Program-made: the position numbers and the translations under genes
Source: Eutreptiella sp. 'Long Island Sound 2002'
Lineage: Eukaryota; Euglenozoa; Euglenophyceae; Eutreptiales; Eutreptiaceae
Length of the DNA: 64,000 nucleotides
Assembly: GCA_964036045.1 (NCBI GenBank)
Contig: OZ038392.1
Span: 39,495,806-39,559,805, forward strand
Direction of reading: 5' to 3'
Shown here: one piece after another, positions 1-64,000 of the stretch
Layout of the letters: each line of letters opens with the position of its first letter
Position numbering within the stretch: the first letter of the stretch is position 1
Notes under the pieces: generated by a model
Told to the model about the DNA's origin: nothing
The model's input: the letters and a program-made list of their open reading frames with translations, nothing else
Databases searched by the model: none

Positions 1-953
1 CACTAACTGTTCTGCGCATGTTAGTGAGGACCGTGAGTCCTGTTCAGTGTTCTTTGTTTCCTGCTTGCCCCTAACCCCCTACCCCACCCACCCATCCCCA
101 CTACATGATTCTATTTGAAGCAGTCTCGTCACTTGCCTGTGCCACCTGTACATCACGTTATTGAGCGATGGACAGGCCTGACAAATTTGCCTTTGCAGCC
201 TTGTGCGAGCCCTGTGTTTCTTTAGTGAAGTGAAACACCGATAACCTTGAGCTGGTCACACAACAACACAAAAGACAAGGCACTGGGCACTAGTTGCATT
301 GCATGTTAACCGGCGCCAGTAGTTGGCACCCAGATTACCGCCGTAAGTATTTCAGGGCATGTGTCCTACTGCTAAGGGCCACTTGCCGCCACGGTTGCAC
401 ACGACTGGGCGTGTTTCCAACCATTGATCTCAAAAGTTGGGTTACCCCACCACTGCTTGGCGAGCTGCATTTGGCACATTCGGCTTCTGCCCGCCGTGGT
501 CGAGTAGTTGTGCCCAACCCAAGCTTTGTTCCCAGGACCTTTGCTGTTGGAGCCTGGCGCTAGGACCACCCAACACAAAGGCGGCTGATTGCAATCTTGG
601 GTACCCAACAGACCTTGTCCATTACCATGGACCATTGAGACATATCAACTCAGGAAGGTCCAAGGGTGGGTGCACAAAATTGTTTTTTTTTCAGGGGAGA
701 GGGCTTTCGAGCCCCCAAAATTGAGGGAGGGGGGGGGGAGTTTAGAAAAGGGGTTGCCATGACCAAAAGCATGTCTTGGCTCATCAAAAGCAGTTTGGAA
801 CCGGGGTACCAACGTGCCGTGTCACAGGGGTCACGTGTCAACCCCAGCCCCTTCTCTTGATAGAACCGGATGCGTTGGCTGGCCTGTGTTTGCTTGCCCC
901 TGTGTTCTACCCCCCGCCCCTTCAGCACTAGTTTGTGGCACTGCCTCCCCCAG
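1..953. other. Left-edge non-coding stretch (probably intron)
   Basis: No convincing exon seen. It carries a T-run near 683, a G-run near 730, and ends in a pyrimidine-rich tract and CAG acceptor at 951-953. If the exon at 954 is internal, as its phase suggests, this is the 3' part of an intron whose upstream exon lies outside the window. Confidence 0.4.
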
Positions 954-1237
954 ATCTACTCGCGGGTGCCCAACCCGGGGACTGAGTGGCTTGAGGACAA
1001 GCTGCAGAAGCTCGAGGACATCGGATATGACCGCACAAAGATCCGAGTGACACCGCAGGACTGCGACGATGCGCGCCTGTCCGGGATGATGGACGACATG
1101 ATGGGCGACATGGACGTGCAGGAGGCTGATGAGGAGGAGGGGGAGGAGGGGCTGGGGGGTGCGGGGGTCAAGATCTTGGCCGGCCTGACCTCTCTGCCGC
1201 GGCTTTTGAAGGACCTCGTGAACCTCAACAAAGGGGC
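954..1237 (+). CDS. Exon 1: tail of a repeated beta-sandwich module, acidic linker
   Basis: Begins after a CAG acceptor (951-953), phase 0. Reads IYSRVPNPGTEWLEDKLQKL onward, then KIRVTPQDCDDARL, then an acidic Glu/Asp run (EADEEEGEEG) and a hydrophobic helix (VKILAGLTSLPRLLKDLV). The KIRVTPQDC segment resembles FKVAVSPKCVDL in the exon at 25011, so this is probably the C-terminal helix of an upstream copy of the same module. An in-frame TAG lies at 1239-1241, but GT at 1238-1239 is a plausible donor (GC|gtagtg). Using it leaves phase 2, which fits the exon at 3381. Alternative: this is the true 3' end of a separate upstream gene. Function unknown. Confidence 0.55.
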
Positions 1238-3380
1238 GTAGTGTAGCAGCCTGTGGCCTATCACCCAAATGACCTGTTGATATTACGTACGGAGGTGAGC
1301 GCCATGCCCATGCTCCCACACGAGCACACAAGGAGGCGTGCAAGGCTGGAGCCTGGCATCAAATGGCCGCAGTTCCTGTGCTCAACCACACACACGACGG
1401 GGGCACTCACCCAGCACAACCCCCTTCCTTCGCACAAGAAGAGAGCGGGGCATTGCAGGCCGCTGTGCCCATCAAGGAGGCCCTCTGGGAGGGGCGGGGT
1501 TAGGGCTTGGGCTGAAGGTCAATCGCACAGACAGGCATCCATGTCCGCACACACACAGGCACGTAACTGCGGGTATGCGTATGGGCTGTAGGTGTAGATA
1601 GGTGCGCAAGTGGGTGTGGACGTTTGGCATTGCGTTTTGCCAGAACTGCTTTTGTGTGTCTCTGAGGGCTGTTCGGATGGGGTTAGGGTGGGGGCAACAG
1701 TGAGGCAGTTGTGTGGCCCCTGGACCGTACATGACGGCGACTACACGGGGGTTGAGCATAAACGACGGCTGCTGGAGGGCAATCGTTTCGGTTGGAGGGC
1801 AAACGACGCAGTTGGAGCGTAACCGACGGTGGCTGGGAGGGTGACCCACGTGGTGGAAGGACACGATGGGAATGCGCTACACCCCCGCTGTTTCATCGGA
1901 CCCATTGGGGGGTGGCCTCTGATTCGACCCCCCCTAGCCCCCCCCCCCCCTCCTCCCCCCCCGAGTTTTGAAAGATAGAGGTGCGGGGGCCATGGCGCCA
2001 ACGGTCCCATGCTTAGTTGAAGGGGGTACTATGCCTTTGGTCCTTAAGACCCTTAAGACTTTCTTCCTGGCAAAGACAAGAAATCGCTATTATCGCATAC
2101 ATACCTCTGTACCCCCATGCCCCCAAACACACACACACCCTGGAGGTATGCATGTGGTAGTAGTGGGTCGCGCGCATCCCCCCCCCCTCTTGGGACCCCC
2201 CCCGCCAAGCTGCCAATACCCCCCCCCCACCCTCCCGCCGACCCCCCCCCCCCGCTCCAACTCCCCCCCCCACGCAAGTTTTGACAGATAGCTGGGGGGT
2301 GGGTCGCATCAGAACTGATTGTAGTTGCCCCCCTGTGACTGGTTTGCTGCAGGGGAACTAAGTTCCGTTTGTGTTAGCCATCAGCCCCATGCCATCCGCA
2401 CTCATGCGGATCTGCTCCTGTTGCACCCAGAACTGAGTAAGATCCAGCTGCCTTGTACCGCGTCCCTTGTCCTGCGTCCGACTCAGTAGGACCTGGCCTC
2501 TTCTGTTTTGGTGGACACTTACGTCTCAAAATTGCCATCTTTTGTCATCGATGTCAGGAATTTTTCCCAATTGCGGGGACGCTTGATATTTAGATCATTC
2601 TGCTCTGGAAGCATTCGATGGCTTTCTTGGCGCTTTCTTGGTGGAGTGGCAACCCAATTGGGGTATGCTGCATTGATGTGGGGCAACAGTGAAAAATACT
2701 CTTCGTCCTTGAGCCCTTCTATGCCACTGAGACTGTGGCACTAAGTTTGGAGCCTTGGAGCACTTTTCCATCCGCTTGTTGCGGTCTCCAAGCCGCATGT
2801 GGTATGTGGGCCATGTGGTACTGGGAAGGGATATGCAGCATTGGTATGGGGTGTGGCTGTGCGTACGTGCACTGATTCTGTATCGACGATCTTGATCCGC
2901 GTCACCAACTGTTTCTTTTGGCACAGCACAGCACAGCACAGCACAGCACAGCACAGCACAGCACAGCACAGCACAGCACAGCACAGCACAGCACAGCACA
3001 GCACAGCACAGCACAGCACAGCACAGCACAGCACAGCACAGCACAGCACAGCACAGCACAGCACAGCACAGCACAGCACAGCACAGCACAGCACAGCACA
3101 GCACAGCACAGCACAGCACAGCACAGCACAGCACAGCACAGCACAGCACAGCACAGCACAGCACAGCACAGCACAGCACAACATGGTCAAGCACAGCACC
3201 GCATGCACAAAAACCCACCTCCCCTGTACAGAATTTCACTAAGTTGCGAGGCTTTGGGTCGGCGCTCTATCCCGCTATGACCCACTTTCCAGCTGGTGTT
3301 TGGGTCTCAGCCGCTCTGAGGCCGAATGTCTGGGCGTTGTTGGGGGTGGTGGTGTCGTGCTGCACGCGCTGCCGGTGCAG
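1238..3380. other. Intron with C/G tracts and (GCACA)n
   Basis: No gene seen. Contains imperfect ~28-bp repeats with a CGACGG core (1736-1850), long C runs around 1930-1970 and 2160-2275, and the pentanucleotide microsatellite listed separately. It ends in a GGTGCAG acceptor at 3374-3380. Confidence 0.5.
2921..3181. repeat. Perfect (GCACA)n microsatellite
   Basis: About 52 uninterrupted copies of GCACA (260 bp), followed by a degenerate ACATGG exit. It keeps several frames open on both strands (CCAVL or AQHST pentapeptide repeats), which produces false ORFs. Confidence 0.98.
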
Positions 3381-3515
3381 GATGTCCGATTATATTGAAT
3401 TGTACAATATCATGAGAAACCCAACCTTCCATGGCCTTTTCGACCATCGGTACATTGATCTGTTGACCATTGCTCTCTACAAAGGAGAGGCCATGGCCCG
3501 GATGAATGTGCAAAA
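3381..3515 (+). CDS. Exon 2, helical segment of unknown function
   Basis: Starts after GGTGCAG at phase 2 (first base completes a codon), then MSDYIELYNIMRNPTFHGLF and YIDLLTIALYKGEAMARMNV. Ends at CAAAA|gtaggg, phase 2. As with exon 1, the donor itself makes an in-frame TAG if unspliced. The 72-bp intron that follows (3516-3587) ends TATTGCAG. The sequence looks protein-like (YIDLL, IALYKGEAMA), but I do not recognise a family. The ATG at 3382 could alternatively be a start codon. Confidence 0.5.
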
Positions 3516-3587
3516 GTAGGGTAGGCCAAGCGCCCCCATTGCCTGAAATTGCCTCATAATCCTTTTACTGTGCGATGATTATTGCAG

Positions 3588-3812
3588 CCATTTGGCTTTT
3601 CTTTGGAGACCTGAGAACGATTTGAATCAACGCGGAGACTCACATTGCAATGCGATGCCGTTTAGTTCCTATGTCCTACACCTCGAGCTGTGCGGACAGA
3701 CAATCACGCTGGAAGGTTGGGGTATCACCGCAAAATCCCTGTCTCCAGTCACACTCCAGAACGAGCACTGCTGGGTTGATGTACTTTACAACAGAACGGG
3801 CAATGTGTTTGA
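3588..3812 (+). CDS. Exon 3, beta-rich tail of module copy 0
   Basis: Follows a TTGCAG acceptor with matching phase 2. Contains HLAFLWRPENDLNQRG and then ELCGQTITLEGWGITAKSL. This second part resembles PFCGQGQGKWQILARGLC at about 29934-29987: both have CGQ, W-x-I-x-A and a following L. That suggests homologous final strands of a repeated domain. An in-frame TAG at 3814 can be avoided by the donor GA|gtagta at 3813, leaving phase 2, which fits the acceptor at 9268-9269. If unspliced, the product would end NRTGNVFE. Confidence 0.55.
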
Positions 3813-5089
3813 GTAGTAACGCAGGTACGGCAACATGGTACGGAAAAGATCATACCCATGCTGCTCAAGGTGAAGCACCTGCTAAGGGCTAGAAAGCATC
3901 TCCTCATAGTGTAGGTAGGAACAGATATGCCCCGTTTTCTGATGGCCCCAGCCCAAGCAAGGTGTCCTCAACAACTAGTCAACAACTGGTGCTCTTCAAC
4001 ACCACCAATGTTCGCCCCGGTACCGGAACCTGCACACTAAGGCAGACCTCTTCTGCACCACGTATACGCGCAAGGTACCGGCATTGGGGAACGCACGCAT
4101 CCAGCACGTTGATTACTGCTCTTGTGGTCCTTAATTCTTCTTTGTGTGGTCGCTGATTGTGATTTGAAACCCCCCCCCCCCTCTTTTTGCAAGAACAATG
4201 GTAAAAGCACTGAAAATGGCGGAACAACGCCTCCTGCTGCTCTCACAGGGGCGTTGTTTACACACACCCTCAAAAGACACAAACAGTGATAGCAAAGCAA
4301 AGCATCGTTCAGGCCCACACAATCACGGAGGCGCAAGGGAGGGGCAAAAAGTGGCACGACAGTTATCAGCATTGGTGAAACACCGTCCCCAGCCCCAAAT
4401 CACAGAAAAAAATTGATCTGCAAGGATAACCAGAAATGGACCCACCAAATTCCATGGTCCCAAAATTTGTGGAAACAAAGAAGCCGATTAAGGTCCTGCA
4501 CGCTGTGCGTGCAGGGGTCCCAAAAATTATGGAAACAACACCTCTTTTTGTTCCGACAAGGGCATTGTTCTCGCAGGGAGGATGGGAGGTGTAGGATTTC
4601 TACAGCACTGTCCTGAACCGGGAGGGATACCAGCGCCAGGGGGGGGGGAGGCCCTTGACGCCGACCCCCCCCCCCCCAGCCTGGAAGTTGGCTGGAAAGT
4701 GCCGGACCGTCGGCACCAATTGCCGTAAGCAATTTTGCTTAATGTGGCAAAGGGTACAAAAATGTGTTTTCACCAATGTGTCTATACTCAATGTACTTGG
4801 ATTTTTTTAGGAGACTTCAATAATGGACAAAAATGGGCATTTTCTCAGTCAGTGCAAAATCATTATCTCCCCTCAGAGACGTGATGTTCAGTGATGGCTG
4901 GTACCCTAGTTGGTGGCAGCTGCACTTGCGCACTTGCAGTGAGAGGATCCTGGGTTCAATTTCTGGACAGCAATGGTCAGCCATTAGAAGATAGGGATGG
5001 TTGAGGGCGGGACCTTGTTTTTTCCTTTTTTCCATGGCTCATCATGAATCTGCTTTGCAAAGGCAGGGGTTTTGTAGCTACTTCTAGTT

Positions 5090-5240
5090 TTGTCCCCTTT
5101 TCTGGGACCCCCGAGAACACAGGGGTAACGTAGCAATTCCGGCCATTTGTGGGCCCCCGAGAAGGCACGGGTGAAGTAGTGACTTCTGATTTTGTCCCCC
5201 TTTCTGGGAACCCCGAGCACGTAGGGGTAACGTAGCTGGG
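5090..5240. repeat. Minisatellite, AGGGGTAACGTAGC-type units
   Basis: About three imperfect units of roughly 50-60 bp, each with a (C)CCCGAGAA core followed by AGGGGTAACGTAGC or a variant. The same unit family (AGGGGTTATGTAGCCACT) recurs as a longer array at 32630-33045. Confidence 0.75.
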
Positions 5241-5879
5241 GGTGCTATGCCCTTAAACAAAAGTACCACCTACCATGCCCCCTCCCTCTCCCCACATTTC
5301 AAAATTTTTTTACCACAACATACATACCTCAAAATGATCAGCGTGATGAGGCGGTCATTTTAAGCCATATATGTTGGGGTCCGGGAGCCCCCCCCCCTCC
5401 GGCTGGCCCCAAACCCGCCTCCCTGAAAGTGGCTGCAAAGTGGGAGGGAGTCGGTGTATGGCCCGTTGCTATGCCCCCCCCATGACCGGCACAAAATACA
5501 CAAGCAGGCGCCAGAAGAACCAGGGGCAAGCAAGGAAATCGGGGGATGGCTGAAAGAATATACCAGACTGCCAGAAACCCCAGCCAAGAAAATGAGTCAG
5601 CAGCCCAAACCAAAGGGGCAGCGTGGAAAGTCAAGGGGCAGCAGAAACAAACCAAAGAAAGCCAAAATCCCATGTCATAAGTGTGGCGACCGCTTACACG
5701 GCTGACCACTGCCACGCAGCTAGGCAGGGCCCATCAAATGAGCAACATGCAGGTGGAATGCCAAAGCGGCACAAATGAGCAGAATGCACCCATTTTGGCC
5801 AGTAGTGGGCAAAGCAGCACCTAAAATGCAAAACCAAGGGAAACACTATCGATGTTTGGTGCACATTTCGATCATATAT

Positions 5880-6330
5880 CACATGAAGTCCCCCCTCCCC
5901 CCAACCTCGGATGTAGGGGGGGGAGCAAGGGGGGGAGTAGGGAGGCAGGTAGGGGTGAGGGTAGGGGGGGTGGGGGGGAAGGTAGGGTGTGTGTGTGGGG
6001 GGGGGTAGGCGCATACACACAGAAGGCCTTGCACACACAAGGCGGTGTATGGCCACCGCACGAGCCTTGTTATTTAGGGGGGGGTGCGGGGGTTGGCCCC
6101 TGCGTCAAGCGAAGCGAGCCGTCTATCAAGCGAAGCGAGCAAGGCAAGGAAAGGTTTGGCGGTGCATACACAAGGCGGTGCATACACAAGGTGGTGTACA
6201 CACAAGGCGGTGCACACACAAGGCAGTCTGTGGCCACCGCAGGAGTCTTGTTATTTGAGGGGGGTGTAGGGGCTGGCCCCCGGGTCGAGCGCAGCGAGCT
6301 GTCCGTCGAGCGAAGCAAGCCGAGGTTGGG
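5880..6330. repeat. Duplicated unit with GCGAAGCGAGC motifs
   Basis: Two partial copies about 180-190 bp apart (6040-6140 and 6220-6325). Each reads from an ACACACAAGGC run through TGGCCACCGCA, CTTGTTATTT and GGCTGGCCCC to repeated AGCGAAGCGAGC. It is flanked by G-rich tracts. Origin unknown; it could be a non-autonomous element. Confidence 0.7.
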
Positions 6331-9269
6331 GTGGGGAGGTGGGGGGGGGGGTAGGGGATGGGGGGGGGGTAGGTTTTGGATTGGTTTTGGGTTGGACCCT
6401 TCTGCCAAGACCCTTCCATGCCAGGCCACGCCGGGCCATGCTACCACGCATGCTTGGAGGATCCCGGTTGCCTCTTCGGGTTCGCAAGGCCATAGGGGTG
6501 GTGCCACTGCCACCTTCGCGATAGACGGGTGAACCATGCGGGGGGCCTAATCCTAACCATGTCGCTTCATGGTGGCTGCCACTGGACGGGGAGGGTCCAA
6601 TTGATGTGACCGCCGGGGTTGGTGCCACGCCCATGCAGGGTAATGACATCACTCACATCGGACTGGCACCACTGTAGATCCTCACACAGTGAGGTTTGGA
6701 CCCTATCCAAACACTCCTGAGCCATAGGCTAAGGGTCACAAGCCCCCTCTCAGAAGGGTCCCTTGCTACCCTCGCGGAGGACTGACCTAACTGGGTGAGC
6801 CACTGGCCACATTCTCCTCTAGTGTGCATCCATAGTCTCCAGTCTCCAGGCCACTCGGGACAACCAGGAGGATTACCCCAAAGGTCCACATGACCAATTG
6901 TGACAGTGAGAACCATGGACAATCCGGACGGACCGTCCCACACATACATGATGCCCAGTTGGGGGGCTGAGACACCAAGCTCCTGGACACTTGTACTCAA
7001 GGGTACCCCGAACAGAGCCGGTTTGTGACCCCAACCCCTCTGTTCTGCAGCCAGGCTCTCCTGGAGACCATGGTTGGTAACCCCTATTTCTTCCACTTGG
7101 TCTGGCAATGGTAGGGCTGCCCCATCCAGATAGCACCTTCCCTAGGGGGTGGAAGTCCATGGTGGTGGTGACCCCCTGTCCAAGCCCATCTGACTCTAGG
7201 GGGGGGGGTAGGTAGGGGGGGGAGGTAGGGGGGGAGGGGGCAACTTCATGCATACTATCTTTCGATGGTTAGAGGGAGGAAAACATTGATGACCACCCTG
7301 TAGATGTCCTTCTTCATCTCTATAGATGGACAGGGGCAAACAAGCACCAGTGGTGCAGATGCTTGTTGGCCAATGTCAGCACAAGTTGCCCATGCAATTT
7401 CCCTTTCATGGCTTCAGCACTATCCGGGTGTACCCAAGATTCTCATCTTTTTGCACCATTCACGAGTATTGCATTTACTGTGGGGCATGATGGTCCTCAA
7501 CCGAGTAGTACAACCTGGGCCCCCCTGGCCTTCCTGGGGAACGGGTGGACACAAGGGAGCGCGGGTCCTAATTACGAAGCTTGGATTAAGGCAGGTGCCG
7601 ATGCAAAGAAAATTGCCTTTCCACCTGTTGCTGCGCACTTTTGCAGGGCTGCATGAGCCATTTTTAGGACAAAGTGCGCCCCGAATTTTGATACATTTTG
7701 TTTTTACACCACAGGATATCCCTGAAAACGACCCCCCACCCCACCCCACACACAGCCCTTCAGTCAGAGTGTCCAGCGCTTGCCATCATGAGAAATGTGG
7801 ATTGGGGTCAGCAGTGGGTCTGCAGATTGTTGGTACGTGTTGGTTGTGGGATGTGTTGCTTTGGTCGTTTCGGTCATTTTGGGACTGTCAAAGGGCAGTT
7901 GATCATTTTGCCAGGGCCCTTTGCATGTGGAGGGTCATAATGATACATGCGCAGCAAAAACACGTTGAAGGATCACAAGCAATTTGGAGGGCAGCTGGAG
8001 CAAATTGGCAAAATTGGGGGGACATGGGAGAGCAGCTGGATCGTCGCCTTGGGCCATGGAAGGGTGTTGGGTGGCCACGCTCATTCCAATGCATCCCTTA
8101 ACACGTGACGCCCCCCGTTTGTGACCAGTGGCAAAAATGCCAAAAGGGACAGAACCGTCAGGGAGGGCACCCTATTTTGTCCAGTATTCCATTCATGTTT
8201 GGATTAGTTGCGCACCTCTGAGCGTTGTGGCGATAGTGAACTGGAGCACAACAATTTGAATTTCACCTGCAAACCGCATTTGGGGAGAGAAAATGGGCCG
8301 CAATTGCAACCAACACGCCTTCCAGTCCTGCCACTGCATTTGGTGGATGTAGGGCGTCCAACAGAAAGGGGGGGAGGGGGGGCAAGAGGGGCGGACTAGC
8401 GCCAGAATGCAAACTGTGTGGTGCCGGTGTCGCCCCTGGGAGGCTCTTGAAGGGGGGGCAATTCGTGCAATCCACTTTTGTGCTTCGGCTGCGCCACTGA
8501 AGCTCATTCCTCCCACTCCCCCTGTTGCTGTTGTGTCTCGAAAGGGCGCCCTGTTTAGGCTGTTTAGGCATTGGTTGGGCGCGCACATTGGCAAGTTTGA
8601 ACTGCCCAGGACCAGTGATGCTGTCCGAGGAGGAGGGATGGTTGAGCCACCCTCCTCACCAGCCCAGGGTTGTCGGGTCGTTACATTTTTTCTTGGGTAC
8701 CTCCTATTCAAAGATGCGGTATGAACCCTCCCAAATTGCTGGACCACCTACTGACGAGGGATGGATTGCGCTGCAACCCCAGCCTTCCCATGTGATTTGC
8801 ATGGCCTTCTTCATGGCACTGGTCCTTCTGCTTCACAGCGCACTTCCTATAGGAAGGCATTAAAACCGTTGCCAAGGATCGCAACGCCCTTAAAGCCTCG
8901 TTGCAAGTGCATCTCTGATGGTTTACCGCCTGTCAACACCCCCCCCCCCCCGGTCGTCCTGGAGGGAGTGGAGCGGTGCGCAGTGGGGCTGGATGTTCCA
9001 CGCTTGTGCACCATCCCGCACACCCTTCCCCCCGAAACACACTCCCTCCAGACCTGCCCTTGAGGGACTACGAATGGCACTGGACATGTGCTACGCGGTG
9101 CCCCACCGGCCTTTATGGACCCCCCCCCCCCCCTCTGGCTGGTGGGCACACACACTCTTTCTGCCGCTGCAGTGCCCTGAACAGCAGCACTGCGGTGTGC
9201 TTTGCCTCCATCTCTCCGGCATTTTGCTTCCGTCGGCTGCGCCTTGCCCCCCTCCCTCCGTCACCACAG

Positions 9270-9618
9270 CCAAATGGAGGGCTCTTCCTCGTCACCAGGG
9301 GGCCCTTCAGTTTCCCCCTCGGGGCCCGGCGCGCCCGGCGCTACACCCTCCACGGCCGAGGCCGGGGGGCAGCCGTCGCCGCTCCAGGCCCTTGATGAGC
9401 AGGAGAAGTTCCGCGTGGCGCTGGTGTATGGCAGTGTGTCGCGTGCGTGGCCGGCGGACTTGCTGCCGCGCCTCTTGGACTCACTGGCGTTAACCGCGGA
9501 GTATCGTGAGGCGGTGGCAGCGCACGATTTTGAGGAGGTGCCTGCGGACTGTCTCATGGGCATGTCCCCGGACATCAAAGAGGCCATCCTGATGCAGCTG
9601 CTGGCGGGGGCTTTGCAG
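9270..9618 (+). CDS. TMCO4: Exon 4: TMCO4-like N-terminal helical region
   Basis: Preceded by a long pyrimidine tract and CACCACAG. An ATG at 9274 in good context (CAAATGG) could be the protein start if upstream exons are a different gene or UTR. Phase 2 entry from exon 3 is also possible. A Ser/Pro/Gly-rich leader is followed by ALDEQEKFRVALVYGSVSRA and LLPRLLDSLALTAEYREAV, ending ILMQLLAGALQ at CAG|gtgccg (phase 0). Order and spacing match the helical N-terminal part of the TMCO4/DUF726 family (an 'FAYAALCG'-type segment before a YDA motif). Confidence comes from the next exons. Confidence 0.75.
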
Positions 9619-11073
9619 GTGCCGCGACCCACACACCGCCCCGCCCCGGCCCCGTGCGACGCTTCCCGCATCGGATGTGCTGGCGAGCGCCCCCCCAAAT
9701 GGCGTTGTTGTTGGGGCTGACTGACGGTGAAGCCTCTGCCGCAAAGGGGGCAGTGCTGCTGCCCCATCGTGAGCACTGAGACAGACAGGCCCCTCTCACC
9801 CACAGTGCGGTATCGGGTGCTGGGCTGATTTTTTGGGGGCACCAACCTCTTTGTTTTGGGGGGCCTCTGACCCCCCCCCCCCGTTTGTTGTATGCAGTAA
9901 CCACCGGAACACAGACCTGAACCCACTGGGTTTGTCAATTGAAGGACCACAACGAAGCCCGGCCTCCGTGGGCCGAGGGAGGCCAGCCAAAGCACACCCA
10001 AATCAGGAGTGCCCGCTCACCGGTGTGCACGCCCAACCCCGTGGAGTCCGAGCCACCGCAACCCGAGCCACTCAGGGAGGGCGGCAGGCCAGAACACATC
10101 GGTGGACCTGAGAGCACTGGCAGCGCGAAGCGTGGGCAGTAGGCGATGAACGTCGCGGGGGAGCAGAGGCGGCCAGGGCCTAATGCGGACCTGACCATTG
10201 AAGCCCCACCCCCCGGGGGGTAGGGGACGATGGTCCCTGAGCGACGGTCTGTGCCGGGCAGCAAACCCGGTGCCCAGTGCTGTACCCGTCACTTGTTCGC
10301 CCCGTCACCTGTTCGTATACATTCGAGTCCTGTCGTGCCATGGGCCATGTGTACTGACGGGGCTTTGTCTACGCGTGGGATCTGCGTCTCACGTTTTGCC
10401 TGTTTGCCTGAATTTGGCCGTGCCCGTCAAAATGGAACAGGGGACTAGTACCACCAACGCCCAAAAAGGTCCGGACAAAGTCGAAGGAGGCAGCTGCTGC
10501 ACGACGAGGCGGGCCTGAGCCCCATCCGAAACCACCCGACCGCCCCCCTCGTCTGCCCCACAGGCCATCGTCGGGGGACACGGGCTGACACACACGCCAG
10601 CAGTCCGCTCCAACGTGCGCCTTGCGAGCCCGGCCTACAGCGACACGCACCGGGACGTGCCACGGCACCGCCCGAAGCATCGGCCGTCTACAGTCCAGAG
10701 GCACGCCTCCGCACAGCACAACCGAAGTGCGTTGCAGCGAAAGCACCCACCGCCAAACCCGTTCCACCCCCCAACCGCCGATTTACGGGGCAACCGGTTC
10801 TGTTGGGGGGTGCCCCCGAAAGGCGCCGTGCAGTACACCCGGTGTAAAGTGCCGTATCTCTTGTGCTCGGGGTTGCCCTTGGCTGTCGGGAAGTCAGTGC
10901 GGCGCACCCTCCCCTTGTCATCACTGCATATCCCCTGCACCCCCTTCCTCCACCCGCTGCTTGTGACTCAGCGGGCGGATAGCCACGCCACCCCGCCAAC
11001 CCCCCCCCCCTTCCTGCCTGCTCATCGCTGCCCCCCCCTCCCGCCCTCCTCAGCTCTCTCCTCCCTCCTCAAG
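9619..11073. other. Intron 4
   Basis: About 1.45 kb with C tracts at 9872 and 11009. It ends CTCCTCAAG at 11073. Open frames inside (10198-10518, 10615-11388) show no recognisable domain apart from the exon at their 3' end. Confidence 0.6.
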
Positions 11074-11359
11074 GGCGGTGGCTACGACGCGCATGTGCGC
11101 GCGTCCCTGCGGCGCCTGGCAGCGGCACTGCAGATCCCGTGGCAGACCGTGAGCCGAATGGAGAAGATGATGGCGCTCACGCTTTTGGAGAACATTCCCG
11201 ACGGATCCAAGTCCCCCAACGCCAACAGCGGCAACACGTCCTCCTCCAACCGCTGGCTCAAGGTGGGGCTCGGGGCCATTGCGGGCGGCAGTTTGGTCGT
11301 GCTCACAGGGGGCCTCGCTGCCACGGTGCTGCTGCCGGCGGTGGGGACGATGCTCGGAG
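11074..11359 (+). CDS. TMCO4: Exon 5: TMCO4-like YDA motif and first membrane segment
   Basis: Phase 0 entry. GGYDAHVRASLRRLAAAL corresponds to the family's YDAR motif and helical bundle. After a short Asn/Ser linker comes a glycine-rich hydrophobic stretch (WLKVGLGAIAGGSLVVLTGG) that matches the family's conserved 'GLA.GGG..GVTGGLAAP' membrane-inserting hairpin. Ends at GGAG|gtatgg, phase 1. Predicted location is an internal membrane. Confidence 0.88.
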
Positions 11360-12042
11360 GTATGGGAGGGCGGAGGGAAGAGAGGTAGAGCGCAGTACCC
11401 GCGGGGGTCTGGGGGTGCGGGATGGGGTGAGCATTTGAGGCCGCGTGCCTGGGGCCTGTCAGGGCCAAGGGGGAACTACACGTGCCACTAGCGTCCGGCA
11501 GGTCAGGACAGGCCACGGCTGCTTGGCGACCGTGACCTATACCGGGGGGGGGGGGGGTCAGAGGCCAAAGCAAAAGTTTGTGGACCTAAAATCGACCTCC
11601 AATTGCGGGCCCCTTTGATAAGTTTCACTTTTTTCATGAGAACAAATTGTCTGACGTGGGGGCGTGGGGGGGTGAGTGGTCAGGCGGAGGGGCCCAGGCT
11701 GCCATTCCGCCCCCCCCCCCCCCCCTGGGCTCTCAGCCCGTCTCCCCGCATTAGGAAACAGGGCTGCCATGCCACCCCCCCATCCAACCCCCCACCAGCC
11801 CAATCCCAGGCCCCCACCACCCGTTAACCGGGTCACTGTAGTAACGCCTGATGCCTGACCAGGAGGTCCCCAGTTCGAATCCCAGAAGGGGCATCAGTGA
11901 TAATGCTAAGCCATCCCGAGCGCTGAGGTGTCCTCATCGACGAGCCGCAAAGGACTAATACCGATTTCGCTGGTCCAGAGATCGCGGGGGTATTCCGCAT
12001 TTCCCTCACCGCCTGTCGTCTCTGGCAATCCCACGCTCGCAG
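11360..12042. other. Intron 5 with a tRNA-like SINE fragment
   Basis: Contains G and C homopolymers (11545, 11709) and a tRNA-like B-box region at about 11835-11960. Ends CGCTCGCAG. Confidence 0.7.
11835..11965 (+). mobile_element. tRNA-derived SINE-like fragment
   Basis: An internal RNA polymerase III B-box (AGTTCGAATCCC near 11872) follows plausible A-box-like sequence, then GGGGCATCAGTGATAATG. The body resembles the element at 27230-27450, which shares the B-box and a downstream 'GAGCGCTGAGGTGTC'-like versus 'AGGCGCTAGGGTGTC' block. No intact tRNA cloverleaf could be drawn. Confidence 0.5.
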
Positions 12043-12320
12043 GTGTGGCCACCGCCGCCACCGCCGCGGGGTTCTCCAGCCTCGCGGCCGTTGTGGGCAC
12101 CACCGGAGCGCTCGTGGCCGCCCATTTGACCATCCCCACCATCGCCGCCATCTTCGGCGTCGTGGGAACGGGGCTCTCCGGCTACAAAATGGCCCAGCGC
12201 ACCGCGGGGCTGCAGCAGTGCGAGTTCCAGCCTCTGCGCCACACGGAGCCGCCGCAGATCCCGGGGATCGATCCGCGGGAGGTCGCGGGAGAGCGCGCGG
12301 GCTCTCTGTTTGCAGCGCAG
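12043..12320 (+). CDS. TMCO4: Exon 6: TMCO4-like second membrane segment
   Basis: Phase 1 entry (G|GT gives Gly). A long Ala/Gly/Val/Thr hydrophobic hairpin (GFSSLAAVVGTTGALVAAHL, then PTIAAIFGVVGTGLSGYKM) ends with the GYKM signature that follows the membrane hairpin in TMCO4 proteins. CEFQPL then matches the conserved 'EF.F.PL' strand that normally leads straight into the hydrolase. Here the hydrolase continuation (LHVTIAVTGF) is not found until 36.5 kb. Ends at GCGCAG|gtttgg, phase 0; the last ~30 codons after QPLRH are less certain. Confidence 0.88.
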
Positions 12321-14359
12321 GTTTGGGACCTCGTGGCTCTGGGCGTTTGGCGGGAGGTGAGGCGGTGCGTAGGAGGAGGGTCCCCCCCTCCCTCCAGACC
12401 CCCTCCCCCCTCCCTCCTCCTCTTCCAGTGCTCCAGCCCAGATATTGCCTGTTACATTTTCTGGAGAAGAGGTCCCTTTGGCCCTGGGCCGCAAAAATTT
12501 CTTCGGCATTCATCATCACATTTTTATTTGTTATTACTTTTCCTCCGTCCCTTGAGGCCAGAGACCCGAGGAGGCGGGGGGTTCTTCCCCGACCCCCTGA
12601 CACCCCCCCCCCTCCCTCCTCTCCTCCAGTACATCCCTGGCCCTGAGGTTGTGCATGACCGACGGCCATGTTCAGGCACCAGATTCCGTCATATCTTTGC
12701 GTCCTTTGACCGGCCAACCACCGCCCGAGTCCATCGCACGTCGGTTGACTGGCCAGTGAATCCTCGGCACCGGTCATTCGGCGATCAGAGGGGGACAGGC
12801 CGCCAGTCAAGGCCCGTAGAGGTACCACAAACAATCGATTTGCACCCAGGCACTCTCACAGACACCAGCACAGCACAGCACCGCACCGGCATACCCACAC
12901 CCCCGCCTGTTTTCAGTCCCCCCCCCCCTTCCCCCTCCCGCACATCCCGGAGGCCCCCCTCCACAAAACACACCAGAGTTGCGTAGTGTGGCTGTCCCTG
13001 CCCTTACCCCCCTCTCCCCCTGTCCGGACCCCCTCCCCCCCTCCGGGCCCTGCCCCGTTTCCCGTGGGTGTTCGGGCCCAGAGCTGCACTGAAACGCCCC
13101 CCCATGTGCGTGCCCCGGATGCTCGCGGTAGGCTCAGCGCCGCAAACACCGGGCGACACCTCCTGCGCTGTGGCTGCCCAGCATTTTGCTTAACAACTCA
13201 GCATCTCCTGGGGTGGGGGGGGGGGGGGGGCTAACACCCCCTCCGCCCCCCCTCGGATCCCCCGTAAGTGATGGGGCCAAGTTTTTCTCCGGGCCTTCGG
13301 CCAATCAAAACCTTTCTCCGGCGCCTTCGGCGCAAGTCAGTTTAGACCCCAAAATTCCTTCGGCGCCTCTAACAACTCAGCCCCCCCCCCCCCCCGGGGA
13401 CCTCCCCAGCCCCCATGCCCCTAGATTGTGCCCATGCCCACTCCCGACTGCCCACTCGTGACTGCTGACACAGGGTGCAGGGTGCTTGAGGCCAGGTGCT
13501 GCCGGCCGACATTGGTGCACCCGGGGGGCCCGGTGTACTGTGACTGCCCACCATCTGGAGGGGTCTTGTGCTCTGTCACGGTCCTATGAGGCACCGTAGG
13601 GGGGCTTGCGGTGCTGACACTACCCATCAGACGCTAGTTGCGGCTTGGCCTAGGATGGTGCAGCGAGTCATGGGCCCTCAGTTTGGGCTTCATGGCTTGT
13701 GTCCTCGGGATGCGGCCCCCGGAATGCTTCCTCTCCGTCCATCCATCCATCCATCTTCCCCGCCCCCCCCCTTTGGGCCCCCCCAGCCCCCCCCCCCCCA
13801 CGGTGACCTGGCACCAGTATAACAACCCTCAGGATGGTAGTTGGTCGCACGCATGGAGGCGGAGCACGGGACAGGCGGGCACTACGGCAGCCGTGGACGT
13901 GGTTGAGACGGTGGACGGGGTGCTGGTGGACCGGACGGTGTACAGGGCCGGCGGCGGCGGCGTGGACAGGACGTGGGGCCGGCCAATGGCGGCGGCCCAG
14001 GGGTGTGACTGGGTAACGCCTCCCGGCGGCACCCGCGGTGGCGCTCTGTGCGCCGGCCTTGTGCCTCAACTACCAAGGCAAGCCGGGGGGGGGGCAACGG
14101 GTACGGTGGTTAGACAGGGGAGGGCAAACAGGATGTGTGGGTGCGGTCAACGGCAGGCAAGGGCGAAGCAGGTGGCCGGCCACCAGGTTCTGTGCGCGTT
14201 GCGGTTGGCGGCCCTCGCTACGGCAGTGTGTGAGATGCGGCTGAGTGGCAGTGGTGAAGCATGGGGGCGTGGAGGGCCCCCGCGCCACTGCCCAGCCTGA
14301 AAGGAGTGCGTCGGAGGCAGATGAGAAGTCGAGGATGAGAGGACAACAGCCGAGGAGCG

Positions 14360-15399
14360 ATGGTGAAGCGGGGGCCGTGTGGGTCCCGCGCCATTGCCCG
14401 GCATAGTTCACGCGGCCAGCGGGCTCCGGAAGTGACGGAAGAAGTGACGGAAGGAGATGAAGAGGTAGTGGTGGAAAGATGGACATGGTATTACAAAGGC
14501 ACAATGCCACAAATCACGTACGGACAAAAGCAGCTGGGTCGGTGGGCAAGGGGAGAGAAGCGGCGCGACCAGGGAACATCTGTGTGCCTTTGCAAAAATC
14601 ACACCATGGCAGCAAGACAACCGCCGATTATAGGGGCCTTCCTCAGTGCAAGAGAGGCCAACCACAGAGTTGACCTCAACACCCTGCCAACAGACCGCAG
14701 GTGGAAGCACATTGCGGTGACGGACGTGATTCGTGTGAACGACGTGTACGTCAGCGCGCAGAGGGACCTGGCGACGGCCGACTTGACGGACGCAAAGGGG
14801 GCACAATGGCATGACTACGGGGCATTGGCGGACGTCACCCTGGCGACAAGTGCAACTGCGTCACGAGTTCGGATATCGTTCATCCTCCAAGACCAAGTTC
14901 TCCTGTCGGCATGGGCGTGCAAAGACATTGGGGAGGATCAGGTAGCCACCCTGCGGAGCTCCATGGACTAGAGAACCTGGTGCAAAGTACGTGGAGACGG
15001 GCACGGGACGAGCTGATCGCCCACGTGACCGAAGACGTGGCCCGTTGGGCGTCGGTACAGGCGGTACTCGCGAGAACGGTCCCGTTGGCGAACTTAAAAA
15101 AGAAGCTGAAGGGGGCGACGTGGGTGGAGGCACAGCCGATCCTCAAGGGTGAGAAGACCTTCCCCCCAACGGGGGGCATGGGTGCGGAGGGTCAAAGAGG
15201 AATGGTGGCGGTAGCCAGCCACGTTGCGTGGGCGGAAGCCCTCCATCCGGGGAAGAAGTCCACATGCGATCCGGCTCTCCGGTGGCACTGGGATGACCTC
15301 CACATAGCGCAGGACAATGACGAGCCGGATGTGGACCTGGATGTAGCTAGACAGCTTTTCCGGCTGGCCCCGAGGGCCGTGCCTCAAGATCCTTCGTGA
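14360..15399 (+). pseudogene. LINE ORF1 fragments (gag-like), N-terminal part
   Basis: Two overlapping frames (14360-14971 and 14911-15399) with protein-like composition, for example DVIRVNDVYVSAQRDLATAD, LIAHVTEDVARWASVQAVL and ALRWHWDDLHIAQDNDEPD. The switch of frame within the overlap indicates a frameshift. No family recognised beyond position upstream of the zinc-knuckle ORF. Confidence 0.55.
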
Positions 15400-15630
15400 A
15401 GGGGAGACCGACGTCCAGCAGAAGTGCTAGTACATCAACGCCCACCACCGGGGGCGGCCCCAGGCTGGAAGCCGCCCTCGCAAAGGCTGGTGGATGAGAT
15501 TGTCCGGGAGTACGTGAATCTTGGAGGGTCAGCGTGCACAACTGTACGCAAGGTCCTGGAGCGCGATCCTCAAGCCCCGGGACAATTGTGAGCGGCGGCG
15601 GCCCTTGGTGATGAATGGACACGTGACCTT

Positions 15631-16941
15631 GTGCAGATGGCCCAGGAGGATGTACTGCCGGTGGGAGTGGGGTGTCGCTTGTGCGACGCTATCCGGGACG
15701 CCGACAAGTCGGAGAACAATAGAGACATTCGGAGAGAGGAGCGCGATCAACGAGCGGAAGTTGGGAAGCAGGTCTTGGGCAAACATACACGCGCAGCGGC
15801 GTTCAACGCCACCATGGAGGCCTGCTTTGGGACGGGGTTCGATCCAGTGGACTATGACGCGCGAGGGAGGATCTCCCTCAAGTGCTCTCGCAAAGTTGCG
15901 GACGCACTGTGCAAAGGTATCTTGGTGGGGGGCCAATCGGTCCGTGCGGAGTCCGAAGAGCCATCCGACGATGAGGACGTGCCCTGCCGCCCCAAGGGAG
16001 GAGCGAAAGAGATGAGAGGGTCCGCGGAACGGGGCCATGAAGGCAAAGGCAAGGGCAAGGGCTTCGGCCGAGGCCTAAGATGCTATGGGTGTGCTTCCAC
16101 CCACCCGTGGTCCCGGTGCAGGCTGGTGAAGTACGAGTCCCGGAAGGAGCTGTGCGGCAAGTGTGGAGAACAAGGACATCTACAGGAGCTATGCGAGGTG
16201 ACCAGGGCAAGTTGTGAATGGTATGTGGCGGAGTACGGCAGGCCGTGGGAATGGAGAGTGAACCTCGTCCCGAACGTGGAGGAGGAGCGGCGCCGGCCTC
16301 GGGAACACAGTGGGTCTCCCAAAAGGAGACACCGATCCAAATCGCGGTCGCGGTCCCCTCGATCAGGGCGTTCAAGGAGCCCTCGGAGCCCAAGGAGCCC
16401 AAGGAGTGACTCCCGGGGGAGGAGAAGGAGCCGGGACGGAGGACGTGGACGGGACCGAGAAGGCGGCATCGCGTGGGGCAGGCGTTGTGCCCAAGGGGAC
16501 CGTGATCGGGATTATGATCGGGAGTACGAACGGGATTGCCCCCGGGGATGGGAGCAGGCTCAGGGAGGACATCCGGACACAAGCTGCCCGATGGCACTAC
16601 CGTGGCACTGGGGATGGAGCCCCCAACCGACGGCACCGAGCCCAGATGCAGGGCAGCGGGTACCCTCCCCGTGGGACGGGCATCCCTCGGGCACGACGTG
16701 GACAGGGGGCCGGGTTCTCCCGGCGCCAGGGGGCAAGGCCCGCAGACGCCCTAGCAGCTCCCGCAGCAACAAGGTGCGAGCCGACCATGGGAAGACCGCC
16801 CTAACGGTTGGGTTAGTCATTTTTCATTTTTCGTTTTCGTTTTCGATGTCTTGTAAGTCCGCGGACACCGGGTTTCTCCCGACCTCAAGTGGGGGGCTGT
16901 TGGGAGAAGGGCTGGGGGGATGGGCTGGGGGGATGGGCTAG
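15631..16941 (+). pseudogene. LINE ORF1: CCHC zinc-knuckle and RS-rich protein
   Basis: Residues ~150-190 hold a Cys/His cluster: CYGCASTHPWSRC (CX2CX3HX4C, off-consensus) followed by CGKCGEQGHLQELC (canonical CX2CX4HX4C). This is the nucleic-acid-binding signature of retroelement gag-like proteins. A Ser-Arg-rich tract (SRSRSPRSGRSRSPRSPRS) follows, then a low-complexity tail. The start is not defined; the open frame has no clear ATG context and continues earlier gag sequence in another frame. Confidence 0.75.
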
Positions 16942-19380
16942 GGGGTCCCCCTGTGGATGAGGTCAGGGAAGTATTATAATGGCCATACCCCATCGGACGC
17001 GGGCCCCTCCCCCCCTGGACCCCCACCCCCCAGACCAAAGTGACCACCGCGGGGAAAGACAAAATCGCCTCGAAGAGAGGTTGTTAGATCGAGCGCAAGC
17101 ACGTACGTCGTATACCCGAGCCCCAGAAACAGCTTTCAGGTCCCTTGGCGGCACGGCCGGGGTATGTGTGAATGGTTCGACGGACCAACAAGCGCGATGG
17201 TGGCCCAGCGGGTTTCTCGGGGCAGAGTCCCAGCGAAGTTTACGTACATGACACAACATCCGCCGAAAGACAGGAGGACACGAGGCGTGTTGAGCGCCCA
17301 ACAGTGCATGGTGCCGACGTGGGCTTTATGTGCTTTGTTATGAGTGTGCATGGACGCAGGGCGTGTCCGGGGATGGAGCAGGCACGGGACGGTGGCAGGA
17401 GGGTCCGCGATAGGCCGCAGACATAAACGGAGTGCGCATCGGGCGGGGACGGCAGCAACAATAATGTGTGGTGAGGTGGGGACAGGCCTGACAGTGGAGC
17501 GGGGATGTGCGTACGGCGAGGGCTCCGACTTCCGGTGAGGTGCACTCGCCTAGGGATTGCAAAGCGGGGTCGTACGATAGAAGTGCAATGGCGCCCAGAG
17601 ATCGCACCTAGGACATGGAGCATGGTGGAGGGGCGATAGTGCTCGTGATGAGTAATGGTGCAGCCGGCCGAATCGCCGTAAGCGGGGAGTCGCCAGAAAC
17701 TCAGGGTGGGGGTTGTGGAGCGTGAGAGCGCGGTGAGCCCGCGGTGTGCTGCATGTGTCCGCAGACTAGAGATGCAACAACATGAAGTGTGGGCTTCCCC
17801 CGAAGCGGTTGTGCGGCACTAGCTAGAGATCTTCTCGCAGCCGTACCCGAGCCACAGAAGTCGGCGCCCGCCGGGTCTGTTGGATGGGCAGTGTCTGACA
17901 GGGGCCCTCCGCAGGGTGGCGCCGGGGCTGCTGACGCTGGTGGACTACCTTTTGGGCACCCTCCATGCGTGGATATGGGAGGGGGCTAATGATCTCACGC
18001 TGTGCCGGTGGTGGGAGCGGTATCGCATGAGGGATGGTCAAGATTGCGTGGGGGTACGCCTGCGGGCGGTGGATGCGGCGCTGTACTGGCGCTATAGGCG
18101 CGTTGACTTCGCCTTTGTGATGGCCCTGCCCATTGGACGTGACTGATGGAGGTGCCCGGAGCGGCCGGGGATGATGGTGCGGGTCCTGTTTCATAGGGAG
18201 GCGCTGCCCCCACCTGTGCGACACAGGGGGCGCCCGTTCGCCCCCCGCCCCCCCCCCATGAGGTGGCGGGAGGCCCAACACAGGGTGCTCCTCTTGGAAG
18301 GATGGGACCCACGGGGAGAGGGCCACGGGTGCGCAGTGGATGAGCGAAGTCGTATTTACGACACGGTGAGGGACCACCCCACTACGGCGGAGCAGAGATG
18401 GGAAGAGGCCGTACGCCGGGTGCAGGCGCGTGTGCCCTACGTCACGGCGGGGGCCCTTGTGGCGCTCCTGCCGGTGAACTCGCAACTGGCAACGAGGGGA
18501 AATCCTCAGAGTCCACCGGCACTCTCGCCGATCACGAGGCACGCAAGAGATTTGGTGAGAAAGTGGGTCCAGATTTGGACGGTAGGGGCGGAACTGCGGT
18601 GAAGGCAGCGTAGGTGCACACCCCCCCTCTTGCTGTGGCGTGCACCGTGCAGAATGTTACTCCACGATGACTGGGGCCACGCCCTAGCGGCGGAATTGGC
18701 CGCACAACCTCACCCGCCGGAGGAAGCAGCTTGGATGGAGGCCGGTTGCCCGGATCTGCGGGGATGAGCTCGCACAGAGGTCAGCCGGTGGCGGTGCCCG
18801 CTAACGTACGTGCGGGAGCCAGTGCTGATCTTCGAGATCGACCAGTTGCCGTGGCCGATGGAGTCGGGTGCCCGACGGCAACTATGGCCGCCATCGGTGG
18901 ACCCCGAGTGGACGGGCCCCCTTCGCAGGGCTATGGGGTCTGCGTCGGCAGCGCCGGCGTTGGTGTTCAAGCTTTGGCACGCCCGAGGAGAGGTCGTGCT
19001 GGGGGACTTGCAAGGGGCGTCGGCACTGTTGGCCTTAGGGGGGGGCGCGGTCCTACACCAAGGGGATTTCTCCCTCTTGCTACCAAGGGGGACGGCGGTG
19101 CGATGGCCGCGGGGCAGCCCGGGCACGTCGGCGGAGTGGTATGTACCCCAACAACGGCGAGTCCGGTGGGGGGGCACGGCCGCCACTTGGGTCCGCACAC
19201 TGCTGCTGGCAGTGGAAATGTACTCCGGCCAGAGGAACCAACGGCCGTGCTGGGGGAACAGCAGAGTGCGTCCTCCGAGGAAGAAGATGAGGGCCCAACG
19301 GACAGTTCATCCTCCTTAGCCTCGGGGTCGGAGGATTGGGACAACGACCAAGAGGTCACGGACCGGAAGGCACCACGGCA
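16942..19380 (+). pseudogene. LINE inter-ORF region or broken ORF2 N-terminus
   Basis: Open pieces at 17880-18146 (LRRVAPGLLTLVDYLLGTL), 18171-18602 and 18810-19319 have coding-like composition but sit in different frames with stops between. No domain recognised. It includes a short dispersed repeat at 17030-17115 shared with 25275 and 29386. Confidence 0.4.
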
Positions 19381-20073
19381 CGGGTTTCCCCTCCGGCTGG
19401 GGGTACTCAATGTGCGGGGATGGCCCGGAGGAAGGCGGAAGTGGAGGCCACTATGCGATGACAGCGCCTCGATGTCCTGGGCGCCACAGAGACACACTCA
19501 CGCTGGCAAGGATGGCAGTTTGCCCCCTCATACACGGCGTTGGAGTTGGGTGCCGTGGACGTGGAGGGGAAGGCGGTGCTAGTGCCGGACGAGGCGGAGT
19601 TGATCTTGCGCCCCGAGGGGGCCACAAATACCGAGTTCGTGGTGGTGGTGCAGTCAGGAGGGGTGGACCGCTTGCGAGTGGTGCTGGTATATGCCTGGCG
19701 GGGGGGCGGCGGACCCGGCGGTGTACTGCCGGTGGACCGGCATCGTCACGACTTCCGTCCTGCTGGTGGTTGTCATGGGGGACTTCAACAAGGACGCCCG
19801 GAGGGACCCGCAGCTTAGCCAAGTGATCAAGGAGTCGGGTAATCAAGTTCAACCGCCCCGGTGGGCGTGGACGTGGCGGGGCGCGGGAGCGCATGCAGGG
19901 CATCACTCCATGATTTACTTTGTGCTGGTCCCGGAAGGCCTACCCGTGCGGGAATGTCGGCTAGTGCGACGTATGCCGGTGCGCACCGACCACCGGCTGG
20001 TGGTGGTGGACGTCTCCTTGGGGGGGGGGCACGCCCGGCTCGGCTGGGGGTCCTTCCCCGGCCGGCCCAGGTA
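19381..20073 (+). pseudogene. LINE ORF2 endonuclease-like (EEP) segment
   Basis: LGVLNVRGW resembles the N-terminal 'NVRG' strand of apurinic-like endonucleases of LINEs. VVVMGDFN contains the GDFN active-site motif. RRMPVRTDHRLVVVDVS resembles the terminal SDH motif (TDH here). The three motifs are in order but in different frames, so the copy is broken. Confidence 0.65.
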
Positions 20074-20472
20074 GCCCACCGGCAGGTGCCGGAGCACCAG
20101 TGGGAACGGTTTGCAAGGGACCACAAAACGTGGTCCTCTACGTGGGAGCCTCATCCAGACCTCCCCCTCTAGGAATGGGTGGAGCGGACATTGCAGATCC
20201 TATGTGAAGCAGTGCCCCCCCCGGTGGGGACAACGGACATCCAGGTGCACAATGATGTGTGGACCTCCCTCATGGCACGCAAGCGCCAATGGGCGGCCCG
20301 CGAGGGGTTCAATCGAGAGGCAGGTCAAGATTAGCGGCCAGCGGACCTCGCACAAGCCCGGAGGCGTATCCGATGGAGGAAGGGGGGCCAGTTTGCGCCG
20401 ATCCCAACGCTCCGTGATGGGCAGGGCCGGGAGTGTACAGGGGTTGACCTACTGCAGGAGCTGCCGGGGCAG

Positions 20473-21741
20473 ATGGAAGCCAAGCAGGGCCGTCCGGGAG
20501 GGTTCTTCCCGGACGGGATGATGGCGGCGGCCATGAAGAGGCTGCGGGCCCTGTCCTTAGCAGTCTTGCGGGATGCCACAGCGGCGTCAGGGTGCAAGCC
20601 CTGCATTGAGATGGTCTTGCGGTTCGTGGTGCACCTTCCGCTGCGCAAACGGCCCAAGGTGTTCACCGAGGAGGAAACACGCCCGATAGCGCCGGAGGAC
20701 GAGGTGGCCAAGATCATCGCAGCGCTCATCCTGCGCGAGATGGACTCCTGGGTCGCGTCGTCCCAGTGGGCGTACCAGGCGGGGCGCTCAGCGGGGGAGG
20801 CGGCCCGCCTCATGGCGATGATCTTGGACGAGGCCCGCGAGACCACCGGCCGTGCAACGTTGTACAAGCGGGACAGGTCCAATGCCTATGGCACGGTGGA
20901 CCTGTCGGGAGTGGCGTACCTCCTGAGGCGCCAGGGGGTGCAGCCCCAGGCAGCGAGGTGGTACCGGAGATACCTACAGCAAGTGCGGGCAATCTCCATC
21001 ACGGCGGCGGGTGTGTCACGGGCTTGGAGGTTCAAGATAGGGTTGTTCCAGGGCTCGCCGCTCAGTCCGCGAGTGTACTTGTATCAGGAGAAGGTCTACA
21101 TGGAGGCGGTGGGACCCGAGGACAGGGGGTTCCCGCCCTTCCCGACGAGTACGGGCCAGTTCTGGGTGGCCACGGAGCATTACTCCGACGATGCGGTTGT
21201 GGTGGGAGTGACGGAAGAGTTCATGGTGTGGCAGCTACGCCGGTATGACGAAGTGGCTCCGCGGTACCGAGTGTGCCATGTACTAGAGAAGGAGGAGTAC
21301 TTGAGCATCCAGTGGGATGCCCGGGGAAAAGCAAGTTCGGGGGTCTTGCAAGACCGGCATTACGGGAAAACAACCCGGCGGACGGTGCGCCAAGGCCTCC
21401 GAGTACTAGGGTGCCAAGTGTACCAAGGGGCGTTCGGGGTGCAGGCACATCGAGCAGTTCGAGGCGCGGTGGAGATGTGGAGTGCGGCGCCGGGGCCGGG
21501 GTCCACCGTGAAGGACATGGCCCGGGTGTACCAGGAGCAAGTGGCCTCGCAGGTGGCGGTGCAAGCACAAGCAGTCTCATTATCAGAGAAGATCAGAGAA
21601 GGACGTGTACAAGATGGCGGCCCCGGCGGGCAAGATATGGAGGAAGCATCTGCACCTGCATGTGTGGATGGACTCTTCCACGCCGTGGCATCTATTGGAC
21701 AAGGCGCTGCACGTCAAGCACCTGCGCACAGTGGCGCATAG
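20473..21741 (+). pseudogene. LINE ORF2 reverse transcriptase
   Basis: A 422-codon open segment. RPIAPEDEVAKIIAALILR and WAYQAGRSAGEAARL resemble the 'RPI...K....I' and 'Q.GFR.G' blocks. DRSNAYGTVD fits motif A, with the second Asp replaced by Gly. GLFQGSPLSP is motif B. YSDDAVVVG is motif C with the catalytic DD intact. It reads on past the thumb to a TAG at 21739. The upstream endonuclease and downstream RNase H lie in other frames. Confidence 0.85.
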
Positions 21742-21978
21742 GTTGACAGTGCGTACACAGCTGCGGCCCATGAATGGGCTACGCAGTGACTCCGTGGCAT
21801 GGGCGGTGCGCAGGTGGTTCCGATGGGCGGCGGGCTCCGTGGAGGATCGGCTGGCGAAGCTCCTCGAGGAGATCCAAGAAGAAGTGGTGGTCGTGACGGC
21901 GGACCTCGAGGCGGGCCCAGGGAGACCTTGTCGCTGCCGTGGGCGGAGTGGACTCACCATGCACCAAGGGCACAAGTG

Positions 21979-22926
21979 ATGGTATATACAAATGCGAGCC
22001 GCCGGGAAATGGAGCGGGGTGTGGGCACGGGAGCGGGACTAGTTGTGCAGATGGATGACACCTAGTGGGGGGTAGCGATGCCCCTGCCACCAAAAATAGA
22101 CAACACTACGGCGGAGCTACTGGCCCTGGCTTTGGGGCACTGGATTGCAGGGTGCCCCAGGGACCTTGGAGCACACGCGGGGGAGGTGGTATATGACGCC
22201 CAGACGGCGGAGTCCCTAGTGGAGGGGTGCCCGTATCGATAGTGAGATCCCCTACGAAAAGCAATACAGTGGAGTGTGACCCCGTCGGAGGCGGTCCACT
22301 GGTGGGTACGGGGCCATGTGGAGGCTCCCGACGACGACGCGGACTATGAACGTCGGCGGCAGGGGAATGCCTGGGCCGACAGGTATGCGGAGGTCGCGGC
22401 GCGCAAAGTGCCCGCGGACACCGAGTGGCCCTCCCACTATCATTGGGGGTGGCGTACGTGTCAAGGAGGGCGGACGGCCCAGGGAAGATGGCACATCCAT
22501 AGGCTGGGGTACTAGCGCCCCCCACGACACATGGACTCCTAGTTCGAGGAGCAGCTGACGGCGTACCCGGAAGATGCACTGATCTTAGCCCCCCTACACC
22601 TGGGGGAGTGGCATCCCCCACTCCAAGCGTGTGGCCGATGCCAACACAAGGACAAGACGACATCAAGGTTTCGGTGCTCCTGGCACAGGGAGCGATGGCG
22701 GACGGCGGCGCGGGCGGCGGGGGGTCACTGGAGGATCCCGGATGGGGACGTCCTGCTGGTGGTCTCCAATCTGCCAGGCAGTCGAACGTGCCTGGGGGAG
22801 CAACGGCGAGGCACGCACGATTGGGCTGCTGTCCCGTGGGGACAGTACGTGGCCCCACAGGTGGTGGCGGTACTGGAGTTCCAGCGATGGGCGCAAGTGG
22901 TGCGCCGGTTCGTGGAGGACTTGTGA
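21979..22926 (+). pseudogene. LINE RNase H-like segment and C-terminal Cys/His cluster
   Basis: VYTNASRREMERGVGTGAGL resembles the first RNase H strand (the usual Asp is Asn). After a stop, NTTAELLALALGHWIAGCP supplies the Glu helix. Further on, CGRCQHKDKTTSRFRCSWH gives a Cys/His cluster, and the frame ends RRFVEDL at a TGA. In-frame stops at 22064 and 22241 mark decay. Presence of RNase H after RT suggests an I- or Dualen-like LINE lineage rather than plain L1. Confidence 0.6.
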
Positions 22927-23278
22927 AGGGCAGAGCGAGAGGACAAGAGGACGGGTCAGACAAGGTCCGGGCGAAGGCCGAGCCGGCGGATGCGGGATGC
23001 GGGACTCACAAGGTTCATGTCCCGTGAGGGAGAGAGGGTGAGGAGAGCGGAGACGGGACCGGTACGGGGGACGGTACGGGGCACAGAGACAACAAGAGCG
23101 GGTGCGAGGGGTGCGCGGCAGGGGGACGGGGACGAGAGTGGGAGGAGAGTGGGAAGAGAGCGGGCGGGGAAGGGGAGCATGGGACGTCCAGGGCGGAGAG
23201 CGCCACCCATACCCGTTGACGCGGCATAGGTCCGTTGGGGGGACTCCCCAAGGCACCGGCCGCCATAGCCGTGTTGTA

Positions 23279-23300
23279 CAACCAACCAACCAACCAACCA
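23279..23300 (+). repeat. (ACCA)n tail of the LINE
   Basis: Five to six ACCA units directly after the last LINE-like sequence, consistent with a simple-repeat 3' tail. C-runs follow. Confidence 0.7.
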
Positions 23301-23714
23301 GCCCCCCCCCCCCTTTGGACCTCCCCAGCCCCCCCCCCCCTTTAAGCAAAACTCTGGGGCTGCCCAGTGGGAGTGCCGTGTGCCTGCGCAGAGGGAAGTC
23401 GCTTGTGGAGGACGGCACATGTCTGTGGCCAACCGTCCGCTCACATGCTCTGCCCCGTCTGAGGCTGCCCGGGACCAATGGGATGTCCGGGGGGGGCCAG
23501 GAGCACAGCACCGCATGTCTCTGGCACGGGCCTCGTGGTCGTTTGTGGGATCGACGAAATCATTGAAAAGGCCCCAAGGCGTTGTCTGCGATCGTCTGCA
23601 GCGCCGCGTTGGGGGGTCCGGTTTCCTGCGCGTACCCTCGGGGGCACGTCCATATGCAACGTCACGAACCGTTACGAATCCCCTTCCCTCCCCCACGCCC
23701 CTCGCATCCCCCAG

Positions 23715-24011
23715 TCCCGCGCGGGGTACCTCGTGGAGCCGGGCCGGGGCGTCATCACCGGCAACAACGTGCGGGCCCACATCAAGACCCGCTACAACGA
23801 CCGGGCCTCCGTCGTGGTGGCGCTGCAGAACCGCAGCCGCCGGCCCCTGCAGCACCTGTGGCACGGGTTCATCGACGAGCAGGTGGGCGAGTGGGCCCTG
23901 CGGCCCCCGAGCGTCGTCCCCGCGGAGACCGACGGGGTGTTCGCGGTCGTGCGGCTGCCGGCGCGCAAGGGCGAGTGGGGGGTCTTCGTGGCGGCCGTGT
24001 ACTGTTGTGAG
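23715..24011 (+). CDS. Exon 7: actinoporin-like beta-sandwich, copy A first half
   Basis: Entry after TCCCCCAG, phase 0, matching the end of exon 6. Contains NVRAHIKTRYNDRASVVVAL and NRSRRPLQHLWHGFIDEQVG, then EWALRPPSVVPAETDGVFAV and WGVFVAAVY. The order [V/I]AL-x-N-x-S, LQ, F..G.W...PP, then a G-V-x-Y strand repeats in copies B and D. It follows the strand order of actinoporin-type cytolysin folds (PF06369-like), a membrane-binding beta-sandwich. Two donors keep phase 0 (23997 and 24012); I chose GAG|gtgtgc. Similarity is by eye and no activity is claimed. Confidence 0.65.
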
Positions 24012-24474
24012 GTGTGCGTGGGCCCTCTGCGTTGCGCTGTGCTCTGCGCTTTGGGGGCCGGCTGCTGCGGAAACGTCCGGGTGTAGCCCCCGGGGACGGT
24101 GGTCGTGCCGGTGGGCGCACTGCGTCTCGCCCGCAGAGGCCGTCGCGGGTGTTGTGCTTTTTGTCCGGGCCCCAGACCCAAAACCCCGTCTCCGATGCCC
24201 CGCCGATGCGCGGCACAAGGCCTGCGCATTGCACGACGGGTTGAGGGATGGGGTACCGCTATTGAGGGATGGGGTACCGCCACGGGACATCCCTCCGGCC
24301 GTGGGGGCCGTGGTGGGGCTACGCACGTCCCACTGCCGTGCCGTGCCCGTTGCGCACGGCATGTCCGTGTGGATGAGGAACATGACATGGCCCAGGCCAG
24401 CCACACCGGCCCATCGCGCTGCCCACGCCCTGCGCCCGTCCCCCTCCGTCCCCCATGGCCCCCCTGTGTCTCAG
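24012..24474. other. Intron 7
   Basis: 463 bp, GC-rich, with a tandem pair TTGAGGGATGGGGTACCGC at 24240-24282. Ends CCCTGTGTCTCAG. Confidence 0.6.
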
Positions 24475-24589
24475 GGCTTTGAACTCCTGTGCACTTGTGA
24501 AATCGCCCTCGTCGGGGGCAGCAAGGGCGCCGTGGAGATGTATCCCCCGGGCTTCTTCTCGAGCATCGCATTCCCCGACGTTGACGCCG
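24475..24589 (+). CDS. Exon 8: copy A, central strands
   Basis: Phase 0 entry. FELLCTCEIALVGGSKGAVE then MYPPGFFSSIAFPDVDA. This aligns position by position with FMVCCAFERPVVEANKTYAE and VGPPNAF of copy B (28949 exon): F-x-(L/V)-x-C, E, V, K, PP, F. Ends at GCCG|gtaatg, phase 1. Confidence 0.7.
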
Positions 24590-25010
24590 GTAATGCCCCC
24601 CTCTGCCTCGCCGTCTGCGTGCTCTTTGGTCTTCGCTTCGTGGCGTGTCCGTGTACGGCCATGTGCCCTGCCCCCCCCACTTCTGGGGTACGTCCCTTTC
24701 GCTGCCTCTCTCTCCTCCGTTCTCTACCTCCGTCGCCGGGGGAGGCAAAAGGCCGTCGGCCGTAGCGCGGGGGGGAGGGGCGTTTAGAGGAGGCCTTCGG
24801 GGAGGCCTCCGCCCGCACCGCGGGCTCAATCTGCGGTGATTGACCAGCCGCCCGGCCAATGTTCTGCGGTGGAGCACTGACCGCCTTTGATCCACCGCCA
24901 ACCGCCAGCGGTCAAGCGTCCGCTGCCCGTGCCCTGCCCCCTGACGTCCCGGCCCCCGTCTCTGCCCCCGCGCCCTCGCGGCACGAAGGCCATCCCTCGC
25001 TCTCCCTCAG
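24590..25010. other. Intron 8
   Basis: 421 bp, no gene seen. Contains the inverted pair GGAGGCCTTCGGGGAGGCCTCC (hairpin) at 24789-24810 and ends TCTCCCTCAG. Confidence 0.6.
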
Positions 25011-25174
25011 ACAAGGGCGACGCGCTGTCCGTTCTGGACGGCAACTCCGGCGCCCATGACCCCGACGAGGCCAACGCGGCCCCTCCGTTCAAAGTGGCTG
25101 TGTCGCCGAAGTGCGTGGACCTCATTCAGGCCCACGCCCGGAAGGTGGCCGCCAACATGACCGAGAAGAGGAAG
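25011..25174 (+). CDS. Exon 9: copy A, C-terminal helix region
   Basis: Phase 1 entry. KGDALSVLDGNSGAHDPDEA, then PPFKVAVSPKCVDLIQAHA and KVAANMTEKRK. The VSPKCVDL block is shared with exon 1 (VTPQDCDD) and with LPKAIEFAI at 29751, marking the same position in each copy. Ends at GGAAG|gtctgc, phase 0. Confidence 0.68.
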
Positions 25175-27579
25175 GTCTGCCGTCCTCGGGCCTGTGGGGC
25201 AGGGGGGCAGCGGGAGGGCCCTCGGGCACCGGAGGAGGAGGGGGGTACCCCCCTTTGGGCCCCCCTCCCCCCCCCTCCAGACCAAAGTGACCGTAGTGGG
25301 AAACCACAAAATTTATACGAGGGAAAATCTTGTCGGGCCATTTTTGGTACACAAACTTTTGGGTCTCAGACGCCCCCTCTCCCCCCCTTCTAACACTTCG
25401 CTGCCCTCGGGTCTTTGGGGCTGCCTTCGTGCACCGCCTGCGGTACTGCCCACAGGCAGAGCCCCGGGGGTTGCGGCTCAGCCAACCCAAAGGACCCGCC
25501 CCCGCCCCCGCCCCCGCCCCCGAGGCCCCTCTGGGGGCCATGATAGAGCCACTCGGCCGAGGCCTGGCCGCCCCAACCCCCGAGACGTCAGGGGGTATGT
25601 GTACCGGGGCATCCACCGTCACTGTTCCGTGGATGGGCTGTGGAGCGACGCCCCCCCCCCCCCTTTTGGGGCCGGCGGCTGCCCCCCCCCCCCTCCCCTC
25701 CCCCGGAAAGCCCTCCTGCCCAAGTCAGTGCGGACCCGCTGGGGCCCAGACCTGCTGAGGCAGGACTCCCGTGAGGCAGAGCCTTCTACTGCCGCCGCCT
25801 AATGCACCGCCTGCTGTCCAGCACCCCCCCTCCCCCCCCCCTTAACCGCACATCCACCCCCTTCCCCGGGCACCCCAGCCCCAACGCCAACGTAATCGAT
25901 TCTCAATGCACAGAGACGCTCAGGGACAGGGCTGCGCTCGAGGGGACGGTGGAAGGGGGGCGTCAAGAGCGGCTGCAAGAGCGGGTACGGGCGGCGGCAA
26001 AGCGCGTTCAGGAGCCGTCCTGGCGGTCGCAAAAATGGGGGGGCGGGACTGACAGTCATCGCCGAGGGCGGGGGGGGGGTCACCCCCTTCACGCGCAGGT
26101 CTGCCCGGGGAGTACAGGCCCGACGCCCGCAGCCCGTACACATCGTGTGCCGTGCCGTGTTCCCGGGGCATGTGTAGCCGCGCTGCTGGTCATCGCGTGC
26201 CGCATTGCTAACGGCCCAGCGTTGCAAAGTATCCGGAGCACCCCCCTTTTCCGGGACCGTACCCGCGTCGTTGCCCCCCCCCCCCTTCCCCCGCTGCCCC
26301 CGCCCACAACCCCTGGTCCTGCCCTCGTGCCTCGTCGTTCTGCTGCTGCGCCGGGGCATGGCCCCGTGCTGTGACCCTCGTGCCTTCGTCTCGCCACGAG
26401 GCGATTAAGTCCAGGACGCCGGGGTACACCCCGACGCACCCCAGCCCCCCCCGAAGGAGTCCTTCAAACCGATAATTGGGGGTTGAGATGCAGAGGAACC
26501 GATCTTGCCCGCCGCCCACCCCTTCCCCCCGCGGTACTGTGTGTACTGGAGCCAAGGCCCCAGTACACACAGCACAGCACAGCCGCCGCCACACGCGGGT
26601 AGCCGCCCTCACTCAGGACGTACACCGCATGCCACCGCCCGATCGTCCCCATCCGCAGACCCATACGCATCACGGGGCCATCCCTCGGCTCAAAGCAAAA
26701 ACCGAGCCATCTCAGCCCAAACACACCGAATGCTTCGTCAGACAGACGGATCAGCATCGGGGCGTCAGGCCATTCGTGCGCCTGTGCGCATTGTCAGGCC
26801 CGTCCGCCTGAAAGTCCGACGTTCACGTCTGTTTGAGCCCCGGGCGGACCGTCCAAGGGAGTGTCAGTCCAGGGCCCAGTGCGGTGACTGGGGGGAGGAA
26901 CCTGAAGCCCAAGAGCCCCGTTTACCGTGAGGTCTGCGCTCCAAGAACGGGGCTTCTGGGGGATGCCGCCAGGCCCGCATGCTGCAACCGAACGAAACCC
27001 CCTTCCCTCTTCCCTCTTCACATGTCAAGCCCCCCTCCCCAGGCCCCCCAGCCCCCACCACCGGCTCTCCAGAAACGGTCGGTGGGGGTTGGGCAGCAGA
27101 GGCGGACTCCCCGTAACATCAGCCGACCCACCGCCCGCCCACAATACGCCTCCCGATCTGCTGCCGGCCCTCAACATGGTCACGCTCACTCGCACACTTG
27201 TGCGCGGCCCCCCTCGTCGTGCAAGGGCCCCAGAAATAGACCCGAGAAGGTTGCGTCGTTCAGCGGTCATGCACGTGACGCCTGAGCTAGAGGTGCTCGG
27301 TTCGAATCCCGGTGGGGTCGGAACGCAGTGTCCTAGGCGCTAGGGTGTCTGTGATCCCGCGAGCCGGAAGGGATGCTGCGAGTGACAGGTAGGGATCACG
27401 GAGAGGCTGGGGTTCGGAGAGCGCCCGAGCACGAAACCTTTACCTTTACCCAGAAATAGACCCCACGCCCCAAAATACCTGTCGGTTGCGCATCGGCCGC
27501 CGTCGGCCAACCGCCGACTGCCGACGGCAGTTTATCATCTGCGGCCGTTTCTTACGCCCCAACCGACGTCGGCGGACAG
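25175..27579. other. Intron 9 with SINE
   Basis: 2.4 kb. Contains dispersed-repeat sequence at 25275-25335, C-runs (25650, 26275), (CCCCCG)n near 25500, and a tRNA-like SINE at 27230-27450. A charged open stretch at 25890-26030 (RQERLQERVRAAAKRVQEP) looks coiled-coil-like but has no consistent splice context. Confidence 0.5.
27230..27450 (+). mobile_element. tRNA-derived SINE
   Basis: B-box GGTTCGAATCCC at about 27299-27310, with an A-box-like GTTCAGCGGTCATG ~45 bp upstream, an unrelated body, and a (CTTTAC)n tail (ACCTTTACCTTTACCC) near 27437-27452. This is the standard layout of a tRNA-headed SINE. A functional tRNA is unlikely because no acceptor stem closes. Confidence 0.6.
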
Positions 27580-27908
27580 TTGTCCGGCATTGGCTCTGCT
27601 GTCGCACCGGACCGGCACTCCCCCGCCTCCTGCACTTTCAAGGACTCGATCTTCGTGTCCAAAACTGCCGACGGGACTCAGCACAAGTACAACGTCAAGT
27701 CGGAGGGAGGAGCGCGGCAGACGATCAGCGTTGCCTACGTCGAGGAGGGCAAGGGCAGTTTGGGGCTGCTGGTGCCTGCGGCCGAAGCCGAGAAGACGTT
27801 GGACGCGGTGTACCGGGACATCAAGGCCAAGCGGGTGCTTGCGATGGCGGTCATCAACAACACCTTGAGCCCATTGAAGTTGAAGGGGATTCTGTGGTTT
27901 GGGGGCAA
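27580..27908 (+). CDS. Exon 10: actinoporin-like copy B, N-terminal part
   Basis: Phase 0 entry after CGGACAG (a weak acceptor; the real start could be at 27531). CTFKDSIFVSKTADG, then ARQTISVAYVEEGKGSLGLL, EKTLDAVYRDIKAKRVLAMA and INNTLSPLKLKGILWFGGK. The RDIKAKRVLAMAVINNTLSP block pairs with QEIRMTLNARRTQAIALKNT of copy D: an N-terminal amphipathic helix followed by the first sandwich strand. Ends at GGCAA|gtatgt, a near-perfect donor, phase 2. The open frame runs on to 28074 if unspliced. Confidence 0.7.
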
Positions 27909-28948
27909 GTATGTGTCCCAAACGGCGACGATCCGAGATACCGGGAATGCAGCCACCCTGCGGCCTAGAGATGCATTTCAAAGGGACAGCTTTCTTCCGT
28001 GGGCCAAGCCTGCGTTCCAGCCGCGTTTTCTCTTTCCCGACCCCCAGACAACAGCATGTACCAATATCAGCTGATCCGACCGTTTGGCCAGCCTCCTCCA
28101 ACCGCCTTTCCAAAAGCCCAACCGCCCAACCCGCCTCCTGACACTATCCCCCCGTCCAACGCATCCTGCGCCGACCCCCTCGCCTGGGACTGCGGGACAA
28201 ACATGCAGCGTCCTTCATCCTGGAAGGGGGGATGTTCCAAGGGTTTCCTTGAATGCTGCCAGAGGGGGATCAAGTCACTATGGCGGGCTGCATTGTACCG
28301 GACGACTTGTCCGGGATGCGTTGCTCGATCCAGAGCACCATCCACGTCCGCTCGTGCCTCGGGTATACCAGAGAAGAGTCATAGTCTTCTAGATCCAAAT
28401 GCTGACACGGCCGCCCCATTTGGCTCCCACACGGCAGAAGCGTTTGGGAGAGGCTTCACGGCCACTGTTTAGGGGAGTCCCGCCCCACCTTCAACCGCTT
28501 CAAGCGCGAGCCTGGCAGGCGCCTGGGAGGTGATTGGGGCATGAGGGCCTCCCTTTGCTGTTCACCAGGAGCCCCACCACAACGGTTCAGTTGTCAAGTT
28601 TACTGCTCAGACGGTAGCAATGGTGGCTGCACATTCCCCTACACCCTCTATTCCCCTTCCAACCCTTACTATTATCACCAACGCGTCAGAATCTGACGAT
28701 TACTATATTGGCCGCACTCGAATATTGTTATATTATGGAATTTCTCGTCCGCACTCTCTTTGGCATTATTATTGTGGCTGTTGTTGTCCTTGTTGTTTTT
28801 CTTTCTTTGTTTTCATTGTTTTCGTTTGTTCTTGTGGCTGTTGTCTTTTGTCGTGGTGGTGGTGGTGGTCATGTTATCGCATTTTCGATCCGAGTGACAA
28901 ACCTGCCGCATGGACCTTTTACCCCACCACTACGCTCTATTTTTGCAG
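27909..28948. other. Intron 10
   Basis: 1.04 kb. Contains a CCCCCAG acceptor-like site at 28047 whose following frame (SMYQYQLIRPFGQ) is open but phase-mismatched; it may be an alternative exon. A T/G-rich tract at 28720-28860 precedes TATTTTTGCAG. Confidence 0.55.
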
Positions 28949-29182
28949 GTGGAACAGCAAGTATCACCCATCCAACCGCATCCCTGTCCACCAGGCCGCA
29001 TGCATGGGGGTGGAGAGCAAGCACTTCATGCCAGAGATCATCCATGGCGTCATGCTGTATGAGGGGCGGGGCTTCATGGTCTGTTGTGCGTTTGAGAGGC
29101 CGGTGGTGGAGGCCAATAAAACATACGCGGAGGTTGGCCCGCCTAACGCCTTTTCGGTCCAGGACCCCACGCTGTTGGACAG
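28949..29182 (+). CDS. Exon 11: actinoporin-like copy B, central strands
   Basis: Strong acceptor TTTTTGCAG, phase 2. Begins WNSKYHPSNRIPVHQAACMG, then EIIHGVMLYEGRGFMVCCAF and PVVEANKTYAEVGPPNAF. It joins exon 10 so that FGG(K)W..Y.PS.RI lines up with FSYGRWTFEPPTEI of copy D. HGVMLYE..GFMVCCAF lines up with GVEGVVVY..DLFVVVCVF. Ends at GGACAG|gtccgt, phase 2. Alternative phase-0 donors exist at 29133 and 29157. Confidence 0.7.
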
Positions 29183-29719
29183 GTCCGTGCATCCACTGCT
29201 CGTTTTAGTGCCGTGTCGAGAGAGGAAGTCCAGCGTGCACGCAACACCCCAAGGTTTCAAGAGATTTGCCCAGGATGCTGGGGAGCCATAGCCAGGTTTG
29301 AGCGGATTTTGACAGGGTGCAGTTGCAATGAGTAATCTGCTGCTACTTTGCAGAATTGAGGAGGTTCGGCTTTGATTCGGAAATTGCCTCGAACAGAGGT
29401 TGTTGGATCAGCCGCGAACGCTGTATACCCCATTTTGCGGGGGTATTCGTGTAGCATATCAAAACTGATGAAGTTGGACGTTTCACCCGTTGTAAATTTG
29501 GGAGATGAAATCCTCCCCCGATGCATTGTTCAATTTTGAGCCCTCAATTCCCAGCTGTGTGCCGCTTTTTGTGGTGGCAGGGGGGGGGAAGCTTGTTTGG
29601 GACCTGGGAGTCATGTAGCACCAATTAGGCCCACCAACTGGGTTTCATAGGCCCCACAATCTTGCCACTCACAGGTACTAGCCCTCACAACTCGCTTGTA
29701 CTAGTCTTGGCACCTTAAG
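29183..29719. other. Intron 11
   Basis: About 540 bp, no gene. Includes the dispersed repeat at 29386-29440 (GCCTCGAACAGAGGTTGTTG). Confidence 0.5.
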
Positions 29720-30055
29720 AGGGGGGGAATTCCCTCTGCTTCAAGGTGCCTTGCCGAAAGCAATAGAATTTGCGATTCTGAATCAGTTTGCCAATAGCAG
29801 CATGAGCTCGTCACCGTGTCCGCCGCAAACCCTGCGCGCGCTGTCCGCCCCCCCCCCCCCCTCTTTCAAGATTTCCCCCACAGACTACAAAATTTCTGAA
29901 AGGAAAGTACCGCTGACCGTCACAGCACCCTTTTGTGGCCAGGGTCAGGGAAAATGGCAAATTCTCGCAAGAGGGCTCTGTGCAATATTGATAGAGGAAA
30001 GGGATGCCGTCCTTGCTAGTTGCCCAATGGGCAATGGAGCAGGGCAATGGAGCAG
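29720..30055 (+). CDS. Exon 12: copy B, C-terminal region (borders unsure)
   Basis: GGEFPLLQGALPKAIEFAIL, then a proline run from a C13 tract, then YKISERKVPLTVTAPFCGQG and KWQILARGLCAILIEERDAV. LPKAIEFA matches VSPKCVDL of copy A. PFCGQGQGKWQILARGL matches CGQTITLEGWGITAKSL of exon 3. The C-rich middle (29818-29870) may be a short intron ending CTTTCAAG or CCCCACAG. Ends at AGCAG|gtgcgc, phase 2. The acceptor (29719 or 29704) keeps phase 2 from exon 11. Confidence 0.55.
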
Positions 30056-31335
30056 GTGCGCCTGAGTTCGCACCTTCCAGGGGGTCACATGAGGACATGG
30101 CTCACCCATGGGCTGGGGTCGCCTCAGAGGTTGATGCAGATGGGGATGGATTGTGAATAAGGGATCAGACACATCAAGTGGGGCATCATGCACAATCTGT
30201 CAATTCGCATGTGTTGCGAATGTACTGCACGGAGTCCAAACCAGCGACCTTTCGATGCTGCATCGTTCATCGTCTGGTGTGTGTTTGCAGGGGTTCGCAC
30301 TCACAGTGTGCTGGCACTTGGCAACACTTGGCAGAAAGACTTGTTACACATGGCAGCACTTGTACGCCGTTCCCCAGCACACACACCCCACACATCCACA
30401 CACACCCGAGCATGTGCCCACCCGATTAGTGAGGGCATGATGGCAGGCATGCAGTCAACAGCGTGAGTATTGTAATTCCATCTGCTCGCACGGGCAGTCA
30501 TCCATGACGCCAGGTCCTGGTCCTGCATGCCCCCATCGCAAGGCCATCACCAAAGGAGCCAGGCACAGGTTGGCTGGCAAACAAGAGGGCTCCGTCCCTG
30601 TTGCGCTATGCACGGCTTTGTCTGGGCACACCAACCTTGTCCAGCCACCATGTTGCTGCCTGCAGTTTTTTTGTGGTCATGCAAGATGACTTGTTTGTGA
30701 ACTGGTCGTGGTGGGGAAAGAGGGGTGTGGTCGTGCTTGTTAGAGTGCTTTCTGCTGGTAGATAGTATGCACAAATCCGCCGCTCCACACACCCCACACT
30801 CCAACACCCCCCCACCCCCCTGCCAAACACTCACAAGGACAAACACACCCACCCAGACAAGCGAGAGAGGGGGGGCTGGGGGGGGCCTCTTCACTTGAGC
30901 CTATGTCCATCGCTCAACGAGGGCACAGTGTCAGCAACAAAGGCATGGGCAACGGCCATGTTTTGAGGTAGGCGAAGGGACCTGGAACGTGTACTTCATG
31001 CCCCAGGCAGCACCAGTCCCATTCTGCAGCGGGAAGTACTTCTGATGTGCTCGCGTCGCATACTCCAGTCCTCTCGGTAGTCAAGCGCGCCACCCATGCT
31101 CTAGCTGTTCCCTTGCCATTCTGCTATGAAAAGGCGAGCCCCGTGGCTGTTTGTATGAACCTGGATTGGGAGTGAAGGGGCGGACAGGTCTGCATGGTCA
31201 GAGTGTTTCTGGAGGCAGTCGGCGGAGGTTGCCAAAACGGTTGGGGGCGCTTTCTGTCATCTACAAATACCTGGCAGTTGGGGTCAGGGAGAGCTGCTGG
31301 GCTGCAGGCCTGACAACTTGTCTCTGTACCCACAG
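30056..31335. other. Intron with one doubtful exon
   Basis: 1.28 kb. After a good acceptor (GTGTGTTTGCAG at 30290), a phase-2 frame reads GSHSQCAGTWQHLAERLVTH and could be an exon ending near 30361, but its 3' phase does not fit the next one. CA-rich simple sequence lies at 30380-30420. Confidence 0.35.
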
Positions 31336-31365
31336 CCTGACCATCAAAGAATGCCTGTTCATGAG
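31336..31365 (+). CDS. Possible 30-nt microexon
   Basis: Flanked by TGTACCCACAG and ATGAG|gtttgc. Reads LTIKECLFM with phase 2 in and phase 2 out, which fits the next exon at 31457. Short and therefore weak. Its KECLF lines up with CTFKDSIF at the start of copy B. Confidence 0.3.
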
Positions 31366-31456
31366 GTTTGCTTGCATGTAGTTCCGTGCAGCTGCTGCAC
31401 GTGTGTGCAAACCCAGTTCAACAGCGCCCCCCCTACCGTGTCGCATTGTTTTGTAG

Positions 31457-31598
31457 GATGTGCTCCAAGTTGAGTAAAGAAGGGGGCGTTCACCGGTGGG
31501 ATGGTGCAAGCGACGAGGAGGGCTCTGTGGCAATCCAAGTGCAATATGGGGGTAATCAGTGTCAAACCTTTATGATTGCCCCTGTGCTATCAGAGATG
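31457..31598 (+). CDS. Exon: possible copy C, N-terminal strand
   Basis: After TTGTTTTGTAG, phase 2. MCSKLSKEGGVHRWDGASDE, then GSVAIQVQYGGNQCQTFMIA and PVLSEM. It resembles FVSKTADG ... TISVAYVEE ... LLVPA of copy B (SK, a Gly-rich loop, I-x-V-x-Y, hydrophobic-P). Ends at GAGATG|gtgtgc, phase 0, matching the exon at 34365. Confidence 0.5.
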
Positions 31599-32629
31599 GT
31601 GTGCATGTGCTCCCGAAAAATTTTGCTGTGGGTTGTGGTTGATGGCGGTCAAACACACAGTGTCCTTTGGTGGGGTTCTGAACTCCAGCGTTGACCCCTC
31701 CCGATACGGTGTGGCACGTTGTGCATAGGGCCTCGTCGTGCACGTTAGAGCATACCCCGTACTGTCCTTGTGAGCCCCGAATGCCTCTGTCATATGGCCT
31801 ACAACAAGGGGACTACAATTAAGATATTTCTAGGCTGGTTCAGGGATCGCGCTTTTTGGGATGGGACATGTTACGCCTTGTAGCTGATTAGAGTACACAG
31901 TTTCCCATAATGTGTGTACCGCCAGCTCCTGTCGCCCTCCTGCGGTGGCGGGCGGAGGAGGTCGGGATGGGAGACGATGAGGAAATGGTGTGATCCCGGT
32001 GTTTGCTGCTCAGCATCAAGCTGCTCGGTCGAACCGATCCTGTTCTTCCTCCCAGACCTATTGGCGAGGCATGTAGCCGCGTCTCTTGAATATTTTATCT
32101 CTTTCTCTCTTGGCTGTTCATGTGCCTGTGTTGCTTCATGAGGCCTCCACCTCCCGCGTGACCCATGCGTCAATGCCCCCCCCCTCCCCCAAAGCCTCCA
32201 ACTCTCCTTACTGAAAGTTTGTCCACCAGTCGCAACCAACAATGCATAAGAAATGAGGGCACCAACAGAAAGGCGCAAGAAGTTTTTTGGGGGGGTCAAT
32301 TGTCCCCCCCCCCCCCAAAAGCCCCCAATCTGTTTATCCCAAAGTATCATCAGTGCAGCATGGCACAATGTGATATGTTGTGAACCCCCCCCCCCCTGGC
32401 CCCATGCGAGGGTAAAAGGAGTATTAAAAGAATGTAAAAAAGTACATTATTTTTTTAGTGTCACACGAGCCCCTCGCGTGACAGTTGAAAAAAATAAACA
32501 AAAAGCATATTTTTTTGAGTGTGAGCGTGAGTGTCTTTTTTTTTTTAGTGTCAGCACGAGTGTAATTAGAAAGAACAACAAAACCACTCAATTTGGTTTC
32601 CACCCCCCCCCCCCCACCCTTTTTGGGCG

Positions 32630-33045
32630 TCCCTGAGACAGCACGGATGATGTAGCCACCATGTCCACATTTGGGCCCCCAAGAAGGCAGGGGTTATGTA
32701 GCCACTGACATTTCCGGCCCCCCTTTTTCGGGGGCCCCCAAGATGGCAGGGGTTACGTAGCCACTTAGATTTCCGCCTCCTTTGGGGAGAGGTTGCCAAG
32801 ACGGCAGGGGTTATGTAGCCATTTTGCCCACATGTGGGCCCCAAAACGGCAGGGGTCATGTCGCCTTTTCTGATTTCCTCTCCACGCTAGGCGTTGGGGA
32901 CCCCCAAGAAGGCAGGGGTTATGTAGCCACTCTGCCCACATGTGGGCCACCAAGACAGCATGGCCTCAGTAGCCGCTTCTGATTTTCTCCGCACGCTGGG
33001 CGTTGGGGGCCCGGAGACGGCATGGGTTATGTAGCCATTTTGCCC
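32630..33045. repeat. Minisatellite array with TATGTAGCCA core
   Basis: Seven or eight diverged units of about 45-60 bp alternating AAGACGGCAGGGGTTATGTAGCCA with GCCCACATGTGGGCCCC or TTTTCTGATTTCC segments. GCCCACATGTGGGC is itself palindromic. Same family as 5090-5240. Confidence 0.85.
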
Positions 33046-33156
33046 TCATGGCAGATGGTTTAGTTTTTTTCCTCAGCCACAACCTCAGCATCTGCACTGA
33101 CACTCAAAAGAAAAAGAATTCTGGGGTTGCCCTCGCGCTGACACCAAAAAAATGAT

Positions 33157-33790
33157 GTAAGAATTTGGCATAGGTTCACCAGTGTATCCACCAGGGTGTA
33201 GGGATACCGGGTGGGCTTTGGGAGGGAAGCAGGGACCCCCCCCCCATTTTGAGGGTGGAGAACTCAAAAAAGCATGTTTGAGAAGGTATCTAGATGGCTA
33301 AGGTTGGGCTTTGGTGCCTACAAAGGGGTAGGGAGGGCTAAAAATGGGGTATGATATCAATGCTGACATGATCCTAACAAAGGTACCAAAAAAAGCCAAA
33401 ATTCGCTGAGAAGGTATTCAGATGGCTAAGGTTGGGTATTGGGGCCTACAAAGGGGTGGGGAGGGCTAAAAATGGGGTATGATATCAATGCAGACATGAT
33501 CCGAACAAAAGTACCAAAAATAGCTATTTCCCTCAAAAATAGCCATTTGTGGCCGTTTATGCACCCCGCACCATGAAATGTGACAACTTTGTGTGTTATT
33601 CTTCACTATTATGGTGGGAAATGCAGTGTTGGGAATGCAATGAACTCTTTTAGTTGTATGTGATGCATGTTTTTTTGAGTTCTCCACCCTCAAAATAGGG
33701 GGGGGGGGTCGTCCCTACATCCCTCCCCAAGCCCACCTTCCGACCCTACACCGTGGTGGATACACTGGTGAAACCTTTGCCAAGAATTTA
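33157..33790. mobile_element. Foldback/MITE-like element with ~120-bp inverted arms
   Basis: Left arm 33157-33276 and right arm 33664-33790 are inverted copies. Shared blocks include GAACTCAAAAAAGCATG / CATGTTTTTTTGAGTTC, GTATCCACCAGGGTGTAGGG / CCTACACCGTGGTGGATAC and a C10/G12 run. Between them are two direct repeats of ~128 bp (33280-33407, 33408-33535). No transposase is present, so it is non-autonomous at best. A partial arm copy is at 63618-63655. Confidence 0.75.
33280..33535. repeat. Two 128-bp direct repeats inside the foldback element
   Basis: Unit begins GAGAAGGTAT(C/T)(T/C)AGATGGCT and includes GGGCTAAAAATGGGGTATG and ATCAATGC(T/A)GACATGATCC. About 90% identical by eye. Confidence 0.9.
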
Positions 33791-33829
33791 TTTTTTCAAA
33801 AAGATTAACAAAAAATTACATTTTATTGA

Positions 33830-33857
33830 GTGTCACGCGAGTACACTCGCGTGACAC
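33830..33857. repeat. Perfect 13-bp palindrome hairpin
   Basis: Arms GTGTCACGCGAGT and ACTCGCGTGACAC separated by AC, just outside the right arm of the foldback element. Related GTGTCACACGAG / CTCGCGTGACA sequence occurs at 32458-32485. Confidence 0.9.
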
Positions 33858-34364
33858 CTGTACACACACATGACACTTGTCAATGATCGCGCGACACTGC
33901 CCCCGGCCCTGCTGGCTTGCCCCCCCCCCCCCCTGTTTCGCCCTGACTGATATTCGGAGGTTGGGCCGCATTGGAACCAGTCTGGACGGGTAGAGGTAGA
34001 CGTAGGTACCGGAAACATCTCCAGGCGCCACAAACCGTGATTATGATAATGATTTGTCACAGTGTCGCTTCCGGCTCCCTGGGCCACCGACACAGGCACC
34101 TTGGCATGTATGGCAGGAAGTCCAAGGTTTAGGGCAAAACAGGGGGGTGCTGGGGGAGGGGGGTATTACGGGCGGGTACCAGGGGCACGTTGTGGTTGGG
34201 TTTGGCAATGATTGGTTTTGTCACTGTCCCACGGTCTACGCACCCATGGCCCCAAGCTGTTCAGCCATCTGTTGTGACTTTCTTGTGGAGATAGCGTGCA
34301 GTTGCCTGCATCAATCGTCAAAATTAATGAGGTCACCTTTTTTTTCATGTTTGTATTACAACAG

Positions 34365-34445
34365 ATGGCTCACAGCTCCACACCCATCACTGTCCGGGGC
34401 GATGGTATCCAGGTGTGCCTCCCCTTGCCAAAGAGGTGGAAGTCA
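34365..34445 (+). CDS. Possible exon, copy C strand
   Basis: Strong acceptor (TTTGTATTACAACAG), phase 0. MAHSSTPITVRGDGIQVCLP then KRWKS. Donor AAGTCA|gtaacc, phase 0, fits the exon at 36274; CAG|gtgtgc at 34413 is an alternative. An in-frame stop follows at 34500. Weak similarity only. Confidence 0.4.
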
Positions 34446-36273
34446 GTAACCTGTGAATATGACTCCACTGCCCAGTTTATGCCTCATTTATGCCTTAAAT
34501 GAGAGGTGTGTAGGGGGAGGTACGGGGTGGGGCACACGGGGGATACGGGGAGAATACGGGGGGGGCACGGGGGGGGGCAACTCCGTGGGTCCTGGGACGC
34601 CAACTACCCCTGCCCCCCCCCCCCCCCCCTAGGGGCCTTCGGCCAACAGTTAGTTGCCAAAGGTGTCGCCCTCAGGCGTCCATGGGCGCCCGATGCTACA
34701 TGAACACCAAAGGTGCCCTAAGGAAAATTTTGTCCAATTTGCACCCCAACACTATCCTTAAACCCAACCTTGACTCTAACACCCACCCCCAACCCCCAAC
34801 CCTCAGCCTACTCCTATCCCTACACCTAACCCGAACCCTAACCCTAGCCCTAACCCTAGCCCTGGCGCTCACCCTAGGCTAGGGTCAGAGTGAGTGTTGG
34901 GGTCCAAAATGGAGAGCAATGATGTCGCAAAAGCAGCCATGAACGAAATTCGGGGGATCTTGTTCAGCCCAATCAACATGGCTGGCATGGCCAAACCAAC
35001 TGGCTGCAAAGGTTAGGGTTAGGCATATGGTGATGGTATGGTTAGAGGGAGGGCAAGGGGAGGTATGGGGAGCCTGTTGCCCCCCCCCCCCCAACACCCC
35101 AAATCGCCCCACCTGGACCCCCCCCCCCACCACCACCACCCCGAATTGCCCCACTTGGACCCCCCCCCCCACCGACCCTCCCGGAGCCCCCCCCCCCCCG
35201 CCCCTCTTGTACCCCCCCCATTCGCCCTCCCTGAACCCCCCTCGGATGCCCCCCCCCCCCCCCCCCCCCCCCCCAAGGGGCCTCCGGCCAACAGTTAGTG
35301 GGGGGGTAGTTGGCGTCCAGAACCGAGGGGTCGCCCCCCCCGTGGGGGGGGGAGGTAGGGCGGGGTAGGGGCCAACCGCGCACGGGACATTCCACGTCGT
35401 ATGGAGATGTGGAATCCTCGTAAGGGGGGGCAGGTGGGTGGGGCAGGAGTGGGTGCGCGAAAGGGGCACCCAGGAGCGCCAACAGACAGGGGGAGGAGCA
35501 ACACAGACACACAGAACGTGGCAGCCACACCAGGAGGGACAGGGGCGAGCACAGCAGACAAGGAGAAGGGGCACAGCAAGGCAGGAGAGGCAACCAGAAC
35601 AGCGGGGACAGGGAACCAGAATGGAGCGGATGGGAGAGCGGGCGCATGGGAGGCAGCGACAATAAAGGGGATGGCCTGGCCAGCCAGCCCCGTCGCTACC
35701 GGGTGCCAGGGCAACCCCTGCTCAACCGGCATCAGGTGGGGGGTGTCTCCCGCAGCCCAGATGGGCTGTTTGTGCAACAGGAGCGGGAGCCCATCAGGGG
35801 CAGACCAGCCGTGAGGGGGAAAAGGACATATGGTGGACGGCTGGGACAATGCGTGGAGGAACAGGGCACCTGGGCCTCACGCACACAGAACCACAGCGAG
35901 GCAGGCTATGGACGGCCTGTGGACAGAGGCGCGTGGACAGCAAAAACAGTCAAACGACCCCGGCAACAACCAGCACATCCTCAATATGCCAACTATTGGG
36001 CGCCGCTGACGCGCAAACGGCACATCATGCCACATTCAGCACAGCGTCAACACACCAAATACTGGGCTCCGCGAACGCGGAAACAACACCAGCAAGAGCA
36101 CCGGCCGCAGCAACCGACAGAAAGCAGCAACCCGATGCAACATGCGAAGGGAAGAACGGGTGACTGTGCAGGGCCCCGTAAAGGAGCAACAACCAGACGG
36201 AATGTCACACATGGGGGTGGGGGCTGACTGCGTGCCGACTATCACCTTGGACAGCCCTGCGTTCCTGCCTCAG
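34446..36273. other. Intron with G/C tracts and a Gln/Gly-rich open stretch
   Basis: 34500-35340 is G- and C-run rich and carries two related blocks (CTTCGGCCAACAGTTAG at 34637 and CTCCGGCCAACAGTTAG at 35282, each paired with a GACGCCAACTACC or inverted copy). It also holds telomere-like repeats at 34780-34880. 35401-36227 has three overlapping open frames. One contains a tandem YWAPLTRKRH / YWAPRTRKQH repeat. No domain recognised; possibly a decayed gag-like insert. Confidence 0.45.
34795..34882. repeat. Interstitial telomere-like CCCTAA repeats
   Basis: Degenerate tandem CCCTAA/CCCTAG units (for example AACCCTAACCCTAGCCCTAA). Intrachromosomal, flanked by unique sequence on both sides. Confidence 0.75.
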
Positions 36274-36402
36274 CCGCTCTGGGGGTTTGAAACCGAGGTC
36301 GGCCGAGCGTCATGTGCCATGATAGTCGAGGCACGTGACCTCCGTCGGTTCGGACAGGCCCTCTGCGTGCAAACTGCATCTGGCCCATCCGGCAGCTCAG
36401 AG
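36274..36402 (+). CDS. Exon before the hydrolase domain
   Basis: Acceptor CGTTCCTGCCTCAG, phase 0. PLWGFETEVGRASCAMIVEA then RRFGQALCVQTASGPSGSSE. Donor TCAGAG|gtgctg, phase 0. The following 57-bp intron (36403-36459) ends CGCCTGTGTAG. The AMIVEARDL..FGQAL segment could be the first strand of copy C, or a linker into the hydrolase. The frame is open without the donor until TAG at 36457. Confidence 0.55.
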
Positions 36403-36459
36403 GTGCTGGTCCCGGATGTCCCACACGTTCTGCAATACTGGTTGTCTTCGCCTGTGTAG

Positions 36460-36588
36460 GAGGCTGTTGAGCGCGCACTCAGCCAGGCACGGGGTGACAA
36501 GGAGACGTCATCACTGCACGTAACCATTGCCGTGACGGGGTTCATTCTCAATGACGACCTCAGCCTGACGCCCAATGAGTTGCAGGAG
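36460..36588 (+). CDS. TMCO4: Exon: start of TMCO4/DUF726 hydrolase domain
   Basis: Phase 0. EAVERALSQARGDKETSS leads into LHVTIAVTGFILNDDLSL. L-H-[VI]-T-I-A-V-T-G is the opening strand of the DUF726 alpha/beta-hydrolase region and normally follows the EF.F.PL strand seen in exon 6. Ends at GCAGGAG|gtgtgt, phase 0. The unspliced frame continues to a TAA at 36730. Confidence 0.85.
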
Positions 36589-36931
36589 GTGTGTGCCCAA
36601 CATCCGCCCCAAAGTGCCAACACGTTCGGGTTTGTCATGGATGAGATGCATAAGAACCGGAAGAAATGTCATTTTGGGGCCTGTGACCAAGCCACTGGGC
36701 TGCGTGTGGACAACAGGCGGGTTTTGTGGTAAAACAAAGCGGTCCTCGTCGGTATGGTCGCCAATACGTTGGGTTTCTTCACCGATACCCGGTGGGTTGG
36801 CTCCCCTCTGTCCTCCCTGGGGGTCCCTGGGGTTGGGGGGGGGGATTGCCATAAAGGCTGAGTCAGTTTGTTTGGCGGGGTGGGGGTTCAGCTGCGCAGT
36901 TGCTGGGGTACGCATTCTCTTTCGGTGGCAG

Positions 36932-37130
36932 GCGTTCTGGAAGGTCTGCCTGCGTGAAGCGCCGTGTCAGACGTGGTACGCGGACTCCTACTGTCTTGTT
37001 TGGGAGACGGACAAGCAGCTGAGGCTCGGGCAGTGGCTTGAGGAGGAGATCAGCATCACGGAGCTTGCCGTCCGGGCTGGCGTGTCCCACGGCGCCAAGC
37101 ACACCACCACCACCGCGTTGGCCACCATTG
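36932..37130 (+). CDS. TMCO4: Exon: TMCO4 hydrolase, W..Y.LVWE region
   Basis: After TTTCGGTGGCAG, phase 0. AFWKVCLREAPCQTWYADSY then CLVWETDKQLRLGQWLEEEI matches the family's 'Y.L.WE...L..LG..L' signature. HGAKHTTTTALATIG corresponds to the 'A.K.T....' helix. Two donors 9 bp apart (37131 and 37140) both leave phase 1. I list the first; the second adds Thr-Ala-Gly. Confidence 0.88.
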
Positions 37131-39479
37131 GTACTGCAGGTGCCCCCCCTCCCCCCGTTCGCGCACGTGGCCGGGGTCGGAGGGTCTACTGCAGCCCTGT
37201 TTCGGTCCGCCCCTTTGGCGCTTTGGCAGGACCGTTTTCTTTTTCGGATGAGCGCTTCGTCCTTTTTCTACTTTTAAAGCCAAAGGGTTAACCTCGACTG
37301 GCAATGAGGCGGCCGAATGGTGGCTGTCAGGACTGTGCACGCTGTGCCTTCAAGTATCCTATACTGGACGGCCACAGGGTTTCCCCTGTTAAACACTCCT
37401 GCCTCGTCCTGACTGCACGTGATGGAGTGGCCTCGTTGTGATGTGCATCCCCAGAACATGGCATGCACTTCATACCCATGGCCCCTGGTTTCTTCTCCTC
37501 CCGGCCATCTAGAGGCAACTTCCGCTGCAGGCCTGTAGTTATTCACGGACCCGCCCCCCCCTTTGGAGCTGCGGTGCGTGTGATGATCTCTCGAAAGCCT
37601 GATCAATCTCAAGACCTGCAAAGCAGGTCCGGTAGTGGCTCGGCCCCAACCTCCTCCGTCATGTCTCGGACTGTGCACCGGACTGCCCTGTGTCTGACAC
37701 CTGGGCACTCAACAGGGTTCGCAGCTTTGGCTTGCGCAGTGACCGCCGGCGGATGGCCACTGACCGCCTTTGAATGAAGGCGGGCGGATTGGGTGGATGC
37801 GGGGCTGGAAATGGCTACCAGATAAGTGGCCATGCTGAGACATTGGCTGCAGCTCCCAGATTGATGCCGGCAGTTGTGCAGTTATGGTCTTTCGTCCTGC
37901 CTTCAGAAGCACAATCTTCCTCGAGGGGGCCTTGGAGGCAGGGCTGACCTGACCAAGGATTGTTCAACAGGCGTGTTCAAGCGATGTTGGTACTGGGAAG
38001 TGGGTGCCATACCCAATGCGCTGGATCACCGCTGCCATAGTGGATTGCTGATGCTTACATAGCCCACCTTAAAGTGGCCGGGCTTTTGGTGCCCCTGAGC
38101 TTGCACCATTGTGGTGTGGTACTTGTACTTGTATTGGCACTTGTTACTACGCATGTGCCACTGCAAGAGGGAGAGGGGGGGGGGGGCATGGATGGTGCGA
38201 ATCCAATGCCCATACACCAAGGGTAATGCAGCCACGTGTGCCGCTTTGGTTTGGGGGCGCTGATGCGGCAAGCGTTATCAGTACCTTGGGATGCCAAGGA
38301 TGCACAGTGTTTTGTTGTTGTTTTTGTGCTCTTGAGAGGTCATGGTTTTCATGGGTGTACAATACGGATTCCAGCGACAAATGTGTACCCATTGGGCATG
38401 CAGCACATAGTTGTCCCCATTGCAAGGGGTTGGGGCACAGGTGGTGACAGCGCAGGGGGGAGGGTGGGCCATAAGTCATGCGAGCACAAGAGAGAGGTTG
38501 GGACACACGTAGTGTGGGTTCAAGGGGGGAGGGCTGGGCGGGCACAAGCAGGATGGCCCAGCCGCTCAATGTCGCCTTGTGAGATCTGGAGGACACACAG
38601 ATGAGCTGCAGCTCGCGCAGCACTGCATGATTATAGTTGGAAGTATGGACGGTGACAGAAACATGCATCTTTCGGGTCATGGATTTTTCAGGGAAATTCC
38701 GCTGCCTAAAAGGGCATTTTCCCGTGTTACTCCCACGGGAAAATGCATTTCCGTTTTTCCAAAATTGGGGGTCTGGCATTTTCCAAACCACAAACCACAA
38801 TCCGCCACACCCGCACTGCAATGATCTACACCACACCAGTCATGCTGACAATGCCAAGCGTCCAGGGGTAGAGGTGTCGAGTTGTGCTGAGGGGGCTTGG
38901 GAGGTCAGTGAGAAGTTGCCTGCCAGGAGGCTGCCGAGACGGCACCAAGAGGCTGACGAAAGGGCCATGACAGGCTGCTTCTTCGGAGTGTACTTGCAGG
39001 GGTTGGTTGCCTCGTGCTTTGGGTTCTTCGGAAGCTCTGGAAATAGTGTGCCGCGGAATTTGCTTGCGTTCACAATGCCTTCTGCCCTTCCAACGGGAGT
39101 CACCTGGTTCATCTGTCATAGCATATGGCGCCCAACCAGCTGGAGCCAAGAGCGAACTCCATTGGGGTCGCCTGGAGATCGCCCAGGTCCCCCAGAGCAG
39201 CTGTGCACCAGGCCTCTGCAGCGCAGCCTACTCATGCAGTCGTGGACCGTACACATGTGGCCGTGCACCCTGTCACCGCCGCTGTGCCCCCTACCACTGC
39301 ACCTGTCCACGCTACACATGTAGCTACACACCTCCTTAAACATGCAGCTCTGCAGCTGTGCCCCCTACCACTGCACCCAAGGGTTTACGTTACCCTCTAC
39401 CTCTACCTCTACCTTCAGCCCTACCCACGTACGTCCGTGTGTGCCTGGACCCACACCCACGCCTCTCCGCCTTCCATAG
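37131..39479. other. Intron with hairpin element
   Basis: 2.35 kb. No gene I can support. An open frame at 38637-39323 and its minus-strand shadow have no recognisable domain. Contains the 13-bp hairpin at 38714. Ends CTCCGCCTTCCATAG. Confidence 0.55.
38714..38746. repeat. Perfect 13-bp stem hairpin
   Basis: GCATTTTCCCGTG and CACGGGAAAATGC with a 7-nt loop. Neighbouring TTTTCAGGGAAATTCCG and TGCATTTCCGTTTTTCC extend a larger imperfect fold. Possibly the core of a MITE. Confidence 0.85.
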
Positions 39480-39650
39480 GGAGCGCAGCAGCCGTCGGGG
39501 GGTATTTCACAGTGGCGGGCGTTTTGATGGCGCCGGTATGGGCGATCAAGCTCACGTCCAAGGCAATTGCTAGTGAATTTTCGCTGTGCTACGATCGCGC
39601 CTGCAAAGCTGGCAAAGTCCTGGCCGACGCCCTCGGGCAGAACGCCCATG
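39480..39650 (+). CDS. TMCO4: Exon: TMCO4 hydrolase, helical insert
   Basis: Phase 1. SAAAVGGYFTVAGVLMAPVW then AIASEFSLCYDRACKAGKVL and ADALGQNAH. It corresponds to the family's 'P..L......IDNPW..C..R....GK.LA..L' segment between the WE motif and the nucleophile elbow. The Asn-Pro-Trp is not preserved (SEFSLC here). Ends at CCATG|gtatgc, phase 1. Confidence 0.88.
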
Positions 39651-40673
39651 GTATGCACAGCCTCAGGCGTAGGGGACAGCACGTGCCAAATCATTGCCCC
39701 TGCCTCATCCCTAATCACAGGTTCTCGGTGGCTCTCTGATGACGCTGCATTCTCGAAAAATGGTGATGAAATTTGCAGATATGTAACGAAGCAAAAACGG
39801 ATTTGTTCCAAAGTTGAGCAGAAACGTGCTAAAAGTGTAACGAGAGTGTAACGCAAGTGGCACTAGTGTAATGGAAGTGTGTCAAAGCGTACCAGAGTGT
39901 AATGGAATTGTCAGTGTATCTTGTGTAATTGGGGTGTAACACTGTGTGGCCGCAGTGTAACCCGATGAAATGTGTGCCCAATCAGTATTCGAACCAGTTG
40001 CAGGCATCACTGCATGCGTTCTCCTCAAATATCCTCAGCTCAAGCCAAGAGTCATGTGACCTGACGACGGTACCCAACGGTGGGTGGACGACAGAATTTT
40101 TAACGGACGGCGCTGGGAGGGTAACCGACAGCAGTTGAATCATACCGACGGCAGTCAATTGATTGATACCCGACGGTGACCAATGCTGCAAGTCAACACG
40201 ACGCGGTGCATATGTGGCGTGGAGCGCCGCCCCTCTTCAATCGCCCCCGTACTGCTGGTACTGTGGGCCGGGGAAGGGGGGCCTGCAGTGTGGTGACGTG
40301 CGATCCCCCAAACAATGCGATGTAGGCCACAGTCAGGACGGGATGCAGTTTTAATGTGCTGATCCGCTTGAAGGGACCAAAGCCGTTGGTGACACCGGTG
40401 ACTCGCCCACCCTCCAAGTCATCATCTTTTGAATTCTGCGGGGGCCAGGGGCTTCCTGAACATGACGTGTGTCATGTCACCAGACCCTTGAAAGGGTAAG
40501 CGACGGCAGTCAGAGGGCACCCTGCGGTTGAGTAGTACCGGCCGGTGGATTGTGCACCCTGTGGCATGTGGCATGCAGTGCCGTCCCCTCCGCAGCACCT
40601 CCGTACTGAGTCCCCGCGGTGAGGGACTAATGCGCTCGGCCCGGGTGCATGCTTGCCTGCCGCCGACCTTCAG
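39651..40673. other. Intron
   Basis: 1.02 kb, with GTGTAA-rich simple sequence at 39835-39960 and CGACGG-type repeats at 40070-40190. Ends GCCGCCGACCTTCAG. Confidence 0.7.
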
Positions 40674-40847
40674 GTAAACGCCCCGTCACGCTCATCGCCT
40701 TCGGCCTCGGGGGCACCGTTGTGTTTGAGTGCCTGCTGCAGCTTGCGCATCAGAACAAACTGGATATTGTCGACAGCGCCTTCCTGATGGGGGCCTGCGT
40801 GACCAACGACCGCCTCAAATGGCAGCAGGCCCGAAACGCTGTTGCAG
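40674..40847 (+). CDS. TMCO4: Exon: TMCO4 nucleophile-elbow region, Ser replaced by Gly
   Basis: Phase 1. KRPVTLIAFGLGGTVVFECL, then QLAHQNKLDIVDSAFLMGAC and VTNDRLKWQQARNAVA. RPVTLIGFSLGARV is the usual DUF726 nucleophile elbow (G-x-S-x-G). Here it reads A-F-G-L-G, with GGC where an AGC or other Ser codon is expected. The 'GIIEDV.LLGAPV' strand is represented by DIVDSAFLMGACV. Ends at GTTGCAG|gtccta, phase 1, followed by an 18.6 kb intron. Confidence 0.92.
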
Positions 40848-40917
40848 GTCCTACTTGTCTGTCGCGGCTGCTGTCGCGGCTGCTACCTCATGTTCCCCGG
40901 TTGGTCGTGCGCTGGGG

Positions 40918-41487
40918 TGGTCGGATTTTCACTTTAGCTGGGGCGGGGGGTCTGAGAAAAGGGCTCAATTGACACGGACCATTTTTTCCATTGGCGCCAG
41001 GCAAAAAAGGGTGATGCATGCACGTCGACCATATGTTGCAGGAATGATACAACGTATGGTTCTCACCAGGGTATGTGCATTGAGCAGCAGGTATGCAGAC
41101 TCTTGTTACCTAGTTAGCCTTAGGGTCAGGGTAAGGGTTAGCGTTCGTGTAGGTTTTGAACTAGCCCGACCCTGACCCCAAGTACATGTCCCGTTCCCCT
41201 TCCAACCCCCCCTGTCGCCCCTGGTATGCGGTTACCCCTGTTACCAGGTTTGCCTTGGGGTTGGGTTCCGGTTCGGGTCGAAATTAGGGTGAGGGATTGA
41301 CCTGGCAATACCCTCACCCTCAGTGAGTGTCCCCATCTTTTCCAATTCCCTGCCCCCCACCTCCAGTTGAGATGTTCCTGGGTTGGTTTTGGTGAGACCT
41401 GTCAATTGAGTCCTTTTTTTGGGGGGGGTCCAGCCACCCCTCCCTTGACCCCCCTTGACCCCCCCCTCCCCAAAGTGAAAGTCCGCC
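40918..41487. mobile_element. Short element with inverted ends
   Basis: 40918-40978 and the reverse complement of 41396-41487 share GATTTTCACTTT/GACTTTCACTTT, a G-run, AAAAGG and CTCAATTGACA in the same order. No ORF between them. Possibly a MITE; a related GGGGTCAATTGTCCCC occurs at 32292. Confidence 0.5.
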
Positions 41488-41570
41488 CACGCCTGCTTGT
41501 TTTGGTCGTGACATCTCATTCTTTGGTGTTGTTTGGTGAGTTGCTGTTACCTTTTGTTAGTGGTGTTGTG

Positions 41571-41842
41571 TTGTTGTGTTGTGTTGTGTTGTGTTGTGTT
41601 GTGTTGTGTTGTGTTGTGTTGTGTTGTGTTGTGTTGTGTTGTGTTGTGTTGTGTTGTGTTGTGTTGTGTTGTGTTGTGTTGTGTTGTGTTGTGTTGTGTT
41701 GTGTTGTGTTGTGTTGTGTTGTGTTGTGTTGTGTCGTGTCATGTTGTGTCGTGTCATGTCGTGTCGTGTAATGTCGTGTCGTGTTGTGTCGTGGGGTGCT
41801 GTTTGGTGTTGTGCTGTGTTGTGTTGTGTTGTGTTGTGTTGT
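41571..41842 (+). repeat. (GTGTT)n microsatellite with GTGTC variants
   Basis: About 32 perfect GTGTT units, then GTGTC/ATGTC variants, then GTGGGGTGCTGTTTGGTG and more GTGTT. The block and its 3' flank (GCCGAAGGCGCTGTTACC) are repeated at 56824-57230. Confidence 0.95.
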
Positions 41843-42134
41843 GCCGAAGGCGCTGTTACCAAAAGGCAAAGGCCGGGATGTCTACCCACGGGTACAGGTA
41901 AACGGGCTGGGCTGTGTGTGTTGTGTGCGCGCTGTGTGTATGTGTGTTGTGGCATAGCCGGACCAGTGCACTCTCGCACTTGGCCGACACTGCCTTGCCG
42001 ACGCCTGCGCGCAGTCACACAGGGTCTCATTTGCCCACTGCACCCTGCGTGCCGCGCTGCACCACCAGTGCCTGCTGTGTGGTGCCGCACTGCTTGGTGC
42101 TCTGCACCACACTGCACTGTGTGTGCCCTGCTGC

Positions 42135-43792
42135 ACTGTTGTTGTGGGCAGGGGGCAGTGGGCAGTGGAACTCCTGCAACGCACTGCCGCACTGCCTGGG
42201 GGCAGTGGGCAGTGGACCTCCTGCAATGCACTGCCCCACTGCCTGGGGGCAGTGGGCAGTGGACCTCCTGCAATCCACTGCCTCACTGCCTGGGGCAGTG
42301 GGCAGTGCAACTCCTGCAATGCGCTGCCTCACTGCCCGGGGGCAGTGGGCAGTGCAACTCCTGCAATACACTGCCCCACTGCCTTGGGGCAGTGGGCAGT
42401 GGACCTCCTGCAATACACCGCCCCACTGCCTGGGGGCAGTGGGCAGTGGACCTCCTGCAATACACTGCCGCACTGCCTGGGGGCAGTGGGCAGTGGACCT
42501 CCTTCTATGCACTGCTCCACTGCCTGGGGGCAGTGGGCAGCGGACCTCCTGCAACACACTGCCTCACTGCATGGGGGCAGTGGGCAGTGGACCTCCTTCA
42601 ATGCACTGCCCCACTGCCCGGGGGCAGTGGGCAGTGGACCTCCGGCAATACACTGCCTCACTGCCTGGGGGCAGTGGGTAGTGCAACTTCTGCAATGCAC
42701 TGCCTCACTGCCCTGGGGCAGTTGGCAGTGCAACTCCTGCAATGCACTGCCTCACCGCCTGGGGGCAGTGGACAGTGCAACTCCTGCAATGCACTGCCTC
42801 ACTGCCTGGGGGCAGTGGGCAGTGGAACTCCTGCAATGCACTGCCTCACTGCCGGGGGACAGCAGGCAGTGCAACTCCTGCAATGCACTGCCTCACTGCC
42901 TGGGGGCAGTGGGCAGTGCAATTTCTGCAATGCACTGCCTCACTGCCGTGGGGCAGTAGGCAGTGGAACTCCTGCAATGCACTGCCTCACTGCCTGGGAG
43001 CAGTGGGCAGTGCAACTCCTGCAATGCACTGCCTCACTGCCTGGGGGCAGTAGGCAGTGCAACTCCTGCAAAGCACTGCCTCAGTGCCCTGGGGCAGTAG
43101 GCAGTGGAACTCCTGCAATGCACTGCCCCACTGCCTGGGAGCAGTGGGCATTGGAACTCCTACAATGCACCGCCTCACTGCCTGGGGGCAGTGGACAGTG
43201 CAACTCCTGCAATGCACTGCCTCACTGCCTGGGGGCAGTGGGCAGTGCAACTCCCGCAATACACTGCCTCACTGCCTGGGGGCAGTGGACAGTGCAGCTT
43301 CTGCAATGCACTACCCCACCACCTGGGGGCAGTGGGCAGTGGACCTCCGGCAATACACTGCCGCACTGCCTGGGGGCAGTGGGCAGTGCAACTCTTGCAA
43401 TGCACTGCCTCACTGCCTGGGGGTAGTGGGCAGTGCAACTCCTGCAATGCACCGCTGCACTGCCTGGGTGCAGTGGGCAGCGCAACTCCTGCAATGCACT
43501 GCCTCACTGCCTGGGGGCAGTGGAACGCGCAACTCCTGCAATGCACTGCCCCACTGCCTGGGGGCGGTGGGCAGTGGACCTCCTGCAATCCACTGCCTCA
43601 CTGCCTTGGGGCAGTGGGCAGCGCAACTCCTGCAATGCACTGCCCCATTGCCTGGGGGCAGTGGGCAGTGCAACTCCTGCAATGCACTGCCGCACTGTCT
43701 GGGGGCAGTGGGCAGCGCAACTCCTGCAATGCACTGCCTCACTGCCCTGGGCCAGTGGGCACTGCAACTCCTGCAACGCACTGCCTCACTCT
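42135..43792 (+). repeat. 47-bp satellite, block 1
   Basis: Roughly 35 copies (estimated from length) of a 47-bp unit with the parts GGGGGCAGTGGGCAGTG, (C/G)AACTCCTGCAATGCACTGC and CCCACTGCCT. Units differ by a few substitutions, most in fixed alternative forms (GGACCTCC versus CAACTCC; CTCACTG versus CCCACTG). The unit has almost no plus-strand stop, so long false ORFs appear in every frame. Confidence 0.97.
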
Positions 43793-45345
43793 GGTGACCT
43801 GGCACCAGTCTAAAAACCCTCAGGATGGTAGCTGTGGGACGGATTGCCCACACGCACTGCCACGCTCGAAGCCAGTCGTGATACGTCTCGATTTCTCGTG
43901 CGTCTTCCCTGTGTCAGGCCGGGCCCACCCCGCCCGCCAACCGCCCAGGACCCCTCCCTGGGCCAGACATGCAGTCCTGTGGGGGACAGATGCACATACG
44001 TGGCCTCCCCCCGACCGCCGGACGCCAACGTGGCATCTGCCCCGACAGCTCTCCGCCGACATGGCGCGGGCTCAGTGGCAGGGCACTATCGTGGTGCCGC
44101 GAACGTACCCGTGCGCCGTCGTGGCGCGGCCTTCAAGGCAGAGCGCCGTCGTGGCGCGGCCTTCTCGGCAGAGCGCCGCCACGGCGCCGCCCAAACAATC
44201 CAGCGCCAACGTGGCGCCACTTCAGTGGCAGCACACCACCGGGGTGCTGCCAACGTGCACGTGTGCCGCCGTGGCGCAGTGTTCGGGGCACGGCGCCGTC
44301 GTGGCACTGCCCGGACAGCCAGTTCAGTGGCCGAGCGCCATCGTGGTGCCGCCAACGTACACGTGCGCCATCGTGGCGCAATCCTCAGGGCAGAACGTCA
44401 CCGCGGCGCTGCCCAGACAGCCCTGAGCCGACGTGGCGCCAGTTCAGTGACGTGGCACCACCATGGTGCAGTCAACGTACACGTGCGCCGTCGTGGCGCA
44501 ACCTTCAGGGCAGAGCGCCACCGTGGCGCTGCCCAAACGTTCTTCGTGCGCCAGCCTGGCCATGGTGTGTCCTCCAGGCCAATACTCGAGGCACCCTGGC
44601 GGGGTCTGCACTTGGCGCTCCGCCACCCTCCGTGACACCCCGTGCAGAGGTGACGAGTCATCGGCGGTACTCACCGCCTCACGTGCCATCGGCGAACGTC
44701 GCCGTCTCGCTCGGGCACCATCGTGGTGCCACTTTCTCGGTCACGTACCGTCTCGGTGCACGTATCGTAGGGCTCGTCGTTTGGGCTCGGCCTTTGCGGC
44801 AGGGCGTCGTCGGTGACCTCCACAGCGGTGCACCACCGTGGTGCTATGGCTGTGACGCACGTCCCGCACTCACAGAACCCGGGGGTACCCAGGCCACCGG
44901 CGGTGCGCGTGATCGTGTAGCGTGGCCGTACTCGCGACGCCGGCGGTACTCAGCCCGCCGGCAGTGCGCATAGTCGTGCTGGGCCGCGTTCTATTTAGCC
45001 CGGCGACGTTTGCAAGTCGGGGGTGATGCCCCGGGAGACCCACACCTTCCGTGCCCGTTGATCGTGGGACGCTACCTCGGGTGGACCCACGACAGGTCGG
45101 AGCGGTCGGTGGCCGGGACCGGAGAGCAGATCGGACCGTAGCGTTGTCGTACACCGGCGCTTTGACCCAGACGGCCTGCTGGGAGGGGCGTTCTCAGGTG
45201 TGCGACGAGATTCGTCTTACTCTAGCGGAGGTAAGACGGAGGACTCCCTCGGCTGTGCCTGCATGGGGCCCCCGGGGGACGACGCCAAGGCTCACCGTAC
45301 GTGGGACCGCGGCAGGCGCTCCTCCTCCTCCTCCTCCTCCTCCTC
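43793..45345. other. Spacer between satellite blocks with GGCGCCA-type repeats
   Basis: Starts with GTGACCTGGCACCAGT..AACCCTCAGGATGGTAG, shared with 13803. 44040-44560 is a diverged tandem family of ~60-130 bp units rich in CGTCGTGGCGC / GCGCCACGATG palindromic words. 44600-45340 is unique-looking GC-rich sequence ending in (CTC)n. No gene supported. Confidence 0.6.
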
Positions 45346-48300
45346 ACTGCCTGGGGGCAGTGGGCAGTGCAACTCCTGCAATGCACTGCCTCACTGCCTG
45401 GGGGCAGTGGGCAGTGCAACTTTCGCATTGCACTGCCCCACTGACCTGGGGGCAGTGGGCACTGGAACTTCTGCAATGCACTGCCCCACTGCCTGGGGGC
45501 AGTGGGGCAGTGCAACTCCTGCAATACACTGCCGCACTGTCTGGGGACAGTGGGCAGCGCAACTCCTGCAATGCACTGCCGCACGGCCTGGGAGCAGTGG
45601 GCAGCGGAACTCCTGCAATGCACTGCCCCACTGCCTGGGGGCAGTGGGCAGTGCAACTCCTGCAATACACTGCCGCACTGTCTTGGGGCAGTGGGCAGCG
45701 CAACTCCTGCAATGCGCTGCCTCACTGCCCTGAGGTAGTGGGCAGTGGAACTTCTGCAATGCACTGCCCCACTGCCTGGGGGCAGTGGGCAGTGGAACCC
45801 CTGCAATGCACTGCCTCATTGCCCTGGGGGCAGTGGGCAGTGCAATTCCTGCAATGCACTGCCTGACTGCCTGGGGGCAGTGGACAGTGCAACTCCTGCA
45901 ATGCACTGCCTCACTGCCTGGGGCCAGTGGGCAGCGCAACTCCTGCAATGCACTGCCCCACTGCCTGGGGGCAGTGGGCAGTGGACCTCCGGCAATACAC
46001 TGCCGCACTGCCTGGGGGCAGTGGGCAGTGCAACTCCTGCAATGCACTGCCTCACTGCCTGGGAGCAGTGGGCAGTGGACCTCCTGCAATGCATTGCCTC
46101 ACTGCCTGGGGGCAGTGGACAGTGCAACTTCTGCAACGCACTGCCCCACTGCCTGGGAGCAGTGGGCAGTGCAACTCCTGCAATACAGTGCCTCACTGTC
46201 TGGGGGCAGTGGGCAGCGGAACTCCTGCAATGCACTGCCCCACTGCCTGGGGGCAGTGGGCAGTGCACCTCCGGCAATACACTGCCGCACTGTCGGGGGG
46301 CAGTGGGCAGCGGAACTCCTGCAATGCACTGCCCCACTGCCTGGGGGCAGTGGGCAGTGGACCTCCGGCAATACACTGCCGCACTGCCTGGGGGCAGTGG
46401 GCAATGCAACTCCTGCAATGCATTGCCACACTGCCTGGGGGCAGTGGGCAGTGGACCTCCGTCAATACACTGCCTCACTGCCTGGGGCCAGTGGACAGTG
46501 CAACTCCCGCAATGCACTGCCTTACTGCCTTGGGGCAGTATGCAGTGAACCTCCGGCAATACACTGCCTCTCTGCCTTGGGGCAGTGGACAGTGCAACTC
46601 CTGCAATGCATTGCCCCACTGCCTGGGGGCAGTGGGCAGTGCAACTCCTGCAATACACTGCCGCACTGTCTGGGGGCAGTGGGCAGTGCAACTCCTGCGA
46701 CGCACTGCCTCACTGCCTGGGGGCAGTGCACAGTGGAACTCCCGCAATGCACTGCCCCACTGCCTGGGGGCAGTGGGCAGTGCAACTCTTGCAATACAGT
46801 GCCGCACTGTCTGGGGGCAGTGGACAGTGCAACTCCTGCAATGCACTGCCCCACTGCCTGGGGGCAGTGGGCAGTGCAACTCCTGCAATGCACTGCCTCA
46901 CTGCCTGGGGGCAGTGGGCAGTGCAACTCCTGCAATGCACTGCCACACTGCCTGGGGGCAGTGGGCAGTGGACCTCCTGCAATACACTGCCTCACTGCCT
47001 GGGGCCAGTGGACAGTGCAACTCCTGCAATGCACTGCCTTACTGCCTGGGGGCAGTAGGCAGTGGACCTCCGGCAATACACTGCCTTACTGCCTGGGGGC
47101 AGTTGACAGTGCAACTCCTGCAATGCACTGCCCCACTGCCTGGGGGCAGTGGGCAGTGCAACTCCTGCCATACACTGCCGCGCTGTCTGGGGGCAGTGGA
47201 TAGTGCAACCCCTGCGACGCACTGCCTCACTGCCTGGGTGCAGTGGACAGTGGAACTCCCGCAATACACTGCCGCACTGTCTGGGGGCAGTGGGCAGTGC
47301 AACTCCTGCAATACACTGCCGCACTGTCTGGGGGCAGTGGACAGTGCAACTCCTACAATGCACTGCCCCACTGCCTGGGGGCAGTGGGCAGTGGACCTCC
47401 GGCAATACACTGCCGCACTGCCTGGGGGCAGTGGGCAGTGCAACTTCTGCAACGCACTGCCCCACTGCCTGGGGGCAGTGGGCAGTGGACCTCCGGCAAT
47501 ACACTGCCTCACTGCCTGGGGGCAGTGGGCAGTGCAACTCCCGCAATGCACTGCCTTACTGCCTGGGGGCAGTAGGCAGTGGACCTCCGGCAATACACTG
47601 CCTCACTGCCTGGGGGCAGTGGGCAGTGCAACTCCCGCAATGCACTGCCTTACTGCCTGGGGGCAGTAGGCAGTGGACCTCCGGCAATACACTGCCTCAC
47701 TGCCTGGGGGCAGTGGGCAGTGGACCTCCTGCAATACACTGCCTTACTGCCCGGGGGCAGTAGGCAGTGGACCTCCGGCAATACACTGCCTCACTGCCTG
47801 GGGGCAGTAGGCAGTGCAACTCCTGCAATGCACTGCCTCAGTGCCCTGGGGCAGTAGGCAGTGGAACTCCTGCAATGCACTGCCCCACTGCCTGGGAGCA
47901 ATGGGCAGTGGAACTCCTACAATGCACCGCCTCACTGCCTGGGGGCAGTGGACAGTGCAACTCCTGCAATGCAGTGCCTCACTGCCTGGGGGCAGTGGGC
48001 AGTGCAACTCCCGCAATACACTGCCTCACTGCCTGGGGGCAGTGGACAGTGCAACTTCTGCAATGCACTACCCCACCACCTGGGGGCAGTGGGCAGTGGA
48101 CCTCCGGCAATACACTGCCGCACTGCCTGGGGGCAGTGGGCAGTGCAACTCTTGCAATGCACCGCTGCACTGCCTGGGTGCAGTGGGCAGCGCAACTCCT
48201 GCAATGCACTGCCTCACTGCCTGGGGGCAGTGGACCGCGCAACTCCTGCAATGCACTGCCCCACTGCCTGGGGGCGGTGGGCAGTGGACCTCCTGCAATG

Positions 48301-51300
48301 CACTGCCTCACTGCCTTGGGGCAGTGGGCACCGCAACTCCTGCAATGCACTGCCCCATTGCCTGGGGGCAGTGGGCAGTGCAACTCCTGCAATGCACTGC
48401 CGCACTGTCTGGGGGCAGTGGGCAGTGCAACTCCTGCAACGCACTGCCTCACTGCCTCGGGGCAGTGGGCAGTGCAACTCCTGCAATGCACTGCCTCACT
48501 CCCTGGGGGCAGTGGGCAGTGCAACTTTCGCATTGCACTGCCCCACTGACCTGGGGGCAGTGGGCACTGGACTTTCTGCAATGCACTGCCCCACTGCCTG
48601 GGGGCAGTGGGCAGTGCAACTCCTGCAATACACTGCCGCACTGTCTGGGGACAGTGGGCAGCGCAACTCCTGCAATGCACTGCCGCACTGCCTGGGAGCA
48701 GTGGGCAGCGGAACTCCTGCAATGCACTGCCCCAATGCCTGGGGGCAGTGGGCAGTGCAACTCCTGCAATACACTGCCGCACCGTCTTGGGGCAGTGGGC
48801 AGCGCAACTCCTGCAATGCGCTGCCTCACTGCCCTGAGGTAGTGGGCAGTGCAACTCCTGCAATACACTGACTCACTGCCTGGGGGCAGTGGACAGTGCA
48901 ACTTCTGCAATGCACTACCCCACCACCTGGGGGCAGTGGGCAGTGGACCTCCGGCAATACACTGCCGCACTGCCTGGGGGCAGTGGGCAGTGCAAGTCTT
49001 GCAATGCACTGCCTCACTGCCTGGGAGCAGTGGGCAGCGCAACTCCTGCAATACACTGCCTCACTGCCTGGGGGTAGTGGGCAGTGCAACTCCTGCAATG
49101 CACCGCTGCTCTGCCTGGGTGCAGTGGGCAGCGCAACTCCTGCAATGCACTGCCTCACTGCCTGGGGGCAGTGGACCGCGCAACTCCTGCAATGCACTGC
49201 CCCACTGCCTGGGGGCGGTGGGCAGTGGACCTCCTGCAATCCACTGCCTCACTGCCTGGGGGCAGTGGGCACCGCAACTCCTGCAATGCACTGCCCCATT
49301 GCCTGGGGGCAGTGGGCAGTGCAACTCCTGCAATGCACTGCCGCACTGTCTGGGGGCAGTGGGCAGTGCAACTCCTGCAACGCACTGCCTCACTGCCTGG
49401 GGGCAGTGGGCAGTGCAACTCCTGCAATGCACTGCCTCACTCCCTGGGGGCAGTGGGCAGTGCAACTTTCGCTTTGCACTGCCCCACCGACCTGGGGGCA
49501 GTGGGCACTGGACTTTCTGCAATGCACTGCCCCACTGCCTGGGGGCAGTGGGGCAGTGCAACTCCTGCAATACACTGCCGCACTGTCTGGGGACAGTGGG
49601 CAGCGCAACTCCTGCAATGCACTGCTGCACTGCCTGGGAGCAGTGGGCAGCGGAACTCCTGCAATGCACTGCCCCAATGCCTGGGGGCAGTGGGCAGTGC
49701 AACTCCTGCAATGCACTGCCTCACTGCCTGGGGGCAGTGGGCAGTGCAATTTCTGCAATGCACTGCCCCACTGCCTGGGGGCATGGGGCAGTGGAACCCC
49801 TGCAATGCACTGCCTCACCTCCCTCGGGGGCAGTGGGCAGTGCAATTCCTGCAATGCACTGCCTGACTGCCTGGGGGCAGTGGACAGTGCAACTCTTGCA
49901 ATGCACTGCCTCACTGCCTGGGGCCAGTGGGCAGCGCAACTCCTGCAATGCACTGCCCCACTGCCTGGGGGCAGTGGGCAGTGGACCTCCGGCATTACAC
50001 TGCCGCACTGCCTGGGGGCAGTGGGCAGTGCAACTCCTGCAATGCACTGCCTCACTGCCTGGGAGCAGTGGGCAGTGGACCTCCTGCAATGCATTGCCTC
50101 ACTGCCTGGGGGCAGTGGACAGTGCAACTTCTGCAACGCACTGCCCCACTGCCTGGGAGCAGTGGGCAGTGCAACTCCTGCAATACACTACCTCACTGTC
50201 TGGGGGCAGTGGGCAGCGGAACTCCTGCAATGCACTGCCCCACTGCCTGGGGGCAGTGGGCAGTGGACCTCCGGCAATACACTGCCGCACTGTCTGGGGG
50301 CAGTGGGCAGCGGAACTCCTGCAATGCACTGCCCCACTGCCTGGGGGCAGTGGGCAGTGGACCTCCGGCAGTACACTGCCGCACTGCCTGGGGGCAGTGG
50401 GCAGTGCAACTCCTGCAATGCACTGCCACACTGCATGGGGGCAGTGGGCAGTGGACCTCCGGCAATACACTGCCTCACTGCCTGGGGCCAGTGGACAGTG
50501 CAACTCCCGCAATGCACTGCCTTACTGCCTTGGGGCAGTAGGCAGTGAACCTCCGGCAATACACTGCCTCACTGCCTGGGGGCAGTGGACAGTGCAACTC
50601 CTGCAATGCATTGCCCCACTGCCTGGGGGCAGTGGGCAGTGCAACTCCTGCAATACACTGCCGCACTGTCTGGGGGCAGTGAACAGTGCAACTCCTGCGA
50701 CGCACTGCCTCACTGCCTGGGGGCAGTGCACAGTGGAACTCCCGCAATGCACTGCCCCACTGCCTGGGGGCAGTGGGCAGTGCAACTCTTGCAATACAGT
50801 GCCGCACTGTCTGGGGGCAGTGGACAGTGCAACTCCTGCAATGCACTGCCCCACTGCCTGGGGGCAGTGGGCAGTGCAACTCCTGCAATGCACTGCCTCA
50901 CTGCCTGGGGGCAGTGGGCAGTGCAACTCCTGCAATGCACTGCCACACTGCCTGGGGGCAGTGGGCAGTGGACCTCCTGCAATACACTGCCTCACTGCCT
51001 GGGGCCAGTGGACAGTGCAACTCCTGCAATGCACTGCCTTACTGCCTGGGGGCAGTAGGCAGTGGACCTCCGGCAATACACTGCCTTACTGCCTGGGGGC
51101 AGTGGACAGTGCAACTCCTGCAATGCACTGCCCCACTGCCTGGGGGCAGTGGGCAGTGCAACTCCTGCCATACACTGCCGCGCTGTCTGGGGGCAGTGGA
51201 TAGTGCAACCCCTGCGACGCACTGCCTCACTGCCTGGGTGCAGTGGACAGTGGAACTCCCGCAATACACTGCCGCACTGTCCGGGGGCAGTGGGCAGCGC

Positions 51301-53003
51301 AACTCCTGCAATACACAGCCGCACTGTCTGGGGGCAGTGAACAGTGCAACTCCTGCAATGCACTGCCCCACTGCTTGGGGGCAGTGGGCAGTGGACCTCC
51401 GGCAATACACTGCCGCACTGCCTGGGGGCAGTGGGCAGTGCAACTTCTGCAACGCACTGCCCCACTGCCTGGGGGCAGTGGGCAGTGGAACTCCTGCAAT
51501 GCACTGCCTCACTGCCTGGGGGCAGTGGACAGTGCAACTCCCGCAATGCACTGCCTTACTGCCTGGGGGCAGTAGGCAGTGGACCTCCGGCAATACACTG
51601 CCTCACTGCCTGGGGGCAGTGGGCAGTGCAACTCCCGCAATGCACTGCCTTACTGCCTGGGGGCAGTAGGCAGTGGACCTCCGGCAATACACTGCCTCAC
51701 TGCCTGGGGGCAATAGGCAGTGGACGTCCCGCAATGCACTGCCTTACTGCCTGGGGGCAGTGGGCAGTGCAACTCCTGCAATGCACTGCCACACTGCCTG
51801 GGGGCAGTGGACAGTGCAACTCCTGCAATGCACTGCCCCACTGCCTGGGGGCAGTGGGCAGTGCAACTCCTGCAATACACTGCCGCACTGTCTGGGGGCA
51901 GTGGACAGTGCAACTCCCGCAATGCACTGCCCCACTGCCTGGGGGCAGTGGGCAGTGCAACTCCTGCAATACACTGCTGCACTGTCTTGCGGCAGTGGAC
52001 AGTGCAACCCCTGCAATGCACTGCCCCACTGCCTGGGGGCAGTGGACAGTGCAACTCCTGCAATGCACTGCCCCACTGCCCGGGGGCAGTGGGCAGTGCA
52101 ACTCCTGCAATACACTGCCCCAGTGCCTTGGGGCAGTGGGCAGCGCAACTCCTGCAACGCACTGCCTCACTGCGTGGGAGCAGTGGGCAGTGCAACTCCC
52201 GCAATACACTGCCTCACTGCCTTGGGGCAGTGGGCAGCGCAACTCCTGCAACGCACTGCCTTACTGCCTGGGAGCAGTGGGCCGTGCAACTCCTGCAATG
52301 CACTGCCTCACTGCCTGGGGGCAGTGGGCAGTGCAACTCCTGCAACGCACTGCCTCACTGCCTGGGAGCAGTGGGCAGTGCAACTCCCGCAATGCACTGC
52401 CACACTGCCTGGGGGCAGTGGGCAGTGCAACTCCTGCAATACACTGCCCCACTGCCTTGGGGCAGTGGGCAGCGCAACTCCTGCAACGCACTGCCTCACT
52501 GCCTGAGAGCAGTGGGCAGTGCAACTCCTGCAATGCAGTGCCTCACTGCCTGGGGGCAGTGGGCAGTGCAACTCCTGCAAAGCACTGCCTCACTGCCTGG
52601 GAGCAGTGGGCAGTGCAACTCCCGCAATGCACTGCCCCACTGCCTGGGGGCAGTGGGCAGTGCAACTCCTGCAACGCACTGCCTCACTGCCTGGGAGCAG
52701 TGGACAGTGCAACTCCTGCAATGCACTGCTCCACTGCCTGGGGGCAGTGGGCAGTGCAACTCCTGCAATACACTGCCCCAGTGCCTTGGGGCAGTGGGCA
52801 GCGCAACTCCTGCAACGCACTGCCTCACTGCCTGGGAGCAGTGGGCAGTGCAACTCCTGCAATGCACTGCCTCACTGCCTGGGGGCAGTGGGCAGTGCAA
52901 CTCCTGCAACGCACTGCCTCACTGCCTGGGAGCAGTGGGCAGTGCAACTCCCGCAATGCACTGCCTCACTGCCTGGGGGCGTGGGCAGTGCAACTCCTGC
53001 AAT
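45346..53003 (+). repeat. 47-bp satellite, block 2
   Basis: Same unit as block 1, roughly 160 copies. Higher-order structure is visible: 45.8-47.7 kb and 49.8-51.6 kb are nearly identical at an offset of exactly 4000 bp. 45.4-45.7 kb recurs at 48.5 and 49.5 kb. 43.0-43.8 kb of block 1 recurs near 47.8-48.5 kb. Confidence 0.97.
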
Positions 53004-55485
53004 GGGTGGTCGGAGTGTCCTGCAGGGCCTGTGGGGATGTACTACCCGGCGCACCAGCCTGGGGGGATGGGGAGTCCACCCCAGGGGGTGGTCGGGGCAT
53101 CCTTCAGGGCCTATGGGGGGCCATCATTTTCGGAGAACCGGGCGCACCGGCCTGGGGGGGGACGGGGAGTCCAGCCCATGGGGGTGGTCGGAGCCTCCTG
53201 CAAGGCCCATGGGGAGCCAGCATCTTCCTAGAACCGGGCGCACCGGCCTGGGGGGACGGGGGGTCCTGCCCAGGGGATGGCTGGAGTATTCTTCAGGGCC
53301 TATGGGGAGGCGTCATCTTCGGAGAACCGGGCGCACCGGCCTGGGGGGGACGGGGAGTCCTACCCAGGGGGTGTTCGGAGCCTCCTGCAAGGCCCATGGG
53401 GAGCCATCATCTTCCAATAACCGGGCGCACCGGCCTGGGGGGGACGGGGAGTCCTGCCCAGGGGGTGGTCGGGGCATCCTTCAAGGCCAATGGGGGGCCA
53501 TCTGCTTCGGAGAACCGGGCGCACCGGCCTGGGGGGGACGGGGAGTCCTGCCCAGGGGGTGTTCGGAGCCTCCTGCAGGGCCCATGGGGAGGCATCATCC
53601 CTCAAAAACCGGGCGCACCGGCCTGGGGGGGACGGGGAGTCCAGCCCAGGGGGTGGTCGGAATCTCCTGCAAGGCCCATGGGGAGCCATCATCTTCCAAT
53701 AACCGGGCGCACCGGCCTGGGGGGGACGGGGAGTCCAGCCCAGGGGTTGGTCGGAGTATCCTGCAGGGCCCACGGGGAGGCATCATCCCTCAAAAACCGG
53801 GCGCACCGGCCTGGGGGGGACGGGGAGTCCTGCCCAGGGGGTGTTCGGAGCCTCCTGCAAGGCCCATGGGGGGCCATCTGCTTCGGAGAACCGGGCGCAC
53901 CGGCCTGGGGGGGGACGGGGAGTCCAGCCCAGGGGGTGGTCGGGGCATCCTTCAAGGCCAGTGGGGGGCCATCTTCTTCGGAGAACCGGGCGCACCGGCC
54001 TAGGGGGGACGGGGAGTCCTGCCCAGGGGGTGGTCGGGGCATCCTTCAAGGCCAGTGGGGGGCCATCTTCTTCGGAGAACCGGGCGCACCGGCCTGGGGG
54101 GGACGGGGAGTCCTGCCCAGGGGGTGGTCGGGGCATCCTGCAAGGCCAGTGGGGGGCCATCTGCTTCGGAGAACTGGGCGCACCGGCCTGGGGGGGACGG
54201 GGAGTCCTGCGCAGGGGGTGGTCGGGGCATCCTTCAAGGCCAATGGGGGGCCATCTGCTTCGCAGAACCGGGCGCACCGGCCTGGGGGGGACGGGGAGTC
54301 CTGCCCAGGGGGTGTTCGGAGCCTCCTGCAAGGCCCGTGGGGAGCCATCATCCTTCAAGAACCGGGCGCACCGGCCTCGGGGGGACGGGGAGTCCAGCCC
54401 AGGGGGTGGTCGGGGCATCCTTCAAAGCCAATGGGGAGCCATCTGCTTCGGAGAACTGGGCGCACCGGCCTGGGGGGGACGGGGAGTCGAGCCCAGGGGG
54501 TGTTCGGAGCCTCCTGCAAGGCCCGTGGGGAGCCATCATCCTTCTTCTACCGGGCGCACCGGCCTGGGGGGAAAGGGGAGTCCAGCCCAGGGGGTGGTCG
54601 GGGCATCCTTCAAGGCCAATGGGGGGCCATCTGCTTCGGAGAACCGGGCGCACCGGCCTGGGGGGGACGGGGAGTCCAGCCCAGGGGGTGTTCGGAGCCT
54701 CCTGCCAGGCCAATGGGGGGCCATCTGCTTCGGAGAACTGGGCGCACCGGCCTGGGGGGGACGGGGAGTCCTGCCCAGGGGGTGTTTGGAGCCTCCTGCA
54801 AGGCCAGTGGGGGGCCATCTTCTTCGGAGAACCGGGCGCACCGGCCTGGGGGGGACGGGGAGTCCTGCCCAGGGGGTGTTCGGAGTCTCCTTCAAGGCCA
54901 GTGGGGGGCCATCTTCTTCGGAGAACCGGGCGCACCGGCCTGGGGGGGACGGGGAGTCCTGCCCAGGGGGTGTTCGGAGTCTCCTGCAAGGCCAGTGGGG
55001 GGCCATCTTCTTCAGAGAACCGGGCGCACCGGCCTGCGGGGACGGGGAGTCCTGCCCAGGGGGTGTTCGGAGTCTCCTGCAAGGCCAGTGGGGGGCCATC
55101 TTCTTCAGAGAACCGGGCGCACCGGCCTGGGGGGGACGGGGAGTCCTGCCCAGGGGGTGTTCGGAGTCTCCTGCAAGGCCAGTGGGGGGCCATCTTCTTC
55201 AGAGAACCGGGCGCACCGGCCTGGGGGGGACGGGGAGTCCTGCCCAGGGGGTGGTCGGAGTCTCCTGCAAGGCCAGTGGGGGGCCATCTTCTTCGGAGAA
55301 CCGGGCGCACCGGCCTGGGGGGGACGGGGAGTCCTGCCCAGGGGGTGGTCGGAGCCTCCTGCAAGGCCAGTGGGGGGCCATCTTCTTCGGAGAACCGGGC
55401 GCACCGGCCCGGGGGGGACGTGGAGTTCTGTCCAGGGGGTGTTCGGAGCCTCCTGCAAGACCCGTGGGGGGCTACCTTCCTTCAA
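53004..55485 (+). repeat. 94-bp satellite
   Basis: About 26 units of 94 bp with the parts CGGAGAACCGGGCGCACCGG, CCTGGGGGGGACGGGGAGTC, CTGCCCAGGGGGTG and TCCTGCAAGGCC. Early units are more diverged; later ones (54.8-55.4 kb) are nearly identical. No stop codons occur in any plus frame, giving a spurious open frame of 1385 codons that starts in the 47-bp block. Confidence 0.97.
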
Positions 55486-55606
55486 AGCCCCCCACCCCTA
55501 GTCCCACTATGCTATGCAGCAAGGCAGTAGGGCAGCAGTACCGGGGGTCATAACCCCGGGGTAGCAGTAGCAGGGACTCAACGTGAGTCCTCTTAACCAT
55601 GAACAA

Positions 55607-55654
55607 CCCCAAATACCGCCGGGGCTTAACTCCCGAACGTAACGGTATTTGGGG
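55607..55654. repeat. Hairpin, 12-bp perfect stem
   Basis: CCCCAAATACCG pairs with CGGTATTTGGGG across a 24-nt loop. It lies directly 5' of another hairpin (55658-55680), separated by 3 nt. Confidence 0.85.
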
Positions 55655-55657
55655 CCC

Positions 55658-55680
55658 CCGTGGGCCTTATGAGCCCACGG
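55658..55680. repeat. Hairpin, 8-bp perfect stem
   Basis: CCGTGGGC pairs with GCCCACGG across a 7-nt loop. An upstream small stem (GGACTCAACGTGAGTCC, 55574-55590) makes three hairpins in a row, suggesting a structured RNA or element end. Confidence 0.8.
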
Positions 55681-56823
55681 AGTGTACTTAGGCGTGGCTA
55701 CCAGCACTTAAAATCTGGCCTGCCATACCCATTGCTGGGCTCGCCTCAGTACGGCCGGTCGGGTCCGGCTCTGGGGGCTGCGCACTAAACTGGCACCGGG
55801 GAAGGGCCATTTACCCGGTTAAGCATTATTTACGGCGGTAGGCACTATTTATTACATTAGGTAGTTACTCAGCGCAATTGGTTACCCCGCAGACATGCCC
55901 CTTCCAGTGGTGCGCTCACCTTTGGGGCTGCCTTTGGGGGATCGGGGGCTGTTACCCCTCCCGGACGCCCTCTCTGGTGTTGGCGCCGGGGTGGTGGCCG
56001 GGGGGCCTTATACCTTACCTCAAAGGATGTTGGATACCCTTACCGGGGCGTCCAGCCGGACGGGTGCCCAGGGGGGGCATTCAGATTCTTGTTATCTTCA
56101 TAGACACACACATCACATAGGCCAGCTGTCAGTTGGCAAAGACAACTCCACAGGGGCGCCACTGGCCCTCCTCTGCAAACTCTCTGAGAAAGCGTTCTGA
56201 GTATCATCACCCCCAGGCCAGTTTCCAGGCACCGCGCCTCTGCTAGGGCGGGGGCCCCTCACATGCACCCTCCGGGGCCCTTTCCACCTGCACACCTGGA
56301 CGCTCGCCATGAAGACCCCGCATTGGAGCCTCCTCGGTGGCGCGCCCGGGCCCAGTTGTTCACGCGGCCGGCCGCCGATGCGGGGCCCTGGAGGCGCGCC
56401 GCACGGGCGCTGCCAGCCTGTGAGAGGGGCAAGGGCAGGAGTAGGGGGTGGGGGGGGGGGGGCAGTGGGCAGGGGAGGCGGCACGGAGTGGCTGCGGGAG
56501 GTAGTGCACGGGGGGCACTGAGAGCTGCATGGGGGTGTGTGGGATGGAGTTGGGGCAGAGGGCCCTGTGGGTGGGGCAAAGGCGTTGAGGGGAGATGGAG
56601 GGGGAGGCTGTACCAGCCGTCCTCTCTAGGGATCGCTGGTCCGTTCCCGGGGCCCTGGCGGCCGGTACTAGGGGGCCGCGTGGTCCCTGGGGATGGCGCT
56701 TGGCACTGGGACGTGCGCGCACCCGATACTGTTAGTACACCGCCTATTGGCAGTGCCCGGGCCCTGTCGCCCGGGGCTTCGCACCCGGCACCCAGCCCGT
56801 GGGTAGAGCTGGGGAGTACTCAG

Positions 56824-57230
56824 TGTGTTGTGTTGTGTTGTGTTGTGTTGTGTTGTGTTGTGTTGTGTTGTGTTGTGTTGTGTTGTGTTGTGTTGTGTTG
56901 TGTTGTGTTGTGTCGTGTCATGTCGTGTCGTGTCGTGTCGTGTCGTGTTGTGTCGTGGGGTGCTGTTTGGTGTTGTGCTGTGTTGTGTTGTGTTGTGTTG
57001 TGTTGTGTTGTGTTGTGTTGTGTTGTGTTGTGTTGTGTTGTGTTGTGTTGTGTTGTGTTGTGTTGTGTTGTGGTGTGTTGTGTTGTGTTGTGTTGTGGTG
57101 TGTTGTGTTGTGTTGTGTTGTGTTGTGTTGTGTTGTGTTGTGTTGTGTTGTGTTGTGTTGTGTTGTGTTGTGCCGAAGGCGCTGTTACCAGAAGGCAATG
57201 GCCGGGATGTCTACCCGCAGGTACAGGGAG
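56824..57230 (+). repeat. (GTGTT)n second copy plus flank
   Basis: Same order as 41571-41900: GTGTT run, GTGTC variants, GTGGGGTGCTGTTTGGTG, GTGTT run (longer here, with GTGGT interruptions), then GCCGAAGGCGCTGTTACC and GGCCGGGATGTCTACCC. Confidence 0.95.
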
Positions 57231-57330
57231 GGCTGTGTGTATAGCACGCACGCCGTGTGTAAGTGTGTGGTTATCGGCGGAAAGAGGGGGAGTCGGGGAA
57301 ACCTGGATGTCACCCACCTGGCGAAAGCTG

Positions 57331-57690
57331 TCATCCCAGAAGTTCCCGTTGTACTCCCTCTCTCTCCGCCTGCTGATGCAGGCGTAGCTCCTGCAACACC
57401 CACGCCATTGTGCTGCCTGGGCCCAGGCGGGCTTTCAGCAATGTGGCACGCCCCTTGGCGTGGGCGTACCAGACTCTTGTGGACTCCTCGAAGACGTTAC
57501 GTATGAACTCTGTCCCCAGCGTGTGGGGCCCCAAGCACTCCATGTGGGCTCGTTGCATGGAGGGCGTACGCAAGGCCGCCGCCCACTGTTTCATGACAGC
57601 CGGCTCCCACAGCTGGTGGCACACCGACTCTGCCCATTTCCCCACCTTCTGGTCGAGCCACTCCGCGAGCCGCCGGCAAGCGGCCCCCAC
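57331..57690 (-). pseudogene. C-terminal helical region of the minus-strand element
   Basis: Open on the minus strand with CRRLAEWLDQKVGKWAESVC and FIRNVFEESTRVWYAHAKGR, ending near 57331. It is coding-like but in a third frame relative to the RNase H. Function unknown. Confidence 0.45.
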
Positions 57691-58466
57691 TCATGGGACT
57701 GGGCCGAGCAGGCCCAAAGGTGGGCGCCGTTCCGGGCTGCGCCCCATAGTGGAGGCACGTGGTGTCCGGCACCGTGTTACGGTGGGTGGACCGGTGCGCC
57801 GGGACAATCATCGTGGGGATGTTGTCCATGCGGTGCGCCGTAATGTGGCGCTGCTCGTCGCTATCAAACCAGTCGAGGGGGAGTTCACTCCCCGACGTGT
57901 AGTTGGCTCCCCATCGGGCCTCATAGCCGGCCCGCGCTGGCATGGAGGCCCGATCCTGCAACCAGTCGCTCAGCGCCGTTGGGGAGAGCTGGCACTGGTC
58001 CCGGTAGGCCACCGGGGGGAGAAAGGAGAAAGGGCGGTGGAGAAGCCACGTCAGGTCCACCTCTGGTGGCTCCCGCGTTGCATCCACGCGGACATTCAGG
58101 TCCGTTACCCAGTGCGATGGCGTAGTAACCACGTTTATGGCCGAGGCCGGGGAAAGACGTCGGCCTCCCAGGACCGTGGCGTAGAGGTGGTGTGTGCCAT
58201 CCCCACAATGGCCTCCTTTTTGATATGTCCGGAGGGCCCCTACCGCCGCCTCGGAGTCTGGTACGAGCCAAAATACCCCCGGCTGTTGCGCCAGCCTGCG
58301 AATGTACGATAGGAGTATCATGGCCTCCCCCTCGTGGGAGGTGCCCACCCCGAGGCCACATGGGTCTGGTAGGCCCGAGCCCGCTCTGGGCGACCCCCGC
58401 CATCACCATGCCAGCCGGCGTGGTCCCTGCATCCACCGCGGCCACAGTTCCGCGGAGGGTTGCCAA
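57497..58466 (-). pseudogene. RNase H-like domain, frame-broken
   Basis: The four acidic positions appear in order: VAAVDAGTTPAG (first Asp), SHEGEAMILLSYIRRLAQQ (Glu), FWLVPDSEAAVGAL (second Asp) and HWVTDLNVRVDATRE (last Asp, with His). The first motif is in a different frame from the other three, so a frameshift lies near 58350-58400. The domain continues to DLTWLLHRPFSFLPP. Confidence 0.65.
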
Positions 58467-58502
58467 CGCCGATAGGTCATGGAACCAAATGCCCGGTTTG
58501 AC

Positions 58503-58990
58503 CTAGGGGGTTAGCACCTGCGGGGGGTCGGTGGCTAGGCCGTGCAGCGCCAAGAGGGCCAGGTCCCCATGGTGCTCACAGAGGTGGGTTCGCAGGGCCG
58601 GGTCGAGCTCTGCCGGCACCGCACCTGCCGTGCCAAGCGAGTAGTAGAGGGGCCCCTTATTTGGGTGCCCTGGGGACCTGTGTGCCACACACTCTGTGGG
58701 GTATTTGAACTTCGCCACCGCAGCCGGGGCGATGGCTATCCACGGCCACGGCGGCAGCGTCGTAGTGACTATGACTAGGGGGGCTGGTGATGCCTGGGCC
58801 CATTGCCAGTATGCGTCCGCCGGTGGTTCGGACAGCCAGACGATGGTGGGCGCCCACACCCCCGCGCTCTGAAGCTGGCCCAGGGACGCATGTTGATAGT
58901 CGTCCCACGGTTGGGCATGCAGGGGCGCGTTAACCTGTTCTTGGACACCCAGAAGGGCCACTAGGAGGCGATGCAGTCGGGTATCGCTCG
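58503..58990 (-). pseudogene. Polymerase-connection-like fragment upstream of RNase H
   Basis: RLLVALLGVQEQVNAPLHAQ, then VWAPTIVWLSEPPADAYWQW and PLVIVTTTLPPWPWIAIAP. It ends at a TAG before the RNase H frame. Trp/Pro-rich; I do not recognise a precise family. It might be an RT thumb/connection or a DIRS-type accessory domain. Confidence 0.45.
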
Positions 58991-59013
58991 GCAGCGTATT
59001 CGGGGGCTGGCAG

Positions 59014-59103
59014 CTGTTGTGTTGTGTTGTGTTGTGTTGTGTTGTGTTGTGTTGTGTTGTGTTGTGTTGTGTTGTGTTGTGTTGTGTTGTGTTGTGTTGT
59101 GTT
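59014..59103 (+). repeat. (GTGTT)n third copy
   Basis: About 18 perfect GTGTT units, directly followed by a switch to GGGTT. It lacks the GCCGAAGGCG flank found at the other two copies. Confidence 0.95.
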
Positions 59104-59159
59104 GGGTTGGGTTGGGTTGGGTTGGGTTGGGTTGGGTTGGGTTGGGTTGGGTTGGGTTG
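59104..59159 (+). repeat. (GGGTT)n tract
   Basis: Eleven GGGTT units formed by one T-to-G change of the neighbouring GTGTT unit, then return to GTGTT-like sequence up to 59260. Confidence 0.95.
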
Positions 59160-59430
59160 TGTTGCGTTGTGTTGTGCTGTGTTTAGTTGGGTTGTGCTGT
59201 GTTGTGTTGTTGTGTTGTGTTGTGTTGTGCATTTTGGTGTGTTGTGCTGCATTGTGTTGTAGTACTGCATACTGCACAGTATGCTGTATGGTTTCAACTG
59301 TATGCAGTGTGCTGTGTGCTGCCCTCTGAAATGATAGTGTCCACATGCATGTTGCATCACTGCCAACATGCCTACTGGCACGCTGACCGCGCACTACACC
59401 ACTCCGCCATCCCTGGTCCCCAATGCTTAG

Positions 59431-59621
59431 GGCGCTTCGTCAACGTGTACAGCACCAAGGACTGGTTTTTGGGCCTGCTGTGCAACGGTGCGGCCCTGAG
59501 CGTTTCCGGGACCGCAGGGCTGCAGAAAGTCACTGGTGTACCAGGGCTGGAGAACGTGGACGTGAGCCATACTGTGCAAGACCATTTGGATTATTGGTAC
59601 CGCACGGAGGACATCATGCAG
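59431..59621 (+). CDS. TMCO4: Exon: TMCO4 hydrolase C-terminal block with catalytic His region
   Basis: Phase 1 entry restores AVAG|RFVN across the 18.6-kb intron. RFVNVYSTKDWFLGLLCNGA, LSVSGTAGLQKVTGVPGLEN and VDVSHTVQDHLDYWYRTEDI match the TMCO4 order 'GR.[IV]N.Y...DW.L...YR....V.GL......V.NVD......HLDY'. The His of HLDY is kept, although the nucleophile is lost. Ends at ATGCAG|gtctcc, phase 0. Confidence 0.93.
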
Positions 59622-60492
59622 GTCTCCTCTGTGGTGCCATGGCAGGGCTGCGCTTAAATCAGGGTCTGTCCCTCCTTTTCACGGGTCCAGAGACGGTATC
59701 GGCCGAAAGCGGCGGCGCGGCCTCGGCGGAACCCTTGTCCTCATCACTTAGCGACACAACGGCCCCATTTGAACGGTTCTTGGTCATCCATAAATCAGAT
59801 TGACTCAGACTTACATTTGCTTCAGCAGTGTCTGTTCTATGCTTTCATATCTTCTGTGTTATGTCACATGGGTTTACTTCGGTGTTTGATGGACCTCCTT
59901 CAAGATCATGACTTTTAGATGGGGCTTAGGCGTAATTGTGGAGCTTTCACCCCTTGGCCTGCGATGGGTGAGTGGCAGCGGCTCCGCACAGCAAGTAGTC
60001 AATTGCCACGGAAGGCAACTGGCGGATCAAATCGCGCCTCATCTTGCTTTCGCCCCATTTCTTCCCCCTTTGTCGTCTCTGCTTGTGTCCGTCCGCGACC
60101 ACACTCTTGTGCCGTGGCGGGGCCTTTCTGTTCGACTCACTGGCAGTCCTTTTTGTCGTCTGTTGGTTGTTGCCATGAAGTTCTGGCGACCCCCTGTGTG
60201 TGTGCCCAGGTCCTCAGTCTCCGGCCTGTCTGTTCGTCGGTTATCAGAGGGGCCCTCTTCTTGCCTTTTGGGCTGTACTTTGTGGGCTCGCTGTTACTCG
60301 CTACCCGTGTCTCTTGCTGGGGCACGACGGTGCAGTCATCCTGCTGCCTGGGCCAGTGCACGCAGGGGGGCGTTTTAGGAACAACTTCGTTGTTATGGGG
60401 GTGCACGCACGAAGAAGCCATCGGGGACCCCCCCCCCCCCTCCCGCATTAACCCCCTCCCTGCCGTTTGCTTTCGTTGCCACACATTTTCAG
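59622..60492. other. Intron
   Basis: 870 bp, T-rich. Open frames inside are frame-shadow. A C12 run at 60430 precedes CACACATTTTCAG. Confidence 0.7.
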
Positions 60493-60772
60493 GCGATTCC
60501 TGCCCAGCCCGATTTCCGGACGTTGAGCCAGGACGTGTCCACTCCCGGATTTGTGGTGCCTGTGCACCGTTACCTGCCGGTGCTGCAAGAGATTAGGATG
60601 ACCCTCAACGCACGCCGGACGCAGGCCATCGCCCTTAAAAACACAAGCCCCTACCACCTGCAATACGTCTCATCGCAATTCAGCTACGGACGCTGGACAT
60701 TCGAGCCCCCAACTGAAATAGCGTCAGGAGAGTGCGGTATCATGGGGGCCTGCAGTACTGGCGCTGCCTCAG
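60493..60772 (+). CDS. Exon: actinoporin-like copy D, first half
   Basis: Phase 0. PVHRYLPVLQEIRMTLNARR then TQAIALKNTSPYHLQYVSSQ, FSYGRWTFEPPTEIASGECG and IMGACSTGAAS. An amphipathic N-terminal helix, first strand with a K-N-T-S turn, F..G.W, PP and I follow the actinoporin-type layout and match copies A and B. It joins in phase directly after the hydrolase exon, so this copy sits at the C-terminus. Ends at CCTCAG|gtcatg, phase 1. Confidence 0.75.
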
Positions 60773-61005
60773 GTCATGCAGGACTCGGCAGTCGCGTGTG
60801 CCCCCACCTACACGTGCGCGTGTGTGGGTGCGCAAGTGTGTGTGTTTGATTGTGTGTGTGTGCCTGTGTGCATGTGTGGCACGGTGGGCGCACAGTGCCA
60901 TTCAGCGAGCATGCTCCATTACCCCCCGTGCATCAAAAAAGACGACGGGTTTCATCCACCAGCAAATAAATTTTTTTCCGCGTCAGCGCTGTTGCCACGA
61001 GGCAG
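60773..61005. other. Intron with GT-rich repeat
   Basis: 233 bp with TGTGTG-type simple sequence and a T7 tract before a GGCAGCAG tandem acceptor (61005 or 61008). Confidence 0.65.
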
Positions 61006-61164
61006 CAGTCCTGTGCTGGCTTGCCAAACACGCATTTTGGAGGGGGAACCGGTATTCCACATGGCACCTGCCCGAACACCTGTCCCCCAATGGAATCCCT
61101 GGTGTCTGGTGCGAGGATCTGCAGCACCGGTCTGTGGAGGATGGCTTTGCCTCTCAGCCAGATG
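61006..61164 (+). CDS. Exon: copy D, inserted loop
   Basis: Phase 1. LCWLAKHAFWRGNRYSTWHL then SPNGIPGVWCEDLQHRSVED and GFASQPDG. The phase fits both sides. Copies A and B lack this loop. The tandem NAG acceptor would add or drop one residue. Ends at CAGATG|gtagag, phase 1. Confidence 0.6.
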
Positions 61165-62611
61165 GTAGAGCCGCAGCTCTTGGAGGGTCTCCGCCTTGGC
61201 GCCCTTTGGGCTTTGAGGAGTGCGCATGGAGCCTCCACGCCGGCATCACTGGCCCCTGTGCTGGCCCACAGGATGGCTGAACTGCTGGCCCCTTTGCTGT
61301 GGCATACAGGGCCATTGTTGTGCTGGCAGCCACTGTCCTCCAGCGCACCGGGTCGTCATTGAGATACCGGCCCTTGTGCTGCGACATACAGCGCCATGGC
61401 TGCGCTGCTGGCTGCTATGTGTGGGTGCACAGGGTAATGGTTAACCTGCAGGCTCCTGTGCTTTGGTCTATGGGGGGAAGTTAGGGGATCCAAGCTACAC
61501 CCAAGTCCCCCTGTGTGGGGGATAGGCACACCCCGCGGAGGAGTGAGGAGGTGTGTGATGGGTCCCTCCCAGCGCCACCTACACCCGAGTCCCGCCAAGT
61601 GGGGGATAGGGACGGCCGCTGGAGGGGTAGAGAGGTTGGTGAGGGGCCCCTCCCAGCGCCGGCTACACCCCCACCCCAGGGGGGAGGTTGTGGGTGATGG
61701 GTCCCTCCCAGTGCTGGCTGCCCCTGAGTCCCCCGTGTGGGGGATAGGGACGGCCCAGGGAGGGGTGGCGAGATTGGCGTCTGAGACTCGGGACCCGCGG
61801 ATCGCCGGGGGACGGGCTGGCGGCACGACTTGCTGCTGGCCACCCTGCGCATGGCCGGGGTTCAGGCCTGGGTCACGTACCAGCTACTGGGGCAAGCGCT
61901 TCGGCTGTCCCAGTGATGACTCGGCGCACCCGCTGCCCTTAGGACCGGGGAGGGAGGTGATCCCCTGAAGGACTTCGTGGCTGCGGGCACGAGGCCTGTG
62001 CGGGGTGCGGGGGGGTGCGGAACTGGGTGACGGACTAGGCCCCTGAGACTCGCCGCCCAAACGCCGCCCTTCGGTAGTACCTGGCGGCCTGGGGGCTGAC
62101 ACCCGAGCGCTGTGAGTCATCCGTAATCCCAGGGGGGGCTGGCCGGGGACCGGAAGTGGAGCCAGGGTCATGGACACGCACCCCCCTACCGTCAGTGCAT
62201 GGTCCAGGTTTTTGAATGAGTTAACACAGAAATTGATTGCAGAGATCAATTCAACAAAATTCCACCAGGAAAAGTGCTGAAAGACGTTGATCACAGTTCA
62301 TAGGTTCGCAGGAATAAGCTCATTTGTGGCCTCCTAACGGATTAGCAGGGGCATGCTTACCTTACCTCCTGGACACCAGAGGACCATCCTGAGATTCACG
62401 TTTCTGCCTTGACAAATCCCAAGTACACCCATGCGTTTTACACGTGACCGTCTTCCTGTTCTTTGGCACACACATGTCCCTCGAGTCTCTGTGGTAAAGC
62501 TGAGTGGAGGGACTCAGAACTTCTGGAAATCTTCTTCCATATTCTTCACCAAGGCATTCAGGATAGTGTCTGTTGAGTTTTTCCAGCGGCCCATGCGTCC
62601 CTTTATCTCAG
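61165..62611. other. Intron with 61.5-61.75 kb tandem repeat
   Basis: 1.45 kb. Four imperfect units of ~60-65 bp (GGGGATAGG(G/C)AC, GGTGATGGGTCCCTCCCAG) lie at 61500-61790. Ends CCCTTTATCTCAG. Confidence 0.65.
61500..61790. repeat. Minisatellite, ~60-bp units
   Basis: Units carry CCCGAGTCCC, a GTGGGGGATAGG block, a GGAGGGGT block and GATGGGTCCCTCCCAGCGC, with about 75-85% similarity by eye. Confidence 0.75.
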
Positions 62612-62723
62612 GTGTCGAAGGTGTTGTTGTGTATCGAGAAGCCCAAGACCTTTTTGTGGTGGTGTGTGTCTTCTGCAACCCCTTCGTCGGCAGTTTCAAG
62701 TGCTACGCCACCGTCAAGCCCAA
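62612..62723 (+). CDS. Exon: actinoporin-like copy D, central strands
   Basis: Phase 1: G|GT gives Gly of GVEGVVVYREAQDLFVVVCV, then FCNPFVGSFKCYATVK. G-V-x-G-V-V-V-Y followed by a hydrophobic strand and N-P matches the conserved G-A-V-G-V-type strand and adjoining membrane-facing loop of actinoporin-type domains. It aligns with copy B GVMLYE..GFMVCCAFERP. Ends at CCCAA|gtgtgt, phase 2. If unspliced it would stop at 62793. Confidence 0.72.
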
Positions 62724-63919
62724 GTGTGTACACTGTGCCTGGGCCCCACCCCTCAGACCCAACCTGCCCTGCCCCAGACCTGCCCAACCCTAGCTTTCAG
62801 CCCTGCCCTGCCCTGCCCTGCCCTGCCCCTCAGCCCGCCCCCCGGGTTTTGGCTGCACTCCGCCAGCTGTGCCCTGGGGCATGGGGAGGAGGTGGTGGAG
62901 ACCTGTGACCCAGCCCTTGGCGGGCACACAGCCTAAGCCGCGGCAACAGGGCATGCTCGGACTGGCTTTGATCCGTCTCAGCTAACGGTGTCCAGCGGAC
63001 TGTTGTCGAGAATGATGCCGTCCTGGGGCCTCAGGACTAAGGAGCACCCCCAGGTCACCCATCCATGGGTGGTCCCGCAGTGAGCCTGAGTTGGGGTTGC
63101 GGGGGGGGGGACGGCTTTCACTGGCTGTGGGGGTGCATGTCGGTTTCTGGCCTGCGCTGCATGCAGGGCGCGGGGGTACAGGCAGGCTGTGCCTTCGCAG
63201 AGGGCCGTAGGGTGCGCCCTACACATGTAGCTGACACATATAGTTGTGCGCGCACCGCGTGTGGCTGTGCACGTTGCTCCGCAGCTGTGCACCCTACACC
63301 CTAACATTGCAGCCGTGCACCATTCAGTGCAGCTGAGTATTGTACCAATGTAGATGTGTCCCGTACCGCGGTATTTGTGCATCCTACACATCTCCTTGTA
63401 CCCTGTACTCATGCCCCTGCCTCAGCAGGTGGTCACCAAAACGGCTGTGCACCCTACAAATGTAAGTGTGCATTTTACCACAGCACCAGGTGTACCCTGC
63501 CTACACAACCATGTGTGCTGCAACTTCAGCTGTGGATCCTGCCGATGTGTGGACGGTACGACACCAGCTTTGCAGCCCACACGTAACGGTGCAGCCCACA
63601 CATCTAGCCTACACCACCGGGTGGGCTTTGGGAGGGGTGTAGGGGACCCCCCCCATTAGACGGGTGGGGACAGGCCTCACTTGCAGTGGGTCCCAGTCAG
63701 GCCTCGTTTATAAGAGTTAATTTGTAAAGGGGGGGGGGGGGGGGCGCTCCGGGTGGGTGGGTCTTCAGCCGGGTGGGTGGGTCAAAGGCTCTGGACCCCC
63801 ACCGTCTTATAATTCCGAGGGTTTCCTAGGTTGGGCTGCAGCCACACCTTCTTGCTTTGTTTTCAGAAGCCTTGTCTGGTTGTGGGCTGTTGCCCTTTTT
63901 TTGCTTGATCTTTTTGCAG
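62724..63919. other. Non-coding stretch, probably intron
   Basis: Contains (CCCTG)n at 62800-62828, TGCACCCTACA-type degenerate repeats at 63280-63600, a partial foldback arm at 63618-63655 and a G14 run near 63730. Ends with a very strong pyrimidine tract and TTTTTGCAG at 63911-63919. Confidence 0.5.
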
Positions 63920-64000
63920 GCACCATGCAGAAATATCTTTGTGGTTGTGGGGCATTTGTTGGTTTCTCTAATGGGTCCAAGAGGCAGGGAAGCCCAAGGG
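63920..64000 (+). CDS. Possible edge exon
   Basis: The best acceptor-like site in the right end is at 63919. In the phase expected from the previous exon (2), the frame stops after 17 codons (ending CWFL), so it could be the terminal exon. Phases 0 and 1 stay open to the window edge. Not decidable here. Confidence 0.25.

Follow-up and report, generated by a model that had tools for sequence, protein, structure and literature searches.

The DUF726/TMCO4 proteins form a lipase-like family distributed across eukaryotes, and the sandwich fold considered here is familiar mainly from toxins and lysins. The question raised by this locus is whether the two are truly joined in a single gene of Eutreptiella sp. 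'Long Island Sound 2002' and, if so, what a toxin-type fold might be doing there. The window, a stretch of 64,000 nucleotides on contig OZ038392.1, had been read in a preliminary description as carrying a fusion of a TMCO4/DUF726 hydrolase with repeated actinoporin-like modules, labelled copies A, B and D.

Gene structure

The locus is accounted for by a phase-consistent model of 15 exons on the + strand (Table 1), in which all introns, 14 of 14, have GT-AG ends and the phases agree across each junction, some exon ends having been picked with phase in view. The joined model matches PF05277 over profile positions 4-337 of 343 (E 2.5e-59; 201.4 bits against a curated cut-off of 22.6), and individual exons match it as well. 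Copies A and B lie within the intron that separates the hydrophobic N-terminal block from the hydrolase, and copy D follows the hydrolase. The junctions 12320/23715 (E3-A1) and 59621/60493 (E8-D1) are both phase 0/0, in agreement with the in-phase joins first reported, although the exon ending at 12320, then counted as the sixth, is the third in the present model. The copies themselves are where they had been placed, but A, B and D each occupy two exons, the end of copy A and the GV..Y part of copy B falling in exons A2 and B2. A direct splice from 12320 to 36460 is likewise phase 0/0, so that phase by itself is insufficient to decide between E3-A1 and E3-E4 splicing. Exon D2 ends in phase 2 and the protein is therefore expected to extend farther 3'; the gene seems to continue beyond the window, where a probable fourth copy is found about 8 kb past its end (C15:39567664-39567885, window coordinates 71859-72080).

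Table 1. Exons of the DUF726/TMCO4 gene, in window coordinates
Feature	Position	Strand	Phase (start/end)	Content and evidence
E1	9274..9618	+	end 0	N-terminal region; open frame, donor GT; putative start ATG
E2	11074..11359	+		start of hydrophobic DUF726 N-terminal block; PF05277 E 0.0037, profile 4-44; P0067 211-303, E 1.7e-18
E3	12043..12320	+	end 0	N-terminal block, part 2; PF05277 E 4.7e-6, profile 24-93; aligns with P0067 307-370 and P0026 206-268
A1 (copy A)	23715..24011	+	0/0	helix region and most strands; independent HMM E 8.5e-8
A2 (copy A)	24475..24589	+	0/1	tentative; last strand; aligns with P0001 module end; AG/GT
Linker A-B	25011..25174	+	1/0	putative; AG/GT
B1 (copy B)	27643..27908	+	0/2	linker end, helix, first strands; independent HMM E 1.1e-3
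B2 (copy B)	28949..29132	+	2/0	W..P and GV..Y part; independent HMM E 5.6e-5; putative 3' end picked to fit phase
E4	36460..36588	+	0/0	first hydrolase strand; within PF05277-matching joined model
E5	36932..37130	+	0/1	hydrolase; within joined model
E6	39480..39650	+		hydrolase helices; PF05277 E 2.3e-4, profile 167-219
E7	40674..40847	+		nucleophile elbow, Gly replacing the usual Ser; PF05277 E 2.7e-16, profile 212-275
E8	59431..59621	+		hydrolase end, conserved Asp and His; PF05277 E 2e-14, profile 275-339
D1 (copy D)	60493..60772	+		independent HMM E 1.8e-18; same junction crossed by P0001 protein
D2 (copy D)	62612..62723	+	1/2	independent HMM E 3.5e-4

Detection and fold of the modules

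An independent HMM, in which the window rows were left out and those of P0001, P0026, P0067 and L020 used, its columns having been aligned with window rows present, was run against 2191 six-frame open reading frames of at least 25 aa from the window and the 30 kb downstream. The five best were exons D1, A1, B2, D2 and B1, in that order, all on the + strand and all inside the DUF726 gene, which upholds copies A, B and D as genuine. Sixth came a downstream + strand exon (E 0.011) and seventh an unrelated minus-strand frame (E 0.18), and the best match in a reversed-protein control had E 3.3. Exon A2 was not recovered in this search of 2191 frames, and tblastn gave it E 39. The row for L020 had first been detected at E 0.80 and was for that reason retested with a profile omitting it, which returned it at E 2.6e-13 among 123 sequences (reversed L020, E 11). 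A search with D1 of its own genome returned itself and five places, all at E 0.8 or worse, indicating that the copies are too divergent to detect one another in this way, and the tail of P0001 matched nothing besides P0001 itself in a protein search. Pairwise tests of positional orthology with A, B, the downstream copy and D1 gave a clear match only for D1, which corresponds to module 3. The linkers between modules yielded no clean alignment (the 25011..25174 exon was left out of it), and hence no second domain is claimed.

As judged from multi-copy profiles and a structure model, the module belongs to the actinoporin/aegerolysin superfamily. Against the PDB, family profile A7 matched Cry34Ab1 (9.9e-11), bryoporin (5.3e-4), fragaceatoxin C/FraE (about 3e-3; FraC 2.9e-3) and equinatoxin II (0.012-0.024). 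With profile A11, from which L020 and one weak row were omitted, the matches to Cry34Ab1 (1.7e-10) and bryoporin (4.6e-4) were kept, equinatoxin fell to 0.79 and fragaceatoxin was not listed at E<=1; a reversed-sequence control of an earlier profile (A4) gave 0 matches at E<=10. The actinoporin-type fold first proposed thus holds at the level of the superfamily, but the nearest relative by sequence comparison is the aegerolysin Cry34Ab1 rather than a sea-anemone actinoporin. Structure prediction, suggested at the outset, agrees: Foldseek, queried with a middling-confidence model of the relative P0001 rather than of the window protein, placed actinoporins, Cry34Ab1, Nakanori and ostreolysin/pleurotolysin A at ranks 1-34, 14 rows being at E<=0.001 and the TM-scores low. 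The sandwich is detected only with the multi-copy profiles and this second model. A first structure model (10 rows, mean pLDDT 46.9) was uninformative about it, PDB phmmer with single exons gave chance-level matches only, and single copies or exons searched against Pfam at a maximum E of 10 had no listed match to PF06369, PF06355 or any sandwich family, the HMMER filters discarding most matches above about 0.1. Of the two profiles originally put forward for the locus, PF05277 matches and PF06369 has no listed match for single copies. The matched region covers about the first 110 of the 175-190 actinoporin residues, stopping before the C-terminal third.

Proteins of the same architecture

The combination of module and DUF726 domain is not confined to the window genome, as sequence comparison with two long proteins makes clear. 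In P0026 (EukProt, 1286 aa) and P0067 (ENA, 1488 aa) the N-terminal block is followed by two copies, the hydrolase and another two copies, and this conserved order supports a single fused protein at the locus. In P0026 the block lies at 114-148 and 206-268, the modules at 278-389, 447-486, 886-1001 and 1134-1189 and the hydrolase stretch at 696-886; in P0067 the respective positions are 211-303 and 307-370, then 392-499, 591-676, 1075-1171 and 1312-1374, and 896-1073. The hydrolase-D junction is present in P0001. These three are the only ones with the module among 124 DUF726 proteins fetched; of one set of 171 proteins, the 120 listed were examined. The gene also has a paralogue on C13, which encodes a DUF726 protein of the plain type. 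In a tree of 53 of the 126 hydrolase rows the window protein pairs with P0001 (99/94) and P0026 with P0067 (97/94), the branch joining them is weak (56/34) and several branches are long, a topology compatible with one or two origins.

Another occurrence of the module in the window genome is upstream of RPC34, a subunit of RNA polymerase III. On C6, the 67 kb beyond the last domain exon gave E 0.077 at best for RPC34, and one match on the right strand had E 0.30.

The hydrolase domain

An active enzyme of this type requires the Ser nucleophile of the GxSxG motif. This residue is Ser in 123 of 126 aligned sequences; the window protein has Gly, as does the C13 paralogue. At the other triad positions, as chosen by the authors, Asp is conserved in 126 of 126 sequences and His in 125 of 126, and both are kept in the window protein. 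The substitution predicts no esterase activity in this species, and the hydrolase is probably inactive. The locus had also been described as encoding a membrane-anchored hydrolase relative: the family assignment to DUF726/TMCO4 stands, but the anchoring is insecure, because a 2024 classification reports no transmembrane element for human TMCO4 (PMC11878206).

A proposed docking module on a lipase-like scaffold

The reading we favour, with a probability of roughly 0.6, is that one gene encodes a large four-module protein of the DUF726/TMCO4 family, with a hydrophobic N-terminal block, two sandwiches, the alpha/beta-hydrolase and two further sandwiches, which would act intracellularly at an organelle membrane. 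The paired sandwiches would be docking modules, binding either lipid head groups or proteins, and would bring the hydrolase domain to one specific membrane or contact site. In the window species this domain would probably serve as an inactive scaffold, in relatives that retain Ser lipid cleavage may persist, and the modules are not expected to make actinoporin-like pores. Two described systems count in support of a docking role: human TMCO4, called an orphan lipase and orthologous to yeast Mil1, reaches the ER through recruitment by RAB18 (PMC10641524), and the VAB repeats of VPS13, which have lysin topology, bind Pro-X-Pro motifs and bound no membranes in flotation assays (PMC8978259).

The same VAB behaviour suggests the strongest alternative, namely that the modules are pure protein-binding units that recognise short receptor motifs and never lipid. 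The occurrence of a module beside RPC34 would fit such a role, but the proteins nearest to the modules in sequence bind membranes and no VAB match is listed in Pfam (P0026, P0067) or the PDB (profiles A7, A11), nor any VAB structure among those listed by VIA-align, where one may still be present; we regard this alternative as unlikely, if a serious contender. Less probable again, and doubtful on several grounds, is that the modules are true lysins, which would insert into, or form oligomers on, an organelle membrane of the cell itself or a target membrane while the hydrolase attacks exposed lipid. The fold is consistent with it, as is the profile similarity to Cry34Ab1 and to bryoporin, reported as a moss pore-former (PMC9526159). 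Fold alone, however, is no proof of pore formation, which is unsupported here. The helix preceding the sandwich (segments picked by eye) has a hydrophobic moment within that of shuffled sequences in seven of eight copies, the observed value being reached by 19 of 500 shuffles for copy B and by 89 to 486 for the other seven; the modules are, moreover, paired inside a larger protein, and a pore role is hard to envisage for the one that precedes RPC34. Finally, a separate sandwich gene nested in a 24-kb TMCO4 intron, with 12320 spliced to 36460, is allowed by phase and by the plain DUF726 paralogue on C13 but was rejected as very unlikely, since in P0026 and P0067 alike a single protein has two modules separating its N-terminal block from its hydrolase, and P0001 spans the hydrolase-D junction.

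A toxin and lysin fold here belongs to a conserved, apparently intracellular eukaryotic protein, in equal positions in distant relatives, and may also work as a docking unit inside ordinary cells. The architecture offers a handle on membrane choice by TMCO4/Mil1 proteins, on the intracellular role of aegerolysin-like domains and on the shifts of the fold between docking and pore formation. A broader conjecture, which we consider rather improbable as a whole, is that the fold is an ancient intracellular eukaryotic module that cells employ pairwise for addressing or reshaping their own membranes. The four-module TMCO4 relative with its scaffold hydrolase would on this view be a tether dedicated to organelle membranes, and the secreted pore-formers would represent one specialised branch.

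Comparison with known systems

Like DUF726/TMCO4 and yeast Mil1 (PF05277), the window protein has an N-terminal block and an alpha/beta-hydrolase in which Asp and His are conserved; it differs in its sandwich modules and the change of the nucleophile from Ser to Gly. Such modules are absent from the extra domains that the 2024 classification gives for the DUF726 family (PMC11878206). The aegerolysins (PF06355) resemble the modules through the profile match to Cry34Ab1 (PDB 4jox), although single window copies lack a listed Pfam match, and Cry34Ab1 is a single domain of 123 residues where four copies occur here in a large hydrolase protein. The actinoporins, including moss bryoporin (PF06369), are likewise matched by profile (bryoporin) and Foldseek; unlike them, the modules have a helix that in the segments picked is mostly not amphipathic beyond chance, incomplete coverage and no listed PF06369 match, and sea-anemone members are matched only by the profile that includes L020 and a further weak row. 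Nakanori (PF21230), which we take from its title to be a lipid-binding protein and for which we know of no hydrolase partner, is found by Foldseek (E 1.4e-3) and as a weak Pfam match of the P0001 module (E 0.19), which at 12 bits is below the cut-off of 27. VPS13 offers a parallel in repeated lysin-like modules within a membrane-contact protein, but with six modules and Pro-X-Pro binding (PMC8978259) and with no listed sequence match to those described here. The apicomplexan aegerolysin-HEPN protein (prototype MAL13P1.321) is likewise a larger eukaryotic protein that contains paired aegerolysin domains, in that case one pair only and with HEPN as the partner domain (PMC3710099).

The DUF726 gene and its sandwich modules

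Eight plus-strand exons (E1-E8) with GT-AG introns join into an open protein of 591 aa that matches the DUF726 (TMCO4 family) profile PF05277 over positions 4-337 of 343 (E 2.5e-59), in agreement with the TMCO4/DUF726 blocks of the preliminary description. Single exons match the profile in order, at positions 4-44 and 24-93 for the N-terminal hydrophobic block and at 167-219, 212-275 and 275-339 for the hydrolase. Both its introns and the genes it contains mark the window as eukaryotic. The E3-E4 (24 kb) and E7-E8 (18.6 kb) introns are long; the latter and other stretches hold long simple-repeat or minisatellite-like arrays, seen as repeating peptides in ORF lists.

Repeated sandwich-type exons had also been described between E3 and the hydrolase and again after it. 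An HMM built from the A7 module alignment minus the window rows, its columns having been aligned with those rows included, was run on 2191 six-frame ORFs from the window plus 30 kb, and its five best matches are exons of these copies: D1 (E 1.8e-18), A1 (8.5e-8), B2 (5.6e-5), D2 (3.5e-4) and B1 (1.1e-3). Rank 6 (E 0.011) is a plus-strand exon beyond the window end (window coordinates 71859-72080), rank 7 an unrelated ORF (E 0.18), and reversed proteins gave a best E of only 3.3. The full model has 15 exons, with 14 of 14 introns GT-AG and every phase agreeing, including the proposed in-phase joins of copy A to E3 and of copy D to the hydrolase exon; because some exon ends were picked with phase in view, this agreement is consistent rather than independent evidence. 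That exon A2 and the linker exon are real parts of the model is weakly supported. The modules are members of the actinoporin/aegerolysin superfamily, and in Pfam they match neither PF06369, the profile proposed for them earlier, nor PF06355.

Coordinates of the features discussed
Feature	Position	Strand	Remark
Window	C15:39495806-39559805		within 2.28-Gb assembly, 2205 contigs
Copy A	23715-24011, 24475-24589	+	inside E3-E4 intron
Linker exon	25011-25174	+	inside E3-E4 intron; weakly supported
Copy B	27643-27908, 28949-29132	+	inside E3-E4 intron
Copy D	60493-60772, 62612-62723	+	3' of hydrolase
Repeat arrays	window 41560-53000, 2880-3200, 56900-57200, 59030-59260		repeating peptides in ORF lists
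L001	G000:C13, L001:1432-3270	-	intronless 612-aa plain DUF726 paralogue, Gly at nucleophile
L020	L020:280-1932; G000:C7:2268040-2268267 + flanks	-	550-aa intronless open frame
L029, L030, L032	G000:C6:134673110-134695127	-	four exons, in order over 22 kb

By sequence, the window protein is a DUF726 member with a single departure, at the nucleophile elbow, where 123 of 126 aligned DUF726 sequences have Ser and the window protein, the C13 paralogue (by eye without sandwich modules) and P0004, another DUF726 protein, have Gly. A base error is an unlikely source, since two paralogues both have Gly. A further DUF726 protein, a 706-aa open frame on a 53-kb contig (L002, G000:C2011), by eye also lacks Ser there; it could come from a different organism.

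Relatives with the same order

In P0001 (EukProt, 564 aa), an entry named in the style of a transcript assembly product, the hydrolase runs directly into a D-like module, and the junction region is common to the window's E8-D1 splice. A long-protein search with an X-padded query returned 171 DUF726 proteins at E<=1, of which the best 120 were examined. Among 124 DUF726 proteins, the A4 module HMM detected P0001 (E 5.8e-50, inflated because P0001 sits in that profile), P0026 (1286 aa, EukProt, PhF_6; 1.5e-34) and P0067 (1488 aa, ENA, 816-kb contig; 1.3e-25), the best of the rest reaching E 3.1. Both P0026 and P0067 run from N-terminal block through two modules to hydrolase and two further modules, the second modules (E 0.11 in P0026, 0.47 in P0067) being called as much by position as by score. 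Window E2 and E3 match immediately ahead of module 1 in each (P0067 211-303 and 307-370; P0026 114-148 and 206-268). The PhF_6 tag of P0026 probably denotes clone PhF-6, Apiculatamorpha spiralis, described as a free-living prokinetoplastid (PMC7859406), whose culture had another kinetoplastid as food. The hydrolase tree (53 of 126 rows) pairs the window with P0001 and P0026 with P0067, the branch that joins the two pairs being weak. From order and positions identical across these proteins we infer a probable single origin of the architecture, and the window's hydrolase and modules are predicted to be one protein, not two.

A recurrent-looking inter-module linker, a helix then a hairpin with Trp, is seen in P0001 340-564 and P0026 395-445; it is possibly a second small module, and the linkers did not align cleanly.

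The module elsewhere in the genome

The L020 frame places a module upstream of a zinc-ribbon-like stretch and the RNA polymerase III subunit RPC34 (PF05158, E 1.3e-22), and a profile without L020 still detects this module (E 2.6e-13); here the module adjoins a second, unrelated protein. The C6 exons, 41-52% identical to L020 protein residues 42-232, form a gene that has introns and carries this module too; a search of 67 kb gave no confident 3' partner for it.

Novelty and possible function

The architecture appears to be new; it is conserved and made of known domains. The DUF726 section of a 2024 hydrolase classification gives extra domains, none sandwich-type (PMC11878206), and the combination was not found in titles and abstract starts of open-licence PMC literature on TMCO4/DUF726 (best 20 of 57) or, again in titles and abstract starts, on actinoporins or aegerolysins (protein fusions, domain architecture, algae, VPS13).

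Human TMCO4, orthologue of yeast Mil1, is termed an orphan lipase; it is diffuse in HeLa cells, and RAB18 brings it to the ER (PMC10641524). PMC11878206 finds no transmembrane element in the human protein. The helix ahead of the sandwich is amphipathic beyond shuffles in copy B (19/500 as high) and not in the other seven copies. We favour the view that the modules would act as docking units, for a lipid head group or a protein, over pore formation, on the strength of these mostly non-amphipathic helices, the RAB18 recruitment of TMCO4, the RPC34 neighbour and two known systems: the VAB repeats of VPS13, which share their topology with lysins, recognise Pro-X-Pro motifs and showed no membrane binding in flotation assays (PMC8978259), and apicomplexan proteins in which a pair of aegerolysin domains is joined to HEPN (PMC3710099).
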